From assembly GCA_964020155.1 (NCBI GenBank), contig OZ026570.1, forward strand, positions 3,420,779 through 3,484,778: a stretch of 64,000 nucleotides of DNA, in the 5' to 3' direction. Below are positions 1 to 64,000 of the stretch, one piece after another. Position 1 is the first letter of the stretch, and the number at the start of each line of letters is the position of its first letter. The translations under genes were made by a program, and so were the position numbers. Origin of the DNA: Chondrilla cf. caribensis (taxonomy: Eukaryota > Porifera > Demospongiae > Chondrillida > Chondrillidae). The notes under the pieces are model-generated. The model was not told the origin of the DNA and did no database searches. It saw only the letters and a list, made by a program, of their open reading frames with translations.

Positions 1-566
1 CTGCATCACGACCTACGCCGTGTACTGCACGGGGTAACGACGACGATATTGAAATTAACGATGGTTGACGGAAATACTTGAGCGATTGGCCGTGGACGAT
101 ACGTATACTAGGTCCTCACAAATCAAATCACTCCGGCCCACGCGGCCACGATATATGCATGCACTCACAATTTGCGACTAGTTCGTGAATCCGTCTGTTC
201 TGTCCATCCCTCTCCTTCAAATTTTCTAGAATAGTACTTTTCCACGGAGCAGCCATGTTGACTGAGAGTGAACCGGAATATAGTTCGATTTCAATTCCAA
301 ATTCGAAAAATGGAATATAGCCTATACGCATAATATTATTATGATAACATGCACTAACGTCGTATACTGTAAAGTTGATTGACAACGTTAATATTGTATT
401 AATTATTATACTATACAAAGTAATAAGCACTTAATATAAAATAATGTTAGTTCACAAACTTATAAAACTATTTATACAAAAACCTGTTAGCGTGTGTTGA
501 ATTCTGTTAGTAGGATAGAGCTAGTTACTACATCTTGTGCACCATGTGCAGTGAACGGTTCATGGG
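1..566. other. Sequence beyond the giant gene's last visible stop
   Basis: This AT-rich stretch lies downstream (minus strand) of the stop at 567-569. A minus frame of about 100 codons at 128-430 has no domain I recognise and resembles a chance ORF. I found no minus-strand AATAAA here. The only poly(A)-like word is a TATAAA variant near 471-476. If the giant gene uses an extra intron before its apparent stop, further exons could lie here or beyond the left edge. Confidence 0.4.
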
Positions 567-2287
567 CTAGTTTTGAGGTAGTTCGTCAGTGCGGTAGTAC
601 TTCACCGTGTGGAGGTCCCATTCGGCCACACACATTGTTGTCACCGTCTCACATATGGCTTTGATTGTGAGGACAGCTGACCCGTTGCCAATAGCAGCAA
701 TACCATGGAGAGGTTCCACGGAGAGAATCCTCAGGTTAATGTAGTGGTCGTCCTCAACGCCTTTGCGAATCTTTTCGATTTCATACGAAGCAGCTGTGAT
801 TCCAATTTGGAAGACAAGCGTGCTTGCATTAGAAGGCATGAGCTTGGTCTCGTTGCCGGCTATGAAATGGGCACCAGCCAGTGCTGTACCGTCGAAGGCT
901 GATATGGTGACATTGGTGGGTGTGGCAAAGGGCGGATCATTGTGGCGAATGACAGTCACGTTCCCGAACATTGCAACTTCAGAAACAAAGAATTCCGCAG
1001 ACTGGAAGGAGAAGTATCCAGCGTCGTCGTAGAAAATAAATTCTTGGAACACATCTGAAGAGACTCCGTCGTAGACTACAGTCACATTTGCCGGCCCAAG
1101 ATTGGACCCAACCTCACACACAATGACTGAATCAGGCGCAACAACTCTTACATTCACACACTGAGTCACTTTCAGATCAGTTGCAAAGTATACTTGAGGT
1201 GGTACGCTGTCGTTGTAAGATGTGAGTGGGCCGAAGTTAACACCAGTGATGGTGACAGTGGTGGAGGGTGTGGTGGTGTGGGTGGAGTCAGGAGTGACGT
1301 CTAACACCACAGGCGGTTCAACCGTGGTGAACACGCCCCCAACAGTGGTGGTCACCTCATCGACAGTGATGGCAATGTCGGTAGTGTTGGGGTCAAGAGT
1401 TGGAGAACGGCATGTTAAGACTGCATCGCTGAGGACAGTTACGTTGCTACAGCTACTGTTGCCAATGGCAACTTCCACAACTGGCCCTTCACCAGACGAA
1501 GTCGATGGGCCAAAATACTGTCCAGAAATTGTCACCAGAGTTCCTCCGAACTGTGAGGCCGTGGTTGGGAAAACACTGGAGAAAACTGGAGGAGGGAGGT
1601 AGCGGTAAGCGTCGGTCACATTCAACATGAGGGCGGAGTCATCGATAATGAGAGTGAGAGTGACGTTTGAGTCAAAACTCATGTTGTCGGCAGGTGGTGT
1701 GAGAGCAGTTAGAGTGACGTTGGACACAGTCACTTCCACATCCATTGCACTGTTGAAGTCCAGCAACAAGTCCACTCTTCTTGCCAGTGGATCATCTGAT
1801 GTTGGTCCGAAGTTACCACCCTGTACAGTAACAAATGTTCCTCCGGATGCCCTACCAGCTGTGGGTCGAATGGAGGTGAACAAGGGTGGGGGATAGTAGA
1901 CAAAACTCCTCACTCTGGTGGCGTTGTACATGTCTACTAGCGGTTCAATAGGATTGGGAGGGACAGCAGTATCATGGAAGGCATCTCGGGTGAACGTAAC
2001 GAAGGTGTCATTGACCGACGTCGTCAGACTGGGATTTCTCCTCAGATGTTGTGAATCTCCATCATTCAACTGGACCACAATGACGGTGGAGTCCTGGTGG
2101 ACAACGGGTGTACCTCCGGTTAGATCGTACATGTCCTCCGAACTCCTCATGTCTTGTAGGGTTATCGCTTTGTAGTCAATGTCTGTGGAGTCGATTGGCT
2201 CGTCAAAAACAAACGTTATCTCCCTTCGTATGAGGTCGAGGTGATATTCCACAAACGTTGGTCTAGTTGTGTCAGCAGTGAAGTTAC
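567..2287 (-). CDS. Giant repeat protein, C-terminal exon: last repeat, three IPT/TIG domains, Calx-beta
   Basis: This is the third exon of the giant secreted protein. The acceptor is a TTAG at 2290-2288. The first two bases complete a Gly codon split across intron 2, which gives the usual linker GNFTADTTRP. The exon encodes the last copy (about the 120th) of the tandem domain, with a poorly kept DLNxIK site. Three IPT/TIG domains follow, each beginning with a PPP/EPP turn and carrying a GG/STxVTxxGxNFGP signature. A Calx-beta domain comes next (FSFQSAEFFVSE, then FDGTALAGAHF). The frame stops at TAG 567-569 after the tail YYRTDELPQN. IPT/TIG domains are Ig-like folds in plexins, Met and other surface proteins. 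Calx-beta domains bind calcium in Na/Ca exchangers, integrin beta4 and extracellular adhesion proteins. No membrane segment is visible. The true end is uncertain: a possible donor (GTGAGA) near 652 could carry the gene on to the left. Confidence 0.85.
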
Positions 2288-2780
<493 letters not shown>

Positions 2781-5700
2781 CTGACACATCCACTCCAGCC
2801 TTGGATGGATTCAAGTTCATATCCTTCACGACTTCCTCCTCAACGACCACAAACGTATCAGCAGAACTGGTAGCAAATCCGTCCAGAGACTTCACACGGT
2901 TCAACTCACTGGTTGTGAGCCTGACGGACACCACAGTGCTGTACTGAGGGGACACAATGCTGCTTTCGTCACTCGGAGTGTGGAAGGCGGTAGCAGTGGA
3001 GGTGACATTGTTCTGCACCGTGACAAGGGATCTGTTGAAACAGGACGAGTTCACGGTTTCATCAAATGTGAGATGGAGGATTCCAGTGTTGAGATCGAAC
3101 AGGAATGATGAAAGTGTCGGAGGTACTGTGTCGTTCTGGAAGCAAACTGCCTTCACTGCCTCCGTGTGCGGAATGGGAACAACGGAATTATCCACCATGT
3201 CCACCACTAGATAGGAAGAAAACGAGATGTAAGTTTCATCAATTGTTGTCGCCAGGGTGGGACGCTCGGTGATCATGTTCAGATCTCGGCTGTCTAGCAT
3301 GATGTCAACTATCGGGCTGTCTGCTCCCAAGGGTAATCCCCTGTCGCTAAGCCTGACGTACAGGTGTGTGTCGGCAGTTGGTACGTGGCGTTCAGCCTGT
3401 AGGACGATCTCCTCCATTCTGAGGGAGTTGATGTTGACGGATTCGCTGAAGGTGAGGGTGAGGATTTCTGAGGTGAGATTGAGACAGAACTCCACAAGAT
3501 GGGGAGGAGTGGTGTCGCCTACGAAGGACAGCACCTTCACGGGAGGTCTTGGTACCACCCTGTTCTCGTTCATGTCGTTCACGAGGAATTCACTGAAGGA
3601 GAAATAGGTTGTCGAGGAATTTCTGGCAAGACTCAGTTCTTCCTTGATGGCATTAAGATCGTCGTCGCCAATAGCAACCGTAACCAAGTAGGTGTTCGTT
3701 AACGGATCAACAGCATAGCTGCCATGTGGGAGGGGCTTGTCCGTGAGTGGGATAGACACACTTCTGTTGTCAGCAGAACTCTGTATACTAATCTGGGTAA
3801 CGTCAAAACTGCTAATGTTGACTGGTTCATCAAACTGCAGCACAAAGGTACCAGAATCGAGGTCGAACTCATTGAAATCCACCAGTTTGGGCCGAACAAG
3901 GTCTTCAGTGAAGTTGAGAACATTCTGTGCGTCGCTTGTTGGAATTGGTACGATGGGATTCTCGTTCATGTCAAGAACAAGACTATCAGTGATGGAGATG
4001 AAGGTATTGGAGTCACTGGTGGCCAATTCGGTCAGTGTCTTGATGGCATGCAAATCGTCAAATCCAAGATTGATGGTGAGGACGTGGAAGTCGGAATGGG
4101 GATCAGACAAACTTGAACTGGAAGTGAGATTGTAGGCTTGTGTGACATTGTCCATATGTTGGGCATTCTGGAGAGTGATTTGTTCGATCATGAATGTTCG
4201 GGTTCTGATGGTTTCCGAGAAGGACAAAATCAACTGATCCGAAGTCAAGTTCAATTCAAAAGCATCCAATTCCGGATCCACAAAGTCTGGATACAATTCA
4301 TCAGCAACTATACTGTTGACAAGTGAATCTGAATCTGAAATGGGAACAACTGGATTTGGATCCAGAGCAAGATCGTCGATTGCATAACGTGTGAAGGTCA
4401 ACCAGGAGTTGGTGCGGTCAGTGTAGATGGTTGTCATTCTCTTGACCTCGTTGAGGTCCACGAGACTGAAAAGAAAAGTGATGACGGTGCTGTGATAGGG
4501 TGGGGGGATTCCCCCAGTCAGGGTGTACGCGAACTCGGCCTTGAAGAAGTCCTGCAGAGTGAAAGCTGTGAAGTTCAGACTGGTCACGTTGACTGTTTCG
4601 TCAAAGGTCAGGGAAACCTCTTCAGAAGTGAGGTTCACGGTGAAGGCAACGAGTCGTGGACGTGTCTGGTCCGGATTATATCCCGAGACCTGGAGAGTGG
4701 AGTTAACGTACCGTGCTCCAATCGGATTTCCCACCATATCGTAGACGCTGGCATTGTTGTGGTTGATGAAACAATCGGAGACTTGACGACAAATCAACTT
4801 TCGTTTGATCTCGTTTTGGTCTTGTGTACTGATGGTGATCAAAATGGTTGTATTATCACTCTGATCGCTCTTCGTTGAAGATGTGAAGGTGAAGTTGGTG
4901 CCGGTGCCTGTTGTGCCATCCAGGAGGGTGAATTCGGTGGTTTCAAGTGTCGATGCATTCACTGTCTCATCGAATGTCAGAACAAGATGGCCACTGTTCA
5001 TATCAATGGAAAATTCAGTCAAAACAGGTGGAGTTTCATCTGGGATGAACACGGCAGCAATTTTTCCCTCTCCATCATTGATAGCTGTCAGCATATTCAT
5101 GTTCATGTCCATGATGGCATCACTGGTGACCACAATGTGCGTGGTATCAATATCAATGGCAAGATTCTGTCGTCGCTTCAGTTCGTTCCTGTCAACAGGT
5201 CCAAGATCAACAACAACAATGTAGTCGTTGTCACTCGTGGTGGATGTTTGGTTCACTCCAGGGGTCAGCATGAAAGGGGACGAGTGGTAGTCTGTACTGG
5301 ACTGTGGAGCGTGTTGTAGGACTATCTGGTCCACCATCAAACTGGACGAATTGACAGTTTCGTTGAAGGTCAAGATCAGAGTTGAGGAGTCCATATCAAG
5401 GGTGAAGTTCACCAAGATGGGTTGCATGGTATCTGGAGTGTGGATCCTAACAGGGAGAGCGTCCTCGGGGTAGATAGCCACCACGGTGTTGTCGTTGAGG
5501 TCCACAACTGTGACATTCGTTAGAGACAGGTACGTATCATTCTTGCCTGTGGCCAAACTGCTACGATACTTGATGGCATTCAAGTCGTTGAAGCTTATTC
5601 TGATCATCACGACTCTTGAGTCATTGTCCATGGAGCTCGTCTCTTGAGGTGGTTCAGCAGTGAAGGTGTAGTTGAGGAGTTCGTTGCTGGTTTCTCCCCG

Positions 5701-8700
5701 AGCTGCATGGAGGGTGATCTCAGTCACGTTGAGGGTATCTCTGATCTTGACAGTCTCAGAGAAAGTGAGAATCAATCGTCCATCATCAAGGTCCAAATCG
5801 AAGCTGATTAACTCAGGGGGCGTGGTGTCGGGTGTGTACATCACAGTATGTCTGCCGAACTGCGGAAGCCTTTCAACGACATCGTTCCCGGCCATATCCA
5901 GTATGGTGAAATTGGTCCATGAGAGATAGGTATCTTCCGAGCTTGTGACAAGGTTTCTGATGTTCTTTAGTACATCAAGGTCTTGATGCCCAATCTGTAC
6001 GACCACCACTGGATCGTTGGGTGAGAACGAGGCTGAAGTGTTCGGATACGGAGGGTCAGAGTTCAAAGTGTAGTTGACGTAGTCACTGGACCAAATGTTC
6101 CTCTGGTTGTGGAAGGTGAGCTGGGTCGTGTCCAGCGAGGTCACATTCACAGTCTCACTGAAGGTGAGGGTCAGGTTTCCGCTGTCCAAGTCGAGTTCAT
6201 ACGAGAGGAGGACAGGACTGGTGATATCGTGAGTGAATCCATCACTCTTCTGCGCTTCGTCTGTTGCTATGGCGGTAACATTGTTACCAACCATGTCAAA
6301 GATGGCTACCGAGGTGATGGACAAGTAAGTATCGTAACTACTAGTGGCCAAAGATGTCAATTTCTTTACTTCATTGAGATCTTGTCTGCTCAAGTAGACA
6401 ACAAGAACGGGGGAGTTGAAGGTGTAGAGAGGGGTGAAGGTGTTGCTAGGGGAGCTTGGCTGAGAGGTGTTGGTTGCCATAGTAATATTATCGAATAGTC
6501 CAATCAAAAAGTCCGGTGTCTCGTCTGGGTCGAGGAAATCCTGAGGGAAATAGACACCGTCGCCACTGGCAACAGGGAGAGGGGATTCCGGAATGAGCCC
6601 ACTTGTGGTGAGCGTGTACATTTCAGTAAAATTGACTTTTTTGTTGACGAGTGTGAACTGGGTCACATCAAGTGTCTCCGCATCGACAGTCTCATCGAAC
6701 AGCAAGGTCAATGTTCCGTCGTTCATGTCAAGATGGAATCCGTTGAGCTCTGGTGATGTTTCATCAGGAATGTACAGGTTGACTTGCTCCGCTGTCAACC
6801 CATTTACCAGTGGGACCAGTGACTGGTTGTTGTTGTCGACAAGAGCATCTTCGTCCATGACAAGCCAGGTTGTGTTGGTGCTTGTGGCAATTCTCTTCTT
6901 CTTGATCTCATTGAGGTCGTCTAGTGATAAGTTGAGGGTGACGTGTCTGTTGTCCAGCATGGTGATGGTGCTTGACGCCGTCGTGAACTCCGAGAAGTAG
7001 TGATAGGACATCTCATCATATTCGGACACGTTGAACGATCGCTGGAGACGGATTGATGGAAGATTGAAGGATGACACATCGACCGTTTCGTAGAATGACA
7101 GATACAACAACCCTTCGTTCATGTCCAGATTGTAGCTCAGAAGATGAGGCATGATACGATCGTCGAAGAAGAAACTAGCCTGTTTTCTTGTGATTGGAGC
7201 AGATGGATTGTAGACCATGTCCTGTATTGCACCTTCGATCAGCGTGAGATAGCTATCATTGATGGAAGTGAAGAGATCAGTTCTTGCTTTCACGTCGTTC
7301 AAATCTTCGTACTTGAATTTGAACACAACTCTCAGACCATTTGGAGGATCTCCTCTCTCTCCAGTGAGATTGAACACAGTTGACGGGAATTCTGCGTCGT
7401 TTTCGAGAGAGAATTTGGTGGGAATAATCGTGTCGTACCTCACGGGCTCGTCAAACACGAGAACAAGCACGCCTCCAGTCATGTTTGCAATGAAGGATAC
7501 AAGGTTCGGTGGTTCTTCTTCGATGGGGTCAAACAACGCCCTCAGCACGGTGTTGTCGATGGTGTTATTGCCGGTCCAGTCCCACACGGAGAACTCGGCC
7601 AAGTAGAGCCAGGTATTATTACGCTCTGTCCACAGATATTCAGTCACTTTGATGTCATTCACGTCTTCTCGTATCAGATGTAGAGTGACGTTGTGTGTGT
7701 ACGAAGTGTCAAAAGTACCGTTGGTGAGTGTGAGATTAATGGCGCCAACTTCATCAGAGAAAACACCAATCTTGCTGAAATCGGTGAAGTCAAGAGCAAT
7801 AGCTTCGTCAAAGAACAGCTGTACAATCCATCGATCGAGGTTGACAGTGAAGTTGACCAGCATTGGTCTGGATACATCTGGAAGGTAATCCAAAGACTCC
7901 AGAGCTTCACCGTCAACGACGTCAACCACTCTGTTCCCGTTCATGTCGGCAACAGTGTCGGAAGTGATGGTAAGGAAGGAGTCATGGAGAGATGTGTACA
8001 AATTTGTCAGAGCTGTAAGTTCGTATACATCATACACACCGAGGTCAACAACTATCATGTAGTCATCAGAGCTATCAGTCGATGATGGTTCCTTCAATGT
8101 GATGTTAGGTCCTATCGCCGTGAGGTAGTCCTGTAGAGTTATTTGGTCCACTCTTAGCGAGGAGCTGTTGACCGTTTCCGAGAAGTACAGAATGAGGAGT
8201 CTGCCATCCATGTCAACCACAAAGTCCTCCAGTATCGGCCTGGTTGTATCCTCCGTATAGTTTGTGACTTCAAAAGGTGTTTCCACGGCAACAAGAGGAT
8301 TGGAGTTCATGTCGGCAACAGCCAATGATGTCAAGAGAAGAAAGGTGTCATTTTCGCTGGTTGCCAAATCGGTCAACTTCTTGATCTCGTTGCTGTCAAA
8401 GAGACTCAACTTGACCTCAATGATCGTATCATCCAAACTGTCATTGACCACACTGCTGTCGCTGGTGAGGGTGTAGTTAGTGGACCAGTGAGTCAGGTAG
8501 GCACCGTTGGTGAAGGTGATCTGGCGTGATTCAAGCGACCCTGCCTCCACTGTCTCATCAAAAGTGAGCGTCAAGATGTCGGAATCCAAATCAAAGTCAA
8601 ACGACACAAGCCGTGGTGAGGTGGTGTCATTGGTGAAGTTTGCAGCCTGTAGAGCGTCCGTTGTGTTGATAAGAACGATGGAGTTGTTGTTCATGTCGAA

Positions 8701-11700
8701 GACCACAATATCTCTGATCGCAATGAAAGTGTCAGCAGTTGAAGTAGCCAAGGCCGTCAATCTCTTGATGTTGTTGAGATCGGTTTGGTTGATAATCACC
8801 GTGACAACGGGATCATTGGTGCTATTCGTCTTGCCACCAATCAACTGATAGTGTACGGTAGTGTTTGGATCCCGGTCATCCAGAAAATGGATTCCAGTTG
8901 GATCCAGAGTTGAGCTGCGAACAGTTTCATCAAACGTCAAGTGAAGCAGACCCTCGTTCATGTCCAGATGGAAGGACTCCAACTCTGGTGGAACGAAGTC
9001 CTCGACAAAGTCATCCGCTGGTCTACTCACCTCTGATGAGATGTAGTTTCCGGCCATATCTGTAAGAAAGGCTTCCTCCACCACGAGGTATGTGGTGGTG
9101 TTACTGACAGCCAAATTCTCCTCTTTCTTGATCTCGTTGAGGTCAACTCGGGTTAGTTTCAGAGTGACGTGAGTACTGTTTGATGCTTCAGGTATGATAC
9201 CTCCTGTCAGACGAAGGGTGGCGTTTCCATTCCCATTCGAAATTGAAAGTTGGGTTGCGTCGAGCGATGACACGTTCACAGTCTCGTTGAAGACCATTCT
9301 TACTTCCTCCAAACTCAGATCGAGTTCGTAGTAGGTCAGAGCAGGTGGAGTAGTGTCCCTCACATACCTGCTCACTTGCTTAGCTGCGAAGGGCGAGATC
9401 TCCACCAAGGTGTTACCGTTCATGTCGGTCACTGCATATGATGTCATTGAGATGTACGTATTTGATGGAAAACTGGCCAAATTGTCGTATTTCTTGATCC
9501 TGTTGATGTCATCAGGGTGAAGATGGATGCTGATGGATGGGTTGTTAAAGTTTAGTGGGAAGCTTGTGTTGAGTGTGTGAAATCGTGTGACAGAACTGTT
9601 GTCGAAGTCAACAGTGAAGTTGTCCTGTAGTGTGATCTCGCCGATCATGAGGTTTGGAACTCGGACCGTTTCGTTGAACACCAACATGAGGAGGTCACTG
9701 TTCATGTCCAAATGGAAGTCCACCAGTATTGGAGGTCTCGAATCTTCCGTGAAATTGGACACCTGGATGGGATCGGTGAAGTTCAGTTCATTCTCGTTCA
9801 TGTCCATGATGGCTAGCTCTGATAGAATGAGATAGGTTGTGTTTCCATCAACAGCAAGGTCGAGATCACGTTTGATGTTGTTCACGTCATCAATACTCAT
9901 CTGGACCACTATGATGTAGCCATCATCCGACGGGGTAGACCCCATCGTTAGGTTGTAGGAGGGATCAAGGGTAAACAGATCTGCAGCAATGATGAATTCG
10001 TTGACAAGCAGTGTGAGGTGGTCAACGGCTTCGGTGAAGGTCAGAGTGATTTGCTCCGAATTGAGGTTAAATTCGAAAGCAACAAGCTGTGGTTGTGTGG
10101 TATCCATGGTGATATTCCTTACAATTGTGGCATTGTCGGGATCCACCTCCACAAGGGGAAGCCCCATCATGTCATACACGGTCCCCTCGGGTAGGGAGAG
10201 GTGGGTGTTCCCACCGGATTCGTTGCTGGCCAAGTGTCTGCGAATCTTGACATTGTTTAGGTCAGAGAAGGACAGCGTTACAACGATGACGGTGGAATCA
10301 ACCATCGTCCAGCTACTGGTGGTGGTCAGTGTGTATTCTTCAGTGGTTGCATTCACACTCGGACCATTCTGTAACGTCACTAGGGAGATGTTGAACGTAT
10401 CAGCATTGACTGTTTCATCAAACACAAGAGTGAGCGTGCCTTCATCAACGTCGAGATCGAACTCTTCCAACCGAGGAGGTGTGGTGTCGTTGTATACCAT
10501 CCTCACGGCCCGCCCACGTGTTGCGGGAATGGGAACGATGTAATTCTCGACCATATCGTGCACAGTGGTGTTCAGAATGGAGAGGTAAGTGTTGGAAACA
10601 TCTGTTCCGAGGTCATCCATGGCTTTCAAAGTGTTCAACTCCTCCTCAGTGAGCACTAGAGTTAGGTACACATCGTTGGGGAGATTGAGGTGCCTCGGAG
10701 TGAGGGTCAACATCTGGGTGGAGTCGTTGTTTCTGTTCAGCAAGGTGATGGAGGACGGGTCCAGAGATGAGCCGTAAACTGTCTCTGAGAAAGTCATGAT
10801 CAATTCTCCCGTGTTGAGATCCAGATCAAAGTCGACGAGGCGAGGTCGTGTCGTATCATGGATGAATCCATCAGGGTCGACAACAATCGCAGCTGTTAGG
10901 CTGATCGGATCAACTGGATTTCTGTTCATATCATCAATGAGATCTGTTGTTATGGTAATATACGTGGTTACATCATTGATGGCCAATCCTGTTAATTTCT
11001 TAATCTCATTGAGATCAAAGTGACCGATTTGCACCTCAACGACAGGACCATTGGTGGAGTTGGAGAGGCTGCCAGGAGTGAGGGTGAGGGTGTAGTTCTG
11101 GGCATTGGGGTTACTGCGTTCTCCAACCAGTGTGAGCTGTGTGACATCCAGAGACGAGACATTGACGGATTCCGAGAAGAACAGTGTCAGCAATCCTGGC
11201 CCGTCCATGTCGAGGAAGAAGAATTCCAGTTGTGGTGGTACCTCGTCCGGGTACACTAAATCTGAGACTAGTGACATGTTTGAACGTATCGGGTAATTCC
11301 AGTTGAAATTCATGTCTTGTATCAATCGATCCCCAATTGATATCAGTGTATCGTTTGTCTCGGTACCCAATGTGGTTGCAATCTTGATCAAGTTGAGATC
11401 ATCTCTGATCAGTTTGATATCGACAACTGTTGAATCATTTCCCAACACGGTACCATTGGTTAGGTTGACAGACTCAGTTCCATTTGGACTCAGAATGGAA
11501 ACTTCGACAGAATTAAAAGTCTCCACAAAGACCGTCTCATCAAAGGTAAGTGTGAGGATTTCATTGGTCAAATTCAGTTCAAAACCGACCAATCGAGGGC
11601 TGGTGGTATCATTCACAAACACAGTTACCATAACAGCAGATCCCTCGTCGATAGGGACCACAGAGTTGTCGAACATGTCGGAGATTGCATCAGATGTGAG

Positions 11701-14700
11701 GGCAAGATGGCTGTCAGAGGTATTGTGAGCTAGACCGCGCTGGCGTTTGATCTCGTTGAGGTCATCCACCAGGAGGTAGATCTCTATCACAGTCGCAAAG
11801 TCAGAAGTGTGGTTCCATGCTCCAGTCAACACAATCCCAAAAGAACTGTTTCGCACCGGATCACCAAGGAGGGCTAGTTCGGATGGTTGAAGCGAGGATC
11901 CGTTGACGGTTTCGTTGAAGTGCAGGACCAGGAGTCCAAGGTTCATATCGAGATCGAAATGGTCCAATTCTGGATGGATGATGTCGGGATAGTACAGGGT
12001 TACATTGTGGGGTGCTGACGGTGGTACCTCCTCCACTGGATTCCCGCTCATGTCATCGATGAAGGAGGACGTTAGAGAGAGGTGAGTACTCTCTGGTGAG
12101 ACCGCCAACATGCTCAGCTCTTTGACCTTGTTCAAATCGTTCACTCCGAGCTGGATGAAGATAGTGGTGGAGTCCTGTCCAACAGGGGATCCACCAAGAA
12201 TGTCCGAATCGTCAGTCAGTGTGTAGTTCTGTGTGTCTCCATCCGGTGTACCATCAGAATGCAGGGTCAACTGAGAGACCATCAGGCTGCTGGCGTTCAT
12301 CGTCTCAGAGAACACAAGGGAGAGCACTTCGGAGGTCAAGTTGAGGCTGAAGGACTCCAGTTCGGGAGGGGTGATGTCGGTGGTGACGTTACCAGCTTGA
12401 AGGGCTTGCGTGCTGTTGATCTCCACTAAGAGGTTACCAAACACATCTTCAATTGTGTACTCGAAGGCAGCGATGAAGGTATTGTTGACGCTGGTTCCAA
12501 GGAGAAACAATCTCTTCAGCTCGTCCGAATCAGATTTCGACAGGTACACTCTCTGCACTGGGCCATCCACCATGTCCGAGTTCTGAGATCCATATGATAG
12601 AGTGTGAAATGTGAACGGATCTGGGTTTCTGGCCCTTGAGTTCTGTAGGGTGAGGTGGGTAGCATTGAAAGTCACCCAGTTCACAGTTTCGTCGAACGTG
12701 AGCCACAGGTCGTTGCTGTCCATGTCCAGTGCAAAGTTCTTCAGAGTGGGTGGAGTGTCGTCACGGAGATAGTCTGACACAAGTAGCGGCATCACAGTGA
12801 TGTCAACATTGGAGATACCAAACTGGTCCAGTACAAGTTCGGAGGATACTCGGATGTAGGCGGACATGTTGCTGACTCCGATACGACGTGCCTTCAACTG
12901 ATCGACATCATACGTCAGTAGATCAATGATCAAAGTGGTATCGTCCATCATGCTGACCGTTCCCCTTGTCAACTGGTACATTTTATCGGAGCTCATCGTC
13001 AGATCGCTGGAAAGCAGAGTAACCTGTGTGATGTCCAGGGACAAGTAGTCAACGGTCTCACTGAAGTGGAGAGTCAACTGCTCTGGTGCATCCATGTCAA
13101 GATCGAACCTCAAGAGGACAGGTTGACTGGTGTCGTTGATGAACGAACAGCTCATCTTAGCATCCAAGGGTGCCAAACCCTCAATGGAGTTGTTGTTCGT
13201 GTCCACAATTGCCCCTTTCCGTACTCTGAGATAGGTGGTCATCTGGCTGATCAGCAATGTCTCCAACTTCTTGATCTCGTTCAGGTCTTCCTCTGTGAGA
13301 ACTACGGTGACGTTTTTCCCGTTGTCCGGTTGAACGCTCCCACCGGTCAGGTTATACTCCGTGTATGCGCCCGTGTTGGAATCCTGGAACACCAACCTGT
13401 CGTACTGGATGGATTGTGCGATCACGGGTTCGTCAAACATGATGGTTAACAGAGAGGAATTGATGTTGACTTGATAGCAGACTATCATAGGTGGAGTGGT
13501 GTCGGGTGTGAACAAGTCTACGGGCAACAACGCATAATCTGAGGGATTGGGAACAAACGCTGTGTCCTTCACAGCACCAGGTTCAAGCTCAAGGAAGGTG
13601 GTACTGTTGCTAGCAGCCAGAGTGAGGGATAACTTAAGAGCACACACATCAGCCTCCGTCAACTTAATGTCGACAATATGACCGTTCCCAGTGATGGGGG
13701 TGCCATCAGTGAGGGTGTAGTTGGTGACAAAGCTGATGTTGTCACTGGAGAAGAAGGTGAATTTGGTGTACACAAACTGGGTCACGTCGACGGTTTCAGT
13801 GAATACAAGAGTGAGAACCTCTCTGTCCATGTCCAGACCGAAGGCGACAAGCTGAGGATTCGTGGTGTCTTCGGTGAAGTTGAGTGCAGGCTTTGCTCCT
13901 GCTGTGGTGATCTCGTTCACTGCATTCCCGCTCATGTCTCGTACTGCTGATGAATCCATCACCAAATGCGTGGTCTCCAGGGACTGAGCAACATTGGAAT
14001 TATTCTTAATGGCATTCAGATCATCAAAGCCAATCATAACGGACACGATGTAGTGGTCCATGGTGGTGGGTTCGCTGGAAGGTGTCAAGGGAACAGACTC
14101 TCCAGAGGTTGGCATAGCAACAATCTGGATGGATGATGTATTGAGAGAGCTCACGTTCACTGTCTCTGAGAATGTCAGATCGAGGAATCCCATATTCATG
14201 TCCAGTGTGAAGTTCACCAGAGATGGACTGGTTTCATCGGGAATGAATGTGTCAACCGGGTCAGCCGCGTCCTCCAGCACGGGAGATACTGGATTCCTGC
14301 TCATGTCGAACACAGTCAGGTTACTCAAGTACAGGTGAGTGTCCTTGAAGCCTGTACCAATGTCCGTGTACTGCTTCAGTTCGTTGATGTCCTCGAAGCC
14401 AATATTCACAGTGACTCGAGTGCTGTCCGACATGGACCAGGTTGTGGATGGACCGAGGTGGGAGGTGCGTGTGGACAGGAGAAACGTTCTCGTGACATTC
14501 TCGAGTGGCTCTGGAGTGCTCTGTATCGTCAGCTCTGTGAACTGGAAGCTACTTGCGTTGACAGTCTCATCGAACGTGAGCACGAGTTGGTCAGCATTCA
14601 AGTCCAGTGTGAAATTGACCAGCATGGGGTTGGTGGTGTCGCGGATCAGGCTGCGCACACGCTGAACGGCTCCACTGGTGTCGGTGATGGCGAGGACATC

Positions 14701-17700
14701 GCGGCCGGGTTTGTTGAGTTCCACATAACTGTCAATGAGATCGGCTGTCAAAGTGATGTATGTGTTATTCTCGACAGTAGCTATCTCTGTAATTCTCTTG
14801 ATCTCGTTGAGATCATACGTGGTGATGTTCACCACCACAAAGTAGTCATTACTGCCAGTGGTGTTCCCGCCCGTTAGTGTGTGGGAGGCTGTTCGTGTGA
14901 TGTCATTCTGTATAGTGATGGCGGTAGCGTCCAATGTGGTCACATCGATGACATTATCAAATTCCAGAGTCAACAGCCCCCTGTTAAGATCGAGGTCCCA
15001 AGCTATCAGAGACGGATTGACGTCGTTGGGAACGAAACGGACCGCATGTTGACCCATGTTCTCGGATACGTGAATGAGAGGATTTCCGGCAAAGTCGTTG
15101 ACAGCACCACGAGGCAAGGAGAGAAAGGTGTTCAGTTCTGTGGACGCAATAAGGTCGTTCAAGAGAAGAGCTTTGAAATCTTCTCTGTTGAGTGAAATGC
15201 GAATTTTGGTCTTCATGTCAGTAGCAGGGTCGACATAGGACACGTTCCCTCCAGTGAGCGAGTACTTCCGGCCCATGAGGTCTGTGTTGTTGTAGTACTG
15301 TTGGATGACAAACAGGGAGGAGTTGACGTTGGAAATATCCACCGGTTCGTTGAAGGCTACAATGAGGTGTCTGTCCCGATAGCTGAACTCCTCGAACTCG
15401 AACACAACGGGATCCACAAAATCGTCATAAAACTCTGGATTGAAGGGATTCTCGGCGTTCACTCTAGGAATGGCCCTGTTTGGTGCAGGATCCTGTACGA
15501 GGTCATTCACGAGAAACTCTGTGTGTGTGATCCATGTGGTGTTCCGTGAGATGGCGAGGGTCTCACGGGCCTGGATCTCCTTCAGATCAACCTCACTCAA
15601 CTGCAGCAAGATCGTGTCTCGATTGTCACTCCCAACACCGGTGCTGAACTCCCCTCCAGTCAGTGTGTAACTTGAAGTCGCGTTGAAGGCATTCTGCAAC
15701 GTTAGCTGGTTCTGTCGGAAGGACACCGTCCTAACACTCTCGCTGAAGGTAAGGTGGAGAGTTTCTGCCGTGAGATTCAGCTCTGCGGCTATGATGGATG
15801 GACCAAGAGCATCCCGGTGGAAAACAGCAACTATCGTTGGATCCAGTGGAGTCAGGTAGTTACCGGACATATCCTGTATGGTCGTGTTGGCGGCAGCAAG
15901 ATAGGTGTTGACGTTCAGCGAATAGAAACTGCTCAAAACTTGAATTTCTCTGATGTCATGACTGGTGAAGGTGAAGTCCAATACGAGACCGTTCTCTGTG
16001 GTCCGTCTGTCTCCTCCCGTGAGTGGATAGGAGAGGGCCCCAGCCACGTCTGACTGATAGGTGGTCAGCGATGTTGGCATGAAAGAGCTGACATTGACTG
16101 CCTCACTGAAGTAGAGGGTTACATCGCCAAAGGTCATGTTGACCAAGAAGTGGGTGATGGTTGGAGGCGTAGTGTCCGGGATGTACTCAGCGGCTCGTAC
16201 ACCGGATCCATTCAGTCGAGCAACCACCAGATTGTTGTTCATGTCGGAGATGGTGGAGTTGGTGAAAGAAATGTAACAATCATCTCCGTTAGCCTCCACG
16301 GTACAGATCTCCATCAACTTGATGGCATTGAGATCGTCATCACTCAATCTGAAAGCCAGTTTTGTTCCATCAGGACTTAGCAGAGTCCCGTTACCAATAC
16401 GATGGTGCACAGTGATAGCACTACGGCCATCCTGTACGGTGATCTGAGTGTGATCAAAGGATTCACTGTTGACTGTCTCTGAGAACGTGAAGAGGAGTAG
16501 CCCATCGTTAAGGTCCATCACCCAGGCAACCAACTCCGGACCTGTGGTATCAGGAACAAACACAGCAACATCTTCTGCTGACGAGGCGTTGACTGGTAGA
16601 ACGGGGTTACCAGCTTGATCTGATATCGTTGTTTCCATCAATGATAGGTATGTGTTGTCGTAACCGGTAGCGATGGATGTAAGGTTCGTGATGGTGTTGA
16701 GATCGTTGACTGAAAGCCTCAGTGAAATGATGGGATTATCATAGCTGGTGGTAGTCCCACCAGTGAGCGTGAACACATCACGAGGAGCAGCTTCGCGTGA
16801 TCCTTGAAGCGTGATGGACTGAGGGGTGAGAGATGAAGAATTCACAGTCTCAGAGAAGCTCAGCGTTAGGATGCCTTCATTCACATCCAACTCGAATCTT
16901 GTCAGCTCAGGCTGGATCCTGTCTGGTGTGTGGACCCTCACTTGTTGGGCGAATGGAGCAACGTTCCTGATCTCCACCAGCGGATTACTCCTCTCAGCAA
17001 AGTCACTCACGGCTTCGGACTTTATCAGAAGGTAAGTGTCATCAGCAGAGGTAGCCACAGACTCAAGGCTCTTCAGAATATCGAGATCGGTTTGAGTGAG
17101 GTGTACCACCAACATGGGTGGATGTCCTGATGTCAGAGTTGAGCCACTGAGCTGACCACCAGAGAGAATATAAGCCTTCAACACACCTGCGTATACATCA
17201 GGAGAGCTGGTGTTAAGGGTGAGCTCGCCGGTGAAGAGACTCTCTCCATTTCTCTCAAACTGAGTGCTCTGTAGAACGATGCTCTGGATTGTTGAGGTAT
17301 CGTCCAGTGGTGGGCGGACAGCCTCGGAGAACATCAGTCTCAGCACCTCATTGGTGAGATCCAGGTCGTACCACAGCAGGGTGGGCGGAGTCTCGTCTGC
17401 AAGAAGTCCAGTGAACGAGAGCTGTGTATCCAGGATACCATTGCCGTTCATGTCTTCAACTGCTCCGGGGGGGAGGTGGAGATCACAGTGATCCGGATAG
17501 ATAGAACTATCACACAGACCGCCCTCGAATTTGATTCTGTTGAGATCAAGATCATTGAGGTTCATCGTGATCACACGATCGTAGCAATCAACCACTAGTC
17601 CTCCGGTGAGTTGATACAGGATGGATCCATTACCGACAAATTCCATCAGTACAGTCTGGAGTGAGGTGGCATTGACGGTTTCATCAAAGGTCAGCGTCAA

Positions 17701-20700
17701 GTTCCCAGAATTGAGATCAAGTGTGAAATCCATCAACACAGGTGGTGTGCTATCAAGAGTGAACAGGTTCACCCTCTGTCCGAGTGATGGAGGAATCGGA
17801 ACAAGGTAGTTCATCTGTGTATCATAGGCTGTACTCGCTTTCACCGAGATGTACGTTGTCTCATTGCCAGTGGCAACCATCACTCTTCTTTTGAGTTCAT
17901 TGAGATCGAAGTTAGACAGCACGATCTCCACTTGATGTCCGTCCAGTGATGGAGTGACAACTGTGCTGGTTCGAAGTGAGTACATCTCATCGTCGCTGGA
18001 AGAGGAATTCAGACCCTGAATTGTGATGGTCCCAACTACAACGCTGGAAGAACGGACAGTTTCGGAAAAGTTAAGCAACAACCGTTCTGCATTCATGTTC
18101 AGGTCGAATGACACCAAGGTGGGCCTTGTTGTGTCGATGGTGTACTGGGTTGCTTGGAGACCGTAACCATTAGTGATGGGTACCAGCTGCTGGCCATTTT
18201 GATCCTCGATCCCATGTTGGTCCACCACCAGGAAGGAGGTTGATGTTGATCTGCCGATATCCCGAGCCTTGATGGCATTGAGATCAGTCGGTGTGATCAC
18301 AATGGTGACAACAGTGCTGTCAACATATCGTTCAAGACTACCACCAGTCAGTCTGTAGTGGTAGGCATCACCGCTGACAACCGAGTCCGACTGCAAGACA
18401 AAGGACGGATATTGGATGCTCGTTACATTGACCGTCTCCGGGAAAGTCAAATGAATTTTCCCGTTGTCCATATCGAGGTGGTAGTGGGTGATGTAGGGAC
18501 GAGTCGTGTCTGCAATGAAGTTATCGGCCATTGTGGCATTCGTCGATGGGATGGCAACGACACTGTTATCTCTCATATCGTCTATCAGGGATGACGGGAA
18601 CGAAAGATAGCTCGTTTCCTTGGAAACAAGAAGCCCCTCCCTTTCTTTAATTGCATTCAAATCGTCCACATGTACATCCACAGTGACCAGGAGACCGTTT
18701 TCGCTGTCAGAGGAACCGAAACGAAGAGTGTAGAAAGTGGAATTGTCCCTGAACGTCATGTTGGAGGAGGAGAGCTGAACAGTGATGTGCTGGACCATCA
18801 GTGTCTGTACGTTCACTGGTTCATCGAATCTCAGAGTGAACTGGCTAGAGTTGACATTCACAATCCATCCCAGCAACTTAGGGTCAGTTGTATCATCAAC
18901 AAATGTATCAACTTGAAGGTTGCCTGTAGCAACAGATGGATTGGGATCATAGGCCATGTCGAGTACACTCCTCATCTTAGTGTTGATGAAAGTGGTCGTG
19001 TTGCTGATGGCTAACATCTGCATCTTTTTCACAGCGTTCAAATCTTCAAAGGTGAGTCTCAGTTGGACTACAGGGTCAGGGCTGGACAAAATGTCTCCCC
19101 CCTTCAGTGCCACACTTTGACCAACAGCAAGGTTTTGCAGTGTGATGGAGCTTTGGATGAGAGAAGATGAGTTCACTGTCTCATCAAATGTGAGATAGAG
19201 AATTCCTTCGTCGAGGTCAAAACTGAAGCTGTCCAGAGTAGGCGGAGTCACATCTTCTTGATACCTGGCAACCTGGGTTGCGTTACCAACGGCAATGCTC
19301 ACAAGGGGAAATCCCACCATATCCATGACAACGTCAGACAACAGACTGATGTGAGTGTTGTTCTCCACAGTGGCCAGAGTAGGTCTCCTCTTGATCTCGT
19401 TGCTGTCCAGTGATCCGATGTAGATGGTCACAGTCGGACCATCACTGCTGTTCGTGAACGTACCCAACGGGTGTGGGTCCATGAAGAACAGCAGAGTGTA
19501 GGAATCGTTGTCCTCCTCAGCACCAGGATAGGAGTGGAGAGAGATCGCGGACAAGTCCAAGCTGCTGATGTTGACACTTTCGCTGAAGTGCAGAGTCAGC
19601 ACATTCGTGTTCATGTCCAGATCGAAGGAGACCAATTCGGGCTGACTGACGTCTCTGTCATACCCGCCATCCTGCACCATCAGCGGTAGACCACTCACGT
19701 TGAGAAGGTTGTAATTCATGTCAACAATAGTGTTTGTCTGTAGCAGGATTGCTGTGTCTTCTTCAGAAGTTGCCAAGTCTGTGAGTACCTTCAGTTCGTT
19801 GAGATCATCGTTGGCTAGGAGCAGTGACACGACAGTGGAGTTCACATCCACAACTGCAGCTCCACTGCTGGGGGGCTGATGTCCAAGTGTGTACGAGGTG
19901 TCTGAGAGAGGACTGACAAAGGTGACAGTGGTCGCATTGAAGCTTCCGATCATCACGGTCTCGTCGAAGGTCAGTTGTAGCAGACCAGAGTCTGCACTGA
20001 AGGTGAAGTTAACGAGTCTTGGTTGAGTCTGGTCCTCGGTGTAGTTGTAAGGCGGGAAGGGGTCAAACTCCGTGGGAACGAGGGGATTCTCGAATGCATC
20101 CAAACAACCCATCATTGAAACAAGAAGAAAGGTGGAGTTCTCCGATGTAGCAAGATCGTAAAGTTGTTTAATTCTGTTCAGATCATTGATGGAAATGTAA
20201 AGAATTACAATAGGGGGATGACCCGGGCCATCAGGCAAGAGGGCGGGACCAGTAAAATACGATTCTGTTCCAAAGTAGAAGATCATGGTGTCGTTGTCTT
20301 CAACCTGACTGCTCTGCAGACCAAATTGCTCTACCATGAAATTGTCCACAACCTCTGAGAACGTCAAGTGGAGAAGACCCTCATCCATGTCAAGATGATA
20401 GTACAGTAGCTCTGGGAACACTCTGTCCTCCACAAATGCTGAAATGGGGCGTGGCTGCTCCACCCCCATGTAGAGGGGCGTGATGAGGTTCCCCACCATA
20501 TCGGTGACAGTCATGTTGAGGTAGAGATAGGCAGTGTCGTTGGACGACGCCAACCCACGAATGAATTTCAAACGATTGAGGTCTTCCTGGGAGAATTCCA
20601 CGAAAATGGTCGGACTGACAGTTCCATTGCTTCTGCTGGTTGCCAGCGAGTACGACAATCCATCAAACGAGCTGGAATTGTAGAAAGTGATGTGGTTGTC

Positions 20701-23700
20701 TGCTAGCATGAATGTCTCAAAGTCAACAGTCTCACTGAACCTGATCCAGAGGAATCCCTTCTCCATGTCCAAGAGAGAGAAGACTATATCGGGGGGAGTG
20801 GTGTCGTTGATGAACACACCCACTGCCATTCCTTGTTCGCTCGGAACCGCAACGAGTTGGTTGCCGCTCATGTCACGTACAGTCATGTTGGTGGCCGTTA
20901 GGTGGGTGTTGCTGCTGTTGGTTGCCAGGTTACGGAATGCACGAATGTTGTTCAAGTCTGACAAGGTGAGGAAGATTTCAACACTGTGACTGTCTTTTTC
21001 CTGGACCATGCCTTCTTTTAATTTGTAGGATTCTCCCCATGAAGTGTTGCTGAATGAGGACAACGTTATTTGGCTGGGTTCCAGCGTGCTGACACGAACA
21101 GTCTCATTGAAGTGGAGAGTCAGGATTCCCATATCCATGTCCAAATCGAACGAAACGAGAACAGGATCAGTGATGTCAGGTGTGTAAGTTCTCACAGGTT
21201 CACCAGAGTCGTTATGTACAGGGATAACAGGATTGCCACTCATGTCTTCAATCGTTGTGTACGGGAAGGAAATAAATGTCGAGTTGCTGTCGTAAGCCAG
21301 TGTCAACAAACGCTTCAACTCATTAAGATATTCGTTGGAGAACTTCACGACCACAGTGACACCATTCTCCAGTTCCTGCTGGCTGAGGTACACTGACAGG
21401 TAGCTCTCCACGTCAGGTAGGACTTCAGTCTCATTCTGCAACAAAAGGTCTTCTATGTTTAGAGAACTTGCATTGACAGTCTCGTCAAACTCCAAATAAA
21501 GCACACCAGCATCCAGGTCGAGATCGAATGCAATCAGATTAGGTGAAGTCTCATCGGGAACAAGGTCGGCCGTCAAAAGAGGCGAGAAGGGGGGGTAGGG
21601 GACCACGAGGTTGTCGTTCATGTCCGCAATGGTGAAGTTCTCGACAGCCAAAAATGTCGAATTGTCCGAAATGGCCAATTGTGCAAGTTTCGTGATGGTG
21701 TTGATGTCATGGTAACCAATGTCAACAACAATGGAGGGAGACACAGTGCTGTTGGTGGTCGAATACAGACCTCTGAAACCTTCTCTTAGAGTGAAGTTCT
21801 CTGTAGCAGGAGCTGGTTCTGATAACAGGGTGATACCAGTCACATCGAGAGAGGACACATTGACAGTTTCGTCGAATGTGAGACGCAACTCGTTGCTGTC
21901 CAAGTCGAGCACGTAGGATGCTAGTCGAGGGGGTACGTGGTCGGGGACAACGTTTTTGGCCATCTGGGCTTGTTGGAACGGGATCTCACGAATGTGGTTC
22001 TCATTCATGTCAGCTACGGTGAGATTGGTGAGGCTGATAAAGGTGTTGGTGATGTCTGTACCAAACTGCGGATAGGTCTTGATGAAATTGAGATCGATAG
22101 GCATCAGTTGGATGAAAATGACATGATAGCTATCATTCAACACAAGTCCAGAAGTGAGTTCTCTGGAGATGATGCCGTAAGTGTCATTGGACGCACTTTG
22201 AATGGTTATTTCAACCACTTCAAGTGAGGAAGCGTTCACTGTTTCGGAGAAGGACAACTCCAAGATCTCCTCAGTCAGATCGAGCATGAAGTACCTCAAC
22301 TCTGGGGGCTTCAGATCGGGGGCGAAGTTCTCCTCCATCAAGCCACGCCCCTCCGTAGGTGGTATCTCGTCGATGTAGTTACCGTTCTCGTCACAGATTG
22401 TCATGTTGGTGAGCGTGATGAATGTGTGGGCGTGGCAATCGGCCAACTCCACCAATCTCTTCAGTTCGTTCAAGTCGCCGATCTCAAATCTGAAACAGAT
22501 CTCAGTTGAATCGTTGCTTTCAATGGTACCTCCATTGAGTGTTAGGTTCTGTACTTGTGATGGCATAGGACAGGATGAGGTGTATGTCACATTCCCATTC
22601 TGAGTTTCATTCATATTTTCTGCTATCGATGGTACATTTTGAAATGAAATCTGGGATGGATCGAAACAAGAGGCATTCACTGTCTCATCAAATGTCAGAC
22701 AAACTACTTCTTCAGTCAAATCGAGGGTAAAATCCTGTAATACTGGAGGGGTGGTATCAGGGGTAAACACAGTGACCATCAAACCCATTTCTGGAGGAAT
22801 CGGTTTGAGATTATTCCCAGACATGTCCTTGACTGCATTCTCTGTAGCAGTGAGAAACGTCGTTTCGTTCGAAATTGCCAAATCATTCAGCAGTTTGATC
22901 TCATTTTCATCTGATATTGAGAAGTAGATCTCTAAGATATGAGTAGGCCCCTGGATACTACCAGTGGGCGGAGTCAAGGAAAAATTGGTTCCATTGAAAA
23001 GATGGTAGAACTGGTTATTCTGCAGTGCCAGCTCTTCAACATCCAATGTTTCAGAATTGACAGTTTCAGAGAAAAACAGAGTCAGTAATCCTTCGTCCAT
23101 ATCAAGATCGAACCTCTCAACAACAGGGGTTGTGTTGTCAGAAACATAGCGGTCAACAAGGAGAACTCCCCTACTGCTACAGTTGTAAGAGACAAGGGGG
23201 CGGCCATTTTGATCCAGGATGGATTCGCTGGTCAGTCCCAAATACGTCGTCAACCTGTTCAAACCAATTCTCATAGCTTTCACGGCATTGAGGTCTCGGA
23301 GGCTCAAAATGACATCAACTGATGTTGCATAATGGAATGACGTCATCCAGAGGGAGGAGTTACCATAGCCACCAAGCATGGATCCAGCCGGGCCGAAGTC
23401 CTCCACATAGTACTCCGCAGTGGAGTTGTCAATGGTACACGAAGTGAGGGTGTATTTCTCATCACATGTCGGACTGTCGGCCAAAGTGATCATTTCACAG
23501 TCGAGAGCTGAAATGTTGACCGTTTCGGAAAAACTCAGAGATAAGATACCTTCATTGAGGTCGAACCCGTACTCGACAATGCTGGGTTGGTTGAGGTCAG
23601 GTGTAAACCTGGTCACATTCAGGGCTACTCCGTTCAAAATGGGCACAACCGAGTTATTGTTCATGTCCCTGATCAAGTTGGGGTTGATTGTCACGAAGGA

Positions 23701-26700
23701 GGTTTCCGGGCTTATGAAGAGACTGTCCACTCTCTTGATGTCGTTCAGATCATCTGGAGACAGCGTCACCACAATGACCAGACCATTGTCCGACAGGGTA
23801 ACACTGTCGGTGAGTCTAACACCGGTTCTAGACCGTCTGGCCGTCTGCAGGACTAGACCGTTAGCTTCGAATGTGTCTCTGTTCACAGGTTCGTCAAATG
23901 TGAGGATGAGGAGACCAACATTGAGGTCCACGTTGAAGGAGAGGAGGTTTGGTCGTGTTTGGTCGTCCGTGAGATTCGACACCATCACTGTGCCTCTAAT
24001 TACAGGGTTTTCCTCAAGGGACATGTCAGTCACGCCCCCTGCAGCGATGGTAACAAAGGTGTTCTCTTTTGTGGTTGCTAAGGAAGTGAAAAGCTTGATT
24101 GCAAAGACATCTGCATCTATCAGCTGGATTGGAACAATATGGTTGTTGCCCTTGATGGGTGCCCCGCCCCTTAGTGTCACTGCCACGCCCACTGTGTCGT
24201 TTTCCATGGAGTGGATGGTGATGAGAGGGTAAACGAACGTGGACACATTAACAGTTTCGTCGAAGATCAACTCAGCAACACCAGTGTTCATGTCTAGGTT
24301 GAAACCAGTTATCACCGGTCTGGTCTTGTCCACTCTGTACCCACTCACAGATAGTGCAGTCTCGCTACTGATTGCTCGTACACTGTTCCCCTCCATGTCT
24401 GATATGGTGAGGTTCGTGATGGAGATGAAGGTGTCTGACCTACTTGTAGCAAGCTGGGACAGTCTCTTGATTTCGTTAGCATCATGTGGTTCCAGGTGGA
24501 TGACGACATCGGTGGAATACAGCGTGCTGGTGTAAGAGGGGGGAGATAGAGCGTGATACTCCCCGGGGAAGAGAGTGTCGTTGAACTGCTGCAAGGTGAT
24601 CCCAGACACACTCAGCGACGTGCCGTTCACTGTCTCATCGAACACCAAAACTAGACGGTTCGTGTTCATGTCCAAGTCAAAACTGACGACCTCGGGTGAG
24701 GTGGTGTCGTCGATGAACATGAGCACATAGTGGGCCATTGACCGGGGGATGCCAACGATTGGATTCCCGCTCATATCACGAACAGTATCTCCAGCGAGGG
24801 TAACCAGGGTGTTGTCGTACCCTGTGGCAAGCCCGGGAAATGACTTGAGGGTGTTCAAATCATAGGGGTGGATCGCGACGGTCTGAGTGGTTGAGTCGTT
24901 GGAAGTAACGGTCCCGTTCCTCAGCATGTGAGACAGTGTGCCGACATTCTGTGAAGAGCGGAAGGTGACTCCGGAGGGGACAACTGAAGTTGAATCGATT
25001 GTCTCGTTGAAGCTCAGGTGCAGAAGACCCGTGTTGAGATCGAAGATGAAACTCCTCAGAACAGGTGGAGTGACATCAAGGGTGAGGTTCGTGACCACCA
25101 CACCTCTCTCTCTGTCAATCTCTTCGACGGTGTTGTTGTTCATGTCCAGGATCATTGAACTGTTGAAGGATATGAAAGTGTTGGATTCCACCGTCGCGAG
25201 ACGCCTCAGACGCTTGATCTCATTGAGGTCCTGTTCTCCGAGGAGCACCACGACAACTGGACCATCGGGAGACAGCGTCTGGGTGTAGAGGGGCAGCGAT
25301 CCTGGGACCAAATCCCTCGCTTGTACTCCATCAGTACTGCCGTTACTCTCACTCTGGAGGGTAATCTGTCCGACATCAAGACTCTCAGTCTCAACAGTTT
25401 CGTCAAACGTGAGGACCAGCTCCCCGGTGTTCAAATCCAGATCAAATGACAACAGGTAGGGACTTTTGTAGTCCGGGCCAAAATCGGCAGCCATGACACC
25501 AAAGGGATTGTAGATGGGAACATTCAAGACCCCCGACATGTCCTCAATTGCAAACGCTTCAAGAACAATGAAAGTGTCAGCTGTTGATGTAGCCAGCAGG
25601 CGATTTCTCTTTATCTCATTCAAATCATCTCGACCAATAGAAACTGTTACATAGATGCTGTTGTTGGTGATTGGTCGGCTCCCCGATTCAGCTGAGAGAT
25701 AGACGCGGTTCTTGTAGGTGTTGGCAAGGTTCTGTAGGGCCAGTCCCCCCACCATCAAGCTGGAAGAGTTGACTGTTTCGTTGAACGTGAGGTACAGCAA
25801 CCCTTCGGTGAGGTTTAGAGTGAAACTCACTAAGGAAGGCCTGTTGGTATCCATGGCTACATAGCGAGCCTCTATGGCTTCAGTATAGTTCACCTCAACC
25901 ACCTCCAGTCCCACCATGTCCGTGATGGTGAAATTCTCAATGGACAGGTAGGTGTTTGTGACTGTCGTACCAAGATCTTCCAATCGTTTCAGTTCGTTCA
26001 AATCGTCATCGCTCAAAATGACAACAATTTCTTCCCAGTCCAAACTCATTGAGTAACTCGCGTAGTCCAGTTGCAGAAAGGCTACCGGGTCGTTGTCACG
26101 GCTACTAATCAGAGTGATTCCCGTCACATTCAAACTGCTACGGTCCACAGTTTCCGTGAACGTGATCAGTAATTCTCCCACGTTGAGGTCCAACGCGAAT
26201 GATTCCAGTCTCGGAGGTGTCATGTCAGGGATGTAGTCTGATGCCCGAATGGCGTTGTCATCAGTGATGGAAATGATATCCATCAACATGAGGTCTCTCA
26301 GAGCATCCGCACGAACAACAATGTAGGTGTTGTTGATGTTTGTTGCTACGGCGGTGTTTGCCTGGAGACGATTGAAGTCGTACCTGCTGAGGTGGACGGT
26401 CATCACATATCCATCAGAAGAATTGGTGTAAGTACCTTCTTGTAGCTGGACCTGCGTGCTTCCAGTTGGACCGTCCTGCAACAAAATGGCCTCCGGTGTG
26501 AAGGTCTCCATACTCACAATGTCACTGAAGGAGAGGTACAACACACCAAGATTCATATCCAACGAGAACGCTTCCAACTCGGCCGGGGAGGTGTCTGCAA
26601 TGTATCCATCTGATTCGGCTTTTCGAAGATCTGGAGGTAAAATGGCCGCCTCGTAGTTGCCTGCCATGTCGGTGATTGTACGACCAGATAGACCAACAAA

Positions 26701-29700
26701 AGTGTCGTAGTGAGAAGTTGCCAGTTGATTGTTCAGTTTAATGGCAAGTAAATCGTCCCTGACAAGAGAAAGAGTCACCTCGCTCACTCCGTCACCATCC
26801 ACAGTGCTGCCGTTAGTGAGGTTATGGTGAACAGCTAGAGAGTACGAGAGATCTCCGGCTGATATGGTGATCTGGGTGGGGTCAAGTGTTGAGGGTCTGA
26901 TTGGTTCATTGAACAAGAGGGTCAGCGTTTCTGTGGTGAGATCCAAAGTGAAATCAGTCAACAATGGAGAAGTTGAGTCCGGTGTGTAGTCTGACACCGG
27001 AATACCGTCCCCATTCTCAATTTCCACAACTGGATTCGGTTTTCGTACAGTGACATCAGAAATGGCTTCCGATGTGATCCTGATGTAAGTGTCATTTGAG
27101 GAAAATGCAAACTCAGCAGCCTTTATCCTGTCCAGGTCATACTTGCTCAATGCCACCACAACCTCTATGCCGTTGATACTGGAGGTCACGCTGTCTTCTG
27201 AGAGTTGTACAGCCGTCCTGGAATAGTTACTCTCCTGAATGAAGACACCACTTGGTTGGAAGGTAGACGGTCTGACTGGCTCGTTGAACGTGAGGTTGAG
27301 GATTCCCGCATTCATGTCCAGCGAAAAGCTGACCAAATAAGGCGAGATGACATCATCAATGAATATTATGACATCCAACCCCTTATTCGTCGGTATGGCA
27401 ACGTTCCCATTGCCGTTCATGTCATCAACAGAATCCATCGTGAGGGACAACCAACAGTTGTTGATGTTGGAACAGACACGATCGTCTTCCTTCAGTCGGA
27501 TTAGATCAGACTCCAATAACTGAACAACAACAACAGTGTCATTGGAACTGGGGGAGGAGCCTCCACTGAGGGTGAGTTGGGCCTGAGCATTTCGGAAGAA
27601 ACTCTGCAGAGTAATCCCGGTGAAGTCAAAACTGTCCACATTCACTGTCTCGTCGAATTCCACCACTAGCGTCCCGTTGTTGAGATCCAGCTCAGCTACC
27701 ACAACCAGCCGAGGCGAGGTGGTGTCGTAGATGTAGCGTCTCACTTTCAAAGCCTTCTCCTCCGATACTGGAACGAGAGGATTACTGTTCATGTCCAAAG
27801 CAGTGAAGTTGAGGAAGGATATGTAGCAACTCTCTGGTCCCCTGCAAATGGCTGTTCTCTTGATCTCGTTCAAGTCTTCTACAACGAAGGTGATGTTGAA
27901 AGTCGGCTCGTCTGTCATCACACTTGGGAATCCACCAATCAGCATGTGAGAATGAAATTCGAAATTGTAGACCCCCGATATGTTACCAGCTGACTGCAAA
28001 GTCACCTGTTCCAGCAACAGAGAAGACAGATTGAGAGTCTCGTTGAAGTAGAGAGCAAACGTCCCCGTGTTCAGGTCAACATCGAAGTACTCCAAAACTG
28101 GTGGGATTGTGTCCCCTGTGAAGTTCCTCACTATGAGAGCATCGCCACGGAGGATTGGCTCCACCTGGTTGCCACTCATGTCCGAGATGGCCTCCGGAGG
28201 GAAGGAGATGTAGGTGTCATCTACCTCAGTAGCTATGCCGGTGTTCCTCTTGAGGTTGTTGAGGTCTGTTCTTGTGAGATACAACTCCACAGTGGTGTCA
28301 TTGTATTGAGTGATGTGACCCTCGGTGAGCTGTACGTGAGGTGAGGAGGAAGATGGACCACCTTGAAGGGTGATGAGGGATACGTCAAGAGAGTTGACGT
28401 TCACCGTTTCAGAGAATACCATCACAATCAGTTCGTCGTCAAGGTACAAGTACCACCTCCGTAGGACGGGCGGGGTGGAGTCAGCCACGTACCGATCAAC
28501 CTGTTCCGACCGGTTGAAGTTTACTGGGACAACACTGTTGTTGCTAACATCGGACAAGGCAGTGTGTGGGAAACTGATGTAAGTGTCCTCCATGCCGGTG
28601 GCGAGGTAGTACATGCGTTTGATGTTGTTGAGGTCTTCGATGGTGAGATTGATGGTGATAACGGGATCGTACAACATGGATACATTGCCTCCAGTGAGCC
28701 TGTACCACTGGAAGGGCTGTATTGAGCTGTTGTAGGCGGATTGCAGTGTGATTTGTGTCGGTTCAACGCTGAAAGGATCGACTGTTTCACTGAACGACAG
28801 CACGATTATCTCTGCCGTGAGGTCAACCTGGAATGATCTCAACTCGGGATCGATATCGTCTCTGATGACATCATCGGCCATGAGTGGATTGTTCTCGAAT
28901 ATCGGGACAATTTTGTTCCTTCTCATGTCCCTGATGAAGTCCTCGGTGATGGAGATGAAGGTGTCGTTGACAGAGGTGGCAAGGTTGAGCATCCTCTTCA
29001 AATCGTTGAGGTCGGTTTCCATCAACAGGATGTCAACAAAAGCTCCATCATCGCTAAGTACAGCTCCATCAATCAACTGCCTCCTCTCCACCCCATTGCT
29101 CCCGTTGAGAAACAAAATCTCCGTTGGTTGCAAACTCGACACATCCACTGTTTCGGAGAAGGACAGACTAAGGATTTCACTTGTGAGGTTAACGCTGAAC
29201 CCTCTTAGTACAGGAGGTGTCTTGTCCTTAACAAACACGTCCACCTTGGTGAAGTTGTCAACCGCCTCGGGTACAACCGCCAACCAGTTCATATCGGTAA
29301 CCAGAGAGATGTCGAAAGATATGAAAGTGTCAAACTCAGTATTGGCCAACTTGGTCAATTTCTTGATTTCGTTGACGTCATCGAACGATAGTGTGATGTT
29401 GATGATTGTCGAGTCAGCAGTGCTGTGGGAGCTGTTTTGGAGCTGGTAGTGGTTGTCCTCTTGGAGTGGAACTGTACCATTGAAGAGAATGATGGCCGTC
29501 TCATCAAACGTGTCACCGGCTACCGTCTCACTGAAGGTCAACGAGAGTATGTCTGCATCCATGTCTAGACTGAATCTGTCTAGACTGGGTCTGGTTGCAT
29601 CTTGGTAGAACATGCATGTAGGTATTCCGGCTGTGGTGGGCACCTCGATCACAGGATTCAACTTTGTGTCCACAACAAGAGAGCTCGTGATGGAGATGAA

Positions 29701-32700
29701 AGTGTTGTTGATGGATGTGGCTACCTGTCGTAGCTGCTTGATCCGGTTGAGATCGTTAATTCTGATTTCAACTTCAACGATAGATTCTACTGTGTCTGGT
29801 GGGAGATACGTGTCCAATCCCAGGGTGTGGAACCGAAGTGGATCCCAACCTGAGTACGGGTCGGACAGCAGAGTGATCTGTGTTGGATCCAGCATTGTGC
29901 CGAGGACAGTCTCCGAGAATGTGAGCGTGAGAATTCCCGTATTCATGTCAAGTTCGAAACACTCCAGTTCCGGGTTGGTGGTGTCGTAGGTGTACTCTCG
30001 GACGTTCTGTGCATTCACACCGCTCACCAGCGCCTCCACAGGCAGCCCTTCCTGGTCCTTCACTGCACACGGCTCAAGTGAGAGCCAAGAGTTGGTGGGC
30101 GTCTCCGCAATTCCCAGAGATTTGATGCGATTGAGGTCATCGTGGGTGAAGTTCACAATCAGGACAGTCTCATCGATTTCCACTCCCTGGTCCAAATTGG
30201 CTCTGAACTCATCCACAGACATCAGTGGGGCAGATCCATTCCCGTACCCGATCACTGTCATGATCATCGTCTGCGAGGACCCTTCGGCCATCATCACAAC
30301 ACCAGTACGATTATCACCGCCGGTTGCATTCACGCCACCACTTCCGGTTGAATTCGTGCCACCGGCCATCACAGATGCCATCAATTCCCTTGATGGCATC
30401 AGTAGGTACCCTCCCGTCAGGGTGTGACTGACACTGCCGGTAAAGTCGCTCTGAAGAGTGATGCACGAGAAGTCGACGGACATGAAGTCCACCACCTCCA
30501 TGAAGTACAGCCACAGGAGCCCCTCATTCATGTCCAAATCAAAGGTCTGCACTCGAGGACGTGTTGTGTCCTCGAGGAAGATCGCAATTTCGAGAGCATT
30601 TGAAGTTGGAATGGGAACCACAGGATTCCTTGCCATGTCAGCAATAAGGTCACTTGTGAAACTGATGAAAGAAGTCGTGTTGCTGACAAAAAGGTCTTCG
30701 AGTTTCTTGATCTCGTTCAAATCATCACGAGTGATGTCTATCACCACACTCAATCCATCTGGACTTGACGTACTTCCACCAGTAAGGTTGTAACCGGACC
30801 CATTCCCACTTTGTGAATTTTGAAGTCGGAGTTGGTCTGGTAAAACAGTATCTGTGTCAACAACTTCATCAAACACCAAAGTGATTGTGCTGGCATTGAT
30901 GTTGACATAGAAAGCTATCACATTCGGGGAGATTGTGTCGGGATAGAAATATTCCGCTTGTAAAGTATCCTCTAGAACACCGTTACGATCTCGGGCCAAG
31001 TCGACCACAGCGGATGACTGAATTTGTAAATAGGTGTTGTTGATGTCAGTGGCCAAATCAGTGAGCAGTTTGATGCCATTAAGATCGAGCTGAGTGGCAG
31101 TCAAGTTGAGATTGAGGATGTGGGAGTTGGGCCCAATCGGGACAGCTGATCGAAGCATGTAAAATGTGTCGTTGGAATCTCCAGAACTTCTCAGAATGAT
31201 ACCATTTGCTCTCAACGAGGAGAAATCAACAGTTTCGTCAAATGTCAGAGAGAGAATCTCGGAAGTGAGGTTGAGTGTGAATGACCTCAAAATGGGACCA
31301 TCTTGATCCCGGATGTATCCATCGGCCATTATGGCATCATCGACATCGATCGGGATCACACGATTACCGTTCATGTCGGTGATAGCATACATCGTGATGG
31401 ATATGAAGGTTGACTCTATTTCCTGTGCAAGCTCTGTGTAAAACTTGATCAAATTTGAGTCAAATTCACCAATGACGACGGTAACCATGGAATCATTCGT
31501 GCTGGACATTCGGTCAGTGTAGAGGGGGAATTCCCCTGGGTTGAGTGTAACAGACTGCGTGTCATTGTCGTACTGCCACTCTGATAGAAGTGTGATGGCC
31601 GACACGTTCAGTGAAACAACGCTCACTGTCTCACTGAATTCCAATTCCAAAATGGGATTTGGACCGTTCATGTCCAGCGAGAACATATCCAGTGTGGGTC
31701 TCACGATATCTGACGTGTACTTCCTCACCTGTTGAGGGTGAGTGGTGTTGATGGGAACAATGCTGTTATTGTTCATGTCGGCTATCAGAGATGACAGAAT
31801 TGATGCAAATGTTGTTGAATAGGACACGGCCAGATCAGTCAGTCGCTTGATGCTGTTACGATCCTCGACGTTCAACTCCAGAACAAAGTCGGTCCAGTTT
31901 TGCTGAATGGGTAGATTGTCCCCACCAGTTAGTTTGTAACTGGTTACGGACGTTTCATTGGTTGTGACTGGCATGCTCTGTAAACTGAGAGAGTTGGGAT
32001 CGAATGACATCACATTAACAGTCTCCGAGAAGCTCAGCGTGATCGCATCGGCAGAGAGATCGAGATCAAAGGCTATCAGCTCTGGTGGAGTAACGTCCTC
32101 GGTGTGGTTGCCAGCTCTGGTGATGTTACTGGCAACGTTCATGTTGTCCGCATTGTCCCTGATGGTGTACTCCGTTATCGTCAAGTAGGTGTCATCCACA
32201 GATGTACCAAGAGTGGACAATGCTTTGATAGTGTTGAGGTCGTACCATCCGAGATTCACTACGATGACGGGCCAGTCAGAGCTGTTGGTGGAACTCCCCA
32301 GGGGTCCGGCAGTGAGGGTGAACTGCTGAGTCAGCAATGTGGGGGAATTGCTGAGGGTGATCTGGGTCACGTCCAGCGAGGATGTATTCACGGTTTCGGA
32401 AAATGTGAGAATGATCTCACCTTTGTCCATGTCGAGGTGGTAATCAACCAAATGCGGAGATGTAGTGTCTGCAGTGAAGTTGCTCACTCTACGGGCAGCG
32501 TCGTAAGATACAGGCACGACGTAGTTCATGTTCATATCAGTGATGGCAAATTCGCCGAAGGAGATGAACGTGTCATTTCCATCATTGGCAAGATCAAGCA
32601 AGGACTTCACCCTGTTGAGATCGTAGGGCTGTAGGGCCTGCATGATGATGTAGCTGTCCCCTGTGAGGAGGGTTTCTGTTGACAGTGTGTAGCTTTCTCC

Positions 32701-35700
32701 GAGTGGACCAGACGTGTTAGCCCTACTCTGCAGGGTGAACTGGTCAATCATGAAACTGGTGGCATCGACTGTTTCTGTGAATGTGAGTGTCAAGAGTCCC
32801 GTGTTGAGGTCAAAATCAAAGGAATCCAGTTCTGGACGTGTTCTGTCCTCTGTGAAGTTAGTCACACCCACAGCCTCGCCATCCAATATCGGCACAACCG
32901 GGTTGTTATTCATGTCCACCAGAGTGTAGTTCTGGAGGGTTATGAACACATTGGAACCATCCGGAGTGCTAGCAACACCACGTATCCTCTTGATTTCGTT
33001 CAAATCGTAAAAGCTGAGATAAACTTCAAGAACCGTGGAGTCTTCGGTGGAACTGACACTATCGGTCAAAATGAACACATTATCGTTGGATGAGGAAGTC
33101 TGGTTGTCTTGGAGACCAATCCCCACCACGTTAAGGGAATCTGCTTCCACTGTCTCTGTGAACACAAGAGTCAGGACACCACTGTCCAGGTCGAGATAGA
33201 AATCGTCCAGTTCGGGTGGGGTGGTGTCTGGGGTGAAGGTGGTTGCCATGATAGCATCATCAACAGCAATACCTTCGACTCGATTCATATTCATGTCATC
33301 GATTCCTCCCCCACTAATGATCACAAACGAGTCGTACACGGACGTTGTGATGGTTCTGATCCGCTTCAATTCGTTGAGGTCGTCAATATCAAGGAGAATG
33401 TGAACAACAGTGTCGTTCATCACGTTGGTGACAACTCCCCCACTCAGTGAGACCAATACATTATTATTACTCTGGTTGTTCACAATGTCCAGTGAAGTGA
33501 AGTCGAGAGAAATCGTATTCACTGTCTCTGTGAAAGTGACGGTGATACTGCCTTCGTTCATGTCAACTTCGAATCCAATTAGTCTTGGGGACGTTGTATC
33601 GGCTGTAAAGGACGTTACCACGGTAGCATTGCTGTTAAGTACGGGAATCAACATGTTCTCGTTCATGTCATTGATGGAGAAGGAAGTCATACTGAGGTAG
33701 GTTGTGTCGTTGGATACGGCCAGCTGTGTCAACCGCTTGATCTCGTTTAGATCATCTGGACCAATGAAAATGCATATGATGGGCCAATTGGAGCTGTTGG
33801 AAATCGAAACACGTGTGAGAGTAAACATGTCATGTTTGGTTGCTGGGGAAACAGCCTGCAGAGTAACCTCGGCCACGTTCAAAGAAGAGACATTAACAGT
33901 TTCCGAGAATGTCATGTGTAATTTTCCCGCGTTGATATCAAGGTCAAAGGTCACCAATCTCGGTCTCACTTTGTCCTCGCTGAACAGAGTTACTCGGAGA
34001 GGTGCCTCAAGTGGGATTGGCTCCACATCATTGCTGTTCATGTCATCAACTGCGAAGGGCTCCAGTGCCAACCAGGTGGTTGAATTGTCCACAGCCAGTT
34101 CAACCACACTCTTCATATAGTTGAGGTCATCTTCGTGGAGTCTGATTAACAATATTGGATCATCAGGACCAAAGAGGGAGCCCCCTTCGTTAGGTTGCAG
34201 GACCACACCCCTCAACAATGTACGCATGTACACAGTTGAGTTGGTCTCATTTGCGGCTGGTCCACTAACGATGGTAATCCCCACTGAGTTGAACATGCCA
34301 GCATCTACGGTTTCAGAAAAGTACAGAGTTAAGATTTCACTGGTCAGATCCAGATCAAACCGGTCTAATCTGGGATCCATCATGTCCGGTATCAACATCT
34401 CCGCCTCGTACATATCGAGTGGATAGTTCCAGTTCTCATTCATGTCTTGAACGAGGAAACTGGTCACGCTGATCAAAGTGGACTCCTCGCTGATACACAG
34501 TCTGCGTCTCCTTTTAATTTCATTCAAGTCCGAGTTGCTAAGATACATCGTCACCACCAGCTGTCCTGACAACGTTTCTGTCATCACGTAACCTGATTGT
34601 AGAGTGTATGATTCGACAGTGGTCCCATTCAGTGAGGAATAAAAGGTGATTTGCCTGGCATCAATTGTATCGGCATCTACTGTTTCATCAAACGTGAGGA
34701 TCAGCATGTCTGCGTTCAAATCCAGAGTGAAATTGGTCAGAGTGGGCGGGGTGATGTCGGCGGTAAAATTCCTCACCCGCAGACTGTCATTAGCCGAGAT
34801 GGCCACGATGGCATTCCCGGACATGTCCAGTACGTGCTCAGAAGTGAGGGATAGAAACGTGTCGTTATCTGACGTTGACAGATAGATCAGACGCTTCATC
34901 TCATTCAAGTCGTCCACAGTGATGGACAGGCGAATGATCACAGCATCCCGATCGAGCAAAGTACCGCCCCTCAACGTGAAGTGATGGAGAGAAGAGTTCA
35001 ACGAGGTCTCACTCTGAAGGGTCAGCACCCTTGAGTCAAAGTTGTTGGTGTCCACTGTCTCAGAGTACACCAGCGCCAGAACTCCCGTATTCATGTCAAG
35101 ATCGAAGTCGATCAGTTCGGGAGGTGTGCTATCTCGGACGTAGAACATCGCTGGTAATGCTGCTCCGTTGCCTATTGCTACAACTTCATTATCAAACATG
35201 TCACGAATGAACGCACTACTTATGACAATGTGTGTGTCCTCTAACCTTGTCCCAACAAACCTGTTCGCCTTCAACAAGTTGAGGTCCCTTTCCTCCAGGG
35301 TGATGTTTACGAGGGTTGAATACTCCATCGTCCACTCAGCCGAGAAGTTGGTGAAGATGTGGGTGGGGTCAGTGACATTGGGGCTGGCCTGGAGTGAAAT
35401 CTCCGACAGGATTAGAGTTGGAGATTGGATCGTTTCGGAGAATGTCAGTGATAGAACACCTGTGTCAAGATCGAGACGAAAATCTATCAATTCCGGAGGA
35501 GTGGTGTCGTTGATGAATTGCACTGCCATCAAGGCATCATCCGGTGTCCATGGTATCACTTCATTGTCATTCATGTCAACTACGGTCCAGTTCGTGATGG
35601 AAATGAAGGTGTTCCCGACACCCGTTGCAAGATCGGGAAGAGCCTTGACTGCGTTGAGGTCACTAGGTCTGAGCTTGATGGTCACCTCAGTCCCATTCTC

Positions 35701-38700
35701 AGTTGTAGTCACGTCTGCATTGGAAACTTGGACAAAACTGGAGCCGGAATCGCTGTCACTCTGGGCCTTTTGTATGGTGATCTGATTCGTGTCAAACGTG
35801 TCGACGTTAACAGTCTCATCGAAGGTGAAGTGCAGCTCACCAGTGTTGAGGTCCATGGTGAAGTACAGCAAGTTGGGAGACACCAGATCCTCTGTGTAGT
35901 CCTCCACTGCTAGCAGTATCGGCTTCACTCTGTTCGAGTTGGTGTCATTTATGGCCTCCGAGGTGATGGAGAGATAGGTGGTCGTGTTGCTGGTAGCCAA
36001 CAAGTAGAGTCTCTTAATCTCATTGAGGTCCTCGTCTCCAAGATCAACCATGATGGTGGGGGAATCGGCATCCATACTTGAGCTGTTGACAAGACTGTAG
36101 ATAGTGGAGGTTGATAGGTCAGGACTTGAGGAGAGGGTGAACTGGGTTATGTTGAGAGTGGACACATCCACCGTTTCGTTGAAGGTGAGCGTCAACTCGT
36201 TGTTGGTGAGGTCCAGGTTGAACTGGAGGAGGCAGGGTGACTTTGTATCTGGAGTGTGTGTGCCCACTCTCATGGCAACAGTGCTATTTATAGGTATGAC
36301 ATCATTTCCTGCCATATCGTCAATAGTGAACTCCTGGATGGTGAGGTAAGTGTTGGAGTCCACCGTGGCCAGCCCTCGGACGGACTTGATGTAGTTGAGG
36401 TCGTCTGCATCCAGTTGGATAACAACAACGGTACTGTCTGGCATGATAGACCATCCTCCATACAGAATACGTTGCTCAGAGGGGGGATCCCCTCGGTTTG
36501 AAATGACGGCAAGTCCCACTGTGTTAAGGGTGTCCTGGTCGACGGTTTCATCAAAGGTGAGAAGAAGCTGCTCAGATGTGAGATCAAGATCGAACGACAC
36601 CAGAGCTGGTCTGGTTGAGTCGTTGGTATATCCAGACACCTGCAATGCATTGCCATTGGGGATCGGGTAAAGATGGTTACCACTGACGTCCTGAACGGCT
36701 GCTGTGGTGACACGGATCCAGGTGTCGTTTACGTCTGTTGCTAGCATGTCTAGTCGCTTGATCTCATTAAGGTCTGGCACATTGAGCTCAACAGTGAGGA
36801 CGGGATCAGCCACACCCTCCACCACCCCGCCCGTCAGCATGGTCCGCTGATCCCCGGCAGTGTAGAGGTAGTTCTGGATGGTGAACTGCGTGACATCCAG
36901 GACGGTTGGTTCCACCGGCTCCGAGAATGACAACTTGAGTACACCAGTGTTCATGTCGAGATCGAATGCCTCCAGTCGCGGCTGGGTTTCATCCGGAAAT
37001 ACAAAACTAGCTTGCAGAGGAACCAAACTGGTGTATGGTACAATCGGGTTTCCACTCACATCAACAACAAGTTCTTCTGGGAAGGACAGGAAGGTGTTTG
37101 AGCGGTTGGTGGCTAGATCAAGCATACGCTTGATAGCATTGATGTCCCTTCTTGCAATCTGTACAGTTACTTCGGGTGTGATGATGCTGAGAGGGAGGGT
37201 GTTGGTGTCAAGAGTGAGGGTATGACTGTTTGCAACCATACTGGGACCAGCCAAAACAGTGATGAGAGTTGTGTTAACAACAACAACTGTCTCCGAGAAT
37301 GAGAGGTAGAGTTGATCGAGATCGAGCGACAGGTTATAACTGGTGAGTACTGGAGGGATCAGGTCAGCAGTGTAGTTGGTAACATGCAGTGTAGTGTCTC
37401 CGTTTGTCCTCTCCATCACGCTGACACCATTTTGATCGACAATAGTAGTTGAGTTGATGGTTATCCAAGTTGTCTCTCTAGTGAGAGCGATGCTGAGGGC
37501 CTTGATGGTGTTGAGGTCATCATGATCGAACCTGAAACTCACGATAGTGGAGTCCTCGTAACTCAGAAGCTCCCCACCCGTGAGAGTGTAGGTGTTGTTG
37601 GTGTCAAAAGCAGACTGTAGTGTGATCCCGCTGAAGGTGATGGAGGGAACACTAACCGTCTCACTAAACTCCAAAGTGATGATCTCCGAGGACATGTTGA
37701 CATGAAACGCCATCAAGATGGGCATGGTGGTGTCATTGATGAAGGTCACTTGGCATCTCGGATCACGGGTGCCCACCAGATGCATTGGGTTAGCATTGGT
37801 GTCCAGGATGGTGTAACTATCGGCAGCTAAACACGAAGTGTCCGGATCAATGAGAAGGTTTTCGATCTTCTTGATGGCATTGAGGTCATCATCACTGATG
37901 AAAACCTTGATCTGCTGACTGATGTTACTGTAGGTGTCTCCTCCCGTTAGCCGATAGGACACCGCACTCCCAGGTGAGTTCAGGAACGTTATCCCCGTGG
38001 GATCCAGCGAGGACCCATTCACAGGTTCATCGAAGTTCAAGGTGAGGCATCCCCTGTTGAGGTCGATGGTGACCGACTTCAATACAGGCGGCACAGCGTC
38101 TGCGATGTACCCACCATCCATGACAGACAGAAACGTTGAAACAGCTGCATTGGTCTCTATTGACAGATCGACCACAAACTCACCATTGGCAGAGAGGAAG
38201 GTGTCAGCAGCTGTTGTAGCCAGGTCCGTGTTTGCTTTGATGGCGTTGGCATCTTCCACCGACAGACGCACCTTTACGGTTGGTGAGTTGTCGCTGATGA
38301 CTACACTGCTCGTCAGTGCATAGCTGAGAGCATGGGGAGAAGTGTAGTTTGCTGAATACAGAGCAAGCTGGCCAATAACGAGTGAGCTGGAGTTCACGGT
38401 TTCCTCAAAAAACAGAGTGAGTATCTCCGAGGACAGGTCCAGAGCAAAACCATTCAGTACAGGGGCAGTCGTATCTTGGGTGAAGCCCTCCACTCTAAGA
38501 GGCATTGCGTCTGAGATGTAAACAATGTTGTTGTTGTTTACATCCCTGGCAAAGGAGGAGTTGATCTGGACATACGTGTCGTTATCGTCTCTTGCCAATT
38601 CAGTGAGATATTTGATGTTGTTTAGATCATCGCGGCTGATATCAATGAAAATCACTGGACCATCACCTGTCACTACGAAACTAGTGTTGAGGGTGTACCC

Positions 38701-41700
38701 GGTGTTATTGGGGGCGGGACCAGACAAAAATGTCAACTGGGTGACATTGATGGAGTTGGCATCAACAGTTTCGCTGAAATACAAAACCATCATACCTCCT
38801 TGATCGAGGTCCAGATCAAAGCCGAGGAGTACAGGATCAATCATATCTTCAGTGTATATCGTAACAGCAGTCGCATTGACTCCGCCCACCAGCGGTAGGA
38901 TTTCATTCCCATTCATGTCCAAGACAAAGTTGGAACCAAAACTCGCAAAAGTGTCAGAATCGGAAGTCGCCAAATCACGAATTTTCTTGATCTCATTGAG
39001 ATCTTCCAGCCCGAGGTCGATGGCTACCTTGTTGTCATCCGTGCCGTTAACCACAGCACTGCCATCCGCCTCTGTTGTCAAGGCATAGTAGGAGGTGGAC
39101 GGGCTTGCAGAGTTAGACGACAAAATGGCCAACTCTGAAATGTTCAACGTTTCAATGTCAATAACTTCTGAGAATGTCAGAAGGAGCAATTCTCTTGTCA
39201 AATCGAGATCAAACCGGAGCAACTGAGGTGGTACGAAGTCAGCAGTGAAATTGTCCACTTTGAGTGCGTCTTCCGGTTCAATGGGGGTAACAGGCTGTCC
39301 ATTCATATCAGTGATGGTGGTGTTAGGGAAGGAAATGAAAGTGTCGTTCACATTGGTGGCTATCACGGTGTAGCGCTTCAGGTTGTTAAGATCCACCACT
39401 CCCAGCTGGATGACAACCACCGTGTCGTTGGTGCTGGAGGTGTAACTGTTGTTTTCTCCTCCCACCGTGAGTCTCACTGCAACAGGCTGCGGAGTGCTGT
39501 CGTACACCGGTATGTACTCTGTGATGGTGTCAATGGTGGAGTTGGTGGACGTGAGGTTGGTGGAGGTGAGGTTGGAGGTGAGGTTGGTAAAGGTGACGTT
39601 GGTGGACATTTCGATCACAACCGGGATGAAGTCGATGGGACCGGCTCTCGGAGCCTGATGGGAGAGAAGCACAATATCACTGATAATCAGAGAGGGGACA
39701 CTCACCACCTCGTTGAAGGTGAGGGCAAGGGTCTCGGCTGTTAAATCTAGCGAGAATGCTTCCAAATATGGCATGGTGGTATCCCGTATGAACATGTTTG
39801 CCATTTTTGCAGCAGTTGGGAGGATTTCAAGGATAGGGTTACTGGCTCCGTTGGTCTCCATGTCGCTGACCAGAGATGATCCGAAACTGATGAAAGTGGT
39901 TGTCATCAAATCAGCCAATCCGATCATCTGCTTCAATGTGTTCAAATCATCCACTGTTAGCTCCAGGACGATGTAATCTCGAGGGGTGGTGTTCCAGTAC
40001 CCTCCTGTGAGGGTGTGAGAGAGGGTGGGTGGAAAACGGGCTGCTTGAAGCCGTATGTCCGAGGGCCGGAAACTAGAAGAGTTGACAGTCTCGTTGAAGA
40101 ACATCGTCAGCTCTCCCGTGTTCAGATCCAGGTTGAAATCATCCAGTTGTGGCCTGTTTCGATCTGGTATGTACATGTTCGGTGAAGTCAGAGTTAGTTC
40201 GGTGCCCACATTACCAAAGGTGTCCATCACAACGGTGGACTGGATGTTAAGACCAGTTGATCCGCTATCAACAGCAAGATCTGGTAAAGCCTTGATGGCA
40301 TTCAGGTCCTGGTGTGTCAGCGGCACGTCGACCATCACTCTGAAGGGAAATGGATCTGGTATACCCCCAGTTAGTGTGAAATTGACGTAGTTTCTTCCCA
40401 CGAGGGTCAGCAAGGTGGAGTTGAATGTGCTGGGATTGACAGGTTCGTCAAATGTGAGGGTGAGTGTTGCCGTGTTTACGTCAAGGGTAAAGCCCAGGAG
40501 GACCGAGGGAGTCACATCGGGGGTCAGTGTCCCCTGCAGTGCATCTGTGGTGGGAATCACGTCGGCGGGGAAACCCCTCCAATCCATCACAATGAGGGAG
40601 TAGGACATGAAGGTGTTGTTGTTGTTCGTGGCAACCAGGGCATTGGCCTTTATGTCGTTCACAACACTGGTGGGCAACCTCTGCACAATGGTGTAGCTCC
40701 TGTCAGCTGTTGTAGTGAGGTTCACCAGGGAGTTCAGACTGACCACCTGGTCTGGGAGCTGCTGCTTTTGACTCTGAAGCTCAATGAACCGTGTTTCGAA
40801 GGTACTCACTCGGACTACATCAGTAAAGTTGATTTCAAGGGTCCCCTCATTGAGGTCAAGATGGAAGGACTCCACCACAACTTGCACAAAGTCTGGAAGA
40901 TAAAGGTCCACCCCCATAACACCCGACTCAAGGACAGCATTGCCATTCATATCCAGCACAGATCCATTGTTCACTCTCACAAAAGTGTTTGTTTGCACAG
41001 TTGCAATGGAGTCGTTTGACTTCAACGCCAGCACATCCTCCCTACCCAGGTACACAATGACCTGTATCTTGAGGGTATTGCTGACATAATCGGCCGTGCT
41101 GTCTGTGAGCGTGTGGACCACATTCCCCACCATGCTGCCCAATATTGCAATCCCGCTGATGTTGAGCGTGGTAATGTTCACAGGTTCACCGAACTCCAAA
41201 GTGAGTGTGTTGTCTCCGAGATTTATCTCTCTGAAGCTGACCAGGCCAAATCTGACTGTATCCGGATACACCACAGCAGCTTGCAAAGCGTTGAGGAGTG
41301 TGATTGGTACAACATCATTGTCTGCTACATCTTTAATGAGCTCGCTCGTGTGAGTGAGGTATGTGTTGTTCTCTTCCGTGGCAAAATCTTCAAAAGCTTT
41401 CAAATTGTCAAGATCCAGTTTGGATAAGTTGAACACTACGACGAGGTCTCCATCTTGAGACACAGCTGTACCGGGGACGCCCACCAAGGTGTAGTTCCTG
41501 GTTGAGTTGGGTGCAGCGTCGTGGAGGGTGATGTCGCCGGGTTCGAAGTGGAGAATGTTCACGGGCTCGTCAAAGGTCAACCTAACCTGGTCGACAGTCA
41601 AGTCGAGAACAAAATCGGTCAACAATGGAGAAATTCGGTCCGGCTCGTAAGACACAGCTCGATCTCCTATTGTGCGATATACAGGATTGTCTGACATGTC

Positions 41701-44700
41701 TAATACAGTACCGTTTTCCAGGGTGAGGTAGGATGTAGCTATGTCACTGAAAAGATTTGTGTTGGCTTTGATGGCATTCAAATCATCTATGTGAATTTCA
41801 ATATGAATGGTTGTTCCACTGATGTTTGTCAACAAGATGCCATCGTATTGGAGTGGGTAAACATGTTGGGCGTTACCAAATGTGTTCTGGAGGATGACGC
41901 CGGTGAAGTTGAAGGTGTCGAGGTTCACAGTTTCCGAGAAGGTCATGTGGATCCGTCCCAGGGTGAGATCCACAGTGAAGGCTTCCAACTCGGGTGGAGT
42001 CACGTCATCGATGTAATCCGCAGCCTGTATCCCAGTGCAGGTGAGGTCCTCGAACAGGTTCTCAGCTCGCTGGCCGGAAACGGGGAAAGAAGGCAATCCT
42101 ACATAATCCACAACTGCTCCTTCTTCAAGATATATGTACGTATCGTCTTCTGATTTCGCGAATGGCTTTTTGATGTCTTTGATCTCCTCTTGGTCGGTTC
42201 TGGTCAGTCTGACAATCACGGTAGAATCGAACTCCTCGCCATACACGATGCTGCTTGGTGAAAGCATCTGGATGAACAGGTCCACACCTAGTGTACCTGC
42301 AAGATCCTCTCTGTTGGCCAACATGATGGCACCAATGTTGAGGGATGATGGAACCACTGCTTCAGAGAACCTCAGAATGAGCAGATTGTCGTTCAAGTTG
42401 AGATCGAATGAGGTGAAATTTGGTCGTGTTACGTCGGGGAGTATCAGAACAGCTGGTAACGCTTCATTCTGAGGGGTTGTCCTTGAAGGATTGCCACTGT
42501 AGTCCTCGATGGACCCATTGTCCACTCGAACAAAAGCATTGCTGACGTTAGTGGTGAGGTTGACCATTGACTTCAGGGCGTTCAGGTCCGTGGTGTTGAG
42601 GATGGTGGTGATCGTGAGTGGGTCGATGGTATCCATGGCAACCAGCCCCGCCGACAACCTGTACCTCATGGGCAGAATAGCATCCGAGAGGTTCGCGGCA
42701 TTCTGGATCACAACCTGCTGGGAGTTGAAGGTGGACGCATAGACAGGTTCGTTGAAGGTCAAGTTGAGAGTTCCCGTGTTGAGGTCCAGCGTAAAATACT
42801 CCACATCTGGTCCCGTCTCGTCGGGGAATACCCTATCCGCCTGGAAGGCATTCTCAAAGTCAACACCAAACACGGTCCGATTGTAAATATCGTAGATGAC
42901 ATCGGGGAGGATGGAGACAAAGGTGTTGTTCGTGTCAGTGCCCAAGAGCAGGTCTGCCTTTATTGCATTGAGGTCGTCCACATCCAGCAGAATGTCAATG
43001 TAGTATTCATCAGGTACGGACTCATCCGGCGTTGCATACTCACCCTGGAGCGTATGTGTTATGTTGCTACCGGGAGCACTCAACAGGGTGACTGATAGCG
43101 GTTCTAGAGTCTGGGCTTCGAGTACATCGTTGAAGAACAAAGTGATGACTCCACTGTTCAAATCGAGGTCGAATCCCTCCAGTGACGGTGGGGTTAGGTC
43201 CGGCTTGTAGTCAACTCCTCGCACTCGTGTTGCCAGGAACGGGGACACAGGGACAACTTCATTCTCCACAAAATCCAAAATGGCCGACGAATTGAAGTAG
43301 ACGTAGGTAGTGCTGCCATTTTCAGCTATCGTGTGGTCCAATTTGATCAGCCGCAAGTCGAACCGATTGAAGTAAATCATGACCTGCAATTTCCTCTCGT
43401 CGACATACTCAATACTGCCTCCTGTGAGTCGAACACCTTCCTCGGGTCTCTCAACCTCATACGTTACATTACATCCTTCCAGACTGAGTGGATACAGGTC
43501 TGAATTTGAGATGTTGTAGATCTCTGAGAGTGTCTCGTTGTCGACTGTGGTCCGGTTGGTGGTGGAGTTCCACAACTCAAGCCTCCGCTGAATTTCCTCA
43601 TCCCGGGCTGCATCCAGCAGGTCCTCGAGGGGACAAGTCAAGCTGTATTGGTGCTGGGTGAGGTAGGGGAGACCATCCATGAAAATTGTACCATTTTCGT
43701 ACAAGAGAAACTGGGACCCTTCCTCCTGGACGAGGAGTGGGGAGGTATCGATGGTGTAGTTCCCGATGAACACAAACTCGTCGAACACAATGGATGAGCG
43801 ATTGACTGGCTCGTCAAACAACAAGGTGAAGGATCCGTTGTCTAGGTTGAACATGACAAAATCAACCAGCTCCGGGGGGGTGGTGTCGTAGATGAATCCC
43901 GATACCTGGATGGTCTGATTGGCAATACTGACGCCGGAGACATCTCTGATAAAACCATCACTGATTCCAAAGTATGAATTGCTCTCCTGTTCAAACAGAA
44001 ATTCAGTGGCCTTCAATAAAATGAAGTCGTCTGTGTTTATGGTCCAGGATATCAGCAAACCATCCTCGCTTCTTACAAAGGTGCCATGGTAACGAGGCGT
44101 GAAAGTGACAGCAGGTACCATGTCGTCCTGGAATGTCAAGTACAGAGGATTGAAGGAATTCTCGATAACTGGTTCGTCAAACGTCAGCATCATGGTACCC
44201 TGGTCCATGTCAATATCGAAACCGACAGGAATTGGAGGAGTGGTGTCTGGTGTCACCCGCTTCGGAACACGTTCTGGGGCCATGCTACCACTCATCAGGG
44301 GAACAACAAGGTTGTTGGAGACGTCGGTGACAAAGGTGTAGTTGAATCGCAACCAGCAGTTGAGAACACTCGTGCAGAGCTCAGTGTTCAGTTTGAGAAG
44401 ATCCAGCGCTTCGTCGTGCAGCTGAAGAACCAGTGTTGGGCCATCACCAGTTACCACGGTAGCGGGGAATGGATGGAACTGGTGAGTTGCATTAACGAAG
44501 GCCTCCTCCAGTGTGCTAATCCTCAGCCATACTCGGGTGGAAATGATAGTCTCAGAGAACAGCAGAGTGAGAGTCCCAGCATCCCTGTCTAACTCCTCAA
44601 AGGACACCAGTTCTGGTGGGGTGGTGTCAGCAACATGGCTACCCACCTCCATCGGGCTGGACAGACTGATGGGGATGATGGCATTGGAGGCTGCATCCCT

Positions 44701-47700
44701 CACAAATCCGCTGTTGACGCTCACAAAACAAGTTAGGGCAGTCACACAGATCCTGCTACTCTTCAAGGCATTCAGTTCGTGATCACTCAGCCTCACTCGA
44801 ACATCACTGCGGTATCCAGCATCGAGGAGAGTACCGTTGGAGAGGGAAGAAGTGGAGGTCGATCCACGACCAGAAGTGAAGGTGAAGTCCTGCAGATTTA
44901 CAGTGGAGAGATCCACTGTTTCGTCGAAGAAGATCGTCAGAAGACCGACATTGTAGTCCAAGTTGTACGATGACACAGAAGGTCTGGTGGTGTCCTCTAC
45001 ATAGCTGCCAACTGGCCTTGCAGCACTCTTGGGGTACGGGATAACGTTATTCATAGCCATGTCTCTCACAGAAGTCTCACTGAAGCTGAGATATGTGTTT
45101 CCACTGGCAGTTGCCAGAGAAGGAAGTGCTTTGATCCCATCCAGATCATCTCGTGAAAGGTACAGCTCCAGAACGGTGGTTTCGGGCTGTTGCAACACAC
45201 CCCCAGTGAAGGCGTACATGCTGGATGGAGAGGATGGTGCATCCTGGAGAACAAACATCTCACGAACAAAACTCGAAATGTTCACTGTCTCTGAAAACGT
45301 CAGTGTGAGCTTGCCGACATTCAAATCCAAGTCAAAACGTTCCAACGTCGGTCTTGTTATGTCTACAGTGTGGTTACTAGCACCCAGAGCACTGTCACTA
45401 GTGATGGCCTCGCTCGGGTTGGAGTTCATGTCTCGGATTCCTCCAGCGACCAAGGTGATGTACGTCGACTCCACTTCGGATCCAAGCGGGTACTGGAGGG
45501 CAATGTTGTTGAAATCAAATCGGGAAAGGTCCACCTGCACCACAGTGCCATCCGGACTAGTGGTTGAACTGCCGGCCGACAGGGTTACCACTTGAGAGGG
45601 CGACTTCTCTCTCTCTTGCAACGAAATATCATGGATGTTCAACGTGGTCGACTCCACTGCTTCGTTGAACGTGAGCAGCAACACCAGACTGTCGAGATTG
45701 ATGGAGAAACTAACCAGACGCGGAGCGGTTGTATCTTCAACAACCAAATTCACTCTGTCAGCAGCAGAGGTGCTAATGGCTATCACTTTGTTACCGCTGG
45801 TATCACTCACCATCTCGTCAGTGAAACTGATGAAGGTGTTCGAGATTTCTGTGCCAAGAGTTCGGGCTAGTTTGATGGCATCAAGGTCGTCTGATGATAG
45901 TTCGAGATTGATGAAATTCCTGTCCACCCTTGTCCAGGATCCCCCACTGAGTGTGCGAGCTGTCCCACCAGTAAAGGTACTCTGGATTGTGACTTGTGTG
46001 GGATCGAATGAGCTTGAATCAATTGTTTCTGAAAACGACATAAACAGTTCCCCAGAGTCAAGGTCCATGTTGAACAGCTCCAGTGTCGGTCTGATCATGT
46101 CCTGTGTGTAGAAAGACGCTTGTAGGGCTTGATTACGAGTGATGGGCGTGGCACCATTCCCGCTCATATCCTGAACGACGTTCTCCGACACAACAACAAA
46201 CGTGTCGCTGATGGATGTTGCCAAGTTACGGATGGATTTGACAGCATCCAGGTCCACCTTATCGAGTGTGAGTGTGACCACATTGCTATCAGCAGTGGAA
46301 GCAGTGCTGAGAGAAGGAATGTACTGGGCGGTGGAATCGCTGGCAGCATTCACGAAGCTGAGCTCGTTCACGTCAAAGGTTGCTCCTTGAACAGTCTCGT
46401 CAAACGTCAAAACCACCTCCCCGTTGTTCATGTCCAAAGTGAACGATCTCAATACAGCCGATGAGGTGTCATTGATGATGCTTGCTGGAGGTCTGGCGGT
46501 CACAACGTGTACCTGGTTGCCACTTGTGTCCGATATCGCAGTGCTGGTGAGAGAAACGAACGTGTTTGCTGTGCTTGTACCTAGACCCCTGAGCATCTTG
46601 ATGTGGTTGAGATCAGCTTCACTCAATGTGATCACCACAAGATAGTCAGCGTTGGAGGGCATTACTGCTCCCGGTGGACCCAGGACAACGGAGTCGGTTG
46701 GTGTACCTTGAGATGAGAGCAGAGTTATCTGATTGGTCTGCAACGTTTGAACATCGACGGTTTCTGAGAAGGTAACAATCAATTCTCCACTGTTGAGGTC
46801 GAGGGTGTAATCCGTCAAGAATGGGCGTGTTCCATCACCGGTGAAGTCCATCACAGGAAGTGCTTTTCCATCAGTGACAGCGATGGCATCAATCCCGTAG
46901 ACATCATCGACGATACTGGCCGCGACCGTCAAGAATGTATTCTCCATGCTTGTGGCAAGGTTTCTCAGTTGGTTGATACGATTGAGGTCGTCGAAACTGA
47001 GCAAAACCGTGATTGTGAACCCATCATTGATGGAATTTGCCGAGGTTGTGAGAGTGTGGGATTCTCCCGGGGTTCGTGTGAGGCCGCTTTGTAGGGTCAC
47101 GGCTCCAACTTGAAAAGTGGAAGCATCCACGACATCATCGAACATCAGCTTCATCTCGCGTGTGTCCATATCCAGGGTGAAATTGACCAGGATTACTGGT
47201 GAGGAGTCTGGAGTGAATGTTTGAACTCTGATGGCTGCTTCTGGTAAGATGGCCGACGAAGAAACAGAATTTGTATCCATGGCAACACCGGATAGTGCCG
47301 ACAAAAAGGTTGTATCGGGACTATCGGCCAAACGGGACGTAGTCTTGAGAGCAGTGAGGTCTGGCTCGTTGAGGAAGACAGTAACCTCAGAGGAACCTCC
47401 AAGTAAGGATTGCTGTACCTGTCCGCCTGTGAGCCTGTAAGACATACCTGTGTTGTTAGCAGCTGAGTGTATCATGATGTAGGAGGGATTGACCATTGAA
47501 AGTAGCACTGGTTCCGAGAAGTACAGGGTCAAAGTGTTACTGTCAGCATTGTAGTCGAAGGCTATGACGACTGGAGAGGAAGTGTCCACATCGAACCCTC
47601 TTACTTGTTGGGCAGATATCACCACAGAAGGGTTTGAGGAGAGAGATAGGTCTTGAGCAACTCCGGCAGAAAGAGACAAGAAGGTGTTACTTCTACCTGT

Positions 47701-48725
47701 GGCGAGAGCCGGCCTTGACTGCAACTGGATGAGATCCTCTTCGGATAGGTCCACCGTCATGGTGTTGCCGTCCTCTTGGATGATGGTACTGCTCCTAAGC
47801 TGATAGTAGAGTGTAGGGTCTGTAACACCAGGGCCAGACTGGAGGGTGATCCCGGACACGTTGAACGTGGACGCCTCCACTGGTTCGTTGAATGTGAGCA
47901 GAAGCTGATTCGAGGAAAAGTTCAACAAAAATGACTCCAAAATCGGTCCACTGATGTCATCCATAAAGGACAGGACATAGCGTTGGTTAGTCCGCACACC
48001 ATTCAGAAGTGGAGTGATAGCGTTGTCTGCCATATCGGTGACGAGTTGTGATGTCGGCAAGGTCAACCAACAGTTGGATCCACTGGAGCAGATGTCAGGT
48101 GAAAGCTTCAATCGATTCAGCTCACTTGTAGAGAGTTGTATGGTGATTTCCGAGCCATCGACGCAAGGCACACCGCAAGTAGCATCTCTCACAACAAACT
48201 CTGTACCAGGATCACTGTCGTAGTAGGACTGAAAGGCTAGTCCACCGGTGTTGGGAGTCACGGAGTCATATTTGACCGGTTCGTCGAAGGATATTGTGAG
48301 CCTACCTTCATCGAGGTCAAAGAGGCTGAAACCGTTTTCGGCGACTTGTGGTGGCGTCCGGTCAGCAGTGAAGGTTGTCACTGGAGCTGGGTTACTGGCT
48401 GCCACAGGCATAAGAGGGTCACCGTTCTCATCAACGATCCCATTTCCGCTATCAATGACGAGAAATGTGTTGATGGAGCTGGTGGCGAGACCTCGATCAA
48501 GTTTCAGAGCTGTTACATCAGATGGATCCAAAGTAAAAGCAAATGTGGCTGAATCCACACTGCGGGAGTTGCTACATCCAGTGAGCCGATATCGGTTGGG
48601 ATCACTTCGGGTTCTGGCTATTGAGAACCTTTCACAGTCCAAACCAGAGAAATCGATGCTGATTACTCCTTGCAGTCTGATGGTGATCTCTTCCGAGGTC
48701 AAGTCCAAGGTCCATTGGTACAGTT
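2781..48725 (-). CDS. Giant repeat protein, 45.9-kb central exon with ~119 tandem Ig-like domains
   Basis: One open frame of 45,945 nt (15,314 codons plus split codons at each end) has no stop or frameshift. By hand I count about 119 copies of one domain, mean length near 128 residues. In each, a linker DTTxPxL is followed by FxLDLNxG, LxLTFSETV, SSL/SSF, ITLQ, LTGG, then a likely helix DLNxIK near position 75, LATS, TFLS and VxDMxGNxVxPI. The N-terminal two thirds resembles bacterial-type Ig domains with an FSEPV strand (SbsA/Big_5, SWM). The DLNxIK/LATS segment is a signature I cannot assign to a named family. N-x-S/T sequons are very common and most units lack cysteine. The exon begins at an acceptor (CTCTGTAG) at 48727-48726 and ends at a TCAG|GTGTGT donor. 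A Met at 48748-48750 lies in the intron and is not the start. Function is unknown; secreted structural, adhesive or recognition roles are inferred. Confidence 0.93.
6420..6600 (-). other. Loop insertion in one late repeat (~unit 110)
   Basis: This copy carries about 55 extra residues, rich in Pro, Ser, Thr and Asp, between its LTTSG strand and the strand before DLNEVK. The insertion includes sequons (ITMATNTS) and stays in frame. It sits at the same place in the domain as the larger insertions at about 30165-30405, 39450-39650 and 43440-43755, which points to an exposed loop that tolerates length change. Confidence 0.7.
30165..30405 (-). other. Gly/Asn-rich loop insertion in one repeat (~unit 48)
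   Basis: This unit has about 75 extra residues after LTGGYLLM. They include a Gly/Asn/Thr-rich run with several N-x-S/T sequons and then a segment ending ANLDQGVEIDE before the normal strand and DLNRIK. The frame is intact. The composition suggests a flexible, glycosylated loop. Confidence 0.7.
39450..39650 (-). other. Loop insertion with coding minisatellite and sequon cluster (~unit 24)
   Basis: This copy has an inserted loop made partly of a short in-frame tandem repeat (about 39530-39612). It encodes successive NLTS/NLTST steps, so several N-glycosylation sequons lie side by side. The DNA shows imperfect GAGGTTGGTGGA-type units on the plus strand. It is the clearest recent-looking expansion inside the otherwise diverged array. 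Confidence 0.75.
43440..43755 (-). other. Largest loop insertion in the array (~unit 14)
   Basis: About 105 extra residues lie between the NYTIDTSP strand and VRLTGG of this unit. The segment is mixed in composition, with a charged stretch that looks helical (DAARDEEIQRR), two Cys and several sequons. It resembles no domain I know and could be a small inserted module. The frame is intact on both sides. Confidence 0.7.
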
Positions 48726-48774
48726 CTACAGAGAATGAGATGAACAACATTCATCTACAGGATGGTGGACATGC

Positions 48775-48841
<67 letters not shown>

Positions 48842-49236
48842 CATAACCAGTACCCGACAAGACACAGGTCCTTGAGCAGGATTTAGGAGAGAGGACAATT
48901 CAACAAGTAAAATGCTGGGTGATACAAAGTGGATAAATTTAAAAATTCCCGCATTTTCCCTTGATAAGGTGAGATAGTTTTTAAAAAGGTTAGGATGTAT
49001 GGCAGTTTGAACATGTGTAGGACCCTAGAGTGTGGAGGAGGCTTGGGTGAGCTCTACCAACCTCCCCCTTCTCGCCCTGCTTGTGGGCTTGAAAACACAC
49101 GACGATCAGATGGAGCATAAGAGAAGGGGCGGGGAACAAGGAGGACACGCCTCCTTAATCACAGTAAATGCAATAACTCCTCGCACACACGGGCTACAAA
49201 TCGCGATAAACGCAAAGCAAACGAGATCGAACGTAC
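48726..49236 (-). other. Intron 1 of the giant gene
   Basis: This is a 511-nt GT-AG intron between the signal-peptide exon (donor CAAG|GTACGT) and the giant exon (acceptor CTCTGTAG|AA). The donor leaves one base (G) and the giant exon supplies AA, so the joined codon is Glu and the frame is kept. It contains a CA microsatellite near its 3' end. Confidence 0.88.
48778..48838. repeat. (CA)n microsatellite in intron 1
   Basis: A perfect AC tract of about 61 bp begins some 50 nt upstream (transcript sense) of the giant exon's acceptor. It has the same orientation as the tract just after that exon, so both appear as (GU)n in the transcript. Confidence 0.98.
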
Positions 49237-49309
49237 CTTGCGAGAGCGAAGAGACGAACAATGCAAACAAGCAGAAGAGAATGAATCGACCTGCGTTATT
49301 CTTCTTCAT
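49237..49309 (-). CDS. Giant repeat protein, exon 1: signal peptide
   Basis: ATG at 49309 opens 24 codons plus one base. They encode a short basic start (MKKNNAGR), a hydrophobic core (FILFCLFALFVSS) and LSQ, a textbook secretory signal. It ends at a near-perfect donor, CAAG|GTACGT (49237/49236). Spliced to 48725 it gives SLSQ-ELYQWTLDLTSEE, which aligns with the mature start of the upstream paralogue (ATGQVELSSSSLDMNTGE). That match and the phase agreement are why I assign this exon to the giant gene. The frame also runs upstream to a non-ATG codon near 49345, which I do not use. A 5-codon upstream ORF (ATG at 49323) ends in a TGA overlapping the main ATG. Confidence 0.85.
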
Positions 49310-49991
49310 CGCTCCTCTGGCATTGCGTCTGAGGAAACAACACAAACAATGATGACGTGATCACGAGTGAATGGAGCACTCGCGAGTGGAGGAACACAGG
49401 GGCTCACCCAATGTACGAAGCCAGATCGCGGCAATTCCAAGGGCGGGAACCGTCAATATGTCTTATTTGAGAATCTTATCAACGTCAGCTGCACCTAGGA
49501 TAAAACGATTGATGATAGTGATGATTTCACAATGATAATAGTACATATGATTTGGCGTCCTTCCAGTAAATACCTTTTGATAGTCGATAACTGTTAATCG
49601 TATCTCTTTTGATCAGAAATTGTCTTCAGTTAACCGCGTGGACGTCACGTGTCTCCATGACAACGGCTCAACGAATAAATATCCGCATAACCTGGTATAC
49701 TCTCGAAAACTAAACAAGTTCTGTATTGTTCAGTTAGGGCTAAATCAACGCGTATCGCTATTGTCTGTAAGTATGTGAGTTTATAATTGCGAAAATTATC
49801 ATAATATATCTATCAGTCTGAATGGTCCTTGGAAAATGATAATTATTTCAGCAAAAATGTACATTACATCTACACATTCACTACATATTGCTACAACTGA
49901 AGATGAAAAAGGACTTCAGTGTCTGTTAGCAAAAACCTTACAAATTTCCTATGAATACAATGTTTGCTCACAATTGTTACGTAGGTAATTC
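49310..49991 (-). promoter_or_regulatory. Probable promoter and 5' leader of the giant gene
   Basis: This 682-bp gap lies between the stop of the GPI-type paralogue (49992) and the ATG of the giant gene. Visible motifs are a GACGTCAC CRE-like site overlapping a CACGTG E-box (49641-49651), a 14-bp RFX X-box match beside it (49651-49664), and a TGACGTGA CRE-like site at 49353-49360. A good acceptor (TTTCCTCAG) just upstream of the uORF suggests a possible 5'UTR intron. A TATAAA on the minus strand near 49780 might serve as the upstream gene's poly(A) signal. No TATA box is clear. These assignments rest on motif matching only. Confidence 0.45.
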
Positions 49992-52900
49992 TTAATGAAC
50001 TATAACAAGTAGGCCAATAAACGCACAAGAAATCAGAAGAAGAGTGTTGATGGCTGCAATTTTCAGCCCGGAGTTGCAAGACAAAAAACTGCTGGGTTTG
50101 AGAGCACTTTCTCGGGCAAGTTCTCTGATTTGGTTATTGTTCACGTCCGTAGCCATCCCTTCAAGATGATACAACTTTGGCTCTTGTCCATCAGAAGTTA
50201 GATCACACAAACCATCGTGGTCCGTTGTAGATAGAGCAATCGTGATGGTTCTGTCATCCTCCATGTTAGTCACAGAACTGCTTTTGAGTGTGTATTCACC
50301 ACTTCCAGCCACAACAAGAGTTATCAGGGCAACATTCACGCTGCTTGACCCTACTGTCTCGTTGAAGGTCAAAACAAGCTCTTTCTTGTCCCGTACGTCC
50401 AGTGTGAAGTCCACTACAATTGGCGGCCAGATGTCACTTGGGTCTAGAGTAGGGGGTGTCACAGTAGGTTGTGTTACTGGTTGTGGTAAGATAAGGTTGG
50501 AGACTTCAATACCATCACCTCTGTAGTTAATCGCCTTGAGTGAGTTACCTACATTGTCCTTAATGGCGCCTTGGAGGCAGGATAAGAACGTGTTGTTGGG
50601 TCTCGTACAGAAGTCCTCCACCCCTGTTAATTGTGCAATGTCTTCCTCGGACAGTCTCAGAGCAATTTTGCGAATGAATTCTGTCTTCTCTCCAACACTT
50701 GACTTAAGTTGACGGTTTGGGATCCTTACTTGACTTCCGAGGCCTGGAATACGTGCTCTGGCTTGAACTGTTATGAAATTGATCTTCAGAGTCTCCAGAT
50801 CAACTGGTTCGTTGAACGTTATGTTGAGGATTCCATCTTTGAGATCCAAAACCCACTTAAAAACTTCCGGAGGTGTCACGTCAGGAATAAAATTGCGAAC
50901 TGCTAGTCCATTATCTATCGGGATAGCCAATGAACGATTTCCATTGCCATCAATCACAATTCCTTCAGTTATGGACAGGTAGGTGGTATTCTCATCAGTA
51001 GCCAGTGTCATTAGTGTTTTTAAGCTGTCCAAATTGCTGCTAGCCAGTGGTATTTGCACAGAGGTGGCATTATTTGTTGTAAAGTTAGCCGAATCAGATG
51101 TGAGAGTAAATGATACAGTGTCTACCACCTTCACCATATCGGACTGCAAGGTGATTCCGGTTACGTCCAAATGGGCAAGAATTACAATTTTGTTGAAATA
51201 GAGGGTAAGAGTGCCCATGTTCATGTCCAGATCAAAGTGATTGACCTTCGGGGGTCTCATCTCAGGGGTGAATGTGGACACTTGCAATGGAAAAACAATA
51301 GCCAACAAAACGTTGTTATTTGTGTCCTCCGCAGCACCTGTACCAACTGTAATGAAAGTTGTCTCTCTGGATTCGGCAAGACCCATCATGTTGAATAGGG
51401 CATCGCGGTCCCTTTGAAACAATTCAGCTACTATGACAAGTCCATTTGTAGCGGTCACAATTATGCCACCTGTCAATTGATAAGAGGATGTCAGACTCAT
51501 GTCCTCTGATGATTGTAGAGTGAATTCTGTCAGATCAAAGGAGTCAAACAACATCGGTTCACTGAATGTGAGATCCATTAGGCCTACATTTAGGTCCAGG
51601 TCGAATGAAAACAGCACGGGGCTAGTGGTGTCTTGAATGAAAACGCGCACTATTTGAGCAGCTGTGGTTGCAATGGGCAGAGATGAAAGCCGGTACAGAT
51701 CAGTGACAATTCCTGCAGCAAGCGATATGAAGGTGTTCTGTGATGAAGTGGCAATGGTAAGGTTTGATTTGAGGGCATTTAAGTCATTTTCTGATATAGC
51801 GACTGTAATTTCTGCATAATCCGGGCCACTTCCCAAACTTGTAGTGAGAGTGTGTGAGAATCCCGTTCCATCACGGCCTGATTGCAGAGTGATGCCAGTC
51901 ACATCCAGACTTGAAATGTTCACAATTTCTGAGAAATACAGTAACAATACCCCCGTGTTCATATCCAGGTCGAAGGCTGTCAAGTGAGGTTGTGTCGTAT
52001 CAGGCACTACACGAGATACTTGTAGTGCGCTATTAATTGAGATGGCAGTCGATGGGTTACCTGCAATATCTTGGACTAGTCCTTCTGATACAGAAAGGTA
52101 AGTACGTTCAGCTGAGTCGAAATTTCGTTGGTTCAGTTCGTACAAATCAAAGAGTGTGAGACGCACTCCAATGACAGTGTTGTCGGAAGACACATTCAGT
52201 TCTCCTCCAGTTAGTGTGAATTGCACTTCTGGATTAGCACTACTACTCTGTAGAGTGATCCTGCTGACATCGAAAGTTGCAGAGGAAATTTCTTCGCTGA
52301 AGCTCAAGGAGAGGAACCCAGCATTCAGGTCAATGGAGAACGAGACAATTTCTGGAGGAACTGGGTCTTGAAACATTTGCAAGTTTCTCACTTGTATTGC
52401 ATTGTCAGTTGTCACAGGTTCAACACTGTTACCATACATATCGGTGACTAATTCTGCGGTGAATGACAGATACGTAGTGTTCACGGCTGTAGCGAGATCT
52501 TCTAACTCCACCAACATACCGATATCGTTGGCATTAAGACCCACCAATACAGTTAGGTTACGCAGTTCAATGGATGATGCTCCAGTGAGTGTGAGCATCG
52601 TTGCACTTGAATCGGGTGCAGATTGGAAAGTGATCTGTGTTGGGTTGAATGAGGAGATGTTAACAGGCTCGTTGAAGGTAAGGTTCAAAATTCCAACATT
52701 CAAATCCAAGTCGAAAAAATAGAGAATTGGACTGAGAGAGTCAGTAGTGAACGTTTCAACTGCCAGTGGTGTTTGAAATGAGATTTCAATATTGGGATTT
52801 CCAAATGTGTCTCGGACGGTGTCAGTACGCAGGGCCAGGAATGTGTCTAGTATATTATTGGCAAGGTCTGCATTAGCTTTGATAGCTACCAGGTCTGCGA

Positions 52901-54284
52901 ATCCTAAATAAACAGTAACCTCTGTTATATTCACATCGTAGTAGTTAACATAAGTGAGAGTCACACTTTGAGCGGTGCTCGGGTCAGCAGATGATAGCAA
53001 TGTTACACCAGATGCATTGAAGCTACCACGATGAATGGCCTCGTCAAATTTGAGGATCAAAAGTTCTTCGCTGAGGTTCAAATCGAAGGAGACTAGCTGT
53101 GGAAGGGTTGTATCACGAATAAAAACACTGACCTGGACTCCCGATGCGGACACAACAGGATTCCCGCTCATGTCAGCTATCAAATTAGATGGAAAGGAGA
53201 GGAAGGTGTTTGCTTCTGATGTCGCAAGGTCTTCATCGAATTTGATGAAATTTATGTCTTGATTAGCCAAAAACATAACCACTACAGGATCATTTTCGGT
53301 TACAACTGCCCCAGAAGTAAGAGTGAAGGACGCTCCTGTGCCATCCATATCTGACTGGAGTGTAAGAGCAGTAAACAATAAGGATGATACATCTACCGTT
53401 TCAGAAAATGTCAAAACTAGAGAACCAGTATTAAGGTCCAAAAGGAAAGATTCTAAAACTGGACTTGTGAAATCACCTATAAAGTTACTAGCTGTGATTG
53501 CACTTGTAGTAGGGACTTCTGTGGATGGGTTATCGTTGGTGTCTACTGTCGTACCCGCATCCAATGAAAGATAGGTTGTATCCAAACTGACAGCAAGTTC
53601 AGTGATCTTTTTGATCGAGTTCAATTCGGATACACTCAACGAGACAGTAATAACCGAAGTAAAGTTGTCACCTGAGCCAGAACCACTCAATGTGTCAACC
53701 AATATGAATGTGCTAGTGGGCATAGTCTGAGATGACTGCAACGTAATTCCGCTGACATTGAACGCTTGCCCCGATACAGGTTCTGAAAATGTTAGAATGA
53801 GCATTCCAGTGTTCATGTCCAAATCGAATGACACCAGTTCTGGGGACGTCATATCTTCAGTAAACATAGCTGCTTGCTGGACGACAGCAGCAGAAAGCAC
53901 AGTAACATCCGCAGCATCAGTCACAATTCCCTCCATCAGTGACACATACGTAGAGTCCACACTGACAGCCAAGTCTAGGTCGGTCTTGATGGCATCCAAG
54001 TCCACCATGGTAAGAGTCACGGTGATGGTCTCAGTGCCGTCCCCAAGGTTTGTCCCTCCGGTAAGTGTGTATGTCGATGTAGGCGTGTCCGCTGCTGATT
54101 GAAGAGTGATGCCCGAATAAATCGTCAGAGATGGATTCACAGCAGTGGAGAAAGCTAATGCGAGTTCTCCGGTATTCATATCCAAAGAGGAGGAACTCAA
54201 TTCAACTTGGCCGGTTGCTGTGCTGAAACATATTGCCAGAGCGAAAATCACGAGTAGCCAGCGATATTGTCCCGTTTCATCCAT
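49992..54284 (-). CDS. GPI-anchored-type paralogue with 11 copies of the giant protein's repeat
   Basis: A one-exon gene of 1,430 residues; ATG at 54284, TAA at 49992-49994. Residues ~9-25 (LLVIFALAICFSTATG) form a signal peptide. Eleven copies of the giant gene's domain follow, with the same markers (DLDMNTG, LTFSETV, ITLQS, LTGG, DLNALK, LATS, DMSGNPV). Copies 10 and 11 are separated by a Pro/Thr-rich stalk (PQPVTQPTVTPPTLDP). The C-terminus is a small polar segment (FLSCNSG) and then about 22 hydrophobic residues ending at VIVH, with no cytoplasmic tail, the pattern of a GPI-attachment signal. A C-terminal transmembrane anchor is the alternative. It lies head-to-tail upstream of the giant gene, so the pair probably arose by tandem duplication and then changed greatly in repeat number. 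Unlike its neighbour it has no intron after the signal peptide. Function is unknown; a cell-surface partner or anchor for the giant protein is inferred. Confidence 0.92.
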   Translation of the reverse strand: MDETGQYRWLLVIFALAICFSTATGQVELSSSSLDMNTGELALAFSTAVNPSLTIYSGITLQSAADTPTSTYTLTGGTNLGDGTETITVTLTMVDLDAIKTDLDLAVSVDSTYVSLMEGIVTDAADVTVLSAAVVQQAAMFTEDMTSPELVSFDLDMNTGMLILTFSEPVSGQAFNVSGITLQSSQTMPTSTFILVDTLSGSGSGDNFTSVITVSLSVSELNSIKKITELAVSLDTTYLSLDAGTTVDTNDNPSTEVPTTSAITASNFIGDFTSPVLESFLLDLNTGSLVLTFSETVDVSSLLFTALTLQSDMDGTGASFTLTSGAVVTENDPVVVMFLANQDINFIKFDEDLATSEANTFLSFPSNLIADMSGNPVVSASGVQVSVFIRDTTLPQLVSFDLNLSEELLILKFDEAIHRGSFNASGVTLLSSADPSTAQSVTLTYVNYYDVNITEVTVYLGFADLVAIKANADLANNILDTFLALRTDTVRDTFGNPNIEISFQTPLAVETFTTDSLSPILYFFDLDLNVGILNLTFNEPVNISSFNPTQITFQSAPDSSATMLTLTGASSIELRNLTVLVGLNANDIGMLVELEDLATAVNTTYLSFTAELVTDMYGNSVEPVTTDNAIQVRNLQMFQDPVPPEIVSFSIDLNAGFLSLSFSEEISSATFDVSRITLQSSSANPEVQFTLTGGELNVSSDNTVIGVRLTLFDLYELNQRNFDSAERTYLSVSEGLVQDIAGNPSTAISINSALQVSRVVPDTTQPHLTAFDLDMNTGVLLLYFSEIVNISSLDVTGITLQSGRDGTGFSHTLTTSLGSGPDYAEITVAISENDLNALKSNLTIATSSQNTFISLAAGIVTDLYRLSSLPIATTAAQIVRVFIQDTTSPVLFSFDLDLNVGLMDLTFSEPMLFDSFDLTEFTLQSSEDMSLTSSYQLTGGIIVTATNGLVIVAELFQRDRDALFNMMGLAESRETTFITVGTGAAEDTNNNVLLAIVFPLQVSTFTPEMRPPKVNHFDLDMNMGTLTLYFNKIVILAHLDVTGITLQSDMVKVVDTVSFTLTSDSANFTTNNATSVQIPLASSNLDSLKTLMTLATDENTTYLSITEGIVIDGNGNRSLAIPIDNGLAVRNFIPDVTPPEVFKWVLDLKDGILNITFNEPVDLETLKINFITVQARARIPGLGSQVRIPNRQLKSSVGEKTEFIRKIALRLSEEDIAQLTGVEDFCTRPNNTFLSCLQGAIKDNVGNSLKAINYRGDGIEVSNLILPQPVTQPTVTPPTLDPSDIWPPIVVDFTLDVRDKKELVLTFNETVGSSSVNVALITLVVAGSGEYTLKSSSVTNMEDDRTITIALSTTDHDGLCDLTSDGQEPKLYHLEGMATDVNNNQIRELARESALKPSSFLSCNSGLKIAAINTLLLISCAFIGLLVIVH

Positions 54285-55082
54285 TTGTCTTTACTAAATA
54301 AAGTAAAAAGACGAGCTAGATGAACAATTGATAAAAACATTAAAATACGTACTATACACACCCCACCAAATACGCCCATTTTCAAGACCACAACAAGTTT
54401 GCATTTGTCGAATAAAATAATATTCGATAAAAAATGCGCTCCGCGCATGCGAGGTTAAAATCTTACCAATAATGGATTCACTTAAAACCGTACAATGGCT
54501 GATCCTTGGAAATTCTGGACGATCCTTGGAATTCAACCCAGTGTTAGCTTTTTTCAACGGAGCTACAAACGAGAAGCCTCTTGATGGGGAAAAGCGGTCC
54601 CGCCCTAAAATATCCGGAAATTAGCCGCCGTATATCTCCGTAACAGATAATAACCATTAATTTTCTTAGCATGACGGATGATTGAAGCGATCACTGGTTG
54701 CTACCAAAATGTGGATCTACCTGATCTCAACCCGGGGTTGGTGGGCATAATTCCAGTGATTATTATAACATTATAACATTTTTTACAACATACCAAATAT
54801 CCTTATGCTGAGAATGACCGTGCAAACTGCAACCAGTCGATTTCGCTCTATTAGTATAACCGGACATACCTGTTGAACAACTGGTCAGTCCCTTGAAAAC
54901 CAGCAGTGTACCATCTCCAGAGGAAGTGCATCTCCGTGTGTGATCTTTTGATCCGAAAATGACCGCTTGCCTTCCACTTCATGCGTGCCAAGTGTATTCA
55001 TTTCCGGATCTAGGTATAATGATATTCATTGAGAGCGATAAGCCAAATAAAAACAAAGATTAGTGTCTGCAGTCCAGCTAAC
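54285..55082. promoter_or_regulatory. Divergent intergenic region between the GPI-type gene and the WDR86-like gene
   Basis: This 798-bp spacer separates two genes transcribed away from each other. It holds an NRF1-like palindrome (CGCGCATGCGAG, 54442-54453) about 160 bp upstream of the GPI-type gene's ATG, in AT-rich surroundings. No long ORF, tRNA or clear TATA box was found. Both promoters should lie here. Confidence 0.4.
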
Positions 55083-56334
55083 ATGGGTGCTGGAGGAAGT
55101 GTGGTGAGGCGAAGATCTCAGAGATCCGCCAGAATGGAAGGACACGAAGGGAGTATCAACGCCATCTGTCTGACGTCGGACAGCGGGTTGCTAGCGTCCT
55201 GTTCTGACGACGGGACGGCTCGAGTTTGGGACACGGAAACACTCGAGTTAGTCTCGGAAATGAAAGGACACACGCAGTATATCAACTGTGTTACAATTAC
55301 TGCCAACGACGAATTTGTCATTACAGGTATTGGTGTTTGTTTAGTCTCGTCTGGGAGGGAGTGTAGACGGTATAGACCACCTCAAACCAGGGTGCAGTAG
55401 AGGCACTTCGTCTCACACCACCATCCTCTCAAATGTATGTGTGGTGCACCTTCAAGTCGAGTTTAACCCACAAAAATGTAGTCTGTTGGCAAAAAGAAAA
55501 TTGTACAGTGTAATATATTATTATAGAGAGATATTATTAGAGAGATATAGATATTATAGTTTTATAGAGTTATCATGGTAATGTGTTCTATATTTATAAT
55601 GTTAATCACTGTATAGGGATATAATTATATTATTGTTCTTTCAAGTGTTGTTTCTTGGATACATTATGTAGCCATGGCAACACATACTCTGATACATACA
55701 GAACGTGTATTACCACATGTCCTTGGATGTGCTTTACAGGATCTGCTGATAAGACCATTCGAAAGTGGGATATATTCTCTGGCAAATGCAAGTCGATATA
55801 CGAAGGTCACGAGGCCATTATTCAGTCTGTTCTGGTCCATCACAACTACCTCTTCTCCTCGTCCTATGATAAGACAGCTAGGAACTGGAACTTGAGAACA
55901 GGCGAATGTCTGCAGGTATACAGTGGACACACCAGAGCAGTGTCTCCACTTCTGTTTGTGAACCTCTCTGTTGCAGACAAGCGAACGGAGAGGAGGAAGT
56001 CCCGAGTCAACATAGAGAGGAGGCTGTCGACTGTGTCACGTCAGTCTCAAGAGCACAAGTCTTTACTAATTACAGGTGTGACAGGAAGGTGTCTAGGTGT
56101 ATGTGGTGTGTGGTGTGTGGTGTGTGTGGTGTATGTGGTGTGTGTGGTGTGTGACCTGTATGTGGTGTGTGTAGCACATGTACAACATGTAGCACATGTA
56201 GGGCATGTTGTGGATGTGGTGTCCATGGCTCATGTAGTGTGCAGTGTTATGTAGTCTCTTCTGTATTTAATTGGTTACATACGTACACTTTCCCTCTAAA
56301 TACCAAATACATACTGATGCACACCACACACACA

Positions 56335-56379
<45 letters not shown>

Positions 56380-58150
56380 TGCACGCACGCACACACACAC
56401 GCACACACACACGCACACACGCACGCACACACACACACACACACACAGGCAGTGCAGACAACCTGGCAATGGCCTGGTCTCTCGACAGCTCCTCGTGTGT
56501 CATGACATATCAAGGCCATGGATCAGCCATCACATGTCTGTCCGCTCGGGAGTGTGAACGGGAACTCTACACCGGCAGCTCAGACGGCACTGCTAGGTCA
56601 TGGGACATAGAGACAGGACACTCACTGAGAGTGTTTGATGGACACCAGAGTACTATCACCTGTATGCAGGTGTGTTTGTATGAACGAACTGTATGTGACA
56701 TGTTTTGTATGCATGCAGGTGTGTTTGTATGAACGAACTGTATGTGACATGTTTTGTATGCATGCAGGTGTGTTGAACTGTATGTGACCATAGTGGGGTA
56801 TGGAGTATCTATGATGTGACACATTCTGCTTGTGAGGCGACAGTGTATAAGACGCATTCTACAGTGAAAACTTGTTATTCTACTGTGATTAGTTTTTAAG
56901 AATAATATTGTAGATTAATAAGTTCGGCAGATTAACGGGGTATACGGGATATTTATATATATGGGATAGCAATTATAGGTTATATTCGCACTGGGAAATT
57001 GTGGTGGATAAAAAGGTTTAGTAGATAATATGGTGCCAGATTAACAAAATTCACTGTGAAATGTTTGCAGGTGTGTTTGTATGGACCATTTCTTCCTGCA
57101 CATACTATGAATGAAGTAGTACAATGTACATACATATATGTATTCTCCTCAACACATCACGCTTCCTGTGTACTTAAGTAGTACTTCCTCTTCCTCTTCT
57201 GTATGTTCATATTTCCTGTTCCCTCTCTTCCCCAGGTGGAAGGTGGTTACTTGATAACTGGTAGTGCAGACTGTGTGGGCCGGTGTTGGGTGTGTGAGCT
57301 TGGAGACTGCTGCAAGGTGTACCGGGGTCATAAGAAGGAGGTCAACTGTATTGCTCTGGCCAAGAACTGTGGTGAGCATTCTGTATGTACTGTATGTACT
57401 GCATGTACTGTGTGTACTGTGTGTACTGTGTGTACTGTATGTACTGTATGTATTGTGTGTACTGTATGTACTGTGTGTACTGTATGCACTGTATATACTG
57501 TATGTATTGTATGTACTGTATATACTGTATGTACTGTATGTACTGTGTGTACTGTGTGTACTGTATGTACTGTGTGTACTGTGTGTACTGTATGTACTGT
57601 ATGTACTGTGTGTACTGTATGTACTGTGTGTACTGTATGCACTGTATGTACTGTATGTATTGTATGTACTGTATGTACTGTATGTACTGTATGTACTGTA
57701 TGTACTGTATGTACTGTGTGTACTGTGTGTACTGTATGTGCTGTATGTACTGTGTGTACTGTATGTACTGTGTGTACTGTGTGTACTGTATGTACTGTCT
57801 ATACAGTGTACAAATGCAGTATAATAAGTACACACAGTGTACTTATTATTACTGCATTTGCTGCCTATGTTCTGTGTATGCACTGTTTTTACTATATATA
57901 CCTACATATTACTAGGTGGCCAGTTATTTTTGTCCATGACACGATCTCCACCTTCTCCCCTCCCGCAGTGTTCACAGCGAGCAGTGACGGGGATGTCAGA
58001 GTGTGGGAGATGTCGAGCGGGGAGTGTACCAAGGTCTTGCAGTGTCAGCAGTATCCCGTGAATTGCATGGCCTTGAGCAGACACAAGCTGTATGCCGGGT
58101 CCTACGACAAGTCAATCATTGTCTGGGACGTTAGTTGGTACATCAAGTAG
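55083..58150 (+). CDS. WDR86: WDR86-like WD40-repeat protein (five exons)
   Basis: Exons: 55083-55326, 55740-56075, 56449-56669, 57236-57371 and 57969-58150. All introns are GT-AG with phases 1, 1, 0 and 1. The spliced product is 372 residues, close to vertebrate WDR86. The start MGAGGS fits an N-myristoylation signal and resembles the MGSGGS I recall for WDR86. Eight WD repeats follow, with GH turns and W-D ends: [63 protein letters not shown] and YDKSIIVWD. Together they predict a beta-propeller scaffold. A charged insertion ([12 protein letters not shown]) lies within blade 4, where WDR86 also has a long loop. Two introns interrupt the same ITG|SAD position in different blades, a trace of blade duplication. 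Introns 2-4 hold CA and 10-bp repeats and a MITE. The family's molecular role is poorly known. Confidence 0.85.
56100..56230. repeat. GTGTGGT-rich low-complexity tract
   Basis: Imperfect TGTGGTGTG/TATGTGGTGTG units, then degenerate ACATGTAGC units, lie at the start of intron 2 of the WDR86-like gene. The Val-Cys-Gly frames across them are artefacts. Confidence 0.7.
56318..56448. repeat. CA/GCAC microsatellite abutting an acceptor
   Basis: A CA tract with GCAC interruptions fills the 3' end of intron 2 of the WDR86-like gene and runs into the acceptor CACACAG|GC at 56448/56449. It replaces the usual polypyrimidine tract, so use of this exon might vary with repeat length. Confidence 0.9.
56664..56772 (+). 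repeat. 49-bp tandem duplication that copies a splice donor
   Basis: The sequence ATGCAGGTGTGT recurs with a period of 49 bp at 56664, 56713 and 56762; the third copy is partial. The first copy holds the last codon of exon 3 and its donor (CAG|GT at 56669/56670), so donor-like CAG|GTGTG words follow at 56718 and 56767. The reading frame needs the first one. Confidence 0.85.
56862..57056. mobile_element. MITE-like element in intron 3 of the WDR86-like gene
   Basis: A segment of about 195 bp is bounded by inverted termini, CAGTGAAAACTTGTT on the left and AACAAAATTCACTG on the right. The left flank ends in TA and the right flank begins TG, so a TA target-site duplication could once have existed. 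The interior includes GATTAACGGGG-type words also seen near 59780-59960. There is no coding capacity. Pogo/Tc1-mariner-type MITEs have similar CAGT termini; the family is not certain. Confidence 0.55.
57384..57810. repeat. 10-bp minisatellite (TGTACTGTAT / TGTACTGTGT), ~42 units
   Basis: About 425 bp of TGTACTG(T/C)(A/G)T units fill the first part of intron 4 of the WDR86-like gene, starting about 10 nt after the donor. A 10-bp period leaves several frames open on both strands (Tyr-Cys-Met, Thr-His-Ser and similar), which explains the long spurious ORFs. The units differ mainly at two positions, as in an ageing array. Confidence 0.95.
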
Positions 58151-58160
58151 TGACGGTGCT

Positions 58161-58323
58161 ACAGACATAGTTGAATGCACACGGGTTGTGGACACCAGTA
58201 ACAGACATAGTTGAACATACACTGACCTGTAGACACCAGTAACAGACGCAGTTGAACATACGCTGACCTATAGACAACAATAACAGATGTAGTTGAACAT
58301 ATGCTGACCTGTAGACACCAGTA
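58161..58323 (+). repeat. 41-bp tandem repeat in the WDR86-like 3' region
   Basis: Four copies, at 58161-58200, 58201-58241, 58242-58282 and 58283-58323, share ACAGACNNAGTTGAACATA and end in GACACCAGTA. They begin 10 bp after the stop codon at 58148-58150, so they probably lie in the 3'UTR. Confidence 0.9.
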
Positions 58324-58644
58324 AAAGACGGCATGAGACTGGTATTATCCAACTACAAACAGACTAGAAATAGTATTTTATAACTTGAGTCAATGACAAT
58401 TCTATTTTACTTTGTGTTATTTTAATTTTGCGTTTTATCATAATTATTGGTACATACAAATGTACTAATTTTTATATTGTATATTTTAATTGTACAGTAT
58501 TATTATTAATTCATTATTTTTATATCATGTACATAACTTGACATAAATTTCTACATAATATAAAAAGATTCGCATTAGTATTGGGACCACATAAGTAGGT
58601 ATTGCCCGGCTGGTAACTAGCATTGTGGACAAGCATGCATTACA
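58324..58644. other. AT-rich intergenic sequence
   Basis: This is AT-rich sequence after the 41-bp repeats, probably the 3'UTR end and spacer of the WDR86-like gene. I found no canonical AATAAA and no coding frame of note. Confidence 0.5.
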
Positions 58645-59172
58645 TACATTGAAACAATATTAAGCACCTTTGAAAGTAGCTGGGGTTACGGGCCACCTAT
58701 AGAGATGGGAATTATTTCATAAGTCAGTTCATGTCCTCAGCTAGGTCTGGTGAAAATATCAGGTTGGCAAGCCTAATTTCCCATGAGTTATGCAAAAGAG
58801 TGCTTAGTGTTTATTCTCCTATACTCTCCAATACATTGAAAAAAATATTAAGCACCTTCAAATGTAGCTGGAGTTACAGGCCACCTATTGATATGGAAAA
58901 TGTTTCATAAGTTAGTTCATGTCCCCAGCTAGGTCTAGTAAAAATATCAGGTTGACATGGCCACTTTCCCATGATCTATTCAGAAAGGTGCTTAGTGTTT
59001 TCTCTCCTATATGTACTCTCTGATACATTGAAAACTCTTAAGCACCTCCGAATGTAGTTGGGGTTACGGGTTAGCTACAAAGATGGAAATTGTTTTATAA
59101 GTTAATTCATGCCCCAGCTAGGTCTAGTAAAATATCAGGTTGACACGCCCACTTTCCCATGAGCTAAGTGTA
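58645..59172. repeat. ~190-bp tandem repeat, three copies
   Basis: Three diverged copies start at TACATTGAAA (58645, 58832 and 59024; periods 187 and 192 bp). They share the blocks TTAAGCACCT, GTAGCTGG(A/G)GTTAC, CATAAGT(C/T)AGTTCATG, CAGCTAGGTCT and ACTTTCCCATGA. They are noncoding. This could be a satellite fragment or the inside of a larger mobile element. Confidence 0.85.
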
Positions 59173-59547
59173 ATATGCCTTGTGGTGATCACTACAGCAC
59201 CTTCACATTCCTTTGCTGGTCACTGAGGGCTGCCCAGTATCCACGCCAAACCCACTAACACAATTCCGGATGCATACAGATTGTCCTGAGTGCACCATAG
59301 GCCTACCTGCTGGCAAGCTCTCCACATGTCTGACCAAACCTCAGTTCCAGAAGCTACATGAGCTTGTATGTAGCTGGTAGTAGTGTGGCTGCTGTTCTAT
59401 TTTGTACTACTTCCTTGTATCCCAGTGATTGTTGTACAGATGTATCCACCATACCAAACACCCAACTTGCAGAATTAGATTGCCATCCTCTTCCATTCTG
59501 CAGGGATGAAGAAATGTATATCCTGACACCCATGCACTGATAATTCC
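59173..59547 (-). pseudogene. Possible downstream part of a decayed transposase
   Basis: On the minus strand a frame starting near 59556 reads YQCMGVRIYISSSLQNG and continues to a stop near 59360. This could be the eroded, frameshifted continuation of the piggyBac-like fragment at 59548-59724, since piggyBac transposases have a GIKIY-type strand after the DES motif. Nearer 59173 I see no coding signal. Support is weak. Confidence 0.25.
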
Positions 59548-59724
59548 TCAGTATCGGATAGATACCTTTAGCTGGTGTCCAAACAGTGACTCATCAATGT
59601 AGACTATCTTGCCAACTTCTGGCAAGTACAATGTTGCTTTGAAGCAGTTTCCAAGAACAGATTCCACGGAACCATTGGTAAAATGGGATCGCAGTACTTT
59701 CAGCAACCTTGCATTGTTTGGCTG
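59548..59724 (-). pseudogene. piggyBac-like transposase remnant
   Basis: The minus frame reads through LLKVLRSHF and NCFKATLYLPEVGK to VYIDESLFGHQ, then stops at 59548-59550. PiggyBac-family DDE transposases have a (V/I)DESL/M motif holding the first catalytic Asp, preceded by a Y-x-P-G-type turn, and the order here matches. Only about 58 codons are open and no start or complete domain is visible, so it is a dead fragment. The family call rests on the IDESLF motif alone. Confidence 0.4.
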
Positions 59725-59739
59725 AATGGCTGACAGGAA

Positions 59740-59970
59740 AATTCACTGACCAAAACCACATCATCATATCATCCAGGCGGATTAACTGATTGGCGGATTA
59801 CATCAATAATAAAACGGTAGTTACATTTAATTTACATTGTGGCGGAGGCGGATTAACTGATTAGCGGAAAACATCGATAATAAAACCATACAAATGAATT
59901 CATGCTGGCAATTGGCGGCGGATAAACGGGTTTGGCGGAAAAGCGGTGGCGGATTAACGAGAATTCACTG
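59740..59970. mobile_element. MITE-like debris with GGCGGATTAAC words
   Basis: Several copies of GCGGATTAACTGATT and GGCGGA words lie here, ending in GATTAACGAGAATTCACTG, which is an inverted CAGTGAATTCTCGTTAATC terminus. The end resembles that of the element at 56862-57056 and pogo-type MITE termini. A second AATTCACTG near 59745 has the same orientation, so the borders are unclear and two partial copies may be nested. Confidence 0.45.
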
Positions 59971-60133
59971 CATTTCAGTTGGATAGAGAGTACTTAAAAT
60001 ACCTCTTCTTCTTTTCTCCCTTACATATAGCTATCAACCAATCGGATCGCCTGTTACTTTACAGAGATTTGTCGATTATCGTCATCACTAATCTGCCGGA
60101 GGCTTGCTGTCGTCAGTGCTAACAGGGGAAGGA
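59971..60133 (+). promoter_or_regulatory. Upstream region of the cadherin gene
   Basis: This is a short 5' region before the cadherin ATG, with an inverted-CCAAT-class box (ACCAATCGGA, about 60037-60046) roughly 90 bp upstream of the start codon. A pyrimidine-rich stretch (TTCTTCTTTTCTCCC) precedes it. No TATA box is evident. Confidence 0.35.
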
Positions 60134-63013
60134 ATGGCTACTGGCGGTATTGTCGTACTTGCCGTCCTCTTTTTTTTGTCAACTTTCAACGTAAATTTCT
60201 GCTACGCCATTGAGTTCGAATCCTCTGTTTATACCTATAGCATATCCGAGGAAGCTGTAGGCGCCTCCCGTACGCTGTGCGCCTTGGTCATATTGCCAGT
60301 GGCTTCGTCCAATGCACAGGACAGCGTTAAGTACAGTTTTGTGGATTTCGAATTTAGTAATCTATTCAATTTGACGACGAATTCCAATCAAGAAGAGTGC
60401 CTCCAGAACCTCGATCTCTTGGATAGGGAAATTAGAGAATCGTACCGCTTTACGTACAGAGCGTCTTCTTCCGAAGGAAATGCCGAGACCACCATACTAC
60501 TGATGCTATTGGACGTGAACGACCATGCACCCGAGTTCGACCGGGATAGCCTACAGTCATTCACGATGGATGAGAATTCGCCCAAGGGTACCCTGGTAGG
60601 CATGATCACAGCGACAGACCCAGACAAGGGCGAAAACGGGACCGTCCGGTACAAGTTGACAAGATGTAACAGTGTCTTTGAGCTAGGTGAACGAAGCGGG
60701 CTGTTGACTGTGAAATCGAATATCGACTATGAGACCAACAAGAGTTTTGAATGCCAAGTAACTGCAACTGACTCTAGTCAGGAGTTCCGCAGTAATTATG
60801 TGGAGTTCACAGTGAACGTCAATAACATCAACGATAATGCCCCAAATTGCTACAACCCCGTGTTGCCTTCTTCTGTGACTGAAAATCAGAACGTGGTACT
60901 ATTTATCTGCAGCCTTGTGGATGCAGATGAAGTCGGCACTAGTAATGTGAACTGGTTAGCACGCATGGAGAATGACTTTGATGGCACCTTTTCCCCCTTT
61001 GTAGCTTCTTCTACTTTATTTGTGCACATCAGCAACAACACAGACCGAGAAAAGCAGCCGGAATACGATATTGTTATTAAGGTGACTGATCAGGGTATGC
61101 CAGAACAAGTGGGTACCATCAATGTCCATATTGTTGTGAATGACACAAATGACAATCGTCCTGAGTGTCCACCCGGCCAGATGGTTCAAGTGAATGAGTT
61201 GGCGAGGAATCAATCCTTAGGGAACGTGGACTGTTCAGATCCCGATGATAGCAGTAATCTCAAATTCTCTTTGAGAAGTGTCTGGCGCGGTGGTGTACAG
61301 TCCAGTAAAAGAGCCATCACTGTGACAAACTCGGGGGAAATCCATGTTGTAGACCCAATCGACTATGATGATCATCCGGAGAAGACCCTCACTCTCTACA
61401 TTACTGTGACTGATGGTACCTTCACCACTTCAGTAAATGTAACAGTGCAAATCGTTGATGCAAATGACAATCGTCCATGCTTCAGTCCAAGGGAGTACAA
61501 CTTTTCAATCCAAGAAAACAGCGATGTTGGCAGTAAAGTTGGCAGTGTCCATGCAACAGATGCTGACAGTGGCAGTAACAGTGTTGTGGTCTACTCGATT
61601 CCCTCACCGGCCAACACGATATTTTCCATCAATCCTACAACTGGGCGAATCACTACAAGGAAAGTGTTAGACAGGGAAGAGAAAGACCGGTATGAATTCA
61701 ATGTGACGGCGAGTGATAGACGAGGTCCTTCCGATACTTGTAGTAGGGCAGGCATTCTTGTTCATGTCACGAACTTGGATGACAGCTGTCCAAACTTTCA
61801 TAATAATTACACTTTCGAAGTTAAACAAAATGAAGAGGCTGGTACAGTGGTTGGTAAAATTTCAGCTACCAACCCAGAGGGTGTACCAACCAATGCTATT
61901 ACTTACAGACTAGAAAGTGCACCCCCTTACATCATCCTACAAGAAACTAACTCAATCACTAGAAACCTGATCCTGAAGTCAAACCTGAATGAAAGTCATG
62001 TTGGGGAAGAGACCTTCATGGCCGTTGTATCGAGCACCAAGCCATACTGCTCTGGTGGAGAGAGGACATACATAGTGCTTCGCATTCTCGGAATTGATCC
62101 AGTGGTTGGTATCGACCCTCCCCTCTGGCATATCATTGTGGGAGCTGTGGCAGGCTTTCTTTTGGTGATTTTTGTCACCATCATCTTCATCATTGGGGTG
62201 TGTTGCTGTTGTGTCAAGAGGCAAAAGAGTATTACCGATACTAATCCCATCACAAACTCACCTGCACCAACAAGTCCCTTAGAACTCAAGATTCTGAAGC
62301 ACAAGTCCATTTTAAAGCCTTGTCCATCAGAAAGTCCAGACTCAGAAGACCCACAACAGAAGAATTCAGTGCATTTTGTAGAGGTGATGAGCACAGATGA
62401 CATTGGAAGGGAAGCGCCTCCTCTGTCAGATTTGGATAGCCGGGAGCCGATGCACGAATCTTCCAGCAGTGTTGGAGCATTTGAGGAAGACTCACAGTCC
62501 CTCACCTCAAACTCCAGCTTTCCCCACCAGCTGGACATTTCAGACAACATCAACCAAGCCTATGAAGTGGACCTCACCCCCAAGGGATACTGTCCACCTA
62601 CACCACCACGATGGTGTTCGGCTGAAGCTCACCTACCATTCGCCCCCACCGACCAATTCCAGCCGGAACATTTGAGCTCATTCGATAGGTACTACTCCAC
62701 CAATAACTCAACTTGGTACAACGTCGAACAGGATATGGTGGGTTTACCGTCTTCTCCTCAGAGGCCTCACTACTATTACCAAGAGACAGGCACCTCGGTG
62801 ATATCGTCAGATGATCAAAACTCACTCTCAGACAACTTTTCCATGTACACCAATCCTGGAACCGACATCGCTTGTGGTCCCATTGAGAGCCTCGTTGCCC
62901 CGATACACCAGACTCAACAAACCAAGTCAGTTCAAAATGTCCTTCTGTGCCCTCCTTTGTTTGGTTTCCTTTTCATGTCCTTTATGCATGTACATGCGCA
63001 TGTCTGCTTGTAA
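60134..63013 (+). CDS. Single-pass transmembrane cadherin (single exon)
   Basis: From ATG 60134 the frame encodes 959 residues. Residues 1-25 are a signal peptide (GGIVVLAVLFFLSTF). The ectodomain has about six cadherin repeats, with calcium-binding linkers DVNDHAP (127), NINDNAP (231), DTNDNRP (337), DANDNRP (442) and NLDDSCP (547). DREI/DYE/DRE and ATD motifs appear in several repeats. The fifth linker is degenerate (LDD instead of NDN) and the last repeat lacks most calcium ligands. A transmembrane segment spans about 664-692 and is followed by CCCCVKRQK. The ~265-residue tail is Ser/Pro-rich (PPTPPRW) with no beta-catenin-binding or kinase motif that I can see. The one-exon ectodomain recalls protocadherins. 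The last ~25 residues look like read-through, and a GTAAGT donor at 63011 overlaps the stop, so the 3' end may be spliced. Homophilic or heterophilic adhesion is inferred. Confidence 0.88.
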   Translation: MATGGIVVLAVLFFLSTFNVNFCYAIEFESSVYTYSISEEAVGASRTLCALVILPVASSNAQDSVKYSFVDFEFSNLFNLTTNSNQEECLQNLDLLDREIRESYRFTYRASSSEGNAETTILLMLLDVNDHAPEFDRDSLQSFTMDENSPKGTLVGMITATDPDKGENGTVRYKLTRCNSVFELGERSGLLTVKSNIDYETNKSFECQVTATDSSQEFRSNYVEFTVNVNNINDNAPNCYNPVLPSSVTENQNVVLFICSLVDADEVGTSNVNWLARMENDFDGTFSPFVASSTLFVHISNNTDREKQPEYDIVIKVTDQGMPEQVGTINVHIVVNDTNDNRPECPPGQMVQVNELARNQSLGNVDCSDPDDSSNLKFSLRSVWRGGVQSSKRAITVTNSGEIHVVDPIDYDDHPEKTLTLYITVTDGTFTTSVNVTVQIVDANDNRPCFSPREYNFSIQENSDVGSKVGSVHATDADSGSNSVVVYSIPSPANTIFSINPTTGRITTRKVLDREEKDRYEFNVTASDRRGPSDTCSRAGILVHVTNLDDSCPNFHNNYTFEVKQNEEAGTVVGKISATNPEGVPTNAITYRLESAPPYIILQETNSITRNLILKSNLNESHVGEETFMAVVSSTKPYCSGGERTYIVLRILGIDPVVGIDPPLWHIIVGAVAGFLLVIFVTIIFIIGVCCCCVKRQKSITDTNPITNSPAPTSPLELKILKHKSILKPCPSESPDSEDPQQKNSVHFVEVMSTDDIGREAPPLSDLDSREPMHESSSSVGAFEEDSQSLTSNSSFPHQLDISDNINQAYEVDLTPKGYCPPTPPRWCSAEAHLPFAPTDQFQPEHLSSFDRYYSTNNSTWYNVEQDMVGLPSSPQRPHYYYQETGTSVISSDDQNSLSDNFSMYTNPGTDIACGPIESLVAPIHQTQQTKSVQNVLLCPPLFGFLFMSFMHVHAHVCL

Positions 63014-63208
63014 GTATTCTATGTAACTTGTGCTATTGTCAGAGGTATGTACGCTGTCCTGTACATATTTGTTTTCTTAGCATAAAGTGCTCTGTACCCA
63101 GTCATTCCTTTAGTCTGAGGTCCCTATCAGTAGTGAACCTATTGAGGAATTTATTTCATCATTCTTCACGTTGCTAGACTGCTGTACAGTAGACCCTCTC
63201 CCATGTAG
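63014..63208. other. Short spacer after the cadherin frame
   Basis: This stretch holds the GTAAGT donor-like site at 63011 and, near 63184-63200, a TACAGTAGACCCTCTC word resembling the ends of pogo-type elements. No convincing coding frame is present. Confidence 0.35.
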
Positions 63209-63305
63209 TGTGTACACACACTGTTTGGGAAAACGAACTGGAGGTATCCCAAACTTCTGTTAGAAGATGAAGGTTACAAAGGGCTGTTCTTCAAACTTGG
63301 TGTAG
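63209..63305 (+). pseudogene. Out-of-frame protein-like segment before the COR-like exon
   Basis: One frame reads LFGKTNWRYPKLLLEDEGY and then GLFFKLGVDSILI before a stop at about 63318-63320. The protein-like composition passes into the next frame (LNWFLNIIHHFGLSAKL) just there. This looks like one ancestral coding stretch broken by a frameshift. Alternatively the exon really begins at the GTGTAG acceptor at 63304-63305 and this segment is chance. Confidence 0.35.
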
Positions 63306-63505
63306 ACTCAATATTGATTTAAACTGGTTTCTGAATATCATTCATCATTTTGGTCTCTCTGCAAAATTATCTTCCCCCTTGGTAGCAGTTCAAGAGTCTA
63401 AAACGTATTACTACTTCATCCCCCTTGCACTTCCCTGTAGAAGAGCCAACCTACCAGTGAAGTCGACTGTTGCCAAGTTGTGCTCCTCTCTAAAGCACTG
63501 GAAAG
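63306..63505 (+). CDS. COR-like segment of a ROCO/Death-domain gene (partial exon)
   Basis: The open frame has phase 2 at its start. It reads LNWFLNIIHHFGLSAKL, then YYYFIPLALPCRRANLP, and ends at the donor GGAAAG|GTAAAA (63505/63506). A helix with HHFGL followed by a 'tyrosine, then (I/V)P..LP' strand resembles the inner part of the COR domain in ROCO proteins, which in metazoans often precedes a Death domain. It joins 63639 in phase (G+AT = Asp), giving KHWK-DLGSKPCESD. Its 5' partner is unclear. A second possible acceptor lies at 63440, and a phase-compatible donor sits at the end of the cadherin frame. Assignment to COR is tentative. Confidence 0.5.
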
Positions 63506-63638
63506 GTAAAAGACATACTTATTGACTCCTTTGTGTCCTATTCCCTCAATTAATTGTCATTCTAGTTAATGATTGAAACAATTAGCACCTTCAACATTTC
63601 AACAGTGATTGCACCATCTTAGTTTTAATCCTTTTCAG

Positions 63639-63938
63639 ATCTTGGCTCCAAACCATGTGAATCTGATCTGCTACAATTGGTTGGTGCCTATTACAATCCC
63701 AAATGGAAGGAATTTGGAATCAGTATGGGAATATCAGGGAACATGTGTGAAGGAATCAGCCAGCAGAAGCCAGGTGACCCTGAAGCATGGCTTGCTCTTC
63801 TCTGCTCAAAATGGCTGTCCTATGAAGCAGGAACAGGAGATAAGCCTCGTACATGGAGGACAGTGCTTGAAGCTGTCCGAGAGTGTGGATTCCCTGAAGT
63901 AGCAGATCAGGTGGAACAGTCCTTTTCAAAGCATCCAG
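63639..63938 (+). CDS. Death-domain exon (partial gene, continues beyond the window)
   Basis: A 300-nt phase 1-1 exon lies between the acceptor TTTTCAG|AT (63638/63639) and the donor CCAG|GTATGTG (63938/63939). It encodes about 100 residues with Death-domain features: DLLQLVGAYYNPKWKEFG (helices 1-2), then ISQQKPGDPEAW, LLCSKWL, KPRTWRTVLEAVRECGF and VADQVEQSF (helix 6). Death domains make homotypic contacts in apoptotic and innate-immune signalling. The intact donor shows more coding sequence past the right edge. If it follows a COR domain, DAPK-like or other ROCO-Death proteins are the nearest known plan. Confidence 0.75.
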
Positions 63939-64000
63939 GTATGTGATCCTCAACAGGTTGCTTGAGGGAGAGTGGCATAGTTCATAGGTCACAGCTCTGT

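Follow-up and report, generated by a model that had tools for sequence, protein, structure and literature searches.

A predicted 45.9-kb internal coding exon in the sponge Chondrilla cf. caribensis and the giant Ig-like repeat protein that it encodes

Giant eukaryotic proteins encoded by giant genes include PKZILLA-1 of Prymnesium parvum, a polyketide synthase unrelated to the gene described here. In the glass sponge Aphrocallistes vastus, the genome of which is described as small and with short introns, the protein Avas.s016.g412.i1 of 49,014 aa and 5.34 MDa is encoded by a single 147-kbp exon according to the relevant passages of PMC10282587. The largest of the 363 exons of human titin (38,138 aa) is 17,106 bp long in the section of PMC12198301 giving these figures. 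As set out in the parts of PMC2614967 and PMC9225289 that deal with splice-site pairing, exon definition caps exon length and intron definition caps intron length only, large exons being spliced well when flanked by short introns; the switch of definition mode is placed near an intron length of 250 nt (PMC9225289).

A stretch of 64,000 nt from the sponge Chondrilla cf. caribensis (the window), situated on contig C25 of the 137-Mb assembly, was analysed here. It contains a gene modelled with three exons (Table 1), and its 45.9-kb exon joins the giant sponge coding exons already published (A. vastus, PMC10282587). Both cases concern a giant sponge protein and an uninterrupted exon of tens of kb or more, and they are likened by size and exon structure alone, the repeats of the A. 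vastus protein not being given in the relevant text of PMC10282587; however, the A. vastus giant is a single exon and hence not internal, whereas the window gene model has three. The first-pass annotation had given the largest titin exon as about 17 kb, which is correct, and had held other known coding exons to be less than half the size of the one in the window. The latter claim fails against the 147-kbp exon of A. vastus (PMC10282587) and is also contradicted on contig C25 itself, where the terminal exon of a second giant gene has 47,795 coding nt and thereby exceeds the 45,945 nt of the window exon. No longer internal coding exon came up among the papers listed in searches of open-licence literature, and the internal position of the 45.9-kb exon between two introns of approximately 500 nt may still be unusual or new.

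The longest stop-free run in the window lies on the minus strand at 2470-48750 (46,281 nt), the second-longest anywhere in the window being 4,296 nt. At the base composition of exon 2, 4.5% of codons are expected to be stops, corresponding to a log10 probability of an open frame of approximately -310, and the remaining two sense frames contain 876 and 859 stops. The exon is bounded by TTCTCTGTAG/AACTG on the acceptor side and GTGTCAG/GTGTGT on the donor side (slashes mark the junctions), and the splice phases of 1 and 1 at its ends agree with those of exons 1 and 3. Exon 1 was assigned on the basis of its hydrophobic leader (signal peptide judged by eye), splice sites (donor CAAG/GTACG) and phase 1 only. 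The first-pass annotation of a single 45.9-kb coding exon on the minus strand without a stop, with phases matching the flanking exons, was thus borne out, the observation of one giant coding exon being confirmed at the sequence level. Selection on the frame, which it had also proposed, is upheld as long-term protein-level constraint by the domain-by-domain collinear relatives described below.

Table 1. Coordinates of the predicted giant gene, of neighbouring features in the window and of the two further giant loci on contig C25 (window positions unless preceded by C25)
Feature	Position	Strand	Description
Exon 1	49309-49237	-	73 nt; ATG and probable signal peptide (24 codons + 1 nt)
Intron 1	49236-48726	-	511 nt; includes 61-bp GT tract at 48778-48838
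Exon 2	48725-2781	-	Internal coding exon, 45,945 nt from acceptor to donor; 119 Ig-like repeats
Intron 2	2780-2288	-	493 nt; opens with 280-bp GT tract (2501-2780), in frame and stop-free
Exon 3	2287-567	-	Repeat 120, three IPT/TIG stretches, weak Calx-beta match, stop ending at 567
Adjacent paralogue	49992-54284	-	Uninterrupted, 1,430 aa, same repeats
WD40-like coding pieces (by eye)	55029-58150	+	Surround the minisatellite
Minisatellite	57381-57798		9-bp unit, 46 copies (CTGTATGTA)
Cadherin ORF	60104-63013	+	Uninterrupted, 969 aa; six cadherin stretches, hydrophobic segment resembling a membrane span
Second giant gene	C25:264970-216747	-	187-nt first exon with leader; terminal exon, 47,795 coding nt including stop
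Loci of second giant gene	C25:216747-264970	-	L039-L044, L011, L014, L021, L029, L035, L038
Third locus	C25 ~426.6-556.0 kb	+	Loci L045-L056 and others; 331 repeat matches, 11 near-adjoining frames

The predicted product has a length of 15,912 aa and a mass of 1.75 MDa, and its sequence contains 58 cysteines and 415 N-glycosylation sequons. With a profile derived from this sequence, 124 matches were obtained, which merge into 120 repeats spaced by a median of 125 aa; exon 2 encodes 119 of them and exon 3 one. Inserts of 57, 65, 70 and 101 aa interrupt four of the repeats and are unmatched by the profile; besides these, the gaps between profile matches are at most 27 aa. The identity between repeats has a mean of 30.7% and a maximum of 50%, with means of 0.306-0.321 across spacings of 1 to 12 and no trend; recent tandem expansion was therefore rejected. 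Since the repeats are diverged and exon 2 contains no repeated 22-mer (six 20-mers are repeated), the array is an old one, with nearly unique sequence for an assembler. Alignment A1 was made with 24 of the 39 listed repeats and alignment A2 with 72 of the 75 listed triplets, many of which overlap and are hence not independent. The repeat domain of approximately 125 aa was predicted as an Ig-like rod with a pLDDT of 95, each domain being modelled as a compact beta-sandwich with its neighbours packed in a defined way, so that a stiff rod is predicted. In exon 3, IPT/TIG (PF01833) passes its cut-off in three stretches (78.9 vs 20.9 bits) and Calx-beta (PF03160) scores 25.5 vs a cut-off of 27 bits, the same family being precomputed for the gene's own database ORF P0201, which is slightly longer than exon 3. 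No C-terminal hydrophobic anchor was seen in exon 3 by eye.

When the first 5,000 residues encoded by exon 2 were used as query, 78 of 452 scored database proteins matched at E<=0.001. The longest of these has only 7,987 aa, for which reason full-length orthologues are probably beyond the reach of the search. The tandem repeat is common to the window gene (120 copies) and an unnamed sponge family of giant Ig-like repeat proteins: the named organisms among the homologues (78 matches in one search and 120 of 283 listed in another, most without names) are all sponges, namely Dysidea avara, Corticium candelabrum, Ephydatia muelleri and Geodia barretti, whose repeat proteins are uncharacterised and 1,870-7,581 aa long in those records. 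Two of the 78 matches, P0016 and P0080, are ORFs from EukProt transcripts for which taxa are not given. Domain order was assessed in 17 of the 78 matches, after removal of repeats shorter than 70 aa from the diagonal counts. P0017 is collinear with window repeats 43-94 for 52 of 52 scored repeats at 59-60% identity, and six more proteins have 29-38 of 45-49 scored repeats on one diagonal. The remaining 10 tested proteins reach at most 7/49 on their best diagonal, P0007, P0032, P0015 and P0023 (4/60, 3/50, 3/50 and 3/46) not being collinear with the window gene. In P0024, repeats match window repeats 94-105 in order several times over, a pattern that would fit amplification of a domain block in the species concerned.

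The frame stays open past the exon 2 donor (GTGTGT), which was placed within the GT tract, and the ORF alone therefore cannot fix the position of this donor. A search with exon 3 returned 12 database proteins in addition to its own ORF at 29-63% identity, the sole named organism being an Acidimicrobiia bacterium (P0213, 30% identity over 39% of the query). Eight of the 12 were aligned to the C-terminus of the giant (41-57% identity), and five of these finish within 3 residues of the end of the window protein. Seven of the eight read across the exon 2/3 join in one frame, P0206 beginning beyond it, and in the four relatives compared residue by residue (P0202, P0204, P0205 and P0207) nothing similar to the GT-coded stretch is present. 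This readthrough supports the splice join 2781/2287 and is evidence that the relatives crossing the join in one frame lack intron 2. The frames of other relatives stop at or close to five positions of the window protein, residue 6007 in three proteins, 8410 in two, and 8540, 12134 and 15640, and continue into unrelated tails of 2-20 residues; these ends were read as introns in those species, with less weight on the ends of P0004 and P0012, the contigs of which are barely longer than the frames.

Searches of Pfam, NCBIfam and PHROGs with the first 1,241 aa of exon 2 and with the neighbouring paralogue did not name the repeat, nor did a Pfam run on 24 single repeats; one weak PHROG match of unknown function was obtained (E 4.1e-7). 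Big_5 (PF13205) remained below threshold over the first 1,241 aa of exon 2 (19.3 vs a cut-off of 23.6 bits) and was found in 0 of 24 single repeats at E<=0.1. A distant kinship of the repeat to Big_5 is nevertheless likely, because this family is precomputed for several relatives (12 of 120 listed in one search, 1 of 78 in another). Relatives of the repeat were confirmed for 0 of 11 pattern matches in viral contigs and 0 of 40 in prokaryote genome contigs. By sequence, the repeat profile matched no PDB entry at E<=1. By predicted structure, the top Z in the VIA list was obtained for an Ig-like domain of the S-layer protein SbsC (2ra1, 16% identity), the fold of which is shared over most of one domain; SbsC is bacterial, and nothing points to descent for the sponge repeat. 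FMG-1B of Chlamydomonas is a giant extracellular glycoprotein with Ig-like beads. It was the top Foldseek match (9gos, E 1.2e-7), with a TM-score of only 0.22 of the query, and with 3,878 residues its chain is too long for the VIA comparison, which is limited to 3,000 residues.

A search with about four repeats listed at least 122 matches, all on contig C25 (85 of 260 candidates scored). The second giant gene encodes 15,993 aa of the same repeat family without N or an internal stop; its origin as a whole-gene duplicate was rejected, 4 of 126 repeats lying on the best diagonal. At the third locus, the frames include ones of 27.0, 11.6, 20.1, 22.6 (5 kb of which is N) and 29.1 kb (with 200 N and 303 unread bases), the N runs being 5,000 and 200 long. 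Of the ten breaks between frames, six fall within a repeat, three between repeats and one in an N run, and at the mid-repeat breaks the profile picks up again near the point at which it broke off, once overlapping by 24 positions. Such a pattern is what introns would produce, and the third locus therefore looks like one gene of approximately 41,000 codons, the N run included. Its exon model is rough, with one junction lacking a candidate, one passing through N and several picks cutting coding sequence, so that only the order of size was taken from it. GT tracts also occur shortly upstream of the leaders of both other giant genes on the contig. Within the window, the adjacent paralogue sits 682 bp upstream of the ATG of the giant, carries a leader and a C-terminal hydrophobic segment (both by eye) and is equalled in length by two database relatives, which are 96% and 84% identical to it.

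We consider it probable that the locus is a three-exon animal gene, spliced by intron definition, for a secreted and glycosylated Ig-like filament with a TIG/Calx-beta docking region; reading frame, splice phases, repeat tiling and collinear relatives are the parts read directly from sequence. The domain plan would consist of a signal peptide, 120 tandem Ig-like domains of approximately 125 aa, three TIG domains and one Calx-beta-like domain, and the product would be a long glycosylated extracellular filament or cell-coat strand of about half a micrometre, the C-terminal TIG/Calx-beta block of which may dock onto other matrix or surface partners. Both flanking introns would be short enough for pairing across the intron rather than the exon, which may be why the exon can be so long. 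At 511 and 493 nt, and partly made of GT tracts (61 and 280 bp), they exceed the switch near 250 nt, and splicing by intron definition with a more tolerant limit is likely. Between species, introns would have been gained or lost within the domain array of a protein of fixed order.

If introns of multiples of 3 and free of stops were hidden in the frame, the mature mRNA would consist of several shorter exons. The four inserts outside the repeat profile would suit this explanation, as would P0008, a protein collinear with the window gene at this point that lacks most of the 65-aa insert (16 of 65 residues aligned), and the frame ends near 6007, 8410, 8540 and 12134. However, no other unmatched stretch exceeds 27 aa, and three of the inserts align with relatives: the 101-aa insert aligns over 92-97 residues (27-31 identical) and the 65-aa insert over 55-57 residues (13-17 identical) in P0003, P0004 and P0005, and the 70-aa insert aligns with P0017 over 60 residues (22 identical) and with P0008 over 49 (12 identical), the 57-aa insert lying outside the collinear relatives found. 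We therefore regard hidden introns as quite improbable. An over-long array misjoined from tandem copies might be suspected from the N runs in the third locus of the same contig, but the window is without N, the array offers neither a 22-mer occurring twice nor domains more than 50% identical, and P0017 keeps all 52 scored domains in the same order; P0017 and P0207 are both on contigs of 741,503 bases, consistent with one contig. Misassembly of the exon 2 array is on these grounds unlikely, to the point of being scarcely credible.

The in-frame ATG that opens the frame at 48750, just 5' of the exon 2 acceptor, would permit a gene starting there without exon 1, and the adjoining small paralogue, being one uninterrupted ORF, could be taken to favour two or more adjacent genes. 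With a leader supplied by exon 1 in the right phase, a leader likewise preceding the giant exon in both other giant loci (by eye in the third) and an array without any stop, such arrangements have little probability. A membrane-bound protein or an intracellular titin-like spring is brought to mind by the size and the tandem Ig-like folds, and titin fragments do appear in the Foldseek list (for example 2rik, E 6.6e-6, TM 0.16-0.18); titin resembles the window product in being a giant built of Ig-like domains and in having one exon of great length, but it is an intracellular sarcomere protein. The leader peptide, the 415 sequons, the TIG domains, the lack of a visible C-terminal hydrophobic segment, the absence of sequence matches to solved structures at E<=1 and the bacterial S-layer protein at the top of the VIA list argue against these possibilities. 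No titin-type Pfam domain (kinase, FN3/I-set Ig) was found in the first 1,241 aa of exon 2, exon 3 or the 24 repeats, and one repeat type tiles the rest of the giant, with at most 101 residues unmatched between profile matches. We consider a membrane-bound or intracellular product unlikely and retain the secreted filament as the preferred reading. A wider proposition is advanced tentatively, as plausible rather than probable: that this is the longest internal coding exon on record, that it belongs to a sponge-wide family of giant secreted Ig rods in which order is kept and introns turn over, and that the third gene, at approximately 41,000 aa, is larger than titin.

The repeat does not reach the Pfam cut-offs, and gene finders readily fragment or miss genes as large as these. 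If transcripts confirm the model, the locus would provide a natural test of how splice sites pair when introns are very short and exons very long. That dozens of diverged domains keep their order between species means that a giant protein, in all likelihood extracellular, can be conserved one domain at a time, in contrast to a freely changing tandem array.
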